Source: Streptomyces sp. PCS3-D2 | GTDB taxonomy: Bacteria; Actinomycetota; Actinomycetes; Streptomycetales; Streptomycetaceae | DNA length: 64,000 bases | Direction: 5' to 3' | NCBI RefSeq assembly: GCF_000612545.2 | Contig: NZ_CP097800.1 | Location: 6,292,501-6,356,500, forward strand | In this document: piece by piece, positions 1-64,000 of the stretch | How the letters are laid out: each line of letters begins with the position of its first letter | Position numbering within the stretch: position 1 is the first letter of the stretch | Translations under genes and position numbers: made by a program | Notes under the pieces: model-generated | Told to the model about the DNA's origin: nothing | Databases searched by the model: none | What the model saw: only the letters and a program-made list of their open reading frames with translations

Positions 1-34
1 CGAAGCCACCGGGCACATCCCGCTGCCGCCCGCG

Positions 35-607
35 GTGGCGGGAACCGGCGGCGCCGTGCTCGCCGTCCTGCTGATCGGGCCGGCCGGCGCCGGGAAGACC
101 ACCGTGGCCCGGCACTGGGCCAGTACTCGGCCCGTGCCGACCGCCCACGTCAGCCTGGACGACGTGCGGGAGTGGGTCTGCTCCGGCTTCGCCGACCCGC
201 AGGCCGGCTGGAACGAGCACTCCGAGGCGCAGTACCGGCTCGCCCGCCGCACCTGCGGCTTCGCGGCCCGCAACTACCTGGCCAACGGCATCTCCTGCAT
301 CCTCGACGACGCCGTCTTCCCCGACCGGCCCGTGGTGGGGCTGGGCGGTTGGAAACGCCACGTCGGTCCGACACTGCTGCCGGTCGTGCTCCTGCCCGGC
401 CTGGAGATCGTCCTGGAGCGCAACGCCGAACGCTCCGGCAACCGGCGGCTCTCCGACGAGGAGGTCGCCCGCATCCACGGCCGGATGGCCGGCTGGTACG
501 GCTCCGGGCTGCCGATCATCGACAACTCCCATCTCGACGTCGAAGGCACCGCCCGCGCCCTCGACGAGGCCCTGGCCCGGGCCATGCCGGCACCCGGCGG
601 CTGGTAG
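35..607 (+). CDS. P-loop NTPase (AAA/kinase-like ATP-binding protein), 5' end uncertain
   Basis: A Walker A motif GPAGAGKTT lies at residues 15-23 if translation starts at the GTG at 35. A downstream SLDDVR segment resembles the substrate-binding region of small P-loop kinases of the zeta-toxin/gluconate-kinase type. The substrate cannot be named from sequence. The frame has no stop between the left window edge and this GTG (residues reading EATGHIPLPPAVAG), and I see no ribosome site in front of it. The protein may therefore start upstream, or this may be the C-terminal domain of a longer protein. A 170-nt gap separates it from the M24 peptidase-like gene. Confidence 0.6.
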   Translation: MAGTGGAVLAVLLIGPAGAGKTTVARHWASTRPVPTAHVSLDDVREWVCSGFADPQAGWNEHSEAQYRLARRTCGFAARNYLANGISCILDDAVFPDRPVVGLGGWKRHVGPTLLPVVLLPGLEIVLERNAERSGNRRLSDEEVARIHGRMAGWYGSGLPIIDNSHLDVEGTARALDEALARAMPAPGGW

Positions 608-764
608 CCCCGGCGGAGGCGGACGCCCCGGGAGGGAAAGGGCCGGGAGCCGGGCCGCGGGCCCGCTCGGGCGCCCCGGCGGGCCGCTCGGGCCGACCCG
701 CCGGCATCGGGCCCGCCTCGCCTCGTCCGGACGCGCTCGCCGGGCCGGATCCGCGGGGCGCTCG

Positions 765-770
765 TAGGCT
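765..770 (+). promoter_or_regulatory. Candidate -10 box of a leaderless transcript for the M24 gene
   Basis: TAGGCT ends 7 nt before the ATG at 778, and no Shine-Dalgarno sequence lies between. This spacing places the transcript start at or next to the start codon, as in leaderless actinobacterial mRNAs. No convincing -35 box is visible. Confidence 0.35.
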
Positions 771-777
771 CGAAGAC

Positions 778-1884
778 ATGTCAGACGTGTACGCCGCCCG
801 TCGGGGCCTGCTCCGCGACCGATGCGCCGCCGCGGGGAACGCCGCCGCGCTGATCACGCGTCCGGCGAACGTCCGCTACCTCTCCGGGGCGTCACCGCTC
901 GGCGCCGTACTCCTCGTCGGCCCGGCCGAGGACGCCCTGTTCTGCGTCGGAGCGCCCACCGGCGAGGCCGACGAGGGCCGGCTCGACGAACACCTCCGGG
1001 TCACCGTGCTGGCCGCCCGCGGCGGGGATCCCGCCGTCGCCGCGGCCGACGCCGCCGCCTCCGTCCGCGCCGACTCGCTCGCCGTGGAGGAGCACCACCT
1101 CACCGTCGCCCGGCACCGGGCCCTGCGCTCCGTCGCGCCCAAGCTCCGCCTGGCCGACCTCGGGACCGCCGTGGAGCAGCAGCGCCTCGTCAAGGACGAG
1201 GGGGAGATCGCCTGCCTGCGGATCGCCGCGGAGATCGCCGACCAGGCCCTGGGCGAGCTGCTGGAATCCATCCTCGTCGGCCGCACCGAACGCCACCTCG
1301 CCCTGGAGCTGGAGCGGCGGCTCGTCGACCACGGGGCGGACGGCCCGGCCTTTCCGACCTCCGTCGGCACCGGCCCGCACTCCGGGCGATCCCGGCACCG
1401 GCCGTCCGACCGCAGGGTGGAGGAGGGAGACTTCCTCTCGGTCTGCCTGGGCGCCAACTACCGCGGCTACCGGTGCGAGATCGGCCGGACCTTCGTCATC
1501 GGCACCACCCCCGCCGACTGGCAGATCGAGCTCTACGACTGCGTCTTCACCGCTCAGCGGGCGGGACGCGAGGCGCTGCTGCCGGGCGCCGCCTACCGCG
1601 AGGTCGACCACGCGGCCCGGTCCGTACTGGACGCCGCGGGGCACGCGGAGGCCCTCGCCCCGTGGACGGGACACGGCGTCGGCCTCGAAATCGACGAGGA
1701 CCCGCAGCTTGCACCTACGGCAATGGGTAAACTGGACGCTTGCGTGCCGGTCACCGTCGAACCGGGGGTTCACCTCCCGGGCCGGGGAGGTGTCCGGATC
1801 GATGACACGCTCGTCGTACGCCCCGAGGCGGACGGCGGTCCCGAGCTACTCACCATTACGACCAAGGAGCTGCTCGCACTCTAG
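778..1884 (+). CDS. M24 (aminopeptidase P / Xaa-Pro dipeptidase-like) family protein with altered metal ligands
   Basis: This 368-residue protein has an N-terminal creatinase-like domain (about 1-130) and a C-terminal pita-bread domain. M24 peptidases use five metal ligands: D, D, H, E, E. The segment [12 protein letters not shown] puts Cys223 and Glu234 where the two aspartates (D-x10-D) should be. The histidine (TGHGVG) and first glutamate (VEPG) are kept, and the last ligand reads GVRIDD, giving Asp. Metal binding or catalysis is therefore probably changed, although the gene sits where Streptomyces annotate an Xaa-Pro aminopeptidase next to efp. An EF-P neighbour makes proline biology attractive but unproven. 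Start chosen at ATG 778; a longer in-frame extension upstream looks non-coding. Confidence 0.85.
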
Positions 1885-1943
1885 CCCGCACTGCCGGGTG
1901 GTGCGTGCACCCGTGGTCTTCCAGTGCAGGAGATTCCGCAACC

Positions 1944-2510
1944 GTGGCTTCCACGAACGACCTCAAGAACGGCATGGTGCTCAAGCTCGACGGTGACCAG
2001 CTCTGGTCCGTCGTCGAGTTCCAGCACGTCAAGCCCGGCAAGGGCCCGGCCTTCGTGCGCACCAAGCTCAAGCACGTGCTCTCCGGCAAGGTCGTCGACA
2101 AGACCTTCAACGCCGGCACGAAGGTCGAGACGGCCACCATCGACCGCCGTGACATGCAGTTCTCGTACATGGACGGCGAGTACTTCGTCTTCATGGACAT
2201 GCAGACCTACGACCAGCTGATGGTCGACAAGAAGGCCGTCGGCGACGCCGCCAACTTCCTCATCGAGGGCTTCACCGCCTCCGTGGCGCAGCACGAGGGC
2301 GAGGTGCTCTACGTCGAGCTCCCGGCCGCCGTCGAGCTCGTCATCCAGCACACCGACCCGGGCGTCCAGGGCGACCGCTCCACCGGTGGCACCAAGCCCG
2401 CCACGCTGGAGACCGGCCACGAGATCCAGGTCCCGCTCTTCGTCAACACGGGCGAGAAGGTCAAGGTCGACACCCGCACCAGCGACTACCTCGGCCGGGT
2501 GAACAGCTAA
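1944..2510 (+). CDS. efp: Elongation factor P
   Basis: EF-P binds between the P and E sites of the ribosome and relieves stalling at polyproline stretches. The 188-residue length is standard for the family, with three beta-barrel domains. The GTG at 1944 gives the canonical N-terminus [10 protein letters not shown], and AGGAG at 1928-1932 is the ribosome site; an ATG further upstream would add a non-family extension. The domain I loop reads KPGKGPAF with Lys33 at the tip. This is the proline-flanked actinobacterial loop, which as far as I know works without the lysine modification used in Escherichia coli. nusB follows after 2 nt, so the two are co-transcribed. Confidence 0.97.
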
Positions 2511-2512
2511 CC

Positions 2513-2947
2513 GTGGCTGCCCGGAGCAACGCGCGCAAGCGCGCCTTCCAGATCCTTTTCGAGGCCGACCAGCGCGGGGTGTCCGTCCGCGAGGTCCTCG
2601 CGGACTGGATCCGCCACGCGCGCTCGGACGACCGGCAGCCGCCGGTCAGCGCCTTCACGATGGATCTCGTCGAGGGGTACGCCGACAAGGTGAACCGCAT
2701 CGACGACCTGATCGTCACCTACGCCGTGGACTGGGACCTCGACCGGATGCCGGCCGCGGACCGGAACATCGTGCGGCTCGGTGCCTACGAGCTGATCTGG
2801 GTGGACGACACCCCGGACGCCGTGGCCATCGACGAGGCCGTCCAGCTGGCCAAGGAGTTCTCGACGGACGAGTCGCCCTCGTTCGTCAACGGGCTGCTGG
2901 CCCGTTTCAAGGACCTGAAGCCGAGCCTGCGGCGCAGCGAGAGCTGA
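2513..2947 (+). CDS. nusB: Transcription antitermination factor NusB
   Basis: This 144-residue all-helical protein starts MAARSNARKRAFQ, typical of NusB, and has the family's usual length. With NusE (S10) it binds boxA RNA and supports rRNA antitermination. It begins 2 nt after the efp stop at GTG 2513, implying translational coupling. It is followed by two strong hairpins that separate it from the convergent bldD gene. Confidence 0.96.
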   Translation: MAARSNARKRAFQILFEADQRGVSVREVLADWIRHARSDDRQPPVSAFTMDLVEGYADKVNRIDDLIVTYAVDWDLDRMPAADRNIVRLGAYELIWVDDTPDAVAIDEAVQLAKEFSTDESPSFVNGLLARFKDLKPSLRRSES

Positions 2948-2984
2948 CCGCACGCCGCCCCACAGCAGCACCGGCACCGCCTTT

Positions 2985-3022
2985 CGGAAGGGCCCGCAGC
3001 ACCTGTGCTGCGGGCCCTTCCG
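2985..3022. terminator. Strong hairpin terminator after nusB
   Basis: A perfect 17-bp stem pairs 2985-3001 with 3006-3022 across the 4-nt loop CCTG, followed by TTGTC. It lies 37 nt after the nusB stop and should end efp-nusB transcription. Confidence 0.85.
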
Positions 3023-3068
3023 TTGTCGGCGCCGCCTTTCCGGCCGTCGCCGCGGGGGAGAAGAAAAG

Positions 3069-3110
3069 CCGGTGGCCGCCGGACCCCTGTGGGGGTCCGG
3101 CGGCCACCGG
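3069..3110. terminator. Strong hairpin terminator after bldD (minus strand)
   Basis: A perfect 19-bp stem pairs 3069-3087 with 3092-3110 across loop TGTG. Read on the minus strand it is followed by CTTTTCTT, a U-tract suited to terminating bldD, whose stop is about 30 nt away. With the 2985-3022 hairpin it insulates the convergent genes. Confidence 0.88.
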
Positions 3111-3140
3111 TAACGTTTCTGCTGGTGGGGGGCTTGAGGA

Positions 3141-3641
3141 TCAGGCGTCCTCGTGCGCCACCGCGCGACGGGCGTCCGCGTCCAGCACGCCCCAGCTGAT
3201 CAGCTGCTCGGTCAGGACCGAGGGCGACTGGTCGTAGATGACGGCCAGGGTGCGCAGGTCGTCCTGGCGGATCGACAGCACCTTGCCGTTGTAGTCGCCG
3301 CGCTGGCTCTGGATCGTCGCCGCGTAACGCTGCAGCGGACCGGCCTTCTCGGCGGGGACGCCCGCCAGACGCTCCAGGTCGAGGCGCAGCTTCGGCGGCG
3401 GCTCGGCCGCTCCGCCGGGAGTCGTGCCCGGCAGCAGTTCCTGCACCGGCACCCCGTAGAAGTCCGCCAGCTCGGCAAGGCGCTGGACGGTCACGGCGCG
3501 GTCCCCGCGCTCGTACGACCCGACCACCACGGCCTTCCACCGGCCCTGCGACTTCTCCTCGACACCGTGGAGGGAAAGGCCCTGCTGGGTGCGGATGGCG
3601 CGGAGCTTGGCCCCGAGCTGTTTGGCGTATTCGCTGGACAT
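3141..3641 (-). CDS. bldD: BldD, c-di-GMP-responsive master repressor of development
   Basis: The 166-residue protein has an N-terminal helix-turn-helix (about 8-70) and a C-terminal c-di-GMP-binding domain. The c-di-GMP signature is intact and at the residue numbers reported for Streptomyces BldD: R114-G-D116, then R125-Q-D-D128 after eight residues. BldD dimerised by tetrameric c-di-GMP represses sporulation genes during vegetative growth. The gene is divergent from pyrR with 287 nt between starts. That region holds a near-perfect palindrome and a tandem repeat that may be autoregulatory sites. It ends in a 19-bp hairpin terminator. Confidence 0.97.
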   Translation of the reverse strand: MSSEYAKQLGAKLRAIRTQQGLSLHGVEEKSQGRWKAVVVGSYERGDRAVTVQRLAELADFYGVPVQELLPGTTPGGAAEPPPKLRLDLERLAGVPAEKAGPLQRYAATIQSQRGDYNGKVLSIRQDDLRTLAVIYDQSPSVLTEQLISWGVLDADARRAVAHEDA

Positions 3642-3652
3642 AACGCTCCCGG

Positions 3653-3740
3653 ACGCTGTGACGCTGTGACTGCATGGACACTGCGACTACGTAACTACGT
3701 GCGGCTCCGCCGCGCGGCTGGTAACTCACTGTGAGGTTAC
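3653..3740 (-). promoter_or_regulatory. Candidate bldD promoter/autoregulatory region
   Basis: Two repeat structures lie upstream of the bldD start. One is a tandem duplication of ACGCTGTG at 3653-3668. The other is an interrupted palindrome GTAACTCAC-T-GTGAGGTTAC at 3721-3740, about 80 nt from the ATG. BldD is known to bind its own promoter at GTGA/TCAC-type inverted repeats, so the palindrome is a plausible autoregulatory box. It matches only the core of the published consensus. Confidence 0.4.
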
Positions 3741-3884
3741 GCAGCGTTACTTGGATGCGTCAAGCCGAATGGTCTCCGTCCCCCCGCCGGGGCGGCGCCG
3801 ACAGCCCCGTGCGCGCCCCCGCGCCACCCCCGGGTGCCGACCCGCCACCGCCTCCCTGGTACCGTGTGAGACGTACATCAGACG

Positions 3885-4504
<620 letters not shown>

Positions 4505-4566
4505 CCCACCTCGACGACGGGCCCCTGCGGGGTCCGCGCCGGGCCCCGCCCTGCCCGCTCGCACCC

Positions 4567-4596
4567 CTGCACGTCAGTCCGCTGCACGTCAGTCCG
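4567..4596 (+). repeat. Tandem 15-bp repeat in the pyrR-pyrB spacer
   Basis: Two perfect head-to-tail copies of CTGCACGTCAGTCCG occupy 4567-4581 and 4582-4596, followed by a partial third copy (CTGCAC, 4598-4603). They sit 38 nt before the pyrB ATG in otherwise non-coding DNA. Function is unknown. Confidence 0.8.
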
Positions 4597-4633
4597 CCTG
4601 CACCACGCCCTCCCGACCTACGGAGCCATCCAG

Positions 4634-5629
4634 ATGAAGCGCCACCTCATCTCGGCCGCCGATCTCACGCGCGACGACGCCGTCCTGATCCTCGACACCG
4701 CCGAGGAGATGGCCCGCGTCGCGGACCGGCCGATCAAGAAGCTGCCCACGCTGCGCGGCCTCACCGTCGTCAACCTCTTCTTCGAGGACTCCACCCGCAC
4801 CCGGATCTCCTTCGAGGCGGCCGCCAAGCGGCTCTCCGCCGACGTCATCAACTTCTCCGCCAAGGGCTCCTCGGTTTCCAAGGGCGAATCCCTCAAGGAC
4901 ACCGCGCTCACCCTGGAGGCGATGGGCGCCGACGCCGTCGTCATCCGCCACCACGCCTCCGGCGCCCCCTACCGGCTCGCGACCTCCGGCTGGATCGACT
5001 CCGCCGTCGTCAACGCCGGCGACGGCACCCATGAACACCCCACCCAGGCCCTGCTGGACGCCTTCACCATGCGCCGGCGCCTCGTCGGCCGCGACGCCGG
5101 CCTCGGCAAGGACCTCTCCGGCCGCCGCATCACCATCGTCGGAGACGTCCTGCACAGCCGCGTGGCGCGCTCCAACGTCCACCTGCTGCACACCCTCGGC
5201 GCCGAGGTCACCCTGGTGGCCCCGCCCACGCTGGTCCCGATCGGTGTCGAGACCTGGCCGTGCGAGGTCTCGTACAGCCTCGACGACGTGCTGCCGAAGT
5301 CCGATGCGGTGATGATGCTGCGTGTGCAGCGCGAACGCATGAACGCCGCCTTCTTCCCGACCGAGCGCGAGTACTCCCGCCGGTACGGCCTGGACGGCGA
5401 CCGCATGGCCAAGATGCCCGAGCACGCCATCGTGATGCACCCCGGCCCGATGAACCGCGGCATGGAGATCACCGCCCAGGTCGCCGACTCCGAGCGCTGC
5501 ACGGCCGTCGAACAGGTCGCCAACGGCGTCTCCACCCGCATGGCCGTCCTCTACCTGCTGCTCGGCGGCTCCGAGCCGGCCGTCACGACCACCCCCGCCG
5601 CCCCCGCCCGTACCGAGGAGAGCAAGTAA
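4634..5629 (+). CDS. pyrB: Aspartate carbamoyltransferase, catalytic chain
   Basis: The enzyme joins carbamoyl phosphate and aspartate in the second step of de novo UMP synthesis. The carbamoyl-phosphate loop FFEDSTRTR is at residues 49-57 and HPTQ at 135-138; the length of 331 residues suits the family. No regulatory chain (pyrI) is present, as expected for actinobacteria, where the catalytic trimer associates with dihydroorotase. pyrC follows 2 nt later, supporting tight co-expression of the two enzymes. Confidence 0.97.
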
Positions 5630-5631
5630 CC

Positions 5632-6918
5632 ATGAGCAAGATCCTTATCCGTGGCGCGAAGGTACTCGGCGGCGAGGCGCAGGACGTCCTGATCGACGGC
5701 GAAACCATCGCCGAGGTCGGCCGGAACCTCTCCGCCGAGGGCGCGACCGTCATCGAGGCCGAGGGCCAGATCCTCCTCCCCGGTCTCGTCGACCTGCACA
5801 CCCACCTGCGCGAGCCCGGCCGCGAGGACTCCGAGACCGTCCTGACCGGCACCCGTGCCGCCGCCTCCGGCGGCTACACCGCCGTCTTCGCCATGGCGAA
5901 CACCTTCCCCGTCGCCGACACCGCCGGCGTCGTCGAGCAGGTCTGGCGCCTGGGCAAGGAGTCCGGCTACTGCGACGTGCAGCCCATCGGCGCCGTCACC
6001 GTCGGCCTGGAGGGCAAGCAGCTTTCCGAGCTGGGTGCCATGCACGAGTCCGCCGCCCGCGTGACCGTCTTCTCCGACGACGGCAAGTGCGTCGACGACG
6101 CCGTGATCATGCGGCGCGCGCTGGAGTACGTGAAGGCCTTCGGCGGCGTCGTCGCCCAGCACGCCCAGGAACCCCGCCTCACCGAGGGCGCCCAGATGAA
6201 CGAGGGCGTCGTCTCCGCCGAGCTCGGCCTCGGCGGCTGGCCCGCCGTCGCCGAGGAGTCGATCATCGCCCGCGACGTGCTCCTCGCCGAGCACGTCGGC
6301 TCCCGCGTGCACATCTGCCACCTCTCCACCGCCGGCTCCGTCGAGATCGTCCGCTGGGCCAAGTCCCGCGGCATCGACGTCACCGCCGAGGTCACCCCGC
6401 ACCATCTGCTCCTCACCGACGAGCTCGTCCGCTCCTACAACGCGGTCTACAAGGTCAACCCGCCGCTGCGCACCGAGCGCGACGTCATGGCGTTGCGCGA
6501 GGCCCTCGCCGACGGCACGATCGACATCGTCGCCACCGACCACGCCCCGCACCCGCACGAGGACAAGGACTGCGAGTGGGCCGCCGCCGCCATGGGCATG
6601 GTGGGCCTGGAGACCGCGCTGTCCGTCGTCCAGCAGACGATGGTGGAGACCGGTCTGATCGACTGGGCCGGCGTCGCCGAGCGCATGAGCTTCGCCCCGG
6701 CCCGCATCGGCGGCCTGGACCACCACGGCCGTCCCGTCTCGGCTGGTGAACCCGCGAACCTGACCTTGGTCGATACCTCGTACCGTGGTGTCGTGGACCC
6801 CGCACACTTCGCCTCCCGCAGCCGCAACACGCCCTACGAGGGCCGTGAGCTGCCGGGGCGCGTCACCTACACCTTCCTGCGGGGCCGGGCAACGGTCGTG
6901 GACGGGAAACTGGCGTGA
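5632..6918 (+). CDS. pyrC: Dihydroorotase
   Basis: This 428-residue amidohydrolase interconverts carbamoyl aspartate and dihydroorotate. The zinc ligands HTH are at residues 56-58 followed by LREPG; a TPHHLLL segment and the catalytic TDHAPH (about residue 302) mark a class I enzyme of the multifunctional type. ATG 5632 was chosen because it lies 2 nt after pyrB and gives the usual start [10 protein letters not shown]. Its stop overlaps the next start as GTGA. Confidence 0.97.
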
Positions 6919-7496
6919 CACCTGCAGTGATCCAACTGGCCGCCGAGGCCGCCGAACGACAGTCGGCGGAGGTGACCGATCTGGGCGCCCGCATCGCATG
7001 GGTGATCGGCCTGGTCGTCTTCATCGCGTTCGTGTACTGGCTGATGCGCCAGGGCTGGAAATGGCGAGGAGCCCTGCAGAACGATCTGCCGGAGCTCCCC
7101 GCTGCCCCGGACGGCCTTCCCGAGCACCGGCTGGCGCTCACCGGCCGGTACCACGGCTCCACCACCGCCGGGCAGTGGCTCGACCGGATCGTCGCCCACG
7201 GCCTGGGCGTCCGCAGCCGGGTCGAGCTCACCCTCACCGACGCGGGCCTCGACGTGGTCCGACCGGGTGCAGGCGACTTCTTCGTACCGGCCGCGCAGCT
7301 GCGCGGCGCCCGCCTCGACAAGGGAATCGCGGGCAAGGTACTCACCGAGGGCGGTCTGCTCGTCGTCACCTGGGCGCACGGCGACAAGCTGATCGACTCC
7401 GGATTCCGCTCCGACCGCGCGGCCGAACACGCCGCATGGGTCGAAGCGATCAACCTCATGAACACATCCATCACGACGGAAGGCGCCGAACGATGA
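6915..7496 (+). CDS. Single-pass membrane protein with PH-like domain, inserted in the pyr operon
   Basis: The protein has 193 residues. One hydrophobic helix (about 28-45, [13 protein letters not shown]) follows a short N-terminal segment. The remaining ~140 residues, containing a [18 protein letters not shown] segment, resemble the PH-like domain proteins found at this locus in other streptomycetes. No catalytic motif is visible. GTG 6915 overlaps the pyrC stop and its own stop overlaps carA, so it is made with the pathway enzymes. A role in membrane localisation or regulation of pyrimidine synthesis is only a guess from context. Confidence 0.85.
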
Positions 7497-8633
7497 CGAC
7501 CTCCACCAGGGGAGCAGCCAAAGCTCCCGCCGTACTCGTCCTGGAGGACGGCCGCATCTTCCGCGGCCGTGCCTACGGCGCAGTGGGGGAGACCTTCGGC
7601 GAGGCCGTGTTCTCCACCGGCATGACCGGCTACCAGGAGACCCTCACCGACCCGTCGTACCACCGGCAGGTCGTCGTGATGACCGCCCCCCACGTGGGCA
7701 ACACCGGCGTCAACGACGAGGACCCCGAGTCCTCCCGCATCTGGGTCTCCGGCTACGTCGTGCGCGACCCCGCCCGCATCCCCTCCAACTGGCGCTCCCG
7801 GCGCACCCTGGACGAGGAGCTCGTCCGGCAGGGGGTCGTCGGCATCTCCGGCGTCGACACCCGCGCCCTGACCCGTCACCTGCGCGAGCGCGGTGCGATG
7901 CGCGTCGGCATCTTCTCCGGTGAGGCCTGGGTCGGCATCCGTGACGAGGCCCTGCTGGCCAAGGTCCGCTCCCAGCCCGAGATGAAGGGCGCGAACCTCT
8001 CCGCCGAGGTCGCCACCAAGGAGACCTACGTCGTCCCCGCGATCGGGGAGAAGCGCTTCACCGTCGCGGCCGTCGACCTGGGCATCAAGGGCATGACCCC
8101 GCACCGCATGGCCGAGCGCGGCATCGAGGTGCACGTGCTGCCCGCCACCGCCACCGTCGAGGACGTCTACGCGGTCGCCCCCGACGGCGTGTTCTTCTCC
8201 AACGGCCCGGGCGACCCGGCCACCGCCGACGGCCCCGTCGCCGTCATGCGGGGCGTCCTGGAGCGCAAGACCCCGCTCTTCGGCATCTGCTTCGGCAACC
8301 AGATCCTCGGCCGTGCCCTCGGCTTCGGCACCTACAAGCTGAAGTACGGCCACCGGGGCATCAACCAGCCCGTCCAGGACCGCACCACGGGCAAGGTCGA
8401 GGTCACCGCCCACAACCACGGATTCGCCGTCGACGCGCCCCTGGACAAGGTCTCCGAGACCCCCTACGGCCGCGCCGAGGTCTCCCACGTCTGCCTGAAC
8501 GACCAGGTCGTCGAAGGCCTCCAGCTGCTCGACCAGCCGGCCTTCTCCGTCCAGTACCACCCCGAAGCGGCCGCGGGCCCGCACGACGCCGCGTACCTCT
8601 TCGACCGCTTCGTATCCCTGATGGAGGCCGAGC

Positions 8634-8641
<8 letters not shown>
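7493..8641 (+). CDS. carA: Carbamoyl-phosphate synthase, small (glutaminase) subunit
   Basis: The 382-residue subunit releases ammonia from glutamine for CarB. The class I amidotransferase nucleophile is Cys266 in GICFGNQ, with the His/Glu pair in YHPEAA near the C-terminus. The N-terminal domain shows the typical [17 protein letters not shown] 7493 overlaps the previous stop, and the last 8 nt overlap carB, so the two subunits are translationally coupled. Confidence 0.97.
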
Positions 8642-11942
<3,301 letters not shown>

Positions 11943-11968
11943 ACACCCGTACAGCCCGGAAAGGGGGA

Positions 11969-12000
11969 GGGGGACACCGGTTTCACGACGGGTGTCCCCC
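11969..12000 (+). terminator. Hairpin between carB and pyrD, possible attenuator or processing site
   Basis: GGGGGACACC (11969-11978) pairs perfectly with GGTGTCCCCC (11991-12000) around a 12-nt loop, and TCTTC follows. It is the only sizeable hairpin inside the pyr operon and could reduce transcription into pyrD-pyrF. Confidence 0.5.
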
Positions 12001-12031
12001 TCTTCACGAGCGCAGAGGGATCCTCTCGACG

Positions 12032-13141
12032 ATGTACAAGATCTTCTTCAACCTGGTCTTCAAGCGCATGGACCCGGAAGCCGCCCACCACATGGCCTTC
12101 CGCTGGATCCGCCTCACAGCCCGCATCCCGGTGCTGCGCACCTTCGTGGCGGCCACCCTGGCCCCGCGGTACGCGGAACTGCGCACCGAGGCGCTCGGCC
12201 TGCGCATGCACGGCCCCTTCGGCCTCGCGGCCGGCTTCGACAAGAACGCCGTCGCCATCGACGGGATGTCGATGCTGGGCTTCGACCACATCGAGGTCGG
12301 CACGGTGACCGCCGAGCCGCAGCCCGGCAACCCCAGGAAGCGGCTCTTCCGGCTCGTGCCGGACCGTGCGCTGATCAACCGGATGGGCTTCAACAACGAA
12401 GGCTCGGCAGCCGTCGCCGACCGTCTGGCGGCCCGTGAGGCCGTCTTCAGGACGGTCGTGGGCGTCAACATCGGCAAGACCAAGGTCGTGCCCGAGGAGG
12501 AGGCCGTGGGCGACTACGTCACCTCCACCGAGCGCCTCGCCCGCCACGCCGACTACCTCGTCGTGAACGTCTCCTCGCCCAACACCCCCGGCCTGCGCAA
12601 CCTCCAGGCCACCGAATCGCTGCGCCCGCTGCTGACGGCCGTGCGCGAGGCCGCGGACCGCACCGTGACCGACCGCCGGGTCCCCCTGCTGGTCAAGATC
12701 GCACCCGACCTGGCGGACGAGGACGTCGACGCCGTCGCCGACCTGGCCCTGGAGCTCGGCCTCGACGGCATCATCGCCACGAACACCACCATCGCGCGGG
12801 AGGGCCTCGGCCTGAAGTCCGCCCCCTCCCTGGTCAAGGAGACCGGCGGGCTCTCCGGCGCACCCGTCAAGGAGCGCTCCCTGGAGGTGCTGCGCCGCCT
12901 GTACGCCCGCGTGGGCGACCGGCTGGTGCTGGTGGGGGTCGGCGGCATCGAGAACGCCGAGGACGCCTGGCAGCGCATCCTGGCCGGCGCCACGCTGATC
13001 CAGGGCTACAGCGCCTTCATCTACGAGGGCCCGCTCTACGCCCGTGCCATCCACAAGGGCCTGGCCGCCCGCCTGGCCGCCAGCCCGTACGCGACGCTCG
13101 CCGACGCGGTGGGCGCCGAGACCCGAAAGGCCGCACCGTGA
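12032..13141 (+). CDS. pyrD: Dihydroorotate dehydrogenase (quinone), class 2
   Basis: This 369-residue FMN enzyme oxidises dihydroorotate to orotate using membrane quinone. The N-terminal amphipathic helix [16 protein letters not shown] is the class 2 membrane anchor. The catalytic serine lies in [11 protein letters not shown] (about residue 180), and GVGGI near the end binds FMN phosphate. ATG 12032 was chosen over longer upstream reading, which is carB antisense-like sequence. Its stop overlaps the pyrF GTG by 4 nt. Confidence 0.96.
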
Positions 13142-13977
13142 CCCTGCCCCCCTTCGGCACCCGCCTCCGCGCTGCGATGGACTCCCGCGGCCCGCTGTGC
13201 GTGGGCATCGACCCGCACGCCGCCCTGCTGGCCCAGTGGGGCCTCCAGGACGACATCGCGGGCCTGGAGCGCTTCTCCCGCACGGTGGTGGAGGCGCTCG
13301 CGGAGTCCGTGGCCGTCTTCAAGCCGCAGGCCGCCTTCTTCGAGCGGTTCGGCTCCCGGGGCGTCGCCGTCCTGGAGCGGACCGTCGCGGACGCCCGGGC
13401 GGCCGGGACCCTGGTCGTCATGGACGCCAAGCGCGGTGACATCGGCTCGACCATGGCCGCGTACGCCTCCGCCTTCCTGGACCCGGCCTCGCCGCTGTTC
13501 TCGGATGCCCTGACGGTGTCCCCGTACCTGGGCTACGGATCCCTGGCACCTGCGGTGGAGCTGGCGCGCGCGTCGGGGGCGGGCCTGTTCGTCCTGGCCC
13601 TGACGTCCAACCCGGAGGGCGCAGAGGTCCAGCGCGCGGTCCGCGAGGACGGCCGGAGCATCGGGGCCACGATGCTGGCGCACCTGGCGGCGGAGAACGC
13701 GGACGCCGCCCCGATGGGATCCTTCGGCGCGGTGGTCGGCGCCACCCTCGGCGACCTGTCCTCCTTCGACCTGGAGATCAACGGGCCGTTGCTGGCCCCC
13801 GGCATCGGTGCGCAGGGCGCGACCGCGGCGGACCTGCCGACCGTCTTCGGCAAGGCCGTGCGCAACGTGGTCCCGAACGTCTCGCGCGGCGTCCTGGGGC
13901 ACGGACCGGACGCCGCGGCGCTGCGCGACGCGGCCCGCCGCTTCTCCGACGAGATCCGCGAGGCCGTTTCCGCGTGA
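13138..13977 (+). CDS. pyrF: Orotidine 5'-phosphate decarboxylase (type 2)
   Basis: The last enzyme of UMP synthesis decarboxylates OMP. The 279-residue length and the signature MDAKRGDIGSTM, with the catalytic Lys and Asp, identify the longer type 2 family common in actinobacteria. The GTG start overlaps pyrD by 4 nt. A 12-bp hairpin about 57 nt downstream closes the operon. Confidence 0.96.
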   Translation: MTLPPFGTRLRAAMDSRGPLCVGIDPHAALLAQWGLQDDIAGLERFSRTVVEALAESVAVFKPQAAFFERFGSRGVAVLERTVADARAAGTLVVMDAKRGDIGSTMAAYASAFLDPASPLFSDALTVSPYLGYGSLAPAVELARASGAGLFVLALTSNPEGAEVQRAVREDGRSIGATMLAHLAAENADAAPMGSFGAVVGATLGDLSSFDLEINGPLLAPGIGAQGATAADLPTVFGKAVRNVVPNVSRGVLGHGPDAAALRDAARRFSDEIREAVSA

Positions 13978-14033
13978 GGTGTGCCGGAAGAACTCCTGCG
14001 TGACCCCTGTGGGCGCCGGTGGGCCCACCGAAG

Positions 14034-14065
14034 GACCCCGCTCCGCATCCGGCCGGAGCGGGGTC
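14034..14065 (+). terminator. Terminator of the pyrimidine operon
   Basis: GACCCCGCTCCG (14034-14045) pairs perfectly with 14054-14065 around an 8-nt loop, followed by TCGCACTTTCT. Confidence 0.8.
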
Positions 14066-14100
14066 TCGCACTTTCTGACGAAATTCGAACGCCCTTCACC

Positions 14101-14124
14101 GGACAAAACGGGGGTATTTTGTCC
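14101..14124. promoter_or_regulatory. Perfect palindrome upstream of sIHF, candidate operator
   Basis: GGACAAAA and TTTTGTCC form 8-bp arms around the 8-nt spacer CGGGGGTA. Runs of A and T are rare in this DNA, so the symmetry stands out. It lies about 200 nt before the sIHF start and could be a regulator site. Confidence 0.5.
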
Positions 14125-14323
14125 GTGATGTACGGTTCAGTGGAGGCTGACCAGGACTTTTCGTTCGTTCTCGCTGACTGGAGCGGTGTTGCCCGCTAGT
14201 CTCCGAGCAGAGTGAACGCGCAGCGAACGAGTTCCATCGCTGTTCGGGAGCTCGTCAGGTGTGGTGCCCTCGGGTTCCCCACCGGTCCGTATCCGACAGT
14301 TCGACATCCGAGGTGACGTAGGC

Positions 14324-14647
14324 GTGGCTCTTCCGCCCCTTACCCCTGAACAGCGCGCAGCCGCGCTCGAAAAGGCCGCCGCGGCTCGCCGGGAGCGGGC
14401 CGAGGTGAAGAATCGACTCAAGCACTCCGGCGCCTCGCTCCAAGAGGTCATCAAGACGGGCCAGGAGAACGACGTCATCGGCAAGATGAAGGTCTCCGCC
14501 CTGCTGGAGTCCCTGCCTGGCGTGGGCAAGGTGCGCGCCAAGCAGATCATGGAGCGTCTCGGCATCTCCGAATCCCGGCGTGTCCGGGGTCTCGGTTCCA
14601 ACCAGATCGCCTCTCTGGAGCGCGAGTTCGGCAGCACCAGCGCCTGA
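14324..14647 (+). CDS. sIHF, actinobacterial integration host factor / nucleoid protein
   Basis: The 107-residue protein is mainly alpha-helical, with a helix-two-turns-helix segment around [17 protein letters not shown] that binds DNA. Streptomyces sIHF is a basic nucleoid-associated protein affecting condensation, septation and antibiotic production. GTG 14324 was selected because it yields the family start [15 protein letters not shown], and an AGG lies 12 nt upstream; a longer upstream ATG adds an unrelated extension. gmk follows in the usual actinobacterial order. Confidence 0.95.
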
Positions 14648-14672
14648 CGCGACGGCTGAAGTTCTCCCGGCG

Positions 14673-14702
14673 TTCTCAGGCAGTCCTGGGAACCTGGATA
14701 AT
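14673..14702 (+). promoter_or_regulatory. Candidate promoter giving leaderless gmk mRNA
   Basis: TTCTCA (14673-14678) and GATAAT (14697-14702) are separated by 18 nt. The -10 ends 6 nt before the gmk ATG and no ribosome site intervenes, so the transcript probably begins at the start codon. Confidence 0.5.
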
Positions 14703-14708
14703 CGCTCT

Positions 14709-15272
14709 ATGGCAGCAGAGGTTCGTCCGCGGCTGACCGTGCTCTCCGGCCCTTCAGGGGTCGGCAAGAGCACGGTCGTCGCGCATATGCGCAAGGTTCA
14801 CCCCGAGGTATGGCTCTCGGTGTCGGCCACCACCCGCAAGCCGCGGCCCGGTGAGCGACACGGAGTCCAGTACTTCTTCGTCAATGACGACGAGTTCGAC
14901 AAGCTGATCGCCAACGGCGAGTTGCTGGAGTGGGCCGAGTTCGCGGGCAACCGCTACGGCACACCGCGCGGCGCGGTTCTGGAGCGCCTGGAGAACGGCG
15001 AGCCGGTACTGCTGGAGATCGACCTCCAGGGCGCACGGCTCGTCCGCGAGTCCATGCCCGAGGCTCAGCTGGTCTTCCTGGCTCCGCCCAGCTGGGAGGA
15101 GCTGGTCCGCCGGCTCACCGGCCGGGGCACCGAATCGGCCGAGGTGATCGAGCGCCGGCTCGCCGCGGCCAAGGTCGAACTCGCTGCCGAGTCGGAGTTC
15201 GACGTCACCCTGGTCAACACCTCCGTCGAGGACGTGGCCCGTGAGCTGCTAGCCTTGATGGAAGTTGTCTGA
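14709..15272 (+). CDS. gmk: Guanylate kinase
   Basis: This 187-residue kinase phosphorylates GMP to GDP. The P-loop [10 protein letters not shown] occupies residues 13-22, and the GMP-binding segment includes [16 protein letters not shown] 14709 gives the normal length. A good -10 box sits immediately upstream, suggesting leaderless expression. rpoZ follows 74 nt later, the conserved actinobacterial pair. Confidence 0.96.
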
Positions 15273-15346
15273 ATCGCCGGTCGATCTCCACGACATCGAC
15301 AGGCCGCAGGCGGCCCCATCTTTCATCCATCTTCGGAAGGTAGAGC

Positions 15347-15619
15347 GTGTCCTCTTCCATCACTGCGCCCGAGGGCATCATCAACCCGCCGATCGACGAG
15401 CTGCTCGAGGCCACTGACTCGAAGTACAGCCTCGTGATCTACGCGGCCAAGCGCGCGCGTCAGATCAACGCGTACTACTCGCAGCTCGGTGAGGGCCTGC
15501 TCGAGTACGTCGGCCCGCTCGTGGACACCCACGTCCACGAGAAGCCGCTTTCGATCGCACTGCGCGAGATCAACGCGGGTCTGCTGACCTCCGAGGCCAT
15601 CGAGGCCCCGGCCCAGTAA
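15347..15619 (+). CDS. rpoZ: RNA polymerase omega subunit
   Basis: The 90-residue omega subunit helps assemble beta-prime into RNA polymerase. The family core [19 protein letters not shown] is intact. GTG 15347 is preceded by GGAAGG. A strong 18-bp hairpin 18 nt past the stop ends the gmk-rpoZ unit. Confidence 0.97.
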
Positions 15620-15637
15620 GGCACCGAGGGATTCCTT

Positions 15638-15676
15638 CACCACAGGCCCGGCAGAACATCTGCCGGGCCTGTGGTG
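15638..15676 (+). terminator. Strong hairpin terminator after rpoZ
   Basis: An 18-bp perfect stem pairs 15638-15655 with 15659-15676 across a 3-nt loop ACA. It begins 18 nt after the rpoZ stop. Confidence 0.85.
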
Positions 15677-15749
15677 TGTCATGGATGGGTACGACGATCA
15701 GAGCCGAACGCGGCGGACGAGTCGAAAGTGTCAAAAGGGGTGTGCGCAG

Positions 15750-16964
15750 ATGGGTAAGCCGAAGGTCGTGCTGGGCGTGAGCGGCGGGATCGCCGCCTAC
15801 AAGGCCTGCGAGCTGCTGCGCCGGCTGACCGAGTCCGGGCACGACGTGCGGGTGGTGCCCACGGCGGCCTCCCTGAACTTCGTCGGCGAGGCCACCTGGG
15901 CCGCCCTCTCCGGGAACCCCGCCTCCACCGAAGTGTGGGATACCGTCCACGAGGTGCCGCACGTGCGCATCGGCCAGGGCGCCGACCTCGTCGTCGTCGC
16001 CCCGGCCACCGCCGACACGCTGGCCAGGGCCGCCCACGGGCTCGCCGACGACCTGCTCACGAACACGCTGCTCACCGCCCGCTGTCCGGTCGTCTTCGCC
16101 CCCGCGATGCACACCGAGATGTGGGAGCACCCGGCCACCCGGGAGAACGTGGCCACTCTGCGCCGCCGCGGCGCCCTTGTCATCGAGCCCGCCGTGGGCC
16201 GGCTCACCGGCAAGGACACCGGCAAGGGGCGGCTGCCCGACCCCGAAGAGATCTTCGAGGTGTGCCGACAGGTCCTGCGCCGCGGCGCGGCCGAGCCGGA
16301 TCTGGTCGGCCGCCACGTCGTGATCAGTGCGGGCGGCACCAGGGAACCGCTGGACCCGGTGCGCTTCCTCGGGAACCGCTCCTCCGGCAAGCAGGGCTAC
16401 GCGCTCGCCCGCACGGCCGTCGCCCGCGGGGCGCGGGTCACCCTGGTCGCGGCCAACACCGCGCTGGCCGACCCCGCCGGGGTGGACGTCGTACGCGTGG
16501 GGACGGCCGTACAACTGCGGGAAGCCGTGCTCAAGGCGGCGCCGGACGCCGACGCCGTGGTCATGGCCGCGGCCGTGGCCGACTTCCGGCCCGCCGAGTA
16601 CGCCGACGGCAAGATCAAGAAGAAGGACGGGGAGGACCCCGCCCCGGTCGCGCTCGTGCGCAACCCGGACGTCCTCGCCGAGATCTCGGCCGACCGGGCC
16701 CGCGAGGGCCAGGTGGTGGTGGGCTTCGCCGCCGAGACCGACGACGTCCTCGACAACGGCCGGGCCAAGCTGCGCCGCAAGGGATGTGATCTTCTCGTCG
16801 TGAACGAGGTCGGCGCGACCCGAACCTTTGGATCCGAGGAGAACGAGGCGGCCATCCTGGACTCCAACGGGTCGGAATATCCTGTGCCCTATGGTCCGAA
16901 GGAGGCGCTGGCTGAGGCGATTTGGGACCGGGTTACGCAGCGGTTCGCGTCGCGACGCGCCTGA
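15750..16964 (+). CDS. coaBC: Bifunctional phosphopantothenoylcysteine decarboxylase/synthetase
   Basis: The 404-residue protein makes 4'-phosphopantetheine for coenzyme A. The N-terminal flavoprotein domain (about 1-190) contains GVSGGIAAYKA and PAMHTEMW. The C-terminal CoaB domain starts near 190 with SAGGTREPLDPVR and NRSSGKQG. The substrate-clamp segment reads GRLTGKDTGKGR, whereas the Escherichia coli enzyme has GxLACGD with the catalytic cysteine, so that cysteine seems absent at this position. ATG 15750 follows AAAAGGGG; longer upstream reading overlaps the terminator. Confidence 0.95.
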   Translation: MGKPKVVLGVSGGIAAYKACELLRRLTESGHDVRVVPTAASLNFVGEATWAALSGNPASTEVWDTVHEVPHVRIGQGADLVVVAPATADTLARAAHGLADDLLTNTLLTARCPVVFAPAMHTEMWEHPATRENVATLRRRGALVIEPAVGRLTGKDTGKGRLPDPEEIFEVCRQVLRRGAAEPDLVGRHVVISAGGTREPLDPVRFLGNRSSGKQGYALARTAVARGARVTLVAANTALADPAGVDVVRVGTAVQLREAVLKAAPDADAVVMAAAVADFRPAEYADGKIKKKDGEDPAPVALVRNPDVLAEISADRAREGQVVVGFAAETDDVLDNGRAKLRRKGCDLLVVNEVGATRTFGSEENEAAILDSNGSEYPVPYGPKEALAEAIWDRVTQRFASRRA

Positions 16965-17003
16965 GTCGATTCCCCTTCACTCGGTCACCTCCGTACGCAA
17001 GAA

Positions 17004-17032
17004 TGGGAGTGCCGCAGGTCACACGGCTCCCA
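17004..17032 (+). terminator. Weak bulged hairpin after coaBC
   Basis: TGGGA and GCCG (17004-17014, with a 2-nt bulge) can pair with CGGCTCCCA (17024-17032). It lies 39 nt after the coaBC stop. No U-tract follows, so this is a modest candidate. Confidence 0.35.
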
Positions 17033-17161
17033 CAAGGCGAGACGGATGGTCCGGGCAACGGTGGCGACCGATAAACTGCATCCGGAACGTGATCGGGCGC
17101 AGCCCCCGATGTGGTTCCGCCAAATGATCAGCCAGCAGCCGCTGCAACCCCAGGGAGCGTT

Positions 17162-18370
<1,209 letters not shown>

Positions 18371-18393
18371 GCACCACCGGAAGTACCACGCGC

Positions 18394-18427
18394 GAAGGGC
18401 CCCGGACCCCACGGTCCGGGGCCCTTC
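18394..18427 (+). terminator. Terminator after metK
   Basis: GAAGGGCCCCGGACC (18394-18408) pairs perfectly with 18413-18427 across loop CCAC, 23 nt after the metK stop. Confidence 0.83.
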
Positions 18428-18534
18428 CCATGGGCCCGCGGGTCCCACCGGGCCGGCCTGCCCGGCCGGGCCTGCGGCCGTGCGCCCCCGCGGCCGTGTG
18501 CCCGGTGTCAGCGCGGTTTGGTAAGAATGCTGAT

Positions 18535-20634
18535 GTGAGCAGCGCGAACGATTCCCCACCGGAGCAGCTCGCGCTGATCCGGGAGATGGTCGCCGAGGCC
18601 AAGGCCAAGGCGCCCAAGGCGAAGCCGCGCACCTGGCGGGGGGCCGCCCTGGCCGCAGAACTCCCCGTCGCCCGGGTCCTCGTGAACAAGGGCGTGCTCC
18701 ACCTCGACCGCACCTTCGACTACGCCGTGCCCGCCGAGCTCTCCGATGCCGCCCAGCCCGGCGTCCGCGTCCGAGTCCGCTTCGGCGCGGGCTCCCACCA
18801 GGTGCACGGAGGCCGCCGTGAGGGCGGCGGCCTCATCGACGGTTTCATCGTCGAGCGCCTTGCCGAGTCCGATTACAACGGTGCGCTCGCCGCCCTCGCC
18901 CAAGTGGTCTCGCCCGAGGTCGTGCTCGGCCCGCGCATGCTCGCCCTCACCCGGGCCGTCGCCGACCGCTACGCCGGCAGCCTCGCCGACGTCCTCCAGC
19001 TCGCCCTGCCCCCACGCAACGCCCGCGCCGAGGCCAAGCCCTCCCCGGAGCCGCTGCCGCCGCCCGCGGCCCCCGGCCCCGGCGGCTGGGAGCGCTACGG
19101 TGCCGGTCCCGGCTTCCTGCGGGCCCTCGCCGGCGGCGCCGCACCGCGCGCCGTGTGGACCGCCCTGCCCGGCCCGGGCTGGGCCGACGAACTCGCCCGG
19201 GCGATGGCCGCCACCCTCGCCTCCGGCCGTGGTGCCCTCGCCGTGCTCCCCGACGGCCGGACCGCCGGCCGGGTCGACGCCGCCCTGACCTCCCTGCTCG
19301 GCGAAGGACGGCACGCCCTGCTGACCGCCGAGTCCGGTCCCGAGAAGCGTTACCGCCAGTGGCTCGCCGTCCACCGGGGCTCGGTCCGCGCCGTCATCGG
19401 CACCCGGGCCGCCATGTTCGCTCCCGTCCGCGACCTCGGCCTGGTCGCGATCTGGGACGACGGCGACTCCAGCCACAGCGAGGACCGGGCGCCGTTCCCG
19501 CACGTGCGCGAGGTCCTCGAACTGCGCGCGGTCAGCGACGGCTGCGCGTTCCTCGCCGGCGGCACCAGTTGCACCGTGGAGGCCGCCCAACTCGTCGAGT
19601 CGGGCTGGGCCCGCCCACTCGTGGCGGCCCGCGAGACCGTCCGGGCCGCAGCGCCCCGGATCCGCACCGTCGGCGACGAACTGCTGGCCCGGGACGAGGC
19701 GGCCCGCGCGGCGCGGCTCCCCAGCCTGGCGTGGGAGACCGTACGGGAGGGGCTGACGTCCGGTCCCGTCCTCGTCCAGGTGCCCCGCCGGGGGTACGTT
19801 CCCCGCCTGGCGTGCGAGCGGTGCCGGACACCCGCCCGCTGCACCGTCTGCGCCGGCCCCCTGGAGGCCCCCGACGCACGGGACCTGACGTGCGGCTGGT
19901 GCGGCCGGGGCGAGCCGTCCTGGCACTGCGGGGAATGCGGGTCCTTCCGCCTGCGTGCGCAGGTCGTCGGCGCCCGCCGCACCGCCGAGGAACTGGGGCG
20001 GGCCTTCCCGGCCGTGCCCGTGCGCACCTCCGGCCGCGATCACGTCCTGGACGAGGTGCCGGACCGGCCGGCGCTCGTGGTGAGCACCCCCGGCGCCGAG
20101 CCGGTCGCGGCGGGCGCCGGATACGCCGCGGCGCTGCTGCTCGACGGCTGGGCCATGCTCACCCGCCCCGACCTGCGGGCCGGGGAGGACGCCCTGCGGC
20201 GCTGGATCGCCGCAGCCTCCCTCGTCCGCGCGGACGGCCAGGTCGTGGTGGTCGCCGAGCCGACGCTGCGGCCCGTGCAGGCCCTCGTCCGGTGGGACCC
20301 GGTGGGGCACGCCGTACGGGAACTCGCGGAGCGGGCCCAGCTCGGCTTCCCGCCCGTGTCCCGGATGGCCGCGGTCGCAGGTCGGGGCGAAGCGGTGGAG
20401 GCATTCCTGGCGGGAGCCGGACTGCCGCCCGATGCCGAGATCCTCGGCCCGGTGCCGCTGCCCGGACGGCGCGGGGAGCCGTCCCCGGGGGAGCGGGCCC
20501 TGGTCAGGGTCCCGCCCGGCAGCGGAGCGGCCCTCGCGGCCGCCCTGAAGTCCGCCCAGGCGGCGCGCCTGGCCCGCGGTGTCCCGGCGGCGGACGCGGT
20601 GCGGGTGCGAATCGACCCGTCGGACATCGGCTGA
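18535..20634 (+). CDS. priA: PriA-like primosomal protein, helicase motor lost
   Basis: The 699-residue protein aligns in layout with PriA: an N-terminal 3'-DNA-end-binding domain (RVLVNKGVLHLDRTFDYAVP), a helicase-like middle and a zinc-binding region with eight cysteines (CERCRTPARCTVC then CGWC, CGEC). The Walker A site of true PriA is replaced (ALPGPGWADELA instead of GxTGSGKT), and the DEAH-like box reads WDDGD. It therefore probably cannot hydrolyse ATP, as recognised for actinobacterial PriA, and may act only as a restart scaffold or loader. GTG 18535 follows AAGAAT by 6 nt, suggesting a leaderless start. Confidence 0.9.
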   Translation: MSSANDSPPEQLALIREMVAEAKAKAPKAKPRTWRGAALAAELPVARVLVNKGVLHLDRTFDYAVPAELSDAAQPGVRVRVRFGAGSHQVHGGRREGGGLIDGFIVERLAESDYNGALAALAQVVSPEVVLGPRMLALTRAVADRYAGSLADVLQLALPPRNARAEAKPSPEPLPPPAAPGPGGWERYGAGPGFLRALAGGAAPRAVWTALPGPGWADELARAMAATLASGRGALAVLPDGRTAGRVDAALTSLLGEGRHALLTAESGPEKRYRQWLAVHRGSVRAVIGTRAAMFAPVRDLGLVAIWDDGDSSHSEDRAPFPHVREVLELRAVSDGCAFLAGGTSCTVEAAQLVESGWARPLVAARETVRAAAPRIRTVGDELLARDEAARAARLPSLAWETVREGLTSGPVLVQVPRRGYVPRLACERCRTPARCTVCAGPLEAPDARDLTCGWCGRGEPSWHCGECGSFRLRAQVVGARRTAEELGRAFPAVPVRTSGRDHVLDEVPDRPALVVSTPGAEPVAAGAGYAAALLLDGWAMLTRPDLRAGEDALRRWIAAASLVRADGQVVVVAEPTLRPVQALVRWDPVGHAVRELAERAQLGFPPVSRMAAVAGRGEAVEAFLAGAGLPPDAEILGPVPLPGRRGEPSPGERALVRVPPGSGAALAAALKSAQAARLARGVPAADAVRVRIDPSDIG

Positions 20635-20814
20635 CGGCCGCCGCCCGCGGCCGGGGCGGCTTCGCAGGCCGCACGCGGGGCCGAGGGGAGGCATGGCATC
20701 CGGGAACGTCGAGGCCCCGGCGGGGAGCCGCAGGGGCGTCCCCACCGGGGCGGACTCGTGCGCGGCGGCCCGGGGCCGGCCGTCGGGGGTCGGCGTCCCG
20801 GCGGCAGGACGGCG

Positions 20815-21360
20815 TCAGCCGTTGCGCGGACCGGGCAGGGCGGGGGAGCGCGGAGCGTCCCCGAGACCGCGCCCGGCGGAGCCGGCGGTGGCCTGCGCCT
20901 CCTCGCGCACCGGCTGCGGCGGCATCGAACGGGCGGCCGGAACGGTCGGCAGCGGCCCCATGGTGCGGGTGGCCGTCGCTTCGGCCAGTGGCTCCGCCGC
21001 CTCCGCCGACTGCGCGCGGCGGGCGCCGTAGCGGCGGTGCACGGCCTGCTTGGTGACACCGAGCGCGGAACCGACCGCGTCCCAGGAGAAGCCGAGCGAG
21101 CGGTCGAAGTCCACCGCGGCGGTGACCAGCGTCTCCACGCTGTCCCGCAGCTCCTGGGCGAGGCGGACGGTGGGCGCGGGCGCCCGGCCGTAGACGACGA
21201 AGCCCGTGGAGGGGCCCGAGCGACGCGGGCGGTACACGTTGCCGAGCTGGGCGGTGAGCGTACGCAGGGCGTCCACCTGCCGGCGAACCCGCTCGATGTC
21301 CCGTACCAGGAGGTGCAGGCTGGCCCGGGCTTGGGCGTCGTGGGTGGCGTGGTCGGCCAT
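20815..21360 (-). CDS. Conserved streptomycete protein with HTH-like segment
   Basis: The product has 181 residues and is not assigned to a named family here. Residues about 1-60 are helical and rich in Arg/Leu ([16 protein letters not shown]). Residues 88-112 contain [28 protein letters not shown], a convincing helix-turn-helix for DNA binding. The C-terminal 60 residues are Pro/Ala-rich and probably disordered. It is divergent from fmt. Its ATG is preceded by GAGAGG and, 41 nt beyond the predicted start of the transcript, by a promoter embedded in a palindrome, suggesting self-regulation. Confidence 0.8.
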
Positions 21361-21407
21361 GAAGAAGCCTCTCGAACCGGTGCTGAAGGGCGGACCGGGC
21401 CGCAGAC

Positions 21408-21448
21408 ATCGTTCACACGCGGCCCGTTTCGGTCAATCTCTCTTGACC
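21408..21448 (-). promoter_or_regulatory. Candidate promoter plus operator palindrome for the HTH-like gene
   Basis: On the minus strand TTGACC (21436-21431) and AACGAT (21413-21408) are 17 nt apart, and transcription would start about 41 nt before the gene's ATG. The -35 box is one arm of a perfect palindrome GGTCAA-N6-TTGACC (21431-21448), whose other arm is a second, rightward TTGACC. A protein bound there would block the promoter. Confidence 0.55.
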
Positions 21449-21611
21449 AACGCGCCACCCGTCGTGCAGGTCACGCTGTGGGGGCGTGTCGGCATATGCG
21501 AGTGGCGCGCGCTTGTACGCACGCCCCCTCGGCACCACAGGTGGGGCGTCCGGCTGACGCCCCATAGACTGGTGCGCTGCTGACAGCCGACATAGCGAGG
21601 TAGGACCCCCA

Positions 21612-22556
21612 GTGAAGCTCGTCTTCGCAGGCACCCCCGAGGTCGCCGTACCCGCCCTGGACGCCCTGATCGCCTCCGGGCGGCACGAGGTCGCGGCCGT
21701 CGTCACCCGGCCCGACGCACCGGCCGGCCGCGGCCGCCGGCTGGTCGCCAGCCCGGTCGCCGAACGCGCGGAGGAAGCCGGCATCGAGGTCCTCAAGCCC
21801 ACCCGGCCGCGCGACCCCGAGTTCCAGGCCAGGCTGCGCGAGATCGACCCCGACTGCTGCCCCGTCGTGGCCTACGGGGCCATCCTCCCCAAGAGCGCCC
21901 TCGACATCCCGCGCCACGGTTGGGTCAACCTGCACTTCTCGCTCCTGCCCTCCTGGCGCGGAGCGGCACCCGTCCAGCACTCGATCATGGCGGGCGACCA
22001 GCTCACCGGCGCCTCCACCTTCCAGATCGAGGAGGGCCTGGACTCGGGCCCGGTCTACGGCGTCCTCACCGAGGAGATCCGGCCGACCGACAACAGCGGC
22101 GACCTGCTCACCCGCCTCGCCTTCGCCGGCGCAGGCCTCCTCGCCGCCACCATGGACGGCATCGAGGACGGCACCCTGCGCGCCGTCGCCCAGCCCCTCG
22201 ACGGGATCTCCCTCGCACCCAAGATCACGGTGGAGGACGCACGGATCGACTGGACGGCCCCCGCGATGCGCGCCGACCGCGTCGTGCGCGGCTGCACGCC
22301 CGCCCCGGGCGCGTGGACCGTCTTCCGCGGGGAGCGGCTCAAGCTGATCTCCCTCGGGATGGTGGCCGACCGTACGGACCTGCGGCCCGGCGTGCTGTCC
22401 GCCGCCAAGAACAACGTGTACGCGGGCACCGGTTCCCACGCCGTCGAGCTGCTCTGGGTCCAGCCGCAGGGGAAGAAGCCGATGCGCGCCGCCGACTGGG
22501 CGCGCGGGGTGCGGATCGCCCCCGGTGAGCGGCTCGGCGGGGCCGACGTAGGCTGA
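21612..22556 (+). CDS. fmt: Methionyl-tRNA formyltransferase
   Basis: The 314-residue enzyme formylates initiator Met-tRNA using 10-formyl-tetrahydrofolate. [16 protein letters not shown] opens the nucleotide-like fold, and [15 protein letters not shown] carries the catalytic Asn/His. The C-terminal OB-like tRNA-binding domain follows residue ~205. GTG 21612 has GAGGTAGG upstream. rsmB lies 109 nt downstream. Confidence 0.97.
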
Positions 22557-22665
22557 ACAGTGCGGCCGTGCCGCAGACACACGGCGTCCTCCCCGCACGG
22601 TCCACCCGCAGCAGTCTTAGCACCTGTAGCACCCGTAGCACTCGTACATCCGGAGCACCTTTCAC

Positions 22666-24141
22666 GTGAGCGAACAGCCCCGTCAGCCCCGCCGCAGGCC
22701 CGCCCCCGCAGGAGCGGGCGGCAAGCAGGCCAAGCCCTACCGCCGGCCCCAGAAGGACCCCGTCCGGATGCTGGCCTTCGAGGTCCTGCGGGCGGTGGAC
22801 GAACGCGACGCCTACGCGAACCTCGTGCTGCCGCCGCTCCTCAGGAAGGCCCGCCAGGACGAGGCGTTCCAGGCGCGCGACGCGGCGCTGGCCACCGAGC
22901 TGGTGTACGGGACGCTGCGCCGCCAGGGCACCTACGACGCGGTCATCAGGGCCTGCATCGACCGCCCGCTGCGCGAGGTCGACCCGCCGGTGCTGGACGT
23001 CCTCTCCCTCGGCGCGCACCAGCTGCTCGGCACCCGGATCCCCACCCACGCCGCCGTCTCGGCGAGCGTGGAGCTGGCCCGGGTGGTGCTCGGGGACGGA
23101 CGCGCCAAGTTCGTCAACGCCGTGCTGCGGAAGATCGCCGCGCACGACCTGGACGGCTGGCTGGAGCGGGTCGCGCCGCCGTACGAGGACGACGCCGAGG
23201 AGCACCTCGCCATCTACCACTCGCACCCCAGGTGGGTCGTCAGCGCCCTGTGGGACGCGCTGGGGGGCGGGCGCGCCGGGATCGAGGACCTGCTGGAGGC
23301 CGACAACGAGCGGCCCGAGGTCACGCTGGTGGCCCGGCCCGGCCGGTCCACGCCCCAGGAGCTGCTGGCGGCGGTCGGCGAGGAGTCGGCGCTCCCCGGG
23401 CGCTGGTCGCCGTACGCCGTGCGGATGGCCGAGGGAGGTGAGCCGGGCGCGCTGGAGGCGGTGCGCGAGGGCCGCGCCGGCGTCCAGGACGAGGGCAGCC
23501 AGTTGGTGGCGATGGCCCTGGCGGCCGTGCCCGTCGAGGGCCGTGACGAGCGCTGGCTGGACGGCTGCGCCGGGCCGGGCGGCAAGGCGGCTCTGCTCGG
23601 CGCGCTCGCGGCCGAGCGCGGGGCGTTCCTGCTGGCTTCCGAGAAGCAGCCGCACCGGGCCCGGCTGGTGGAGCGGGCTCTCTCCGGCAACCCGGGCCCG
23701 TACCAGGTCATCACGGCGGACGGCACCCGTCCGGCGTGGCTGCCGGGCTCCTTCGACCGCGTCCTGATGGACGTGCCGTGCTCCGGCCTGGGTGCCCTGC
23801 GCCGCCGCCCGGAGGCCCGCTGGCGGCGACGCCCGGAGGACCTGGAGGGCTTCGCCCCGCTGCAGCGCGGGCTGCTGCGGCAGGCGCTGTCGGCGGTGCG
23901 GGTCGGCGGGGTCGTCGGTTACGCGACGTGCTCGCCGCATTTGGCGGAGACCCGGGTCGTGGTGGACGACGTCCTCAAGGGCCGCGGCGCCGGCAACGCC
24001 CCGGTGTCCGCCGAACTCGTCGACGCCAGGCCCTTCATGGCCGGTGTCCCCGGCCTCGGCGACGGCCCGGACGTCCAGCTGTGGCCGCACCTGCACGGGA
24101 CGGACGCGATGTACCTGGCCCTGCTGAGGCGTACGGCGTAG
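22666..24141 (+). CDS. rsmB: 16S rRNA m5C967 methyltransferase (RsmB/Sun family)
   Basis: This 491-residue protein has a basic N-terminal tail (about 1-40), a NusB-like RNA-binding domain (about 45-190) and a C-terminal SAM methyltransferase domain. SAM site: DGCAGPGGKAALL. Both family cysteines are present, in DVPCSGLG and GYATCSPH; the second forms the covalent cytosine adduct. GTG 22666 is in frame with the whole protein and follows a short leader. The usual fmt-rsmB-rpe order is kept. Confidence 0.94.
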   Translation: MSEQPRQPRRRPAPAGAGGKQAKPYRRPQKDPVRMLAFEVLRAVDERDAYANLVLPPLLRKARQDEAFQARDAALATELVYGTLRRQGTYDAVIRACIDRPLREVDPPVLDVLSLGAHQLLGTRIPTHAAVSASVELARVVLGDGRAKFVNAVLRKIAAHDLDGWLERVAPPYEDDAEEHLAIYHSHPRWVVSALWDALGGGRAGIEDLLEADNERPEVTLVARPGRSTPQELLAAVGEESALPGRWSPYAVRMAEGGEPGALEAVREGRAGVQDEGSQLVAMALAAVPVEGRDERWLDGCAGPGGKAALLGALAAERGAFLLASEKQPHRARLVERALSGNPGPYQVITADGTRPAWLPGSFDRVLMDVPCSGLGALRRRPEARWRRRPEDLEGFAPLQRGLLRQALSAVRVGGVVGYATCSPHLAETRVVVDDVLKGRGAGNAPVSAELVDARPFMAGVPGLGDGPDVQLWPHLHGTDAMYLALLRRTA

Positions 24142-24552
24142 TTCTCCCGCGGATCAGAGCCGACCCGGGTCGAACCGGACGGCCGCATCCACTGCGGGCC
24201 GGGGCGTCCTTCCCGCTGAGCGGGTCCGACCGGGCCGAGGAGATCGTCCACCGGGCGGTGGACGGCATGGCGCCCCGGCCGATGCCGACGCGTGAGGGCC
24301 TCTCGCTCTTCGGGGTGGCCCGCCACCCCGAAGAACGCACGGTCGCACAGGTCGCGGCATCGGCCACCGGGGCCGTGCCGTTCGGGGTGACCACGCGGGC
24401 CGGTGCTCCGGCGTCCGCGGAGGCGGGACCGTGCCGAAGTTGATCCATAAGCAGAATTCACATATTCTTGATCATTGCTTTAGCGTTGCTGCGGAAATCC
24501 TGACGTGCGGGGCCATGGCCGGAACCGGCCGCAGGCATGGCAGGCTTGGGGC
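24142..24552. other. 411-nt gap before rpe with possible gene remnant and an AT-rich patch
   Basis: From about 24222 to 24443 one plus frame stays open and has codon-like composition, encoding a segment with RAEEIVHRAVDGM and GLSLFGVARHPEERT. Starting at ATG 24267 it would give 58 residues. There is no ribosome site and no family match I recognise, so it may be a remnant. At 24437-24490 the DNA becomes strikingly AT-rich, including GAATTCACATATTCTTGATC, just upstream of rpe; this could be a promoter or protein-binding region. Confidence 0.35.
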
Positions 24553-25239
24553 ATGGCCGCTCAGATTTATCCCAGCATCCTGTCCGCCGACTTCGCCCGT
24601 CTCGCCGAGGAGGCGAAGGCCGTCGAGGGGGCCGACTGGCTGCACGTCGACGTCATGGACAACCACTTCGTCCCCAACCTCACCCTCGGCATGCCGGTCG
24701 TGGAGTCCTTGAGCCGTGCCACGGACATCCCGCTGGACCTGCACCTGATGATCGAGAACCCGGACCGCTGGGCCCCGCAGTACGTGGAGGCGGGCGCGGG
24801 GTCGGTCACCTTCCACGCCGAGGCCGCGGCGGCGCCCGTACGCCTCGCGCGGGAGATCCGGGCCAAGGGGGCGCGGGCCTCCATGGCCCTCAAGCCCGCG
24901 ACGCCGATCGAGCAGTACGAGGACATCCTCCCCGAGCTCGACATGCTGCTGATCATGACGGTCGAGCCGGGCTTCGGCGGCCAGCCCTTTCTCGACATCA
25001 TGCTGCCCAAGATCCGCCGTACCCGGGAGCTGATCGCCAAGCACGGTCTGGAGCTGTGGCTCCAGGTCGACGGCGGGGTGTCGGCCTCGACCATCGAGCG
25101 CTGTGCCGAAGCCGGCGCGGACGTCTTCGTCGCGGGCAGCGCGGTCTACGGAGCGGTGGATCCGGCGGCCGCCGTCCGTACGCTGCGTGACCAGGCGGGT
25201 GCGGCGATCGCCGCGGCGCCGTGGGCGTGCGACCACTGA
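24553..25239 (+). CDS. rpe: Ribulose-phosphate 3-epimerase
   Basis: The 228-residue TIM-barrel enzyme interconverts ribulose 5-phosphate and xylulose 5-phosphate. Family motifs are [11 protein letters not shown], the metal/catalytic segment [30 protein letters not shown] and [10 protein letters not shown] 24553 gives the standard start. An AT-rich stretch lies 60-115 nt upstream. The SorC-type regulator gene follows 91 nt later. Confidence 0.96.
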
Positions 25240-25330
25240 ACCAAGGGTTGATGAACAGCTCGGTGAACGGGAGCTGTCCAGGCTGATCAACGGCCGTCGG
25301 ATCTGACAGGATGAACGGCGAGTCGAGAGT

Positions 25331-26380
25331 GTGAACAGCAGTGAGGAGAGCGCGGTGTCTGCAATGTCGGCGGGACGGTCAGCCCTGCGGATGGGACCCG
25401 CGGAGCTGGTGCAGGCGGCGGCCATGGCCCGCCGCTTCTACCTGGAGGGCAAATCCAAGATTCAGATCGCCGAGGAGTTCGGCGTGAGCCGCTTCAAGGT
25501 GGCCCGGGTCCTGGAGACCGCCCTCGAACGCGACCTCGTACGGATCGAGATTCGGGTACCGGCCGAGCTCGACGCGGAGCGGTCGGACGCGCTCCGGGCC
25601 CGGTACGGCCTCCGGCACGCCGTCGTGGTGGAGTCGCCCGCCGACGCCACCGAGGACGCCCCGGACCCCGAGAACCTGGGCGCCGTCGCCGCGGACCTGC
25701 TGGGCGAACTGGTCAGTGAGGGAGACGTGCTGGGCCTCGCGTGGGGCCGGTCGACCATCCACATGGCCGCCTCCCTGCACCGCCTGCCGCAGTGCACCGT
25801 GGTCCAGCTGACCGGTGTGTACGACGCCGGGACCGCGGAGCGCGGTTCGGTCGAGGCCGTGCGCCGGGCCGCGCAGGTCTCGGGCGGGGACGCGCACCCG
25901 ATCTACGCGCCCATGCTGCTGCCCGACCCCGCGACGGCGGCGGCGCTGCGCAGCCAGACCGGGATCGCCCGCGCCTTCGACTACTTCGACAAGGTCACGG
26001 TCGCGGCCGTCTCCATCGGTTCGTGGGAGCCGGGCATCTCGACCGTCCACGACATGCTGACCGACGAGGAACGCGCCCACTACGCCTCGCTGGGTGTCGC
26101 CGCCGAAATGTCGGCCCACCTCTTCGACGCCGAGGGCCGGCGGGTCGGCCGGGACCTCGGCGAGCGGTGCATCACGGTCGAGGCGGACCGGCTGCGCCGG
26201 ATCCCGGAGGTGGTGGCGATCGCGGGCGGCCTGCGCAAGGCCTCCGCGATCGGCGCGGTGCTGAGATCAGGGCTGGTGACCAGCCTGGTCACGGACACCG
26301 CCGTCGCCGACTACCTGCTGACCGAGTCGGCTCCGGGGCTGCGGCCGGCGCTGGACCGGGCCGACCCCGACGACCTGTAG
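25331..26380 (+). CDS. SorC/DeoR-like sugar-responsive transcriptional regulator
   Basis: The 349-residue protein has an N-terminal helix-turn-helix (KSKIQIAEEFGVSRFKVARVL, about 40-62) and a C-terminal SorC-type sugar-phosphate-binding domain (about 85-340, including GLAWGRSTIHMA and IAGGLRKASAI). Such regulators respond to phosphorylated sugars. Placement after rpe suggests control of pentose-phosphate metabolism, but the effector is unknown. GTG 25331 is used; an in-frame ATG at 25364 also gives a good start and may be the real one. Confidence 0.88.
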   Translation: MNSSEESAVSAMSAGRSALRMGPAELVQAAAMARRFYLEGKSKIQIAEEFGVSRFKVARVLETALERDLVRIEIRVPAELDAERSDALRARYGLRHAVVVESPADATEDAPDPENLGAVAADLLGELVSEGDVLGLAWGRSTIHMAASLHRLPQCTVVQLTGVYDAGTAERGSVEAVRRAAQVSGGDAHPIYAPMLLPDPATAAALRSQTGIARAFDYFDKVTVAAVSIGSWEPGISTVHDMLTDEERAHYASLGVAAEMSAHLFDAEGRRVGRDLGERCITVEADRLRRIPEVVAIAGGLRKASAIGAVLRSGLVTSLVTDTAVADYLLTESAPGLRPALDRADPDDL

Positions 26381-26509
26381 GACGGCCCGTGAGGCGTCAC
26401 CGGCCACCGCGCGCGGACACCGTCGCGGGATGCCGGTGGTACGGATGGTGCCCGGATCGAGATCCGAAGTACCACCGCACGAAGGCTCGCCGGGCGCATA
26501 CTGATTCCG

Positions 26510-26731
26510 ATGACAAAGCCAGCAGCTCCTCGCCGCCATCTGCCGTCCAGCCCGTTCAAGGCCCCCGTGGAACAGCCCATCCGGCAGTTCAGCGTCGGCG
26601 ATCGGGTCACTCACGACGAGCACGGCCTCGGCCGTGTCGTCGGTATCGAGGAGGGGATCGCCGTTCTCGTCGACTTCGGTGCCGTCCAGAAGCGCATCCT
26701 GAGCCCCTACAGCAAGATGGCCGTGCTCTGA
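26510..26731 (+). CDS. Small CarD/Tudor-like protein
   Basis: The 73-residue product has a disordered basic head and a beta-rich core FSVGDRVTHDEHGLGRVVGIE, matching the N-terminal Tudor-like fold shared by CarD and related RNA-polymerase-binding domains. It lacks the CarD DNA-binding C-terminal domain. CATACT ends 7 nt before the ATG and no ribosome site is seen, so the mRNA may be leaderless. Function is unknown; interaction with RNA polymerase is an inference from the fold. Confidence 0.85.
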   Translation: MTKPAAPRRHLPSSPFKAPVEQPIRQFSVGDRVTHDEHGLGRVVGIEEGIAVLVDFGAVQKRILSPYSKMAVL

Positions 26732-26780
26732 CGCGACCGGGCGATTCGCGGGCGAATCGCATCTTTGACACGATCGCTGC

Positions 26781-27242
26781 ATGATCTTCCGGAACGTGCC
26801 CCGATGGCTGCTGCGTTCGCTGGGGGCGGTGTTCCTCTGTGCCGCGCTCGTCGCGACGGTGGGCTGTGGCGCCCAGAAGCCCGGCCCCGCCGTCGCGAGC
26901 GGCAGCACCGACCCCAGCGCGGCATCCACCGCCGCGCCCGATGCGGTTCCGGGCTGGGCGCGGGGGATGGCCGTCGTGCGCGCCGACGCGCTGCCCCGGC
27001 AGGCGGTGGACGTCCTCGCGCTCATCGACCGGGGCGGTCCGTACCCGTACCGGCAGGACGGTACCGTCTTCGGGAACTTCGAGAAGGTCCTGCCGCGCCA
27101 GAAGCGCGGCTACTACCACGAGTTCACGGTGCGCACGCCGGGGGAGCGGGACCGGGGGGCCCGGCGGATCGTGACGGGTGAGGGCGGGGAGTTCTACTAC
27201 ACGGACGACCACTACCAGACCTTCAAGGCGGTTCTCCGATGA
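26781..27242 (+). CDS. Exported RNase Sa/barnase-type guanyl-specific ribonuclease
   Basis: The 153-residue protein begins with a signal peptide (RWLLRSLGAVFLCAALVATVGC); Cys29 suggests a lipoprotein, though the lipobox is relaxed. A linker to ~60 precedes a complete RNase Sa-type domain: ALPRQAVDVLALID, YPYRQDGTVF, YYHEFTVRTPG, DDHYQTF. Catalytic residues expected from RNase Sa are present: Glu101, arginines at 125-129 and His144. The mature enzyme cleaves RNA after guanine. Its stop overlaps the start of a barstar-like gene, a classic toxin-inhibitor pair. Confidence 0.93.
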   Translation: MIFRNVPRWLLRSLGAVFLCAALVATVGCGAQKPGPAVASGSTDPSAASTAAPDAVPGWARGMAVVRADALPRQAVDVLALIDRGGPYPYRQDGTVFGNFEKVLPRQKRGYYHEFTVRTPGERDRGARRIVTGEGGEFYYTDDHYQTFKAVLR

Positions 27243-27691
27243 CCCTGCACCCACAGCCGCTCGCCCCGGCCCTCGCCGCCGCCGAGGCCGCGGGCCGGCC
27301 GACGGTACGGCTGGACCTGGACGGCGTACGGGACAAGTCCGGGCTCATGGCGCGGTGCGAGGAGGCCTTGCGGCTGCCGCGGTGGTTCGGCGGGAACTGG
27401 GACGCGCTCGCGGATGCGCTGCGCGATCTGTCCTGGCTGCCGGAGGCCGGGGCCGCGGGGCGACTGGTCGCCGTGACGTCGTGGCGCGGGTACGCCGGCG
27501 CGAGGCCTTCGGAGTGGGAGACGTTCGTGGACGTCCTGGAGGAAGCGGTGGACTTCTGGCGCGACCGGGGCTCGGGGGAGGGGAACTCCGGGCTCGCCGT
27601 GGTGCTGGACGAGTCGGAGCCGGAGAGCGGGCACCGGGGGGCTGCCGGGGCTCCGCCCCGGACGCCGCGCCCCGGGCGCCGGCGGGGCTGA
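27239..27691 (+). CDS. Barstar-like ribonuclease inhibitor
   Basis: The 150-residue protein contains the barstar fold in residues about 15-115: TVRLDLDGVRDKSGL, then LPRWFGGNWDALADALRDLSWL, the segment that blocks the RNase active site. The Pro/Arg-rich tail after ~125 is probably disordered. ATG 27239 overlaps the ribonuclease stop by 4 nt, so inhibitor and enzyme are made together. The inhibitor should protect the cytoplasm against unexported ribonuclease. Confidence 0.92.
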   Translation: MTLHPQPLAPALAAAEAAGRPTVRLDLDGVRDKSGLMARCEEALRLPRWFGGNWDALADALRDLSWLPEAGAAGRLVAVTSWRGYAGARPSEWETFVDVLEEAVDFWRDRGSGEGNSGLAVVLDESEPESGHRGAAGAPPRTPRPGRRRG

Positions 27692-27719
27692 CGGGGCGGG
27701 CCGGAGGGGAGCGCGGCGA

Positions 27720-27744
27720 ACCGGGTGGCCCCGAGCCACCCGGT
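27720..27744. terminator. Terminator between barstar-like gene and globin gene (convergent)
   Basis: ACCGGGTGGC (27720-27729) pairs perfectly with 27735-27744 around loop CCCGA; flanking GCG and CGC can extend it across a bulge. It sits 10 nt from the globin stop and probably serves both strands. Confidence 0.7.
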
Positions 27745-27754
27745 CGCGTCGTCG

Positions 27755-28225
27755 TCAGTCCGTCTTCGGGATCCAGGGCGGAGTCTGGCCCCAGGACCAG
27801 ACCGGGATCTCGGCCGCGTCGACCGGCGGGGGGTTGGGGCCCGAGTAGATCAGGGCCATGCGGGTGCCCCACTCGATGTAGTAGGCGAACACCCCACGGA
27901 ACTCGGGGTCCGCCGGGAGGCCCACCTCGTCGGCGGTGTCCATGAGCAGGTCCACCCACCGGCGGCGCTGCTCCTCGGTGATCGCCCGGCCGAGGTGCTT
28001 GGTGGCCATGTGCTGGTGGCCGCCGTGCCGGGCGGTGTAGTCGGCCGGCCCGCCGAAGACCTCCGACAGCCAGACCGCGACGTGCTGGGGGTGCTCCGAG
28101 TCCATGCCGGCGAAGACCGGGGCAAGGATCTCGTCCTGGAGGGCGTGGGCGTAGAAGGCGTCCGTGAGGCGGTTCATCGCCTCCGCCCCGCCCATCCACT
28201 CGTAGATGGTGGGTGTGGTGCTCAT
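27755..28225 (-). CDS. Group II truncated globin
   Basis: The 156-residue heme protein has the 2-over-2 globin landmarks: Tyr25 (B10), the proximal His77 in MATKHLGR and Trp90 (G8) in RRRWVDLL, which together define group II. Such globins bind O2, NO or peroxides. ATG 28225 overlaps the stop of the upstream ABM-domain gene by 4 nt, the same pairing seen for mycobacterial GlbO-type globins with small monooxygenase-like partners. The exact role is not deducible. Confidence 0.93.
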   Translation of the reverse strand: MSTTPTIYEWMGGAEAMNRLTDAFYAHALQDEILAPVFAGMDSEHPQHVAVWLSEVFGGPADYTARHGGHQHMATKHLGRAITEEQRRRWVDLLMDTADEVGLPADPEFRGVFAYYIEWGTRMALIYSGPNPPPVDAAEIPVWSWGQTPPWIPKTD

Positions 28226-28551
28226 CGCTGTCCGGCGCCCTTCCCGGTGCCCACGACGCCCGTCACGAGGTAGTGCTGCATCTCCTCGATGGCCGCCACG
28301 TACGGACGGATCGCGGCGAAGAAGGCCGGGAAGTGCTCTCCCTTGCGGAACCCGCCCAGGTGGTCCTCGATGGAGGTCCAGCGGATCCGGAGGATGTAGC
28401 GCTCCTTCTCCTCCTCGCATCGGGCCAGTTCGTAGTCGAGGCACTCGGGCGAGGCGGCCAGGGACTCGGCCGCCCGGGCGTACGCGTCCTCGAAGGCCTG
28501 CTGGTCGTCCAATGCGATCCGGTAGCGGATGTATTCGACGGTGGTCGTCAT
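28222..28551 (-). CDS. ABM (antibiotic biosynthesis monooxygenase)-like protein
   Basis: The 109-residue protein has the dimeric ferredoxin-like ABM fold: VEYIRYRIALDDQQAFEDAY, then CLDYELARCEEEKERYILRIRWTS split over two strands. Members are cofactor-free monooxygenases or heme-degrading enzymes. Overlap with the globin gene indicates joint synthesis, so a redox or heme-related partnership is plausible. Confidence 0.88.
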   Translation of the reverse strand: MTTTVEYIRYRIALDDQQAFEDAYARAAESLAASPECLDYELARCEEEKERYILRIRWTSIEDHLGGFRKGEHFPAFFAAIRPYVAAIEEMQHYLVTGVVGTGKGAGQR

Positions 28552-28623
28552 GGTGCGTACCTCTCCCTGGGTGTAGGTCTCGGCCAGCCTTACGCGATCA
28601 CACGGCGCCGTGGGGCGGATTCG

Positions 28624-29133
28624 TCATTCGGACCCGGACTTCATGGAGTCGGTCGGCCCGGTGACGTCGGGCCCCTGCGCGCGGACCCGGCCGACCTGGT
28701 CGAGGGAGTCGCGCAGCTCCGTCAGCCAGCTGTCGGTGTTGCGCCCGACGAGGCGGACGCACCAGGCCAGCGCGTCGGCCCGGCTGCGGGCCACGCCGCC
28801 GGCGACCAGGGTGTCGAGGACCTGGCGCTCGGACTGGCGCAGCCGGGTCATGACGGGCACGGCGAGGTGGGTGAAGAGGGTCGTCTCGTCACCCACCCGG
28901 ACGCCCCAGGCGACCTTGCGGCGGTAGAGCTCCTCGGCCTCGCGGGCCACTTCCATGCGCTGTTCGCGGGTGCGTTCGCGGAACTCCCGGACCGACTCGG
29001 CCGCCGGTATGACGCCGACGACCGTGATCTCCTCACGGTCGGCGGTGACCGGGTCGAGGGACTCGTAGACGTCCACCGGCAGGCGCTCGGCGAACCACGC
29101 GCGGAGCTGTTCGCTCTGTTCGGCAGTAATCAT
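28624..29133 (-). CDS. Conserved hypothetical protein
   Basis: The 169-residue protein has no signal peptide, membrane helix or catalytic motif I recognise. It begins MITAEQSEQLRAWFAERLP and has a long helical middle (EFRERTREQRMEVAREAEELYRR in two parts). A further helical segment (SRADALAWCVRLVGRN) follows. Codon use is normal for the neighbourhood. It lies 72 nt upstream of the ABM/globin pair on the same strand. Confidence 0.8.
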   Translation of the reverse strand: MITAEQSEQLRAWFAERLPVDVYESLDPVTADREEITVVGVIPAAESVREFRERTREQRMEVAREAEELYRRKVAWGVRVGDETTLFTHLAVPVMTRLRQSERQVLDTLVAGGVARSRADALAWCVRLVGRNTDSWLTELRDSLDQVGRVRAQGPDVTGPTDSMKSGSE

Positions 29134-29206
29134 GTAATCAACGTTGCATCCGCTGTGCCCTTGATCACAAGGGCACAGCGTTCGCTCTCAGCCCACCCGG
29201 CCCGTC

Positions 29207-30934
29207 TCAGCCCATCGAGCGGTAGCGGTGGATCAGAGAGACCGCCATGGCCCCCTCGCCCACACCCGAAGCCACCCGCTTGACCGAATGGGCGCGGACG
29301 TCGCCCGCAGCGAAGACCCCGGGCACGCTCGTCTCCAGCGGGTAGGGCGCACGTTCCAGGCTCCATTCGGCCGGGAGCTCGCCGCCGTTCGCGATCAGGT
29401 CCGAACCGGTCAGGACGAAGCCGTACTCGTCCCGCTCGACCACGCCGGCGAGCCAGTCGGTGTGCGGGCGGGCCCCGATGAAGGTGAACATGAAGCGCGC
29501 CGGGACCTCGGTGTCCCGGCCGGTCTCCGCGTCGTGGAGGGTCAGCCGCTCCAGGTGCTCCTCGCCGTCCAGCCGGACGACCGTGGTACGCACCCTGACC
29601 TCGATGTTCGGGGTGCGTTCGATCTCGTCGACCAGGTAGCGGGACATGCTCGCGTCCAAGGAGGACGCGCGGACCAGGATCGTCACCCGGGCGGCGTACT
29701 TGGCGAAGTGCACGGCGGCCTGCCCCGCCGAGTTGGCCCCACCGACGATGAACACGTGCTGCGAGATGCAGGCCGAGCTCTCCGTGGTCGCCGCGCCGTA
29801 GTAGAGGCCGGCCCCTTCGAAGCGCTCGGCTCCGGGGGCGTCGAGGCGGTTGTACGAGACCCCGGTCGCGAGCAGGACCGTCTCGGCGGAGATCTCCGTG
29901 CCGTCGGCGAGGGTGAGGATCTTCGCCGGGTCGTCGCGGGTCAGCGAGACCACCTCCACCGGGTGCAGGATCTCGGCGCCGAACCGGGAGGCCTGGATGG
30001 TCGCCCGACGGGTCAGGTCGCCGCCCGAGAGGCCCGAGGGGAAGCCCAGGTAGTTCTCGATCAGGCTGGAGGTGCCGGCCTGGCCGCCCGGGGCACGGGA
30101 GTCCAGCATCAGCGTGGACAGGCCCTCGGAGGCCGCGTAGACACCGGCCGCCAGGCCCGCCGGGCCCGCGCCGACGATGACGCACTCGTAGTGCGGGCGC
30201 GAGGCGGTGGTGGCCAGTCCGAGGTGCCGGGCGAGCTGCGTGTCGGTCGGTGCCGTGAGCACCGCGCCGTCCGGGAAGCGGACCAGCGGCAGGGCGCCGT
30301 CCGGCTGGGCGGCGATCAGGGTCAGCGCCTCGGGGTCCCGTTCGACGTTGAGGAAGCGGAACGGCTGGCCGTTGCGGGTGAAGAAGTCCCGTACGGCGTG
30401 GGTGCCCGGGGAGACCAGGTGACCGGCGACGATGATCCCGTCGTAGGCCGGACGGTAGGTCGCCAGCCAGTCCGAGAGCAGGTCGTCCAGGACGGGGAAG
30501 AGCCGCTCGTGCGGCGGGTCCCACGGCTTGAGCAGGTAGTAGTCCAGCCGGACCCGGTTGATCGCGGTGATCGCCGCGTCGGTCTCGGCGTACGCGGTCA
30601 GCAGCACCCGGCGGGCGTCGGGGAAGCGGCTGACCGCCTCCAGCAGGAACTCGACGCCGGTCACGTCCGGCATGCGCTGGTCCACGAGGAACAGCGCCGG
30701 GTCATGGCCCCGCTCGTCGAGGGAGTCGAGGATCTTCAGGGCGTCGGCGGCCGAGGAGGCGCCGAGCACCCGGTAGCGGTCGCCGTAGGCGCTGCGCAGG
30801 TCGCGGCGTACGGCGCGCAGCACCTGCGGGTCGTCGTCGACCGCCAGTATCACCGGCTTACGGCTCTCCGCGCGCTCGGCGGTGGCGGCCGGCGACGGGG
30901 CGGGCGCGGGGGAGCTCTCCCGGGCCGCACTCAT
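29207..30934 (-). CDS. Receiver / glutaredoxin-like / thioredoxin-reductase-like fusion without CxxC
   Basis: The 575-residue protein joins three modules. Residues 27-140 are a complete receiver domain with Asp85 as phosphate acceptor, Thr113 and Lys136. Residues ~163-240 resemble glutaredoxin (DFFTRNGQPFRF, LPLVRFPDGAVL) but SPGT stands where CxxC is expected. From ~250 is a flavin reductase: FAD site VGAGPAGLAAG and NADPH site VGGANSAGQA. The usual CATC redox pair before the NADPH site reads GAATTES. It can bind FAD and NADPH and be phosphorylated but cannot do standard disulfide chemistry. Its start overlaps the UBP zinc-finger gene. No kinase is adjacent. Confidence 0.93.
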   Translation of the reverse strand: MSAARESSPAPAPSPAATAERAESRKPVILAVDDDPQVLRAVRRDLRSAYGDRYRVLGASSAADALKILDSLDERGHDPALFLVDQRMPDVTGVEFLLEAVSRFPDARRVLLTAYAETDAAITAINRVRLDYYLLKPWDPPHERLFPVLDDLLSDWLATYRPAYDGIIVAGHLVSPGTHAVRDFFTRNGQPFRFLNVERDPEALTLIAAQPDGALPLVRFPDGAVLTAPTDTQLARHLGLATTASRPHYECVIVGAGPAGLAAGVYAASEGLSTLMLDSRAPGGQAGTSSLIENYLGFPSGLSGGDLTRRATIQASRFGAEILHPVEVVSLTRDDPAKILTLADGTEISAETVLLATGVSYNRLDAPGAERFEGAGLYYGAATTESSACISQHVFIVGGANSAGQAAVHFAKYAARVTILVRASSLDASMSRYLVDEIERTPNIEVRVRTTVVRLDGEEHLERLTLHDAETGRDTEVPARFMFTFIGARPHTDWLAGVVERDEYGFVLTGSDLIANGGELPAEWSLERAPYPLETSVPGVFAAGDVRAHSVKRVASGVGEGAMAVSLIHRYRSMG

Positions 30935-31203
30935 GCCGGGTCCAGCATCAGCTGGTCGGCGTAGCACCAGGCCCAGTCCTCGTTCGGCTCGTGGGAGGCC
31001 GCGATCGGGTGCTCGGTGGTCCGGTAGTGCCGGGTGGCGTGACGGTTCTTCGACGAGTCGCAGCACCCGACGTGTCCGCAGCTCAGGCACAGCCTCAGGT
31101 GCACCCACGTGTCGCCGGCGAGGAGGCACTCCTCACAGCCCACCGCGGTGGGCTTCACCGGACGTATCTGATCGATGTGTGTGCACAACAGGTCCATGGT
31201 CAT
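30931..31203 (-). CDS. UBP-type zinc-finger protein
   Basis: The 90-residue protein is almost entirely a zf-UBP domain: CEECLLAGDTW, LRLCLSCGHVGCCDSS, then HATRHYRTTEHP provide the Cys/His zinc ligands. Eukaryotic relatives bind ubiquitin C-termini; bacterial ones are of unknown function and often accompany thioredoxin-reductase-like proteins. ATG 31203 was chosen because AGGAG lies 12 nt upstream. It overlaps the downstream fusion gene by 4 nt. Confidence 0.88.
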   Translation of the reverse strand: MTMDLLCTHIDQIRPVKPTAVGCEECLLAGDTWVHLRLCLSCGHVGCCDSSKNRHATRHYRTTEHPIAASHEPNEDWAWCYADQLMLDPA

Positions 31204-31492
31204 CGTCGCCGTCCCTCTCCTGGTGCTCATGCTCGTTACAGCAACACGGCCCGCGCGCCCGCCATTCACGGCGCGTCCAGACCTTAGGGCGGGCCCGGCG
31301 GAATGGTTCACCGATTCGGCCGAAGTCACGTAGTCCTGCGGCTACTTCATGACGTCGGCGGACGACTTCCTGAGGTGCCCCGGCCGGCTGTACCGCTACC
31401 TCACGAAGTCGCATGCCAGCGCTTTGACGAAGGCTCGGGGCCCGGCCAGTGTGGGGGACGCCAACGACAACAGGCGGCGCCTGGAGGAATAC

Positions 31493-32317
31493 GTGAGCAG
31501 AAAGATTCTGGTCATTGTCTCCGAACACGGTTACTGGGCCGAAGAACTGATAGGACCCATCTCGAAGTTCGATGAGCGGGGCTACGAGGTCATATTCGCC
31601 ACGCCGACCGGGAAGCGTGCGCACGCTCTTCCGCCGAGCCTCGACGCGAACTACGTCGACCCCCCGCTCGGACGCTCGGTGACCACCGAGGAGAACGCCC
31701 GGCTGGGGCGGGAGTTCGAGCGGTCGAGCCGACTGGACTCCCCCCTCGACATCGAGGCCTGGGTGCCCGAGCGCCCGTACACGAGTGATACGGCCTACCT
31801 GCCCAAGCTGGAGCAGTACCACCGTGACCTCGATAAACTCGACGCCGACATCGCCGGATACGACGCGATCCTCATCGTCGGGGGCAGCGGACCGATCGCC
31901 GACCTCGCCAACAACGAGCGCGTGCACGCCCTGATCCTGGCCTTCCGGAAGGCCGGCAAGGTCGTGGCCGCCGAGTGCTACGGAGTCGCCTGCCTGGCCT
32001 TCGCCCGGGACTGGGACGACCGCAAGAGCATCATCTGGGGCAAGCACGTGACCGGCCACTGCAAGGAGTACGACTACAAGGACGGCACCGGGTTCCTCGG
32101 TACCGACTTCAACATGGGGCCGCCGCCGTACCCGCTGGAGTACATCCTGCGCGACGCGACGGGACCGCGCGGCGCGTACCACGGGAACTTCGGCAAGCCG
32201 GTCTCGGTGATCGTGGACTTCCCCTTCGTCACCGGACGTTCCACCCCCGATTCCTATCTGACGGGGCAGAAGATCGTGGAGGTCCTGGAGGACGGGCTCA
32301 CCCGATACGGCTGGTAA
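31493..32317 (+). CDS. DJ-1/PfpI superfamily protein (Hsp31-like), first gene of the island
   Basis: The 274-residue protein has the class I glutamine-amidotransferase-like fold used by glyoxalase III and protein deglycases. The nucleophile elbow is AECYGVAC; the histidine that usually follows the cysteine is a tyrosine here. AEELIGP near residue 15 supplies the conserved glutamate. GTG 31493 has GGAGG five nt upstream; longer upstream frames lack one. It heads a run of co-directional genes, divergent from the zinc-finger/receiver operon with 289 nt between starts. Its substrate is unknown; a reactive 2-oxoaldehyde is plausible. Confidence 0.9.
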   Translation: MSRKILVIVSEHGYWAEELIGPISKFDERGYEVIFATPTGKRAHALPPSLDANYVDPPLGRSVTTEENARLGREFERSSRLDSPLDIEAWVPERPYTSDTAYLPKLEQYHRDLDKLDADIAGYDAILIVGGSGPIADLANNERVHALILAFRKAGKVVAAECYGVACLAFARDWDDRKSIIWGKHVTGHCKEYDYKDGTGFLGTDFNMGPPPYPLEYILRDATGPRGAYHGNFGKPVSVIVDFPFVTGRSTPDSYLTGQKIVEVLEDGLTRYGW

Positions 32318-32359
32318 TCCCGGCAACCGCAGGGAATTCGGATGGTCGAGGGGGAATTC

Positions 32360-34000
32360 ATGGAAGCCACTCCCGGACGGGAAAGGCTGATCGAGCAGTT
32401 CAAGGCCGACGGCCTGAAGGTGATGTTCGGAAATCCGGGGACGGTGGAACAGGGATTCCTCGACGCGGTGGACGCGGCGGACGACTTCCGCTACGTCCTC
32501 GCCCTCCAGGAGACCGTGGCCGCCGGCATCGCCGACGGGTACGCCCGCGCGACCGGCGGCGCGGCCCTGCTCCAGCTGCACTCCGGGGTGGGCCTCGGCA
32601 ACGGCATCGGGATGCTCTACCAGTCGCTGCGCGGCCACACCCCGCTCGTCGTCGTCGCCGGCGACGCCGGGGTGCGCTACGACGCCATGGACGCGCAGAT
32701 GGCGTCCGACCTGGTGGCGATGGCCAGGCCGGTGACCAAGTACGCGACCCGCGTCACCGATCCGCGCTCGGTGCTCCGCACCGTCCGGAGGGCCGTGAAG
32801 ATCGCGCTCACCCCGCCCCGCGGGCCCGTGTTCGTGGCGCTGCCGATGGACGTGCTGGACGAGCTCAACTCCGAGCCCGTCCTGCCGGCCACGGTCCCGC
32901 TCACGGACGTGGCGCCCTCGCCGGCGTCGGTCGGCCGGGCGGCCGAGCTGCTCGCCTCCGCCGAGCGGCCGGTCGTGCTGGTCGGGGACGGGGTGGCGCT
33001 CTCCGGGGCGCAGCGCGAGCTCGCCGCCGTCGCCGAGCTGCTGGGCGCCGACGTGTACGAGGTCGACTCCTCCGAGGTGAACATCGCGGCCTCGCACCCG
33101 CTGCGGCGCGGCCAGACCGGGCACATGTTCGGCCCGCACAGCAAGGAGCTGGTCGCGGACGCCGACGGGGTGCTGATCGTCGGCACCTATGTCTTCCCGG
33201 AGGTGTTCCCCGAGCTGGAGAGCCCCTTCCGGGCCGGCGCGAAGGTCGTCCACATCGACCTCAACGCCTATGAGATCGCCAAGAACCACCCGGTCGACCT
33301 GGGCCTCGCCGCGGACCCCCGGCAGGCGCTGCGGGCGCTGGCCGGCGTACTGGAGCGGCAGCTGACGCCCCAGCGGCGGGCCGCCGCGGCCGCCCGGCTC
33401 GATGTACGGACCCGGGAACGGTCCCGGGGGGCGGGCGCGGCCACCCAGGACGACGGCACGCCGATGGCCGTCTTCCTGCGGACCCTGGCCGAGCGCACCG
33501 GCGGGGACCTGATCGTCTTCGACGAGGCGCTGACGACCTCGCCGCTCGTCACCCGCTACCTGCCGGCGGAACGCCCCGGTGACTACCACCTCACCCGGGG
33601 CGGATCGCTGGGCGTGGGCTTCCCGGGGGCCGTCGGCGCCAAGCTGGCCCGCCCGGACCGGCTCGTCGTGGGCTTCGCCGGCGACGGCGGTTCCATGTAC
33701 ACCTACCAGGCGCTGTGGACCGCGGCCCGGCACGGCATCGACGCCAAGTTCGTCGTCTGCAACAACCGCAAGTACCGGCTGCTGGACGACAACATCGCCC
33801 AGTACTGGCGGGAGCGGGACATCCCGGAGCACGGCTTCCCGAACTCCTTCGACCTCTCGCACCCCGAGATCGACTTCGCGGGGCTGGCGCGCTCGCTGGG
33901 CGCCGGCGGGATGCGGGTGGAGAAGCCGGACGAGGCGGTCGCCGCGGTGGGCCGGATGCTGTCCCACCCCGGACCGTTCCTCGTCGACGTGCAGATCTGA
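32360..34000 (+). CDS. ThDP-dependent decarboxylase/lyase (benzoylformate decarboxylase-like)
   Basis: This 546-residue thiamine-diphosphate enzyme has the N-terminal pyrimidine-binding domain with the activating glutamate in LALQETVAAG, a central domain, and the C-terminal GDG...NN motif (GDGGS near residue 441, CNN 26 residues later) that binds Mg and diphosphate. The family cleaves or joins 2-oxoacids, releasing aldehydes. ATG 32360 follows GAGGGGG by five nt; an in-frame ATG at 32342 would add six residues. Neighbouring aldehyde dehydrogenase and oxidases could use its product. The true substrate cannot be read from sequence. Confidence 0.9.
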   Translation: MEATPGRERLIEQFKADGLKVMFGNPGTVEQGFLDAVDAADDFRYVLALQETVAAGIADGYARATGGAALLQLHSGVGLGNGIGMLYQSLRGHTPLVVVAGDAGVRYDAMDAQMASDLVAMARPVTKYATRVTDPRSVLRTVRRAVKIALTPPRGPVFVALPMDVLDELNSEPVLPATVPLTDVAPSPASVGRAAELLASAERPVVLVGDGVALSGAQRELAAVAELLGADVYEVDSSEVNIAASHPLRRGQTGHMFGPHSKELVADADGVLIVGTYVFPEVFPELESPFRAGAKVVHIDLNAYEIAKNHPVDLGLAADPRQALRALAGVLERQLTPQRRAAAAARLDVRTRERSRGAGAATQDDGTPMAVFLRTLAERTGGDLIVFDEALTTSPLVTRYLPAERPGDYHLTRGGSLGVGFPGAVGAKLARPDRLVVGFAGDGGSMYTYQALWTAARHGIDAKFVVCNNRKYRLLDDNIAQYWRERDIPEHGFPNSFDLSHPEIDFAGLARSLGAGGMRVEKPDEAVAAVGRMLSHPGPFLVDVQI

Positions 34001-34072
34001 CCGCGGAGCCCACCGCAGTCCGACCGACCCGACCAGTCATCCAGCACGGAAACGGAAGCAGGAGGAGACCGC

Positions 34073-34507
34073 ATGCCCGCCGAGCGGCAGCTGACCGAGG
34101 ACGCGATCCGCAGTTTCGCCGAGCACTGGTACGTGGCGCTGGACCAGCACGCGGCTCCGGCCGACGTGCTCGCCCTGATCACCGAGGACCTGGAGTTCAA
34201 GGTCCCCGAGGACACCTTCCTCGGACACGAGGGATTCGGCCGCTGGTACGAGGCCGTCACCCACCGCTTCTTCGACGAGGTGCACACGGTCACGAAGGTG
34301 GAACCGGTCATCGAGGGCGACCGGGCGGTGGTCCGGGTCCTCGTCAACTGGCAGGCCAAGATCTGGGACCCGCCGGCCGCCCGCAGCCAGTGGCTGGGCT
34401 TCGACGCCGACCAGACCTGGACCGTGGTCGCCGGCCCCGATGGACCGCTGATCAAGCAGTACACCGTCAACGACCTGGCTCCGATGCCCGGCTCCGGCTC
34501 CCTGTGA
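34073..34507 (+). CDS. SnoaL-like/NTF2-fold protein 1
   Basis: The 144-residue protein has an NTF2-like cone: an N-terminal helix with FAEHWYVALDQ, then LITEDLEFKVPEDTFLGHEGF and strands ending in QYTVNDLAP. Such folds act as small cyclases, isomerases or hydratases, or as binding proteins. It is the first of three consecutive NTF2-fold genes, with 22 and 4 nt gaps between them, so they may work on one substrate or form mixed oligomers. Preceded by AGGAGG. Confidence 0.85.
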   Translation: MPAERQLTEDAIRSFAEHWYVALDQHAAPADVLALITEDLEFKVPEDTFLGHEGFGRWYEAVTHRFFDEVHTVTKVEPVIEGDRAVVRVLVNWQAKIWDPPAARSQWLGFDADQTWTVVAGPDGPLIKQYTVNDLAPMPGSGSL

Positions 34508-34529
34508 CCGCGGTGAAGGAGGACCGACG

Positions 34530-34985
34530 ATGACCGAAGTGACACCCGAGCGGGTCCGGGAGGCCTACGCCGCCCTCGGCTCCGGCGACCGGGAGCGGAT
34601 CCTGCAGTACTACTCCGAGGACCTGCGCTGGCTGGTGCCGGGCAACCACCCCCTGGCCGGCTGGTACGAGAGCCTGGACGCCTTCCTGGAGCTGATGGGG
34701 CAGACCCACAAGCTCACGGGGGGCACCTTCCGGATGGACCTGGAGGCGGTGCTGGTCGGCCCGGACTGCTCGGCCGACGTGTGCCGCAACGTCGCCCTGC
34801 GGGCCGGCGCGGCCGAGGCGAGCGGGTCCCCGTACGAGCGGATGGACTACCCGGTCTTCCATTTCATGCGGTGGGCCGACGGCCGGATCGTCGAGGGCCG
34901 CGACGGGCTCTTCGGGGACTCGGCGACCGCCTTCAGCCAGTTCTGGGCGCCGTTCGCGCCGGACGGAACCCGCAGAGACCGATAG
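34530..34985 (+). CDS. SnoaL-like/NTF2-fold protein 2
   Basis: This 151-residue protein has the pattern of an NTF2-fold: AYAALGSGDRERILQYYSEDLRW in two helices, the GHxxL-like GNHPLAGWYESLDAF and a final DYPVFHFMRWADGRI strand. Ribosome site AAGGAGG. It differs enough from its two neighbours to suggest an old duplication or separate recruitment. Confidence 0.85.
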   Translation: MTEVTPERVREAYAALGSGDRERILQYYSEDLRWLVPGNHPLAGWYESLDAFLELMGQTHKLTGGTFRMDLEAVLVGPDCSADVCRNVALRAGAAEASGSPYERMDYPVFHFMRWADGRIVEGRDGLFGDSATAFSQFWAPFAPDGTRRDR

Positions 34986-34989
34986 GGGG

Positions 34990-35370
34990 ATGAGCGCGAT
35001 GGACGCACGACAGATCCTGCAGAAGTACTACGAGTACGCCAATGCCGGGGACTGGGACCGCTGGTGCGACCTGTTCGCCGACGACCAGGTCATGGACGAG
35101 CAGCTCGCCGGCCACATCGAGGGCCTGGAGGTGCTCCGCTCGATGATGAAGGGCATGGGGACGATGTACCGGGTGTTCCGCAACGAGCCCGTGCACTTCC
35201 TCGTCGACGGCGAGAAGGCCGCGGCCGTCTCCCACCTGACCGCGGTCAGCGCCTCCGGAGAGCCCATCGAGGCCGAGGTCATGAACTTCTTCCGGATCGT
35301 GGACGGAAAGATCGCCTACATGGCGAACTACCACGACACGGTTCCCTTCCAGGCCCTGAGCCAGGACTGA
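34990..35370 (+). CDS. SnoaL-like/NTF2-fold protein 3
   Basis: The 126-residue protein starts MSAMDARQILQKYYEYANAGDW, a typical SnoaL opening, followed by LFADDQVMDEQLAGHIEG and the C-terminal FFRIVDGKIAYMANYHD. Its central acidic residues could form the pocket of a small isomerase. It starts 4 nt after the previous stop; an in-frame ATG at 34999 could also serve. The GMC oxidoreductase follows 10 nt later. Confidence 0.85.
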   Translation: MSAMDARQILQKYYEYANAGDWDRWCDLFADDQVMDEQLAGHIEGLEVLRSMMKGMGTMYRVFRNEPVHFLVDGEKAAAVSHLTAVSASGEPIEAEVMNFFRIVDGKIAYMANYHDTVPFQALSQD

Positions 35371-35380
35371 GGCGGGAGGC

Positions 35381-36985
35381 GTGAGCGTGGAAGAGTACGA
35401 CTACGTCGTCGTGGGATCGGGCACCGCGGGCAGCGTGCTGGCCAACCGGCTCTCCGAGGACCCGGACGTCTCCGTCCTCGTCCTGGAGGCGGGCGGCTCC
35501 CGGATCCCGCCCGAGGTCGACGACCCGTCCTCCTGGTACAAGCTCCTCGGCGGGCCCGTGGACTGGGGCTACACCAGCACGCCGCAGCCCGGGCTCGACG
35601 GCCGCCGTACCTACGAGCCGCGCGGCAAGGCCCCCGGCGGCAGCAGCAACCTCTACATCATGATGCACATCCGCGGCCACGCCTCGGACTTCGACAACTG
35701 GGCCTACCAGGGTGCGGCCGGCTGGGCCCACGAGGACGTGCTGCCGTACTTCGCCCTGCTGGAGGGCCAGGAGGACGCCACCGCCGCGACCACCGGGACC
35801 CGCGGCCCGCAGCGGATCACCAACGCCGGGCTGCACGGCCCCAACCCGGTCTCCCGCGCCTTCATCGACGCGGCCGTCGAGCTCGGCCACGAGGAGATCG
35901 CCGACTTCAACACCGACGGGCCCCGGCGCGGGCTCTTCGGCACCGGCTGGCACCACATCGACGTGGCCGACGGGCGCCGCCAGGGCACCCTGGCGGCCTA
36001 TCTGGAGCCCGCCCTCGACCGGCCGAACCTGACCCTGCGCACCAACGCGCAGAGCACCCGGCTCCTCGTCGACGGCGACACCTGCACGGGCGTCGAGTAC
36101 GTGCAGCTCCAGGCGCCCGCGGAGTTCCCCGGTCGGACCGTCCGGGACGGCCACAGCAGTCCCGCCGCGCCCGGGCCGCACACCGTACGGGCCCGGCGCG
36201 AGGTGGTCGTGGCCGCCGGGGCGATCGAGTCGCCGAAGCTGCTGCTGCTCTCCGGCATCGGCCACCCCGAGCAGCTGCGCGAGCACGGCATCGAGGTCAC
36301 CGCGGCCCTGCCCGGGGTCGGCGAGAACTTCCACAACCACGTCCTGACCGGTCTGATGGCCGAGGTCACCCAGGAACTCCCGCCGCCGGCGCAGAACCTG
36401 TCGGAGAGCGCTCTGTTCCTGTCCTCGCAGCCGGGACTGCCCGCCCCCGACCTGCAGATCGCCTTCGTCCACGTGCCGTTCGACGTGATCGTCGGCAGGG
36501 ACCACCCGAACACGGTGAGCATCCTGCCCGGGGTGGTGCGCCCGGTCTCGCGCGGCTGGATCAGGCTGGCGAGCGCCGACCCACTGGCCCACCCGCTGAT
36601 CAACCCGAACTACCTGGGCGACCGGTGGGACCTGGAGCGCATGGTGCAGGGCGTCAAGATCGCCCGGGAGATCTTCGCGACCTCGGCCTTCTCGCCCTGG
36701 TACAAGCAGGAGCTGCAGCCCGGCCCCGGCCACGTCAGCGACGACGACCTGCGGACCTTCGTGAAGCAGAAGTCGGAGAGCTACCACCACCAGTCCGGCT
36801 CCTGCCGCATGGGCATCGACGACCTCGCCGTCGTCGATCCGCAGCTGCGGGTGCACGGCGTGCGCAACCTGCGCGTCGTGGACGCCAGCGTGATGCCCGC
36901 CGTCCCGTCGGGCAACTGCCACGCCGCCATCGCGATGATCGCCGAGCGCGCGGCGGACTTCCTGAGGGGGACCTCCCGTGCCTGA
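35381..36985 (+). CDS. GMC-family FAD-dependent alcohol oxidoreductase
   Basis: The 534-residue flavoenzyme has the Rossmann motif VVVGSGTAGSVLANRL, the GMC signature RGKAPGGSSNLY and GAIESPKLLLLSGIG. Active-site residues are the histidine in YHHQSGSCRMG and the asparagine/histidine in PSGNCHA. Family members oxidise primary alcohols to aldehydes (choline, aryl alcohols, glucose). In this operon it could supply or remove the aldehyde handled by the decarboxylase and dehydrogenases. GTG 35381 follows GGGAGG; it overlaps the next gene by 8 nt. Confidence 0.93.
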   Translation: MSVEEYDYVVVGSGTAGSVLANRLSEDPDVSVLVLEAGGSRIPPEVDDPSSWYKLLGGPVDWGYTSTPQPGLDGRRTYEPRGKAPGGSSNLYIMMHIRGHASDFDNWAYQGAAGWAHEDVLPYFALLEGQEDATAATTGTRGPQRITNAGLHGPNPVSRAFIDAAVELGHEEIADFNTDGPRRGLFGTGWHHIDVADGRRQGTLAAYLEPALDRPNLTLRTNAQSTRLLVDGDTCTGVEYVQLQAPAEFPGRTVRDGHSSPAAPGPHTVRARREVVVAAGAIESPKLLLLSGIGHPEQLREHGIEVTAALPGVGENFHNHVLTGLMAEVTQELPPPAQNLSESALFLSSQPGLPAPDLQIAFVHVPFDVIVGRDHPNTVSILPGVVRPVSRGWIRLASADPLAHPLINPNYLGDRWDLERMVQGVKIAREIFATSAFSPWYKQELQPGPGHVSDDDLRTFVKQKSESYHHQSGSCRMGIDDLAVVDPQLRVHGVRNLRVVDASVMPAVPSGNCHAAIAMIAERAADFLRGTSRA

Positions 36986-37616
36986 TGCCGTCCTGCGCGA
37001 GGGTGCCCTGTCCGGGACCCGGATCGCGGTCCTGGTCGAGAGCGACTACTACGAGCCCGAGATCTTCTACTACCAGCACCGGTTCGCCGAGGAGGGCGCC
37101 GAGGTCGACTTCCTGACCCGGCTGTGGGGCAACGACTCCATCACCTTCATCGGGCACGAGTACCGGGCCCCGTTCACCGTCGACCGGTCCCTGGAGGGAC
37201 TGAGCGACGAGGAGCTGCGCCGGTACGCGGCGGTCATCGTGCCCTCGGGCATGGTGGCCGACCGGCTGCGCTACACCGAGGACGTCGACGTCCTCGCCCC
37301 GGCGACCGAGCTGCTGCGCCGGGCGTTCGAGGAGCCGACGATCCTCAAGGGGATCATCTGCCACGGCATGTGGCTGGCTTCCTCCATCCCCGGGAAGATC
37401 CGCGGCCGCAAGGTGGTCTGCCACAACAACCTGATCGGCGACGTCCGCAACATGGGCGGGGAGTACGTCGATGAGGACGTCGTGGTCGACGGCGACCTGG
37501 TCACCGGCCGCACCGGGGCCCACCACCACCTGTTCGCCCGCCGGCTCATCGAGCTGATCGCGGCCGGCCGGGGCCGGGGGGCCGTCCCCCGGCCACCGCT
37601 GGGGGGTGCCTCCTGA
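36978..37616 (+). CDS. DJ-1/PfpI superfamily protein 2
   Basis: A 212-residue protein with the DJ-1 nucleophile in GIICHGMWLAS, where Cys is followed by His as in active members, and the conserved glutamate in YYEPEIFYY. It may be a glyoxalase/deglycase, protease-like hydrolase or isonitrile hydratase-like enzyme. The GTG start overlaps the GMC gene by 8 nt and its stop overlaps the VOC gene by 1 nt, so the three are translationally coupled. Confidence 0.9.
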   Translation: MPDAVLREGALSGTRIAVLVESDYYEPEIFYYQHRFAEEGAEVDFLTRLWGNDSITFIGHEYRAPFTVDRSLEGLSDEELRRYAAVIVPSGMVADRLRYTEDVDVLAPATELLRRAFEEPTILKGIICHGMWLASSIPGKIRGRKVVCHNNLIGDVRNMGGEYVDEDVVVDGDLVTGRTGAHHHLFARRLIELIAAGRGRGAVPRPPLGGAS

Positions 37617-38086
37617 TGCCGGGGGCCGCGGACCGGCCGATGGTGTGGTCGCACGTGGGCCTGAACTGCGTGGACCAGAAGACCACCGAGGACTTCTACA
37701 CCCGGTACTTCGGCTTCTCCCGGGCCCGGGTGGTCGACCTCGGGGAGTCGCAGATCGTGTTCCTGCGCAAGGGCGACGCGTACCTGGAGCTCTTCGCAGC
37801 GGATGCCGGGCCGGACCGCACGGCCCCGGGGGTCCCCCCGGCCGCAGCCGGCGGAGACGGGCCGCAGGCCCCGGGCCGGATGCGCCACCTGGCGTTCCAG
37901 ACCGACAGCGTGGACGCGTTCCTGGCCGATCTGGGCGACGCGGCGGAAGTGACCCTGGGCCCGCTGGACTTCGACGACTTCATCTGCGGCTGGCGGACCG
38001 TGTGGGTCCGCGACCCCGACGGGGTGATCGTCGAAGTGAGCCAGGGATACGAGGACGACAGCACTCACGACAAGGACGGTGCATGA
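37616..38086 (+). CDS. VOC-superfamily protein (glyoxalase I-like)
   Basis: The 156-residue protein has the paired beta-alpha-beta-beta-beta units of VOC enzymes: WSHVGLNCVDQKTTEDFY with the first metal His, a middle EL strand (YLELFAADAG), HLAFQTDSVDAFL and a last VWVRDPDGVIVEVSQ with Glu. The metal set H/E/H/E appears complete, compatible with glyoxalase, dioxygenase or epimerase activity. A Gly/Pro linker around residue 70-82 joins the halves. Confidence 0.88.
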   Translation: MPGAADRPMVWSHVGLNCVDQKTTEDFYTRYFGFSRARVVDLGESQIVFLRKGDAYLELFAADAGPDRTAPGVPPAAAGGDGPQAPGRMRHLAFQTDSVDAFLADLGDAAEVTLGPLDFDDFICGWRTVWVRDPDGVIVEVSQGYEDDSTHDKDGA

Positions 38087-38087
38087 C

Positions 38088-39911
38088 ATGGCGGACGCCG
38101 TGAGCTTCTCCTTCTCCGACACCATCGCGGGCTACGTCGTCCGCTTCGACTCCGGTACGCGCGTGCTGCGGCTGAAGACCTCGGACGGCCGCGAGTGCGA
38201 CGTCTCGCTGGCCGGCGGCCCCAGCGCCGAGCTGGTCCGCAACCTGGACGAGCCCTACATCGACGCCTCCGGGCACATCGACGAGATGCTCTCGCCGGGC
38301 CGGTTCCTCTTCGTCTACGGCGTCCACTACCCCGAGCACGGCGGCCGCTTCGACGCCAAGCGCCTGGTGTTCCTGGGCCGCAGCGCCGAGGACTACCGGT
38401 TCGAGGAGGGCAGCTGGTGGATCAAGCAGATCGAGTCGCTGGCCGACTTCTACCGGCGGGCGCAGTTCGGCGACGGACCGGTGGACTTCACCGACTACCG
38501 CACCGAGATCCGGCTCGGCGGTGACAAGACCGCCAGCCACGTCCAGGAGACCGACACGATCTCCCGGCTGGTGTACGGCATGGCCTCGGCCTACCTGCTG
38601 ACCGGCAAGGACGAGTACCTGGAGGTCGCCGAGCGCGGCACCGAGTACCTGCGCAAGCACATGCGGGTCGTGGACAGCGAGGAGGACGTGGTCTTCTGGT
38701 ACCACGGCATCAGCGTCGACGGGGACAGCGAGCGCAAGCTGTTCACCTCGGAGTTCTCCGACGACTACGACGCGATCCCGATGTACGAGCAGATCTACGC
38801 GTTGGCCGGCCCCATCCAGACCTACCGGGTCACCGGCGACGTCCGGATCAAGAACGACGCGGACGCCACGATCCGGCTGTTCGACAAGTTCTTCTTCGAC
38901 CCGGAGCAGGGCGGCTACTACTCCCACATCGACCCGATCCTCTTCAGCGCGGACCACGAGTCCCTGGGCGAGAACGCCGAGCGCAAGAACTGGAACTCGG
39001 TCGGAGACCACGCCCCGGCCTACCTGATCAACCTGTACCTGGCGACGGGCGAGCAGAAGTACGCCGACTTCCTCGAGTACACCTTCGACACGATCGCGGA
39101 CAAGTTCCCGGACTACAAGAACAGCCCCTTCGTCCAGGAGCGCTTCTTCCGCGACTGGTCCCACGACAAGGCGCACAGCTGGCAGCAGGACCGCGCGGTC
39201 GTCGGCCACAACCTGAAGATCGCCTGGAACCTGATGCGGATGAACTCGCTGAAGGCCAAGCCGGCCTACGAGGAGCTCGCCAGGAAGATCGGCGAGATCA
39301 TGCCGGCCGTCGGCAGCGACGTGCAGCGCGGCGGCTGGTACGACGTCGTGGAGCGGGTGAAGGAGGGTGACCAGGAGACGTATCGTTTCGCCTGGCACGA
39401 CCGCAAGGCCTGGTGGCAGCAGGAGCAGGCGATCCTCGCCTACCTCATCCTGAACGGCACGGTCGGTGGCGAGGCGAACCTGCGCGAGGCCCGGCAGGCC
39501 CAGGCCTTCTACAACACCTTCTTCCTCGACCACGACGAGGGCGCCGTCTATTTCAACGTGCTCGCCAGCGGCACGCCGTACCTGCTCGGCACCGAGCGGC
39601 TCAAGGGCAGCCACTCGATGTCCATGTACCACTCGGCGGAGCTCTGCTACCTCGCCGCCGTCTACAACAACCTGCTCGTCAACGGCCGGGAGATGGACTT
39701 CCACTTCCAGCCCGACCCGACCGGCCTGCCCGGCCGCGTCCTGCGCGTCTCGCCCGACCTGCTGCCCGCCGGCTCGGTGCGGATCGCGTCCGTGGAGATC
39801 GACGAGAAGCCCTACACCGACTTCGACGCGGAGGCGCTCACCGTGCGCCTCCCCGACGTCCAGAGCCGGGTCAAGGTCAAGGTCCGGCTGCGGCCGACGG
39901 CCGCGAAGTAG
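38088..39911 (+). CDS. Enlarged AGE (N-acylglucosamine 2-epimerase)-family protein
   Basis: The 607-residue protein has an (alpha/alpha)6-barrel core of the AGE/cellobiose-epimerase type between about residues 110 and 530 (DTISRLVYGMASAYLLTG, WWQQEQAILAYL, WHDRKAWW). Usual AGE proteins have about 400 residues. Here a beta-rich head of ~100 residues (SDTIAGYVVRFDSGTRVLRL) and a beta-rich tail of ~70 (GSVRIASVEIDEKPY) are added. A sugar-2-epimerase or related aldose activity is possible but not certain. ATG 38088 is used; GTG 38079 is an alternative that overlaps the VOC stop. The STAS gene follows 37 nt later. Confidence 0.85.
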   Translation: MADAVSFSFSDTIAGYVVRFDSGTRVLRLKTSDGRECDVSLAGGPSAELVRNLDEPYIDASGHIDEMLSPGRFLFVYGVHYPEHGGRFDAKRLVFLGRSAEDYRFEEGSWWIKQIESLADFYRRAQFGDGPVDFTDYRTEIRLGGDKTASHVQETDTISRLVYGMASAYLLTGKDEYLEVAERGTEYLRKHMRVVDSEEDVVFWYHGISVDGDSERKLFTSEFSDDYDAIPMYEQIYALAGPIQTYRVTGDVRIKNDADATIRLFDKFFFDPEQGGYYSHIDPILFSADHESLGENAERKNWNSVGDHAPAYLINLYLATGEQKYADFLEYTFDTIADKFPDYKNSPFVQERFFRDWSHDKAHSWQQDRAVVGHNLKIAWNLMRMNSLKAKPAYEELARKIGEIMPAVGSDVQRGGWYDVVERVKEGDQETYRFAWHDRKAWWQQEQAILAYLILNGTVGGEANLREARQAQAFYNTFFLDHDEGAVYFNVLASGTPYLLGTERLKGSHSMSMYHSAELCYLAAVYNNLLVNGREMDFHFQPDPTGLPGRVLRVSPDLLPAGSVRIASVEIDEKPYTDFDAEALTVRLPDVQSRVKVKVRLRPTAAK

Positions 39912-39948
39912 CGCTCAACGGGGGGCGCCCCAACCAGAGGGGAAGGCA

Positions 39949-40293
39949 ATGACTCTCAACGTCAAGGAACGCCGGAACAAGACGGGCACCGTGCTCGTCG
40001 CCACCGGCGAGATCAACAGCGAGACCTCCGGCACGCTGCTGGAGTCCCTGCTGCCGCTGGTCCGCGAGGGCAAGCCGCTGCGGATCGACCTCACGGCGGT
40101 GACCTACGTCTCCAGCGCCGGCCTGCGCACCCTGCTCGTCGTCTACCGCGAGGCCCAGCACGCCGGCGTGGCCGTCACCCTCTACGGGGTGAGCGAGGAA
40201 GTCCGGTTCGTCATGTCGGCCACCGGCTTCCTCGACTTCTTCGAGACCGGCGAGGCCGCCGCGGCGGCCGCCAAGGCCAAGGCCGCGCGATGA
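39949..40293 (+). CDS. STAS-domain anti-sigma-factor-antagonist-like protein 1
   Basis: The 114-residue protein is a single STAS domain. The loop TYVSSAGLRTLL (residues 52-63) carries Ser55/Ser56 at the position phosphorylated in SpoIIAA and RsbV. The tail is an Ala/Lys run (AAAAAAKAKAAR). Unphosphorylated STAS proteins normally bind the RsbW-type kinase, which is encoded at 42762. ATG 39949 follows GGGGAAGG. Its stop overlaps glgX by 4 nt. Confidence 0.92.
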   Translation: MTLNVKERRNKTGTVLVATGEINSETSGTLLESLLPLVREGKPLRIDLTAVTYVSSAGLRTLLVVYREAQHAGVAVTLYGVSEEVRFVMSATGFLDFFETGEAAAAAAKAKAAR

Positions 40294-42437
40294 GCGAGAC
40301 CCGCTCCGAGCAGGTGCTGCGCGTCGACGCGTACCCGACCCACGAGGTGGGCGGGTACCGCGTCCGCGCGGGCAAACCGTTCCCCTTCGGGGCCAACGTG
40401 GTCCCCGGCGGGGTGAGCTTCTCCGTCTTCTCCGACCAGGCCACCTCCATGACCCTGGTCGTCTACAAGCGCGGAGAGCCCGAGCCGATGGCCGAACTGG
40501 AGTTCCCCGAGGAATTCCGCACCGGCAGCGTGTTCGCCATGACCGTCTTCGGCCTCGACCACGAGAACATCGAGTACGGGTACCGGGCCGACGGCCCCTA
40601 CGACCCGGTCACCGGCCACCGCTTCGACGCCCGCCAGGTCCTCTCCGACCCCTACGCCCGGCTGATCGCGGGCCGTGACGTGTGGGGCGTGGAGCCGGAC
40701 CGCAGCCGTGGCTACCAGTACCGCTCCCGCGTCTGCCTCCAGGACTTCGACTGGGGCGACGACACCCCGCTGGGCATCCCCGCCGAGGACCTGGTCGTCT
40801 ACGAGGCCCACGTCCGCGGCTTCACCCGGCACCCCAACTCGGGGGTCACCGCGCCGGGTACGTTCGCGGGGCTGCGCGAGAAGATCCCGTACCTGAAGGA
40901 ACTCGGGGTCAACTGCATCGAGCTGTTGCCGGTGTTCGAGTTCGACGAGAGCGACAATCCGCGCTCCAACCCGGAGACGGGCGAGAAGCTCTTCGACTAC
41001 TGGGGCTACAACACCGTCTCCTTCTTCGCGCCCAAGGCCGGATACGCGGCCACCGGACGCTACGGGATGCAGGGCGACGAGTTCCGCACGCTGATCAAGG
41101 ACCTGCACGCGGCCGGTATCGAGGTCATCCTCGACGTCGTCTTCAACCACACCGCCGAGGGCAACGAGCAAGGGCCGACGATCTCCTTCAAGGGGCTCGA
41201 CAACGCCACCTACTACATGCTCACGCCCGAGGGGTACTACTTCAACTTCAGCGGCACCGGCAACACGGTCAACTGCAACCACCCCGTCGTGCGCAACTTC
41301 GTCCTCGACTGCCTGCGCCACTGGGTAGCCGACTACCACATCGACGGATTCCGCTTCGACCTCGCCGCCATCCTGGGCCGGTCCCTGGACGGCACCCCGC
41401 TGCCCAACCCGCCGCTCCTGGAGCTGCTCGCCTACGACCCGGTGCTCCGGCACACCAAGCTCATCGCCGAGGCCTGGGACGCCGGCGGCCTCTACGAGGT
41501 CGGCAACTTCCCGGCGTACGGCCGCTGGGCGGAGTGGAACGGCAAGTACCGCGACACCGTGCGCCGCTTCCTCAAGGGCGACCCCGGGGTCACCGGCGAA
41601 CTGGCCACCCGCATCGCCGGCTCACCCGACCTCTACTCCAGCCGCGGCACCGCCGCCTCCGTCAACTTCCTGACCGCACACGACGGCTTCTCCCTCGCCG
41701 ACCTGGTCTCCTACAACGACAAGCACAACGAGGCCAACGGCGAGGGCAACAACGACGGCGCCAACGACAACAACAGCTGGAACTGCGGCGCCGAGGGCCC
41801 CACCGACGACCCGCAGATCAACGCCCTGCGCACCCGGCAGATGAAGAACGCCCTCGCCATCCTCCTCACCAGCCAGGGCATCCCGATGCTGCTCTCCGGC
41901 GACGAGGTCGGCAGGACCCAGCAGGGCAACAACAACACCTACTGCCAGGACAACGAACTGTCCTGGTTCGACTGGGACCAGGTCGACGACAACGCCGAAC
42001 TGCTCCGCTTCACCCGCGAGATGATCGCCTTCCGCAAGCGCCACCGCGAGCTCCGCTCCACCTGCCACCCCACCGGACGGGTCCGGGACACCCTCGGCCT
42101 GCCGGACATCAGCTGGCACGGCGAGCGGGCCTGGCAGCCCGACTGGTCGGCGGACAGCCGGCTGGTGGCGGTCGCCCGCTGCGGCGCCGGCGACGACGAC
42201 GTGGTCTACGTGGCCATGAACTCGCACTGGGAGCCGCACGACCTGGAGCTGCCCGCCCTGCCCGGCGGACGCAGCTGGCACCTGTTCGCCGACACCGGGG
42301 CCGAAGCACCGCACGACATCCGCACCCCCGGGACCGAGCCGGAGCTGGACAACGCCGGCAAGTACCTGATCGGCCCGCGGTCGGTGGTGATCCTGGTGGG
42401 CCGTACGAACGACCCCGACGAATCCGACACGCCCTGA
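40290..42437 (+). CDS. glgX: Glycogen debranching enzyme GlgX / isoamylase type
   Basis: The 715-residue GH13 enzyme has an N-terminal CBM48-type domain (PFPFGANVVPGGVSFSVFS), the (beta/alpha)8 barrel with DVVFNHTAEG, the nucleophile in GFRFDLAA (about residue 357), the acid in IAEAWDAGG and LTAHDGFSL. It cleaves alpha-1,6 branches of limit dextrins. Its place, between two STAS genes and overlapping the first by 4 nt, is odd for a carbohydrate gene, and the AGE-like enzyme is close. A link between carbon-store mobilisation and the signalling module is implied by context only. Confidence 0.95.
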   Translation: MSETRSEQVLRVDAYPTHEVGGYRVRAGKPFPFGANVVPGGVSFSVFSDQATSMTLVVYKRGEPEPMAELEFPEEFRTGSVFAMTVFGLDHENIEYGYRADGPYDPVTGHRFDARQVLSDPYARLIAGRDVWGVEPDRSRGYQYRSRVCLQDFDWGDDTPLGIPAEDLVVYEAHVRGFTRHPNSGVTAPGTFAGLREKIPYLKELGVNCIELLPVFEFDESDNPRSNPETGEKLFDYWGYNTVSFFAPKAGYAATGRYGMQGDEFRTLIKDLHAAGIEVILDVVFNHTAEGNEQGPTISFKGLDNATYYMLTPEGYYFNFSGTGNTVNCNHPVVRNFVLDCLRHWVADYHIDGFRFDLAAILGRSLDGTPLPNPPLLELLAYDPVLRHTKLIAEAWDAGGLYEVGNFPAYGRWAEWNGKYRDTVRRFLKGDPGVTGELATRIAGSPDLYSSRGTAASVNFLTAHDGFSLADLVSYNDKHNEANGEGNNDGANDNNSWNCGAEGPTDDPQINALRTRQMKNALAILLTSQGIPMLLSGDEVGRTQQGNNNTYCQDNELSWFDWDQVDDNAELLRFTREMIAFRKRHRELRSTCHPTGRVRDTLGLPDISWHGERAWQPDWSADSRLVAVARCGAGDDDVVYVAMNSHWEPHDLELPALPGGRSWHLFADTGAEAPHDIRTPGTEPELDNAGKYLIGPRSVVILVGRTNDPDESDTP

Positions 42438-42453
42438 CCGAAGGAGACCAGAC

Positions 42454-42765
42454 ATGCCGCTTTCCGTGTCCCTGAGCATCGAGGGCGACACCACCGTGAT
42501 CGAACTGTCGGGCGAGCTGGACGCCAAGACCGCGCCGGACTTCCACCGGACGATCGAGAAGGCCGCCGGACACGGCACCACCACGGTCGAGATCAGGATG
42601 GCCGGCGTCGGCTACATGGCCAGCGCCGGACTGCGCTCCCTGGTCTTCGCCCAGCAGAAGGTCGCCGACGACGTCACCATCAAGGTGGTCGGTGCCATCG
42701 AGCCCGTCTCCCGGACCATCCGGACGGCAGGCCTCGACCGCAGCATCGTCCTCTCCGATGAGTGA
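42454..42765 (+). CDS. STAS-domain anti-sigma-factor-antagonist-like protein 2
   Basis: A 103-residue STAS domain with VIELSGELDAKTAPDF and the phosphorylation loop GYMASAGLRSL, in which Ser57 is the expected phosphate acceptor. It resembles RsbV/SpoIIAA more closely than STAS protein 1, which has a longer tail. AAGGAGA lies upstream, and the stop overlaps the start of the ATPase gene as GTGA, the classic antagonist-kinase arrangement. Confidence 0.93.
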   Translation: MPLSVSLSIEGDTTVIELSGELDAKTAPDFHRTIEKAAGHGTTTVEIRMAGVGYMASAGLRSLVFAQQKVADDVTIKVVGAIEPVSRTIRTAGLDRSIVLSDE

Positions 42766-43235
42766 CGACCGTGAGTGACATGGTCGAGCTGGCGAGGACG
42801 CCCGCGGTCCTGGAAGTGCCCGCGACGGTGGGGGCACTGGGCGACGTCGCCGCGTTCGTCCTGCGGCTGGCCGGCCGGGCCGGGCTCGGCAAACGAGCCT
42901 CCTACCGGCTCCGGCTGGCCGTCGACGAACTGGCCACGAACATCGTGATGCACGGGTACCGGGGCGGCGACGGACGGATCACCGTCCGCGGCCGCTCCGG
43001 TCCGGGCGGGGTGCAGATCACCCTTGAGGACTGCGCCCCGGCCTTCGATCCCGTCGAAGGCCGTCTGCCGCCGTGCCCCGGGGTACCCCCGCAGGACCGG
43101 CGGATCGGCGGCCTCGGCATCCACCTCGCCCTGACCAGCGTGGACGAGTTCGCCTACACCTACCGGGACGGCCGCAACATCAGCACGCTGACTGTGAAGG
43201 CTGAGGGGACGCATCCATGCCCTCCACGACCGTGA
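42762..43235 (+). CDS. RsbW/SpoIIAB-like serine kinase (HATPase_c)
   Basis: The 157-residue GHKL ATPase has the N-box VDELATNIVMHGY with Glu56 and Asn60, a G1-like LEDCAPAFDP (Asp90) and the G2 segment RIGGLGIHLAL. Such proteins phosphorylate STAS partners and, when free, hold a sigma factor or another target. No sigma gene lies in the island, so the controlled target is unknown. GTG 42762 overlaps STAS protein 2 and the last 19 nt overlap the phosphatase gene. Confidence 0.92.
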   Translation: MTTVSDMVELARTPAVLEVPATVGALGDVAAFVLRLAGRAGLGKRASYRLRLAVDELATNIVMHGYRGGDGRITVRGRSGPGGVQITLEDCAPAFDPVEGRLPPCPGVPPQDRRIGGLGIHLALTSVDEFAYTYRDGRNISTLTVKAEGTHPCPPRP

Positions 43236-44476
43236 TCATCCTCGACGCGCACCCGGCACCGCCGCCCGAACTGCTCGACGCCCTGCGGACGATGGACGCC
43301 CGCCTCGTCACCCGCACGCTGACGGAGCTGCGCGAAGGCCCGCTGGAGCTGCTGCCCGTCGCGGACGTGCTGCTCGCCCCGGCGGAGTCCGACGGGGACG
43401 CCGTACGGATGGCCGTACGCCGGCTGCGCCGCTGGGCCGGGGCTCCCATCGTGGTCGTCTGGACCGTGACGGAGTTCGCCGCCCTGGAGGAGCACGTCCG
43501 GATCGGGCACGACTACCTCGTACCACCCTTCCTGCCCGCCCTCGTCGGGGCCCGGCTGCACAGCTGCTCGGAGCGCGCCGGACTCGGCCGCACCCTGCGC
43601 GAGGCCGACGCCCGCGCCGAACTCATGGGCTACGAGAAGGAACTGGAGATCGGCCGGGAGATCCAGGCAGGATTCCTGCCCGAATCCCTGCCCGTCCCCG
43701 ACGGCTGGGAGATCGACGTCCGCTTCCGGCCCGCCCGGCAGGTCGCCGGGGACTTCTACGACGTCTTCGAGATCTCCCGCGGCCGCCGGCTGGCCTTCGT
43801 CGTCGCCGACGTCTGCGACAAGGGGGTCGGAGCCGCGCTCTTCATGGCGCTCATCCGCTCCCTGCTCCGCCACACCGCGCAGAACAGCGGACTCCAGCAC
43901 CTGGTCGCCGCGGGCCGGGCCGGCGGCAGCCGGCGGATCCCGGTCGTCGGCGCCACACCACTGCTCAACGCGGTCACGGCCACCAACGGCTACCTCACCA
44001 GCAACCACCTGAGGCAGGGCTACTTCGCGACCCTGTTCTTCGGAGTGCTGGACCCGCTCACCGGAAGCCTCGTCTACATCAACGGCGGCCACAACCCGCC
44101 CCTGCTGCGGCCCGCGGACGGCAGCCCGCCCGCCGCCCTGGACATCACCGGGCCGGCCGTCGGGGTCCTGCCCGACTGCGTCTACACGCTCGGCTACGCC
44201 CAGTTGGATCCGGGCGACACCCTGTTCGTGTTCACCGACGGAGTGCCCGAGGCCCGCTGCCCGAACGGCAGCTTCCTCGGCGACGAACGCATGCTGCAAC
44301 TGCTCGCCGGGCCACTGGCGAGCGGCAAGGACCTCGTCGACCGGATGGACCTGGCGGTGCGCGAGCACACCGGCACCGCCGAGCAGCACGACGATGTCAC
44401 CATGCTCGCCCTGCACCGGCCGCGTACGGCGCGGGGGCCGTACGCGGACGGGCCCGGGCATCGGGTGGTGGCCTAG
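43217..44476 (+). CDS. SpoIIE-type PP2C phosphatase with receiver-like N-terminus
   Basis: The 419-residue protein has a degenerate receiver-like domain (about 1-115: IILDAHPAPPPELL, PIVVVWTV) without an evident phospho-aspartate set. A linker helix with EIGREIQAGFLPESLP leads into a PP2C domain from ~165. Metal ligands are in place: Asp179 (VAGDFYDVF), Asp198 and Asp201 (ADVCDKG), plus FTDGVPEA and QHDDVTM near the end. It should dephosphorylate the STAS proteins, closing the partner-switch cycle. The signal sensed by the head is unknown. Confidence 0.94.
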   Translation: MPSTTVIILDAHPAPPPELLDALRTMDARLVTRTLTELREGPLELLPVADVLLAPAESDGDAVRMAVRRLRRWAGAPIVVVWTVTEFAALEEHVRIGHDYLVPPFLPALVGARLHSCSERAGLGRTLREADARAELMGYEKELEIGREIQAGFLPESLPVPDGWEIDVRFRPARQVAGDFYDVFEISRGRRLAFVVADVCDKGVGAALFMALIRSLLRHTAQNSGLQHLVAAGRAGGSRRIPVVGATPLLNAVTATNGYLTSNHLRQGYFATLFFGVLDPLTGSLVYINGGHNPPLLRPADGSPPAALDITGPAVGVLPDCVYTLGYAQLDPGDTLFVFTDGVPEARCPNGSFLGDERMLQLLAGPLASGKDLVDRMDLAVREHTGTAEQHDDVTMLALHRPRTARGPYADGPGHRVVA

Positions 44477-44478
44477 AG

Positions 44479-45222
44479 ATGGCCCGCACGATCGTGGTGC
44501 ACTCGCATCGCGGCGGCACCGGGAAGTCCTCGGTCCTGGCCAACCTCGCGCTGCTCCTCGCGGCCGGGGGACGCCGGGTGGGGGTGGTGGACACCGACAT
44601 CCAGTCACCCACTCTGGACCTGCTGTTCCGGCTCGGCCCCGGACCCTCCCTGGCCGACTACCTCCTCGGCCGCTGCGAGATCGAGGCCGCCGCCCAACCG
44701 GCCGGCGTGCCAGGGTTGTACGTCGTACCGGCCCGGACCGGGACGGCGGCCCTGCGGGAACTCATGGCCGGCGGCTACGACGTGGGCCTGCTGCCGGAGG
44801 GCTTCGACCGGCTGGCCGAGCACTACGCGCTGGACGTGCTGCTGCTCGACACCCACGCCGGGCTCAACAACGAGTCGGTGACGGCGATGGCGAGCGCCGA
44901 CGTGTTGATCATCATGGCGCGGGCCGACCGGATCGACCTCTCCGGGGTCGAGGAGACCATCGCCCTCGCCGGGCGCCTGGCCTGCCGCAGGGCCCTGGTG
45001 CTGAGCATGGCACCCGCCGGCATCGACCGGGACTCCGCCCGGCGGCGCTCCGAGGAGGTCTACGGTGCGCCCGTGGCCGGGATTCTTCCCTATTCGCCGG
45101 AAATGGCCTCCCTGTACGGGGAGCGCATATTCGCAGAAGCCCACCCCGACCACCCCCTGGTCGGTGAATTCCGCACCATCATCTCGGCGTTGGACGCACG
45201 TGACGAAGTATCGCGGGCCTGA
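44479..45222 (+). CDS. MinD/ParA-like P-loop ATPase
   Basis: This 247-residue SIMIBI-class ATPase has the Walker A segment HRGGTGKSS (residues 10-18). The leading Lys of the deviant Walker A (KGGxGK) is an Arg here. VVDTDIQSPTLDLLF and LLLDTHAGLNN provide the other nucleotide contacts. It starts 2 nt after the phosphatase, so it belongs to the switch module. Relatives position proteins on membranes or nucleoid. No ParB- or MinC/E-like partner is present, so a role in placing or gating the switch is a hypothesis. A hairpin follows its stop. Confidence 0.92.
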   Translation: MARTIVVHSHRGGTGKSSVLANLALLLAAGGRRVGVVDTDIQSPTLDLLFRLGPGPSLADYLLGRCEIEAAAQPAGVPGLYVVPARTGTAALRELMAGGYDVGLLPEGFDRLAEHYALDVLLLDTHAGLNNESVTAMASADVLIIMARADRIDLSGVEETIALAGRLACRRALVLSMAPAGIDRDSARRRSEEVYGAPVAGILPYSPEMASLYGERIFAEAHPDHPLVGEFRTIISALDARDEVSRA

Positions 45223-45234
45223 CGTCGCCCCCTT

Positions 45235-45254
45235 ACGCCCCCTGCGGGGGGCGT
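45235..45254 (+). terminator. Hairpin after the MinD-like gene
   Basis: ACGCCCCC (45235-45242) pairs with GGGGGCGT (45247-45254) around loop TGCG, followed by GTTGAATC. It could end the partner-switch transcript and reduce read-through to the third DJ-1 gene. Confidence 0.55.
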
Positions 45255-45291
45255 GTTGAATCGGCAGCGAATCCAGAACAAGGAGAGAATC

Positions 45292-46032
45292 ATGAAGATT
45301 CTCGTCGTCATGACGGCCAAGGCGACCCTGCACCTGCTGGACGGCGAACAGCATCCCTCGGGATTCTGGGCAGAGGAATTTGTCGTTCCCTTTTCACTCT
45401 TCAAGGCGGCCGGCCACGACGTGGACGTGGCGACGATCGGGGGTCGCGCTCCTACGGTCGACCAGACGAGCATCGACCCGCAGTTCCTCCAGTGGGTCCG
45501 CCCCCAGGGTTCCCCCGACGAGGACGCGGCCAACGCCGCCGAGTACGTCCGCGTCATCGAGAACACCCCCCAGCTGCGAGCCCCGCTGGCGCTGGAGTCC
45601 CTCACCGAGAAGGACGTCGCCGACTACGACGGCGTCTACGTCAGCGGCGGCCACGGTGCGATCGGCGACCTGCCCAAGTCCGACGAACTCGCTCAGATCC
45701 TGCGCTGGGTCATCGCCCAGGACAAGCCCCTCGCGACCGTCTGCCACGGCCACACCTCGCTCCTCGCGCTGCGCGACGGCGAAGGCCGCTGGCCGTTCGA
45801 GGGCTACCGGATGACGGCCTTCTCGCACGACGAGGAACTCGTCACCAACATGGCCGGCCGGCTCCCGCTGATCCTGGAGGTCGAGCTGACCCGACTCGGC
45901 GCCCGCTACGAGAAGGCGGACGCGATCTGGGACTCGCACGTGGTCGTCGACCGCAAGCTGACGACCGGCCAGAACCCGTACTCCTCCAAGGCCCTCGCGG
46001 AGACGTTCTTAAGCCAGCTCGCGAAGGGCTAG
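45292..46032 (+). CDS. DJ-1/PfpI superfamily protein 3 (Hsp31/glyoxalase III-like), with TTA codon
   Basis: The 246-residue protein has the nucleophile elbow ATVCHGHTSLL with Cys-His, the conserved glutamate in GFWAEEFVVPF and YVSGGHGAIGDLP, matching Hsp31-type glyoxalase III/deglycase proteins. ATG 45292 follows AAGGAGAG. Codon 240 is TTA (46009-46011), which in Streptomyces is read only by the developmentally controlled bldA tRNA, so full-length synthesis should be late or conditional. Only the last seven residues lie beyond it. Hairpins on both sides suggest it is a separate transcript. Confidence 0.92.
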   Translation: MKILVVMTAKATLHLLDGEQHPSGFWAEEFVVPFSLFKAAGHDVDVATIGGRAPTVDQTSIDPQFLQWVRPQGSPDEDAANAAEYVRVIENTPQLRAPLALESLTEKDVADYDGVYVSGGHGAIGDLPKSDELAQILRWVIAQDKPLATVCHGHTSLLALRDGEGRWPFEGYRMTAFSHDEELVTNMAGRLPLILEVELTRLGARYEKADAIWDSHVVVDRKLTTGQNPYSSKALAETFLSQLAKG

Positions 46033-46035
46033 GAG

Positions 46036-46076
46036 GTGTCCGGCGGATCAGGGCCGGGCCCGGATCCGCCGGACAC
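46036..46076 (+). terminator. Terminator after the third DJ-1 gene
   Basis: GTGTCCGGCGGATC (46036-46049) pairs perfectly with 46063-46076 around a 13-nt loop. It begins 4 nt after the stop codon and precedes the aldehyde dehydrogenase gene by 38 nt. Confidence 0.75.
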
Positions 46077-46114
46077 ACCCTCCCCCGCCCCGCATCCGAC
46101 ACCGGAAGGCAGCC

Positions 46115-47599
46115 ATGACCAAGCGTGAGCTGAGCGGCCCGCCCCTCGCCAACCCCGGGAAGCTCTTCATCGGCGGCACGTGGGTACCGGCCCGGGACGG
46201 CCGGACCGAGCCGGACGTCAGCCCCGTCGACGGACAGGAGATCGTGCCCGTCGCGCAGGCCGCCGCGGCCGACGCCGACGCAGCCGTCGCCGCCGCCCGC
46301 ACGGCGTACGAGGAAGGTCCGTGGAGCAGACTGTCCGCCCAGGAGCGGGCACTGCGGCTGAACCGGGTCGGTGAGCTCATCGAGCGCGACCTGGAGGAGA
46401 TCGCCCTGCTGGAGACCATGGACATGGGCAAGCCGTTCGCCTTCTCCAGCACGGTCGACGCCCCCATGGCCGCCCAGCTCATGCACTACTACGCCGGGGC
46501 GGTGACCCGCGTCGACGGCTCCTCGCGCGCCCCGGCCGGCGGTCAGCTCGCCTACACGCTGCGCGAACCGCTCGGTGTGGTCTGCGCGATCACCCCGTTC
46601 AACTTTCCGCTGCTGCTGTCGATGACGAAGATCGCGCCGGCACTGGCGGCGGGCAACACGGTCGTCCACAAGCCCTCCCCGGCCACCCCCCTCACCGCGC
46701 TGAAGATCGCCGAGCTCTTCCAGGAGGCGGAGATCCCCGACGGGGTGCTGAACGTGGTCACCGGCCCCGGCGTGGAGCTGGGGGAGACGCTCACCGACCA
46801 CCCCGGCATCGACAAGATCGCCTTCACCGGCTCGACCGTCGTCGGCCAGTCGATCATCCGCAGGGCGGCCGGCACCCTGAAGAAGGTCACGATGGAGCTC
46901 GGCGGCAAGTCCGCCAACATCGTCTTCGCCGACGCCGACCTCGACACCGCCGAGGAACTCGCCTTCTTCGGCATCTACTACAACAAGGGCGAGATCTGCA
47001 CCGCCGGATCCCGGCTGCTGCTCCAGCGCCCCATCCACGACGAGCTGGTGGAACGCCTCGTGAGCCGGGCAGCCGCCCTCCGGCCCGGCGACCCCCGCGA
47101 CCCGGCCACGCTCTTCGGCCCCCTCGCCCACCGCGGCCAGTTCGACAAGGTCAGCTCGTACATCGAGATCGGCGAGAAGGAGGGGGCGGTGCTGCGGACC
47201 GGCGGCACCGGGTGGACTCCCGAGGGCGCCTCCGCCGAGGGACTGTACTTCCTCCCGACCGTCTTCACCGGCGTCGACAACGGGATGCGCATCGCCCAGG
47301 AGGAGATCTTCGGCCCGGTCCTGTCGATCATCCCCTTCGACACGGAGGAGGACGCCGTGCGCATCGCCAACGACAGCGCGTACGGCCTGGCCGCCGGCGT
47401 CCACACCAAGGACCTGCGCCGCGCCCACCGCGTCGCCTCGCAGATCAAGGCCGGCACGGTCTGGGTCAACTGCTACAACCAGTACGACCCCGCGGTGCCC
47501 TACGGCGGCTACAAGGCCTCCGGCTTCGGGCGCGAGTGCGGACCCGAATCCCTGGAGAGCTACACCCAGACCAAGTCGGTCTGGATCGGCATGGACTGA
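46115..47599 (+). CDS. Aldehyde dehydrogenase (NAD(P)+)
   Basis: The 494-residue enzyme has TPFNFPLLL, the catalytic glutamate in MELGGKSANIVF and the nucleophilic cysteine in KGEICTAGSRL. It follows the betaine/aryl-aldehyde dehydrogenase pattern and ends with GYKASGFGRECGPESL. It oxidises an aldehyde to the acid, a natural follow-on to the ThDP enzyme or the GMC oxidase. Substrate preference is not visible. It leads the second half of the island, after a terminator. Confidence 0.95.
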   Translation: MTKRELSGPPLANPGKLFIGGTWVPARDGRTEPDVSPVDGQEIVPVAQAAAADADAAVAAARTAYEEGPWSRLSAQERALRLNRVGELIERDLEEIALLETMDMGKPFAFSSTVDAPMAAQLMHYYAGAVTRVDGSSRAPAGGQLAYTLREPLGVVCAITPFNFPLLLSMTKIAPALAAGNTVVHKPSPATPLTALKIAELFQEAEIPDGVLNVVTGPGVELGETLTDHPGIDKIAFTGSTVVGQSIIRRAAGTLKKVTMELGGKSANIVFADADLDTAEELAFFGIYYNKGEICTAGSRLLLQRPIHDELVERLVSRAAALRPGDPRDPATLFGPLAHRGQFDKVSSYIEIGEKEGAVLRTGGTGWTPEGASAEGLYFLPTVFTGVDNGMRIAQEEIFGPVLSIIPFDTEEDAVRIANDSAYGLAAGVHTKDLRRAHRVASQIKAGTVWVNCYNQYDPAVPYGGYKASGFGRECGPESLESYTQTKSVWIGMD

Positions 47600-47645
47600 G
47601 AAGGCCCGACCGGACACGGACAGCACCCCTTCCCGAGGAGCGTCA

Positions 47646-48260
47646 ATGCGGACAGGCATCATCGGCACCGGGCGGATCGGCACGGTCCTCGCGAGGATCC
47701 TCGTGGCGGCGGGCCACCACGTGGTCCTCGCCAACGCCCGTGGCCCGCAGACCCTCGGCCCGCTCGTGGCCGAGCTGGGACCGGCGGCCTCGGCGGCGCA
47801 CCCCGCCGAGGCCGCCGCCCAGGCCGAACTCCTGGTGCTGATGGTGCCCTTCGAGCGGGTCCGGGGATTGCTCCCGCCGCACGTCGTGCAGGACAAGGTG
47901 CTGGTGGACGCGACGAACGCGTTCGGCGGCCCCGGCGCGCCCGCCGACCTCGGTGGGCGCGGCTCCAGCGACCTGGTCGCCGAGTGGTACCCGGCGGCCC
48001 AGGTCGTGAAATCGCTGAACACCATGCATTTCGAAACCCTCGCCGTCGCGGGAACCGCACCCGGAGAGCGCCTGGCGCATTTCACCGCCGGCGACGACAA
48101 GAAGGCGAAGGAAATCGTCGCGGGAATCATCACGGATCTCGGATTCGCGCCCGTCGACACCGGTCCGCTGCACTCCGGGGGAATTCTCCAGCAGCCCGGC
48201 GGGCCCCTCTTCAACCGGCCGCTCACGGAAGCGCAGGCGCTGGCATGGACATCACACTGA
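47646..48260 (+). CDS. F420/NADP-type reductase-like NAD(P)-binding protein
   Basis: The 204-residue protein is a Rossmann domain of the NADPH-dependent F420-reductase/ProC-like type: [16 protein letters not shown] at the start, ANARGPQTL for the NADP phosphate, and [13 protein letters not shown]. It could reduce F420, or act as a small NADP-linked dehydrogenase. Its last 16 nt overlap the iron-sulfur subunit gene, tying it to the molybdenum hydroxylase operon. Confidence 0.85.
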
Positions 48261-48769
48261 ACGTGAACGGAAGACCCGAGCAGTTCTCGGCGCAGCCGAA
48301 CGAACTGCTCGTGGAAAGGCTCCGCGACGGCCTCGGCCTGACCGGCACCAAGGTCGGCTGCGACACCGGCCAGTGCGGCTCCTGCGTGGTCCGCCTCGAC
48401 GGCCGGTCCGTCAAGAGCTGCCTGGTCCTCACCGCCTCCGCCGCCGGCGGCGAGGTCGCCACCATCGAAGGCGTCACCGCCCGGGGCGGGGAACTGTCCG
48501 GACTGCAGGAGGCCCTGCGCCAGGAGCACGGCACCCAGTGCGGCTTCTGCACCCCCGGAATGGTCATGGCGCTCGGCGAGCTCGTGGACGCCACCGCCGA
48601 CGGCCCGGCCCCCACCGAGCCCGAGATCCGCGAGTGGCTCACCGGCAACCTGTGCCGCTGCACCGGCTACCACAGCGTCGTACGAGGGGTGCAGCGCGCC
48701 TGCGCCGCCTCCCGCGACGAGGTGCCCGCCGGCTCCGCCGCATCCACCGCAGCCGTACCGGAGGTGTGA
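48245..48769 (+). CDS. Molybdenum hydroxylase, [2Fe-2S] subunit (xanthine/aldehyde dehydrogenase family)
   Basis: The 174-residue subunit carries two [2Fe-2S] clusters. The plant-ferredoxin-type cluster uses CDTGQCGSC plus a later Cys (KSCLVL). The second uses CGFCTPGM and CRCTGY. It shuttles electrons from the Mo site to FAD. ATG 48245 gives the family start [11 protein letters not shown] and overlaps the reductase gene by 16 nt. A Ser/Ala-rich tail after ~150 is unusual but short. Confidence 0.95.
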
Positions 48770-48774
48770 GGGAC

Positions 48775-51180
48775 ATGACCACAGTGACGGGGGACGCCCC
48801 GGCCGGCCGGGGTGGAGTGCTCGGGCAGCCGCTGGACAGCCGCGAGGATCCGCAGCTACTGCGCGGCGAAGCCACGTACGTCGCGGACATCGACCTGCCG
48901 GGCACCGCGCACATGGCCATCCTGGGCAGTCCGGTGGCGCACGCGAAGATCCTCTCCATCGAGACCAAGGCGGCCGAGCAGCTGCCCGGCGTGCTGAAGG
49001 TGGCCACCGCGGCCGACTTCACCGACGTCATGCCGCTGCCCTGCATCTGGATCCCCGGCGGGGTCGAGAGCCACTTCCCGCCGCACCCCTACGGACTCCC
49101 CGGCGCCCGCCCGGTCCTGACCGGCGACACCGTCCGCCACGTGGGAGATCCCGTCGCCGTGGTCGTCGCCGAGACTCCGCGGCAGGCCGCCGCGGCGCTG
49201 GCCGCCATCCACGTCGAGTACGAGCCGCTGCCCGTCGTCACCCGTGCCGACGAGGCCCTGGCCGACGGCGCGCCCCAGCTCCACGAGGCCGTCCCGGGCA
49301 ACCTCAACGCCTACTGGACCTGCGGCGACAAGGACCGCACCGACGCGGCCATCGCCGCCGCCGAGGTCACCGTCGAACTCGACCTGGTCAACCAGCGCAC
49401 CATCAACAGTCCGATCGAGCCGCGCGGCGCGGTCGGCGACTACGACCCGGCCACCGGCGAGTACACCCTCTACGCCTCCACCCAGGGCCCGCACAACCAC
49501 CGCTTCCTGCTCGCCGCCCTGGTCCTCGGCATCCCCTTCAACAAACTCCGGGTGATCGCCCCGACCGTCGGCGGCAGCTTCGGCACCAAGGGGTACCTCT
49601 ACCCCGACATGCCCCTGGTGCTGCTGCTCTCCAAGGCGCTCGGCCGCCCCGTGAAATGGGTGGACACCCGCACCGGCCTGATGAGCTCCACCGTCCAGGG
49701 CCGCGACCACCGCCAGCACGTCACCCTCGCCGGCACCCGCGACGGCCGCATCACCGCCGTGCGCTGCACCAGCTACGCCAACCTCGGCGCGTACCCCTCG
49801 ACGATCGGCCCCGGCGTCGCCACCGCCCTGATGGGCCGTTCCATCAGCGGGATGTACGACATCGGCGCCGCCTTCTGCGAGGTGTACGCCGCCTTCACCA
49901 ACACCGTCTCCCTCGGCGCCCAGCGCGGCAGCGGACGCGCCGAGGCCGCCTTCCTCATGGAGCGGCTCGTCGACCGGTACGCCGACGAGATCGGCATGGA
50001 CCCGGCGGCGGTGCGGCGCAAGAACCTGGTGCCGGAGGAGAAGTTCCCGTACGACAACGGCCTCGGCTGGACCTACGACTCCGGGAACTACCGGCTCAAC
50101 TTCGACAAGGCCATCGAGCTGTCCGGATACGGCGACATGCCCGCCCGCAGGGCCGAGGCCCGTACCCGCGGCAAGCGCCTCGGCGTCGGCATCGCCACCT
50201 ACGTCGCGATCTGCGGCGTCGGCCCCTCCACGCGAATGTCGCAGGAGGGCATGCTCGGCGGCACCTGGGAGAGCGCCAACATCCGCATCCACCCCACCGG
50301 CGAGGTCACCGTCACCGTCGGTTCGGCCTCCACCGGCCAGAGCCACGGGACGATTTTCGCCCAGGTCGCCGCCGACGAGCTCGGCATCGACCCCGCGACC
50401 GTCCAGGTCCACGAGGGCGACACGCAGAAGGCCCCGTACGGCCAGGGCACCTACGGCTCCCGCTCCTACAGCATGGCCGCGCCCGCGGTGGTCCTCACCG
50501 CCCGCAAGCTCAAGGCCAAACTGGTCCGGGCCGGCGCCGTCTTCCTGGGCGTGCCCGAGGACAAGGTCGTATACGAGGGCGGCGCGATCCACGAGGAGGG
50601 CAACCCGGAGAACACCAAGACCTTCGCCGAACTCGCGATGGCCATGTGGTACGGCTGGGGCCTGCCCCCGGAGATCGAGCCGGCCCTGGACGAGACCACC
50701 CACTTCGACCCGCCGGACTTCAACTACCCCTTCGGCACGCACGTCGCCGTCGTCGAGATCGACGAACTGACCGGTGAGACCGAGGTGGTCGCCTACACCG
50801 CCGTCGACGACGCCGGCAACATCGGCAACCCGAAGATCGTCCAGGGGCAGATCGAGGGCAGCATCGTCCACGGTCTCGGCCAGGCCCTCATGGAAGCCGC
50901 CGAATACGACGAGAACGGCCGGCTGATCAGCTCGGACCTCGGCCACTACGCCCTCCCGCGCGCGGCCGACGCGCCGTTCTTCGCGCTCGACAAGACCGTC
51001 ACGCCCAGCCCGCACAACCCGCTCGGTGCCAAGGGCGCGGGGGAGATCGCCACCGTCCCGCCGGCGGCCGCCGTCGTCAACGCCGTCGTCGACGCCCTCC
51101 GCGACCTGGGCGTCCGCCACATCGACATGCCACTCACCCCCGAGAAGGTCTGGCGCCACCTGAGAGGGGAATCCCAGTGA
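48775..51180 (+). CDS. Molybdenum hydroxylase, large molybdopterin-cytosine-dinucleotide subunit
   Basis: The 801-residue subunit has the standard domain order: an N-terminal Ald_Xan_dh domain (LDSREDPQLLRGEATYVADI) and Mo-cofactor domains with VGGSFGTKGYLYPD and TGQSHGTIFAQVAADELG. The catalytic glutamate sits in GAKGAGEIATVPP. The active-site loop reads GAQRGSGRAEA rather than the AYxCSFR of true CO dehydrogenase. An aldehyde or N-heterocycle hydroxylase is therefore more likely than CO oxidation. ATG 48775 lies 5 nt after the iron-sulfur gene; its stop overlaps the FAD subunit by 4 nt. Confidence 0.94.
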   Translation: MTTVTGDAPAGRGGVLGQPLDSREDPQLLRGEATYVADIDLPGTAHMAILGSPVAHAKILSIETKAAEQLPGVLKVATAADFTDVMPLPCIWIPGGVESHFPPHPYGLPGARPVLTGDTVRHVGDPVAVVVAETPRQAAAALAAIHVEYEPLPVVTRADEALADGAPQLHEAVPGNLNAYWTCGDKDRTDAAIAAAEVTVELDLVNQRTINSPIEPRGAVGDYDPATGEYTLYASTQGPHNHRFLLAALVLGIPFNKLRVIAPTVGGSFGTKGYLYPDMPLVLLLSKALGRPVKWVDTRTGLMSSTVQGRDHRQHVTLAGTRDGRITAVRCTSYANLGAYPSTIGPGVATALMGRSISGMYDIGAAFCEVYAAFTNTVSLGAQRGSGRAEAAFLMERLVDRYADEIGMDPAAVRRKNLVPEEKFPYDNGLGWTYDSGNYRLNFDKAIELSGYGDMPARRAEARTRGKRLGVGIATYVAICGVGPSTRMSQEGMLGGTWESANIRIHPTGEVTVTVGSASTGQSHGTIFAQVAADELGIDPATVQVHEGDTQKAPYGQGTYGSRSYSMAAPAVVLTARKLKAKLVRAGAVFLGVPEDKVVYEGGAIHEEGNPENTKTFAELAMAMWYGWGLPPEIEPALDETTHFDPPDFNYPFGTHVAVVEIDELTGETEVVAYTAVDDAGNIGNPKIVQGQIEGSIVHGLGQALMEAAEYDENGRLISSDLGHYALPRAADAPFFALDKTVTPSPHNPLGAKGAGEIATVPPAAAVVNAVVDALRDLGVRHIDMPLTPEKVWRHLRGESQ

Positions 51181-52007
51181 TCCTCACCGAGTTCGACTAC
51201 GCCCGCCCCAACGGCCTCGACGAGGCACTGGCCCTGCTGTCCGACGCCCGGGGCGCCCGGGTCCTGGCCGGCGGCCAGAGCCTGCTGCCCGACCTGCGCG
51301 CCGGAGCCGACAGCGCCCGCCTGCTCGTCGACATCCGGCAGCTGGCCGAGCTGCGCGGCACCGCCCGCACCTCCGACGGACGGCAGCTGCGCATCGGGGC
51401 CCTCACCACGCTCGCCGACCTCGCCGCCGATGCGCTGGTCCTCGCCGAAGCACCGGAACTGGCCGCCGCGGCCCGTTCCAACGGCGACCCCCAGGTCCGC
51501 AACCTCGGCACCGTCGGCGGCAACCTCGTCGCCGCCGGGCGGTCCACCGACCTGCCGGTCGCCGCCATCGCCGCCGACGCCGTCGTCGAACTGGCCGGCC
51601 CCGGCGGGCGCACCACCGTCCCGGCCGAGGAATTCGCCGCCGGTACCGCGCCCGCCGGCCAGATCCTCACCGCACTGCTGGTGCCCGCAGCCGGCCCGGC
51701 CGCCGCCTTCGAGAAGTCCGCCGACCGGGCCACCCGCTACCCGGTCTGCGCCACGGCCGCACGGATCACCCCCGACGGGCCCCGCATCGCCGTCACCGCG
51801 GCCACCCCCCGGCCCCAGCGCCTGCGCGGGGTCGAAGACCGGCTGCGCGGGGGCCCGTACAGCACCGAAGCCGTCCTCGCCGCCTTCCGCGCCGAACCCC
51901 GGGAGCTGTTCGTCCCCGGGCGCGGCACCTCGGCCGAATACCTCGGCCACCTCGCGGGGGTCCTCACCGCCCGCGCGCTGCAGAGGGCCGAGCGGGCCCG
52001 CACCTGA
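51177..52007 (+). CDS. Molybdenum hydroxylase, FAD subunit
   Basis: The 276-residue subunit has the two FAD motifs of the CoxM type: AGGQSLLPDLRAG near residue 32 and TVGGNLVAAGRSTD near 115. It passes electrons from the iron-sulfur clusters to the final acceptor. The GTG start overlaps the large-subunit stop. Together with the two preceding genes it completes an alpha-beta-gamma enzyme; the chaperone XdhC is found 5 kb downstream. Confidence 0.93.
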   Translation: MILTEFDYARPNGLDEALALLSDARGARVLAGGQSLLPDLRAGADSARLLVDIRQLAELRGTARTSDGRQLRIGALTTLADLAADALVLAEAPELAAAARSNGDPQVRNLGTVGGNLVAAGRSTDLPVAAIAADAVVELAGPGGRTTVPAEEFAAGTAPAGQILTALLVPAAGPAAAFEKSADRATRYPVCATAARITPDGPRIAVTAATPRPQRLRGVEDRLRGGPYSTEAVLAAFRAEPRELFVPGRGTSAEYLGHLAGVLTARALQRAERART

Positions 52008-52059
52008 CCGGCCGACCACGGGGCCCGCCGGGCCCGACACGGGGGAGTTGAGTGAAGCA

Positions 52060-53316
52060 GTGGCCGATCCGTCCGAAACGACCACGGGGGCAACCGTGCA
52101 CCCAGCCGCCCACGCGGCCGGCACGCCCAGAGGCTCCGGCTTCTGGGTGGTGGGTGCCGTCCTCGTCCTGCTGATGCTCTCCTCCTCCGTACCCTCCGCC
52201 CTCTACGTGCTCTACCAGCAGAAGTGGGACCTGTCCTCCGGCACGATCACGGTCGTCTTCGCCCTGTACGCCGTCACCGTGCTGACCGGGCTGCTGCTCT
52301 TCGGGTCCCTCTCCGACACCCTGGGCCGGCGCCCCGTCCTCGCCGCCGGGCTGGTCCTGGCGATCGTCTCGATGGCCTGCTTCGCCGGGGCACAAGGGCT
52401 CGGGCTGCTCCTGGTGGCCCGCGCCGTGCAGGGGCTCGCCGTGGGACTGGCCACCGGCGCGATGGGCGCGGCCCTGCTGGAACTCAGCCCGGTTGCGCGG
52501 CCCGCCCTCGGCGCCCAGGTCAACAGTGCCGGCCCGACCGTGGGCATCGGGCTCGGCGGGATCGGTGCCGGACTGCTCGTCCAGTACGCGCCCGCACCGA
52601 CCGTCCTGAGCTACCTGCTGCTCATCGGGGCCTTCGCCGTGACCCTGGTGGGGGTCGTCCGCATGCGAGAGAGCGCTCCCGGCGCCGGCGGCCGACTGCG
52701 GGTGGTCCCGCACCGGATCCACGTACCGGCCGGCGCTCGGGGCCGCTTCCTGGTCCTCGTGCTGACCATCGTCGCCGTCTGGTCCGTGGGCGGCTTCTAC
52801 CTCTCCCTCGGCCCGCACCTGGCCCTGTCCCTGCTCCGGTCCACGAACTACCTCGTCGGCGGGGCCACCGTCGCACTGCTCGCCGGCGCCGCCACCGCCG
52901 CCCAGCTCCTGCTCGGCCGCACCGCGGCGCTGCGCACCGCCGTGCTCGGGCTGCTCGGCCTGCTCACCGGTCTCGCGCTCGTGCTGCTTGCACTGGGCCT
53001 GGGCTCGGCTCCCCTGTTCCTGGCGGCCACGGCCGTCCTCGGCAGCGGCTGGGGAGCCGCCTTCCTCGGCGCCTTCCGGGCGCTGAGCGGGCTGGCCGAT
53101 CCGGCCCACCGCGGCGAACTGACCGCCGCCGTATACGTCTTCGCGTACCTCGCGATGAGCGTGCCGGCCGTGCTCGCCGGGATGCTCACCAACATCCACG
53201 GGCTGCACCGCACCTCGGTCGGTTTCATGGCCGCCGTCGCCGCGGTGTGCGCGGTGGCCCTGCTGGCCACCCTGCGCCTGGCCGCCCGCACCAAGGCCGA
53301 GGGGAGCACGGCATGA
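52060..53316 (+). CDS. MFS transporter
   Basis: About 418 residues with roughly twelve hydrophobic segments. The A-motif variant GSLSDTLGRRPVL after helix 2 and the central AVQGLAVGLATGAMG identify a major facilitator. It probably exports or imports the island's metabolite. The start is uncertain: GTG 52060 follows GGGGGAG by 12 nt, while GTG 52096 has GGGGG five nt upstream and would remove 12 residues. The stop overlaps the kinase gene by 4 nt. Confidence 0.88.
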   Translation: MADPSETTTGATVHPAAHAAGTPRGSGFWVVGAVLVLLMLSSSVPSALYVLYQQKWDLSSGTITVVFALYAVTVLTGLLLFGSLSDTLGRRPVLAAGLVLAIVSMACFAGAQGLGLLLVARAVQGLAVGLATGAMGAALLELSPVARPALGAQVNSAGPTVGIGLGGIGAGLLVQYAPAPTVLSYLLLIGAFAVTLVGVVRMRESAPGAGGRLRVVPHRIHVPAGARGRFLVLVLTIVAVWSVGGFYLSLGPHLALSLLRSTNYLVGGATVALLAGAATAAQLLLGRTAALRTAVLGLLGLLTGLALVLLALGLGSAPLFLAATAVLGSGWGAAFLGAFRALSGLADPAHRGELTAAVYVFAYLAMSVPAVLAGMLTNIHGLHRTSVGFMAAVAAVCAVALLATLRLAARTKAEGSTA

Positions 53317-54896
53317 GCACACCGGACCCGACCGCACCGCACATGAGCACACCGCACATGACCGCATCGCGCATGACCGCACCGGAGCTGCGCTCCGCCC
53401 TGCGCGGACTCGAAATCTTCGCGGGGATCACCGAGGACCAGCTGGACTGGCTGGTGTCGGTGTCCCGGCCGCAGCTCCTCGCCGACGGGGAGGTGCTCTT
53501 CCGGGACGGCGAGGAGGCCACCGGCTTCCACGTGCTGCTCTCGGGCGGGCTCGTCGTCACCAAGGTCGTCGACGGCCGGGAGGAGGTGCTCACCCGGCAT
53601 TCCACCGAGGAGGAGAGCGCCGCGGCCGAGGACCACGACGGCAAACCCCCGGCAGCCCACCGGTTCACCGGCGAGCTGCCGCTGCTGACGGACGGCGCGT
53701 ATGTGGCGACCGCCGCCGCGAGCGGGCCGGCGACCACGGTGGTGGCGTACCCCAAGGCGGTCTTCTTCGAGATGCTTACGCGCTGCCACGGGGTGGCCGC
53801 CGTACTGATCCCCGTGCTGGCCTGGCGCATCAAGTCCTCCGAGGTGCAGGCCCGCAAACGGGCCACCGTGGAGGCGCTCGGCACCCTCGCCGCCGGGCTC
53901 GCGCACGAGCTGAACAACCCGGCGGCCGCCGTGGCCCGGGCCGCGCAGGAACTGGCCCCGGCCCTGGACCGGCTCACCCGGACCGCGCAGGACTGGGGTG
54001 CGGCCGCCACCGCCGCCGAACGTTCGGTCCTCGACCGGCTCACCGCGGAACTGGACGGACTGCCGCCACCGGTCACCACCGATCCGCTGGCCCAGGCCGA
54101 CGCCGAGGAGGAGATCGCCGACTGGGCCGACGAGGCCGGAGCCGAACGCCCCGGCCTGCTGGGATCGGGCGTCTCCGATCTGGGACGGGAACTGGGCTGG
54201 CTCCTGGAGCGGATCGAGGGGGTCGGCAAGGAGGCGCTGCCCCGCGCCCTCGACCACCTGGCGGCGCTGCTGGAGATCCGGTCGCTCGCAGCCGAGCTGC
54301 GGGCCGCAGGCCCCAGGATCTCCCAACTTGTTTCCGCCACCCGGGATTACGCCAATCTCGACCGGGCGCCCGAACAGCGCTTCTCGGTGACCGAGGGGCT
54401 GGAGAACACGCTGGTGGTGCTGCGTGCCAAGCTCGACGGCATCAGCATCGTGCGTGCGTACGATCCAGATCTTCCCGAACTGACGGGCTATCCCAGTGAG
54501 TTGAACCAGGTGTGGACCAACCTGGTCGACAACGCCGTCGAGGCCATGGAAGGTGCCGGCGTGCTGACGCTGAGCGCCCGGTCCGAGGGCGTCTGCATGG
54601 TCGTGGAGGTTGCCGACACCGGGCGGGGCATTCCCGAGGAGTCCCTGCCGCGGATCTTCGAGCCCTTCTACACGACCAAGGATGTGGGCAAGGGCACGGG
54701 CCTGGGGCTGCACCTCAGCTATCGCATCGTGACTCAGCGCCACCGCGGGTCGCTCACCGCCCGCTCGCGTCCCGGCGAGACCCGGATGGTCGTGCGGCTG
54801 CCCTTCGCGGGCAGCGCACAATCCTGCGTCTCACCTGCACAGAAACCCGATACCGCAGTGGAAACCGCACCTACCGAAGGCACCTCTCCCCAGTGA
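53313..54896 (+). CDS. Cyclic-nucleotide-domain sensor histidine kinase
   Basis: The 527-residue kinase has a repetitive N-terminal tail (about 1-24), a cNMP-binding-like domain (about 30-160: IFAGITEDQLDWLV, GFHVLLSGGLVV), a dimerisation helix with His198 in GLAHELNNPAA, and a C-terminal ATPase with NLVDNAVEAMEG, DTGRGIP and GKGTGLGL. No membrane helix is seen, so it is cytosolic. No response regulator is adjacent; the only kinase-less receiver nearby is the fusion at 29207-30934. ATG 53313 overlaps the MFS stop and has GAGGGGAG upstream. In-frame ATGs at 53343, 53358 and 53373 are alternatives. Confidence 0.9.
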   Translation: MSTPDPTAPHMSTPHMTASRMTAPELRSALRGLEIFAGITEDQLDWLVSVSRPQLLADGEVLFRDGEEATGFHVLLSGGLVVTKVVDGREEVLTRHSTEEESAAAEDHDGKPPAAHRFTGELPLLTDGAYVATAAASGPATTVVAYPKAVFFEMLTRCHGVAAVLIPVLAWRIKSSEVQARKRATVEALGTLAAGLAHELNNPAAAVARAAQELAPALDRLTRTAQDWGAAATAAERSVLDRLTAELDGLPPPVTTDPLAQADAEEEIADWADEAGAERPGLLGSGVSDLGRELGWLLERIEGVGKEALPRALDHLAALLEIRSLAAELRAAGPRISQLVSATRDYANLDRAPEQRFSVTEGLENTLVVLRAKLDGISIVRAYDPDLPELTGYPSELNQVWTNLVDNAVEAMEGAGVLTLSARSEGVCMVVEVADTGRGIPEESLPRIFEPFYTTKDVGKGTGLGLHLSYRIVTQRHRGSLTARSRPGETRMVVRLPFAGSAQSCVSPAQKPDTAVETAPTEGTSPQ

Positions 54897-54908
54897 AACG
54901 GAGTCGAC

Positions 54909-55250
54909 ATGGCCACGTACGACATCTCCACACTGCACCCGGTGTTCGTCCGCCAGATGGAGGCGCTGGCCGCCTTGGACATCGAGGCGGTGATGAAGAA
55001 CTACACCGACGACGCCGTGCTGTTGCGGTTCGAGGGCGTCTCGGTGGGCATCGAAGCGGTGCGTGAGACCTTCACCGGCTACCTCAGCGTGAAGCCGACG
55101 CTGGTGGAACTTCAGGAGTACGTCGAGACCGAGGACACCATCTTCTATCGGGCGATCATGAACCTGAACGGCGAACCGGAGCACGCATTCGGGACACTCG
55201 TGGTCCGCGATGGCCGAATCTGGCGCCAGACCGCCGGATTCGGCAGCTGA
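54909..55250 (+). CDS. SnoaL-like/NTF2-fold protein 4
   Basis: The 113-residue protein has the NTF2-like opening FVRQMEALAALDIEAVMKNYTDDA and a core with VSVGIEAVRETFTGYLS. It starts 12 nt after the kinase with GGAG upstream, so it is likely on the island transcript. It is separated by 20 kb from the other three NTF2-fold genes. Confidence 0.85.
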   Translation: MATYDISTLHPVFVRQMEALAALDIEAVMKNYTDDAVLLRFEGVSVGIEAVRETFTGYLSVKPTLVELQEYVETEDTIFYRAIMNLNGEPEHAFGTLVVRDGRIWRQTAGFGS

Positions 55251-55352
55251 GGCCGGAAATCTGGGTAGCGTGTGCGGGGAGAGCGGGTGAACGCGCTCTC
55301 CCCGTATGTGCGGACCGCGGTGCGCACGCCGGGAAACGGTAAAGGGGAGGTC

Positions 55353-55997
55353 ATGGAAAATGAGACCGGGCGGGTCGAGGCATTCAGTGACGGCGTATTC
55401 GCCATCATCATTACGATCCTCGTCCTGGAATTAAAGGTTCCGGAAGAAACCGGTTCGGACTTCTGGCACGGGGTCCGTGAACAGTGGCCCCATTACGCCG
55501 CCTATGTGGTGAGCTTCCTCATCATCGGTGTGATGTGGGTGAACCACCACACCATCTTCAGTCACCTCAAGCGGGTCGACCGTCCGCTGTTGTTCCTGAA
55601 TCTCATGGTGCTGATGGTGGTATCGGTGATCCCGTACACCACCAACGTGCTCGCCGAGCACCTCACCGAGGGCAGTGACGCGAACCCGGCCGCGGTCCTC
55701 TACAGTCTCGTCACCGTGGCCTACGCCTTGGCGTTCCTGCTGTTCTGGTGGTACGTCACCCGGGTCGGGCACCTCTTCCACGAGCAGGTGGACAGGGACG
55801 GGGCGCGGGCCACCAGGGTGCGTTTCGGCCTCGGTGCCATCGCCTATCCGTGCACGGTCGTCCTGGCCTTCTTCTCGGCACCGCTCACGCTTGTCGCACA
55901 CTTCCTGATCGCGATCTACTATGCGGCGAACCAGATCCCCATCCCCCTCGTGGTAGAGGAAGAGCGGCTCGAATCTGCCAGCGACCTCAGGAAGTAG
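55353..55997 (+). CDS. TMEM175-type potassium channel-like membrane protein, with TTA codon
   Basis: The 214-residue protein has about six membrane helices and the family signature R7-x-x-x-F11-S-D13-GVFAIIIT in the first helix, as in bacterial TMEM175 (DUF1211) channels. The tail after ~200 is charged. A very strong ribosome site AAAGGGGAGG precedes ATG 55353. Codon 27 is TTA (55431-55433), so translation should need the bldA tRNA. Codon choice in the first 30 codons (ATT, GAA, TTA) is less GC-rich than its neighbours, a possible sign of transfer. Confidence 0.93.
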   Translation: MENETGRVEAFSDGVFAIIITILVLELKVPEETGSDFWHGVREQWPHYAAYVVSFLIIGVMWVNHHTIFSHLKRVDRPLLFLNLMVLMVVSVIPYTTNVLAEHLTEGSDANPAAVLYSLVTVAYALAFLLFWWYVTRVGHLFHEQVDRDGARATRVRFGLGAIAYPCTVVLAFFSAPLTLVAHFLIAIYYAANQIPIPLVVEEERLESASDLRK

Positions 55998-56015
55998 CCG
56001 CAGGGGCCTACGGCC

Positions 56016-56039
56016 GTTCTTCGCGGTCAAGTAGGGTAT
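56016..56039 (+). promoter_or_regulatory. Stress-sigma-like promoter of the transposase-derived gene
   Basis: GTTC (56016-56019) and GGGTAT (56034-56039) are 14 nt apart, close to the sigma-B/sigma-F type consensus GTTT-N14-16-GGGTAT. The predicted transcript would start near 56046, about 24 nt before the ATG, leaving room for the GGGGGAGG ribosome site. Confidence 0.55.
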
Positions 56040-56069
56040 TGGATCTAGCTGGTCGCGGGGGAGGCCCAG

Positions 56070-57362
56070 ATGGCTCGCGCAGTCCTGCCGGAGGATTCCG
56101 TCAAGGAAATCTCCGAATTGATCGATGTCATGATCTCTCTTCTCTTTGAGTCCTTACCCCGGCGGGACCAGCGAAACTGGGCCCGCGTTTATCTGAACGG
56201 CCTCGTGCGGACCAACGGGAAGAAAACAATCCGTAACATCGCCGGAACGGGGGCGAGTTCGGTCGAGCAGAGCCTCCAGCAGTTCATCAGCAAGTCCCCC
56301 TGGGACTGGACGCCCGTCCGGCGCTCCCTCGCCCAGCACCTCGAACGCACTGCGCAGCGCCCCCTGGCCTGGGTGCTCCAACCCATGGTCATAGAGAAGG
56401 CCGGGGACCGCTCGGTCGGTGTCGGCCGGCAGTTCGTCCCCCAGCTCGGCCGCACCGCCAACTGCCAGCAGGCCAGCGGGATCTGGCTCGCCTCCAGCGA
56501 AGCCAGCTTCCCGGTCGAATGGACCCTCACCCTCCCCGGACCCTGGACCAGCGAACTCATGCGCCGCCGGCGGGCCGGCATCCCGGACACCGCCCGCTCC
56601 CTCACCCCCGCCCAGGACGCGGTACACGCCGTCCAGCGGATGGCCGCCACCTGGCAACTCCAGCGCCGGCCCGTGGTGATGGAGGTCGCCAACTGCGATC
56701 TGCCGCGGAGCGTCGACTCCTTCGCCCTCCAGGACATCCCCTTCGTCTTCAAGGTCGACGGCTCGCTGCCCGTCTCCTTCGGCGGTGCGGGCCGGCACAA
56801 ACCCGGCCCGTACACCGCACCCGCACGCGAACTCATCGACTCCCTGCGCTCTCAGCGCCGCGTCGTGGAGTGGACCCGGCACGGCCGGTCCGAGGGAGCG
56901 GTGACCCTGCTGACCTCGGCCCCGATCGTCGCCACCCCGTGCGAGGACCGTCCCGCGCCCTCCCCGCCCACCCCGCTGCTGCTGGTCGGGGCCTGGACCG
57001 AAGCGGGCCTGCTCCCCTCCGAGTTCTGGATCACCAACATCGGGGACCGGCCGCTCGCCCAGCTCTTCCTGCTCGCCAAACTGACCGACCGGGTCTCCCT
57101 GGACTTCACCGAGACCTGCGAACCGGTCGGCATCCGCGACTTCGAAGGCCGCTCCTTCCGCGGCTGGCACCACCACGCCACCCTGGCGAGCGTCGCCCAC
57201 GCCGCGAAACTCCTCGGCGCACGCCCGCACGCCGACGACCGGTACCCCGGTCCCGCACGTCCCGCAGCCGCCACCCGGCCCCCCGCAGCACGCCCGGCCA
57301 CCCCGGACATGCTGCCCCCGCACCTGCCCGGACAGACCCCGCGCCGCGAGTACATCCGCTGA
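56070..57362 (+). CDS. Domesticated IS701-type transposase-like protein, with TTA codon
   Basis: The 430-residue protein keeps the IS701/DDE_5 framework: NGKKTIRNIA, SVEQSLQQFISKSPWDW, SVGVGRQF and NCQQASG, and near the end DFEGRSFRGWHHH. Catalytic aspartates are lost. Where active members read WVxDDTGF this reads WVLQPMVIE, giving Gln104; where they read VVADxxYG this reads VVMEVANC, giving Glu205. Only the final Glu is kept. No terminal inverted repeats or target duplications were seen. TTA is codon 29 (56154-56156). It has its own stress-type promoter and its stop overlaps xdhC by 1 nt. I infer a non-mobile regulatory or DNA-binding protein. Confidence 0.88.
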   Translation: MARAVLPEDSVKEISELIDVMISLLFESLPRRDQRNWARVYLNGLVRTNGKKTIRNIAGTGASSVEQSLQQFISKSPWDWTPVRRSLAQHLERTAQRPLAWVLQPMVIEKAGDRSVGVGRQFVPQLGRTANCQQASGIWLASSEASFPVEWTLTLPGPWTSELMRRRRAGIPDTARSLTPAQDAVHAVQRMAATWQLQRRPVVMEVANCDLPRSVDSFALQDIPFVFKVDGSLPVSFGGAGRHKPGPYTAPARELIDSLRSQRRVVEWTRHGRSEGAVTLLTSAPIVATPCEDRPAPSPPTPLLLVGAWTEAGLLPSEFWITNIGDRPLAQLFLLAKLTDRVSLDFTETCEPVGIRDFEGRSFRGWHHHATLASVAHAAKLLGARPHADDRYPGPARPAAATRPPAARPATPDMLPPHLPGQTPRREYIR

Positions 57363-58546
57363 TGCTCGACATCGCCGAGGAGCTACGCGCGTGGTGCGCC
57401 GGACGCCGGGAATTCGCCCTGGCCACCGTGGTCGCCGTCAGCGGCAGCGCGCCGCGCGGCCCCGGTGCCTCGCTCGCCGTCGACGACCGGGGCACCGCGC
57501 TCGGCTCCCTGTCCGGAGGCTGCGTGGAATCCGCCGTCCACGAGCTCTGTCTGGACGCGATCGCCACCGGCCGGGGCGGCCTGCACCGCTTCGGCTACAG
57601 CGATGACGACGCCTTCGCCGTGGGCCTGACCTGCGGCGGAGTCCTCGACGTCCTCGTCACCCCGGTGCGCGGCCGCGACCCGGTGCGGCCCGTCCTCGGC
57701 GCGGTCCTCGACGCCGCCGCCGACGGGACCCGCGCCGCGCTCGCCCGTGTGGTGTCCGGCCCGCCCCGACAGCTCGGTCGGGCGCTCGCCGTCCGCGCCG
57801 ACGGCTCCTACCAGGGCGGACTGGCCGGCGGCGCCGCCCTCGACCGCGCCGCCGCAGGCCGGGCCCACGCCCTGCTGCTCGCCGGCCGTACCGGCACCAC
57901 CGAGCTCGCCACCGCCGACGGGGTCTGCGGCGAGCCGCTGAGGCTGCTCGTCGAGTCCGCCGCCGAACCGCCCCGGCTCCTCGTCTACGGGGCGATCGAC
58001 TTCGCCGCCGCCCTGGCCCGGATCGGCGCCTTCCTCGGCCACCGGGTCACGGTCTGCGACGCCCGGCCCGTCTTCGCGACCCCGGCGCGCTTCCCCGACG
58101 CCGACGAGGTCGTCGTCGACTGGCCGCACCGCCATCTGGCCGCGCAGTGGGAGGCGGGCCGGCTGGACGCCCGTACCGCCGTCTGCGTCCTCACCCACGA
58201 CGCCAAGTTCGACGTACCGCTGCTGGAGCTGGCCCTGCGGCTGCCGCTGGGCTACGTGGGCGCCATGGGATCCCGGCGCACCCACGCCGAACGTGCCAGG
58301 CGCCTGCGCGCGGAAGGGGTGACGGACTCCGCCCTGGCCAGGCTGCGCTCACCCATCGGCCTCGACCTCGGGGGCGCCACCCCCGAGGAGACCGCCCTTG
58401 CCATCGCCGCCGAGCTCATCGCCCACCGGCACGGCGGATCGGCGCTTGCGCTGACCGGCGGCGCGACCGCCATCCACCGAAGACCCGCTCCCGCCACCGC
58501 GACCCGTCGCGCGGCCCCGGCCGCCCTCAGCCCGCCCGCCCCCTGA
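57362..58546 (+). CDS. XdhC-family molybdenum hydroxylase maturation factor
   Basis: The 394-residue protein has the XdhC N-terminal domain (FALATVVAVSGSAPRGPGASLAV, SLSGGCVESAV, GLTCGGVLDVL) and the C-terminal Rossmann domain (GYVGAMGSRRTHAER). Such proteins bind and sulfurylate the molybdenum cofactor before insertion. It therefore probably serves the hydroxylase encoded at 48245-52007. ATG 57362 shares one base with the transposase-like stop, so synthesis depends on that upstream gene's transcript. The final 20 nt overlap the convergent cupin gene. Confidence 0.92.
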   Translation: MLDIAEELRAWCAGRREFALATVVAVSGSAPRGPGASLAVDDRGTALGSLSGGCVESAVHELCLDAIATGRGGLHRFGYSDDDAFAVGLTCGGVLDVLVTPVRGRDPVRPVLGAVLDAAADGTRAALARVVSGPPRQLGRALAVRADGSYQGGLAGGAALDRAAAGRAHALLLAGRTGTTELATADGVCGEPLRLLVESAAEPPRLLVYGAIDFAAALARIGAFLGHRVTVCDARPVFATPARFPDADEVVVDWPHRHLAAQWEAGRLDARTAVCVLTHDAKFDVPLLELALRLPLGYVGAMGSRRTHAERARRLRAEGVTDSALARLRSPIGLDLGGATPEETALAIAAELIAHRHGGSALALTGGATAIHRRPAPATATRRAAPAALSPPAP

Positions 58547-58892
58547 CGTGCTCCAGGACGCGCTGGAACTCGGCGGTCGGCGAGAAGTCGACGTACTCCG
58601 TGTCGGTCAGCGCCACCGGGATGTGCCCGGGGCCCCAGTAGAAGGCCTGCCCCTCCTCGTACACCTCCTCGCCGTCGGCGGTCCGCATCAGCAGCCGGCC
58701 CTTGAGGAGGTAGCCCCAGTGCGGGCACGGGCACATGTCGCCGGGGAGCCCCTTGACGGCCTCCGTGAGATCGGCGCCCTCCGGGAGGCGGAAGAACCCG
58801 ACGGTCAGGTCGCCACCGATCTCCCGCATCCGCACCTCCAGCCCGCCGCCTTCCAGCACGACGGGCGCCTCGGCCCGCGTCGTCGCCGTCAT
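58527..58892 (-). CDS. Cupin-domain protein
   Basis: The 121-residue protein is a single small beta-barrel: EIGGDLTVGFFRLPEG, CPCPHWGYLLKGRLLM and EEGQAFYWGPGHIPV. The metal-binding histidines are sparse (HWG, GHIP), so it may be a non-catalytic binding cupin. It is convergent with xdhC, overlapping by 20 nt. The intergenic DNA upstream (58893-59157) carries the guaB1 promoter region. Confidence 0.82.
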   Translation of the reverse strand: MTATTRAEAPVVLEGGGLEVRMREIGGDLTVGFFRLPEGADLTEAVKGLPGDMCPCPHWGYLLKGRLLMRTADGEEVYEEGQAFYWGPGHIPVALTDTEYVDFSPTAEFQRVLEHVRGRAG

Positions 58893-59019
58893 GGACCCTC
58901 CACCGCTGCTCGGCCCGGACGCCCCGGGACCTGTTCCGACCCCTCCACTGTGACCCGACCGGGTGCATCCCGCCCCCGAGGACGTGCGCCCGCACCTCGG
59001 CGGGACCACGGTCCCGTAG

Positions 59020-60600
<1,581 letters not shown>

Positions 60601-60645
60601 ACCCGGCGATAGAGGACCCGGCGGCAGGGGCCCCGTGCCCCCGCT

Positions 60646-60692
60646 CCCGCGGCCTCGGGTCCGTCCGGCACGGACGGACCCGAGGCCGCGGG
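60646..60692. terminator. Bidirectional terminator between guaB1 and the LytS-type kinase
   Basis: A perfect 22-bp stem pairs 60646-60667 with 60671-60692 across loop GCA. It ends 4 nt from the convergent kinase stop and should serve both genes. Confidence 0.88.
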
Positions 60693-60695
60693 CCT

Positions 60696-61943
60696 TCAGC
60701 ACCGCGGCGGCAGGACCCGCCCCGACGGAGAACTGTGCACGCCCGCGTGGTATTTGGGGATGCGCACGGTCACCTTCATGCCGGCGCCGACCCCCGTCTC
60801 CATCACCGGACCGTACGCGTCCCCGTACACCTGCCGGATCCGCTCGTCGACATTGGGCAGTCCCACCCCCGACGAGGAACCCCCGCGCTCCCCGGCCAGG
60901 ATCCGGCGCAACAGGGCCGGATCCATCCCCACCCCGTTGTCCTCGACGGTGATCACGGCGTCGGGACCCGTGTCCTGTGCCGTGATCGTGATCCGGCACT
61001 CCTTGGTCGAGTCCTCCAGCCCGTGCTTGACGGCGTTCTCCACCAGCGGCTGCAGACACAGGAACGGCAGGGCCACCGGCAGCACCTCGGGCGCCACCTG
61101 CAAGGTCACCTTCAGCCTGTCACCGAACCGGGCCCCGGCCAGCGCCAGGTACTGCTGGATGGAACGCAACTCATCGGCCAGCGTGGTGAATTCGCCATGC
61201 CGGCGGAAGGAGTAACGCGTGAAGTCCGCGAACTCCAGCAGCAGCTCCCGCGCCCGCTCCGGATCGGTCCGCACGAACGAGGCGATCGCCGCCAGCGAGT
61301 TGAAGATGAAATGCGGCGAGATCTGCGCCCGCAGTGCCTTGATCTCCGCCTCCATCAGCCGGGTCCGCGAACGGTCCAGCTCGGACAGCTCCAGCTGCAC
61401 CGACACCCACCGCGCCACCTCCGTCGCGGCCCGTACCAACACCGCCGACTCCCGCGACCCGTACGCCACCAGCGCCCCCAGCACCCCGTCCTCGCCGGTC
61501 AGCGGGGCGAACACCGCCCACTTCAGCGGACAGTCCGGCCGCAGGCAGTCCGTCCGCACGCTCTGGCTGCGCCCCGACTCCAGCATCACCGCCACCCGCG
61601 CCATCGCCCGCCGCTCGTGGTGGTCGGCACCCGGGCCGTCCCACGCCAGGACCGCCTCCCGGTCCGTCAGGCACAGCGCCTCCGTCCCCAGCAGCGACCG
61701 CAGCCGCCGGGCCGCTTTGCGCGCCGCGTCCTCGGTCAGTCCGGCGCGCAGCGGGGGAGCGGCCAGCGAAGCCGTGTGCAGCGTGTGGAAGGTGGCCCGC
61801 TCCACCGGAGTGCCCAGGTCCAGGCCCGCCAGGCGCTCCCCGCGCCGCGCGTGCCAGCGGCCCGCCGCCCAGCCGAGCCCCAGCATCACCGCCGCACCCG
61901 CCACCACCAGCACGGCGAGCAGTGCCTGTCCCACCCCGGTCAC
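60696..61943 (-). CDS. LytS/BtsS-type sensor histidine kinase
   Basis: The 415-residue kinase has one N-terminal membrane helix (about 6-27), a GAF-like domain (about 60-190) containing DCLRPDC, and the LytS-type His_kinase domain with His211 in ISPHFIFNSL and the ATPase segments LVENAVKHGLE and VEDNGVGMD. GTG 61943 overlaps the symporter stop by 4 nt. Such kinases usually pair with LytTR regulators; none is found downstream before the terminator, so the partner may be beyond the right edge. The symporter and kinase probably form a nutrient-sensing unit. Confidence 0.93.
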   Translation of the reverse strand: MTGVGQALLAVLVVAGAAVMLGLGWAAGRWHARRGERLAGLDLGTPVERATFHTLHTASLAAPPLRAGLTEDAARKAARRLRSLLGTEALCLTDREAVLAWDGPGADHHERRAMARVAVMLESGRSQSVRTDCLRPDCPLKWAVFAPLTGEDGVLGALVAYGSRESAVLVRAATEVARWVSVQLELSELDRSRTRLMEAEIKALRAQISPHFIFNSLAAIASFVRTDPERARELLLEFADFTRYSFRRHGEFTTLADELRSIQQYLALAGARFGDRLKVTLQVAPEVLPVALPFLCLQPLVENAVKHGLEDSTKECRITITAQDTGPDAVITVEDNGVGMDPALLRRILAGERGGSSSGVGLPNVDERIRQVYGDAYGPVMETGVGAGMKVTVRIPKYHAGVHSSPSGRVLPPRC

Positions 61944-63670
61944 CGCAGGCCCCCCGCCCGGCTCCCCGCCACGACCTCCGGCAGGTGCAGCCGGGTCAGG
62001 ATCGCCGCCGTCCCCGCCGGGATCCGGGACCGGGTGGCCAGCGACACCGCCACCATCGTCAGGAACCCGAGCGGTACCGACCATGCCGCCGGCCAGGCCA
62101 GCATCGTGTGCGCCCAGCCCGCCGGAGCCAGCCCGGTCCGTGTCGCCAGCACTGCGCTCAGCGCGGCCCCGCCACCGGTGACCAGCCCGGCCACCGCACC
62201 CGGCGGGGTCAGTCCGCGCCACCAGATGCCCAGCACCAGCAGCGGGCAGAACGACGAGGCCGACACGGCGAACGCCAGGCCCACCGCGTCCGCCACCGGC
62301 ACCTGGGTGGCCGCCATGCTCCCGCCCAGCGGCACCCCGATCGCCACCAGCGCCGCCCACCGGAAACCGTGCGCCCCGCACCTCGGCAGCACGTCCTGGT
62401 GCAGTACCCCGGCCACCGCCACGGTCAGGCCCGAGGCCGTCGACAGGAACGCCGCGAAGGCACCCCCGGCCAGCAGGGCCCCCAGCAACTCGCCCAGCAC
62501 ACCGCCCAGCATCCGCTCCGGGAGCACCAGCACCGCGGCGTCCGCGTCACCCGTCAGCGCCAGCTCGGGGGCGTAGATCCGGCCCAGTGCCCCGTACACC
62601 GGCGGCAGCAGGTAGAAGGCACCGACCAGCCCCAGCACCACCAGCGTGGTCCGCCGCGCCGCCCGCCCGTTGGGGCTCGTGTAGAAGCGGACCGCCACGT
62701 GCGGCAAGCCCATCGTCCCGAGGAACGTCGCCAGGATCAGTCCGTACGTGGCGTACAGCCGGTACTCCCGCAGCTCCCCGGACGGCGGCTCCGACCACGT
62801 GCCCACCCCCGCCCCCGGCTCCGCCCGGGCGTCCGGGACCGGCGTGTCCGCGGCGAACTCCAGCCGCGCGTGAGCCCGTACGGAATGTTCACCGGCGGCC
62901 AGCACCAGCGGTACCGACACATGGCTGCGGCCGTCCACCTGCCCGGTCACCGTCACCGCCAGCGGCTCCCGCACCGACAGTCGCACGTCCTGCGCGAGCG
63001 TCACCGACGTGGCCTGGCGGAAGACCGCCGGCGCGTCGAAGGTGGCCCGCGGCGCACCGTCCCCGGCCCACGCGCCGAGCAGGAAGAACGCAGGCACCAG
63101 CAGGGCGGTCAGCTTGAGCCAGTACTGGAAGGCTTGCACGAAGGTGATGCTGCGCATCCCGCCGGCGGCCACGGCCACGCTCACCACACAGGACACGACC
63201 AGCCCGCCGGCCCAGTGCGGAGCCCCGGTGAGGATCTCCAAGGTCAGCCCGGCCCCCTGCAACTGCGGCAGCAGGTACAGCCAGCCGACCCCGACCACGA
63301 ACAGCACCGCGATCCGGCGCACCGCCCGGGACTCCAGCCGCGCCTCGGCGAAGTCGGGCAGCGTGTAGGCGCCGGACCGCCGCAGCGGGGCGGCCACCAG
63401 TGCCAGCAGCACCACATATCCGGCCGTGTAGCCGACCGGATACCAGAGCATCCCGGGGCCCTGCAGCAGCACCAGCCCGGCCACCCCGAGGAAGGACGCC
63501 GCGGAGAGGTACTCCCCGCTGATCGCCGCCGCGTTCAGCCGCGGCCCCACCGTGCGCGAGGCCACGTAGAAGTCGGACGTGGTCCGGGATATCCGCAGGC
63601 CCAGCGCGCCGAGCAGCAGGGTGACCAGGACGACGACACCGACCGCGGTCAGCGCGTACGTCTGGTTCAC
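61940..63670 (-). CDS. Sodium/solute symporter (cation acetate symporter-like)
   Basis: The 576-residue SSS-family carrier has about 13 membrane helices, with the family segments SGEYLSAASFLGVAGL and SITFVQAFQYWLKL. A non-membrane insert of about 90 residues (roughly 215-300, containing VFRQATSVTLAQDV and AHARLEFAADTPV) lies between helices and is probably extracellular. Acetate, pyruvate or related monocarboxylates are typical substrates of this subgroup with a LytS-type kinase. It overlaps the kinase gene by 4 nt. Confidence 0.93.
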   Translation of the reverse strand: MNQTYALTAVGVVVLVTLLLGALGLRISRTTSDFYVASRTVGPRLNAAAISGEYLSAASFLGVAGLVLLQGPGMLWYPVGYTAGYVVLLALVAAPLRRSGAYTLPDFAEARLESRAVRRIAVLFVVGVGWLYLLPQLQGAGLTLEILTGAPHWAGGLVVSCVVSVAVAAGGMRSITFVQAFQYWLKLTALLVPAFFLLGAWAGDGAPRATFDAPAVFRQATSVTLAQDVRLSVREPLAVTVTGQVDGRSHVSVPLVLAAGEHSVRAHARLEFAADTPVPDARAEPGAGVGTWSEPPSGELREYRLYATYGLILATFLGTMGLPHVAVRFYTSPNGRAARRTTLVVLGLVGAFYLLPPVYGALGRIYAPELALTGDADAAVLVLPERMLGGVLGELLGALLAGGAFAAFLSTASGLTVAVAGVLHQDVLPRCGAHGFRWAALVAIGVPLGGSMAATQVPVADAVGLAFAVSASSFCPLLVLGIWWRGLTPPGAVAGLVTGGGAALSAVLATRTGLAPAGWAHTMLAWPAAWSVPLGFLTMVAVSLATRSRIPAGTAAILTRLHLPEVVAGSRAGGLR

Positions 63671-63767
63671 CAGAGCGGTCCTTCGGACGGGAGGCGGGGT
63701 GACCGGAGTCTACGCAGGCCCCCGACCGGGCGACAGACACGATTCGGACCCTCCCGGTCCGCCGCCG

Positions 63768-64000
63768 TCAGATGGCCGGGTCACGATGCCCGGCGCAGTC
63801 CCGCAGGGCGATCTCCAGCTCCACGTACGACTCCTCCGCGCGCCGGAAGGCCAGCGTCAGCGCCGCCTCCGCACGCGGCGGGACCTGATCGCGGACGCCC
63901 TCACCCGCCTCGTACAGGATGTCTGCCCAGCGGGCGGCCGCACTGCGCAGCAGGGCGAGCAGCGCCTCGGCCTCGGCGGGCCCCGCCGGCCGCCTCCGCG
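63768..64000 (-). CDS. C-terminal part of an unidentified protein (runs off the right edge)
   Basis: An open minus-strand frame enters from the right edge and stops at 63768. The visible 77 residues are helical (AEALLALLRSAAARWADILY, ALTLAFRRAEESYVELEIAL) with normal Streptomyces codon use and no recognised motif. It lies 97 nt upstream of the symporter start on the same strand. Confidence 0.6.
   Translation of the reverse strand, partial: RRRPAGPAEAEALLALLRSAAARWADILYEAGEGVRDQVPPRAEAALTLAFRRAEESYVELEIALRDCAGHRDPAI

Follow-up and report, generated by a model that had tools for sequence, protein, structure and literature searches.

The question raised by this locus is whether a long series of genes on one strand encodes a single system and, if so, whether that system has been described. 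The window, a stretch of 64,000 nucleotides from Streptomyces sp. PCS3-D2 (contig NZ_CP097800.1), carries a run of 24 genes between positions 31493 and 55250 (23.8 kb), all on the forward strand, with distances of -19 to +82 nt between neighbors. Every gene class that an earlier note had named in this interval was confirmed by Pfam, but its list of about 22 genes was incomplete and the [2Fe-2S] subunit was absent from it. The same run continues through a TMEM175-like channel, a DDE_5 transposase-like gene and XdhC to position 58546, which gives 27 genes in all, none of them a sigma factor gene. On the opposite strand upstream are a small gene whose product we take to be of the UBP zinc-finger family and a fused response regulator/TrxR-like protein (RR-TrxR), the latter outside the interval considered earlier. 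The start at 31493 is backed by an upstream alignment of 10 genomes, in which indels break the longer frame. The conserved stretch in front of it, judged by eye in this alignment, is the probable promoter or operator of the run (Table 1).

Table 1. Features of the island and its upstream region in window coordinates.
Feature	Coordinates	Strand	Evidence
Fused response regulator/TrxR-like FAD protein (RR-TrxR)	29207..30934	-	Pfam Response_reg + Pyr_redox_2; start codon overlaps zinc-finger stop
UBP-type zinc-finger protein (presumed family)	30931..31203	-	sequence + frame
Conserved upstream region	31300..31492	+	alignment, 10 genomes
DJ-1/PfpI protein a (ThiJ_like)	31493..32317	+	Pfam
ThDP enzyme, closest to benzoylformate decarboxylases	32342..34000	+	Pfam
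SnoaL-like 1	34073..34507	+	Pfam
SnoaL-like 2	34530..34985	+	Pfam
SnoaL-like 3	34990..35370	+	Pfam
GMC oxidoreductase (alcohol/choline oxidase-like)	35381..36985	+	Pfam
DJ-1/PfpI protein b, AGE-side copy	36978..37616	+	Pfam
VOC (glyoxalase-fold) protein	37616..38086	+	Pfam
AGE-superfamily protein, 610 aa, Slr1855 type	38079..39911	+	Pfam
STAS protein 1 (Slr1856 position)	39949..40293	+	Pfam; Ser motif
GlgX glycogen debranching enzyme	40290..42437	+	Pfam; TIGR02100 above cut-off
STAS protein 2 (Slr1859 position)	42454..42765	+	Pfam
RsbW/SpoIIAB-type kinase (Slr1861 counterpart)	42762..43235	+	Pfam
SpoIIE-type PP2C, RssB-like receiver-fold N-terminus (IcfG counterpart)	43217..44476	+	Pfam
MinD/ParA-like ATPase	44479..45222	+	Pfam
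DJ-1/PfpI protein c, Mo-hydroxylase-linked elsewhere	45253..46032	+	Pfam
Aldehyde dehydrogenase (ALDH)	46115..47599	+	Pfam
F420/NADP-type reductase	47646..48260	+	Pfam
[2Fe-2S] subunit of Mo-hydroxylase	48245..48769	+	
CoxL-like Mo-hydroxylase large subunit	48775..51180	+	Pfam
FAD subunit of Mo-hydroxylase	51177..52007	+	Pfam
MFS transporter, start uncertain	52060..53316	+	Pfam
Histidine kinase with cNMP-binding domain	53313..54896	+	Pfam
SnoaL-like 4	54909..55250	+	Pfam
TMEM175-like channel	55272..55997	+	
DDE_5 transposase-like gene, first catalytic Asp missing, resident in run	56070..57362	+	
XdhC/CoxI-type maturation factor	57362..58546	+	

The island is a real linked system, beyond what chance would give. 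Of 19 further congeners with AGE, 9 have every gene from RR-TrxR to guaB in unchanged order, both RR-TrxR and the zinc-finger gene were present in all nine fully conserved islands, and the island site was empty in all six congeners tested. One carrier of the island is the non-pathogenic S. lavendulae CCM 3239. For the wider comparison, the best 80 of at least 570 AGE loci were used (two of the 80 from one genome) and neighbors were searched for within 10-kb flanks; because of this selection the counts lean toward close relatives. Among these 80 loci, five housekeeping flank genes were near AGE in none of the 55 outside the clade. The core set (DJ-1, AGE-type, STAS, GlgX, STAS, PP2C and RsbW-type kinase) occurs together in some Actinobacteria, Cyanobacteria, Chloroflexi and Deinococcota. 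The earlier note had proposed that the genes form one system with a signalling module and had made the idea depend on linkage outside this strain; such linkage recurs across congeners and other phyla, which supports the proposal. AGE is uncommon, since matches were found in 20 of 121 genomes of the genus, 9 of 117 cyanobacteria and 3 of 296 genomes drawn across the phylum, the last count comprising this genome and two matches at 27-28% identity. The AGE tree places the window beside Sphaerisporangium melleum, and therefore the block has probably moved. Parts of the island have been gained or lost separately from locus to locus.

The gene set had not been recognized as a described system. Judged by gene content and order, however, the core of the island corresponds to the Synechocystis icfG operon. 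In strain PCC 6803 this operon is slr1852-slr1862 (Beuf 1994, Shi 1999 and Gonzalez 2001, cited in PMC12329169), and the account given in that paper links it to cyanobacterial carbon control since 1994 (PMC12329169). The operon was compared here through the genome of S. salina, and the AGE and GlgX of its icfG-type operon are 62-63% identical to those of the island. Both gene sets contain DJ-1, AGE, STAS, GlgX, STAS, a SpoIIE-type PP2C and a SpoIIAB-type kinase in one run, with identical order from AGE to the second STAS, whereas the order of the kinase and phosphatase genes is reversed in the island. The input region of the S. salina phosphatase consists of HAMP and a weak Cache match, while that of the island PP2C is a receiver-like fold as in RssB, and for this reason we class the island as a variant. 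It also adds MinD, ThDP, GMC, VOC, SnoaL, Mo-hydroxylase and the RR-TrxR/kinase pair, and neither a CMD nor a Lar_N gene, which the icfG operon has but which are not known to be essential to it, was detected by Pfam in the run. DJ-1b precedes AGE with VOC alone between them; in cyanobacteria the DJ-1 protein next to AGE is mostly 27-35% identical. Actinobacterial loci often carry extra MinD-like ATPase, ThDP, GMC, VOC and SnoaL proteins, and the window lineage adds the Mo-hydroxylase set, ALDH and a redox two-component pair (cNMP kinase/RR-TrxR). We found no description of this actinobacterial form in the open-licence literature. Since the module is present in non-photosynthetic actinobacteria, its role would not concern photosynthesis as such.

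The constant part of the best 80 of at least 570 loci consists of AGE, GlgX and STAS. GlgX was near AGE in 77 of the 80, the three misses being contig ends, and in all nine AGE-bearing genomes among the 117 cyanobacteria. GlgX is thus the most constant partner of AGE, which supports the tie to glycogen suggested earlier, and its assignment agrees with the curated family (TIGR02100, 696 bits against a cut-off of 640.9). Across the same best 80 loci, from four phyla, the Slr1855-type AGE protein is at least 62% identical. It has the (α/α)6-type barrel of the AGE superfamily over residues about 103-538, but is only 15-19% identical to its best matches there (D-mannose isomerase, cellobiose 2-epimerase, glucose 2-epimerase and YihS) and has extra N- and C-terminal parts. 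Enzymes of this superfamily use two catalytic His residues; His377 and His518 were invariant in 29 sequences, and His377 aligns with the GHN of glucose 2-epimerase. The comparison gives the Slr1855-type protein a genomic context and identifies AGE and GlgX as the most constant enzymes of the module, in most cases accompanied by a DJ-1 protein. AGE resembles YihS, and the reductase weakly resembles sulfolactaldehyde reductase. A sulfoquinovose-type pathway is not supported, as no sulfoquinovosidase, sugar kinase or aldolase was among the run's Pfam results.

The new point here, as read from the sequences, is that AGE is fused to STAS in two separate clades, in a survey that covered the AGE proteins other than that of genome G011. 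In the Streptomyces fusions the STAS part is diverged and its Ser is lost; it was detected only by an HMM built from the loci, and Pfam at E 0.01 did not see it in the one protein tested. The other fusions are in five Nostocales loci among the best 80 of at least 570 (L123 and four alike), which share GlgX, AGE, RR-TrxR and the cNMP kinase with the island. L123 also shares SnoaL and VOC. These loci differ from the island in having STAS on AGE, no kinase or PP2C within 10 kb, and MIP, SDR and MGH1/GH63 genes in place of the redox set. We know of no name for this arrangement. Of the 16 cyanobacterial loci within the best 80, six have RsbW and PP2C near AGE. Among the remaining ten, four run into a contig end, five carry the fusion and have RR-TrxR and kinase in place of these genes, and one has neither. 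Since the fusions occur in two clades, AGE itself, and not a sigma factor only, may be bound by the switch, and the fusions offer a direct candidate for its target. STAS is the probable binding partner and regulator of AGE, with a sigma factor encoded elsewhere as a possible further target.

We consider it likely that the island represents an enlarged carbon-switch cluster of the icfG type. The RsbW-type kinase would phosphorylate the STAS proteins, and PP2C would remove the phosphate in response to carbon or redox state. Glycogen debranching and the isomerization of the released reducing sugars would be set by the switch, and the DJ-1, ThDP, GMC, VOC, ALDH and Mo-hydroxylase proteins would convert or clear the oxo-sugars and aldehydes that arise. 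A partner switch with an enzyme output is possible, with somewhat less than an even chance of being correct: STAS would be a phosphorylation-controlled regulatory subunit of AGE, and perhaps of GlgX, linking glycogen debranching and the fate of reducing sugars to the kinase/phosphatase balance in four phyla, while the carbonyl enzymes would consume or remove what is formed. Such an output, if true, would explain why the targets of Slr1856 and Slr1859 have escaped notice; where the 2025 paper treats these two STAS proteins, their sigma factors or other targets are given as unknown (PMC12329169).

Nearly as probable as not is an orthodox partner switch, in which STAS, RsbW and PP2C control only a SigB-type sigma factor whose gene lies elsewhere, and the enzymes belong to its regulon. 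The kinase and STAS motifs are intact in the island, and Slr1861 is described as anti-SigC and a kinase in Synechocystis (PMC12329169). This explanation leaves the fusions in two clades unaccounted for; five of the cyanobacterial loci have STAS on AGE and no kinase or phosphatase nearby, and the run itself has no sigma gene.

A carbonyl role of the island is plausible from its gene content, with three DJ-1 proteins, VOC, ALDH, GMC, ThDP and Mo-hydroxylase in a single run. The earlier note had gone further and proposed an inducible pathway, served by its own signalling module, for making or removing a reactive carbonyl. We regard such a dedicated pathway as rather unlikely, since most of these enzymes are optional across the loci compared, in contrast to the constant GlgX and AGE. 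Among the best 80 of at least 570 loci, ThDP was near AGE in 55, GMC in 41 and VOC in 38; ALDH (25) and the Mo-hydroxylase large subunit (23) were nearly all in the window's clade, and the 10-kb flanks undercount both. In favor of the pathway, Mo-hydroxylase orthologues (66-84% identity) were found in 4 of 25 other genomes, and all four adjoin DJ-1c near AGE. Like the aerobic CO dehydrogenase/xanthine dehydrogenase family, the island has genes for three subunits and for an XdhC/CoxI maturation factor, and the large subunit is nearest to CoxL in the PDB. CoxL has its active-site Cys in a CSFR motif. The island protein has GSGR aligned to this stretch, and CO dehydrogenase was rejected because of the missing Cys. 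The ThDP enzyme scored 309 bits with the benzoylformate decarboxylase profile, under the cut-off of 493, although this is still the nearest solved family. A mycofactocin-type GMC was rejected because the scores were under the cut-offs.

It is improbable that an icfG-type core, a Mo-hydroxylase operon and a two-component pair merely sit side by side as independent modules on one transferred island. Their separate gain and loss and the grouping with S. melleum are consistent with this, but the same modules meet in varied orders and orientations across genera and phyla; in Nostocales, for example, AGE is joined by RR-TrxR and the kinase. A natural-product gene cluster is very improbable. SnoaL-like, GMC, VOC and MFS proteins often occur in clusters of this kind, but the run's Pfam results contained no core synthase such as a PKS, NRPS or terpene synthase, and the same set accompanies GlgX in other phyla.

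The histidine kinase of the island probably works with RR-TrxR. Thioredoxin reductase was rejected as an assignment for RR-TrxR, because the 575-aa protein has no CxxC. Matches to it at 24-29% identity in eight other Streptomycetaceae loci among the best 80 of at least 570 are probably unrelated reductases and were left out of the linkage counts. A live insertion sequence was likewise rejected for the DDE_5 gene, because the first catalytic Asp (DDTG stretch) is missing from its protein; the same residue is missing in all 25 linked relatives, and FDDTG is kept in another DDE_5 protein of the same genome.

The island consists of 27 plus-strand genes spaced by -19 to +82 nt, with two minus-strand genes ahead of them; rpe and a sugar-binding gene flank it on one side and guaB on the other. 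Within the 7.6-Mb genome the window spans 6.29-6.36 Mb; ARAGORN found no tRNA genes in it, and no clear break was seen in its G+C profile. Pfam agreed with the gene list of the earlier note, whose observation was right. Genes that the list lacked are those for the [2Fe-2S] subunit, XdhC, a TMEM175-like channel and a DDE_5 transposase-like protein, together with two others, one coding for a UBP-type zinc finger and one for a response regulator fused to a TrxR-like protein (RR-TrxR). The region upstream of the plus-strand run contains the palindrome TTCGGCCGAA, which is not conserved across all 10 aligned genomes, along with the similar stretches CTACTTCATGAC and CTACCTCACGAA; the three are possible operator sites.

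Coordinates of features in and around the island (window positions)
Feature	Position	Strand	Remark
Zinc-finger and RR-TrxR genes	29207-31203	-	share ATGA overlap
Upstream region	31300-31492		conserved in alignment of 10 genomes
Run of 27 genes	31493-58546	+	
DDE_5 (IS701-like) transposase-like protein	56070-57362	+	first catalytic Asp lost

The gene set had been regarded as undescribed, which is wrong for its core, as this matches the icfG operon. In the published account of that operon (slr1852-1862, Synechocystis 6803), Slr1855 is an AGE-superfamily protein (AGE), Slr1856 and Slr1859 are STAS proteins, Slr1857 is GlgX, Slr1860 is IcfG, and Slr1861 is a kinase and anti-SigC (PMC12329169); slr1853 is annotated as CMD. 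The same account states that Slr1861 phosphorylates Slr1856 and Slr1859, that IcfG dephosphorylates Slr1856, and that mutants grow poorly with glucose at low carbon (PMC12329169). The Synechocystis salina locus (L122) has this published order: an unknown gene, CMD, DJ-1, AGE (62% identical to the window AGE and missed by Pfam), STAS, GlgX and STAS. Next come a HAMP-SpoIIE phosphatase that matches Cache weakly, an RsbW-type ATPase and Lar_N. Since the window's phosphatase lacks the HAMP/Cache input of its S. salina counterpart, and CMD and Lar_N are absent from the island, we file the island as a variant of the icfG-type cluster, distinct from the icfG operon itself.

A scan of a species-genome collection gave at least 570 AGE relatives, the closest being in Streptomyces (97% identity in S. 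virginiae). Window proteins were searched for, at a coverage of at least 40%, in the 80 best of these loci (L056-L135), each taken with no more than 10 kb of flank per side. These best 80 contained AGE (80), GlgX (77), STAS2 (75), STAS1 (74), DJ-1b (69), RsbW (66), PP2C (65), DJ-1a (56), ThDP (55), MinD (54), GMC (41), VOC (38) and SnoaL-1 (37); where GlgX was missing (L098, L116 and L131), the contig ended 0.2-1.4 kb past AGE. Outside the window's clade, GlgX was found in 35 of 36 actinobacterial loci (kinase 33, PP2C 33, ThDP 29), 15 of 16 cyanobacterial loci (STAS2 14, STAS1 11, DJ-1b 9, kinase 6, PP2C 6, ThDP 0) and two of three Chloroflexi/Deinococcota loci (kinase 2, PP2C 2). Ten cyanobacterial loci had neither kinase nor PP2C: four were cut by contig ends, five were of the AGE::STAS type, and one (L120) was a true absence. 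A Trueperaceae contig (L108) carried DJ-1a, ThDP, SnoaL, DJ-1b, VOC, AGE, STAS, GlgX, STAS, kinase, PP2C and MinD together. None of the flanking genes (rpe, sugar-binding, two small ORFs and guaB) occurred in the 55 loci outside the clade. Of 117 cyanobacterial genomes drawn evenly, nine carried AGE, the centre genome being one of them, and AGE adjoined GlgX in all nine; STAS lay between them in eight (one AGE being broken), and GlgX was on the opposite side in the ninth. The idea of a single system thus survived the linkage half of its test, linkage being conserved beyond the strain.

Within the genus, AGE was present in 20 of 121 sampled genomes, own genome included. The surroundings were compared in all 19 other carriers, two stretches being short (17 and 3.5 kb) and one 14 kb. 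Nine carried the whole block, running from RR-TrxR through DDE_5 and XdhC up to guaB, in unchanged order. In the other ten the cluster had diverged, and neither rpe nor guaB lay in the compared stretch; most contained DJ-1a, ThDP, DJ-1b, AGE and GlgX, with switch genes present or absent, and the two short stretches show only part of the cluster. In four of these genomes (G003, G011, G068 and G077), GlgX-AGE was 10-17 kb away from an inverted DJ-1b-ThDP-DJ-1a block. GlgE-type genes were close to seven of the ten diverged clusters and GlgB-type genes to three, a further tie to alpha-glucan metabolism; such genes lie in the clusters L028 (G033) and L048 (G003). In six congeners picked from the 101 without AGE, the distance from the post-rpe sugar-binding gene to guaB was 0.4-4.9 kb, compared with 32.7 kb in the window, and no island protein was found except for an ALDH (36%, beyond guaB) that looks unrelated. 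The island therefore occupies an otherwise nearly empty site.

AGE continues into a STAS domain in L115, L123 and L132 (Pfam), L133 (HMM) and L134 (reading frame and sequence). Four Streptomyces proteins of the GlgX-AGE type (G003, G017, G068 and G077) gave a weaker STAS match at the same place on AGE (E 6e-9 to 1.6e-6, HMM built from the loci), with the Ser lost; the one tested had no Pfam STAS match at 0.01. In a FastTree phylogeny of AGE, fused cyanobacterial proteins formed a group (support 1.000) nested within unfused ones (0.969); the group of Streptomyces fusions (1.000) fell outside the non-actinobacterial clade (0.991). Two separate fusions would be the simplest account, a possible alternative being gain followed by loss. 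The window AGE was joined to that of Sphaerisporangium melleum (1.000), whose locus (L104) contains nearly the entire island, and hence a block of about 30 kb was probably transferred between the two families.

Eight of the 55 loci outside the clade had RR-TrxR close to AGE (at least 54% identity and 85% coverage), namely those of Sphaerisporangium melleum, S. album, Kibdelosporangium and five Nostocales; a ninth match, in Planobispora (L084), was cut by the locus end. Because the cNMP histidine kinase accompanies RR-TrxR in the five Nostocales, directly following it in L123, the two window proteins are likely a two-component pair. As CxxC is missing from the reductase part of RR-TrxR, its substrate is probably something other than thioredoxin. 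The Nostocales locus L123 (932-15572) contains SnoaL, VOC, a MIP channel, SDR, an MGH1/GH63 hydrolase, GlgX, AGE::STAS, RR-TrxR and the cNMP kinase, a set suggestive of solutes resembling glucosylglycerate or mannosylglycerate. Orthologues of the Mo-hydroxylase large subunit (66-84%) were found in 4 of 25 tested genomes, all four close to AGE and either adjoining DJ-1c or no more than 6 kb away from it; the remaining matches had at most 46% identity. Judged by its active-site stretch, the window's large subunit is not a CO dehydrogenase.

With content, linkage, motifs, folds and fusions as the directly observed layers, we infer a model of five steps. A carbon or redox signal would reach PP2C and the cNMP-kinase/RR-TrxR pair and change STAS phosphorylation. 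Free STAS would then bind AGE, which is the new claim of the model, and also the kinase, which may have a sigma factor bound. GlgX and AGE would control the flux from glycogen into reducing sugars. Oxo-sugars and aldehydes would be handled by DJ-1, ThDP, GMC, VOC, ALDH and Mo-hydroxylase, and this is the weakest step.

DDE_5 relatives were close to AGE in 25 of the 36 other actinobacterial loci (within L082-L128); for comparison, the whole 7.6-Mb genome has 12 DDE_5 places. The first catalytic Asp was missing in all 25 linked relatives as in the window protein, and the gene overlapped XdhC through TGATG in 10 of 10 close genomes. The gene for the Asp-less protein is a translationally coupled resident that these clusters have retained.
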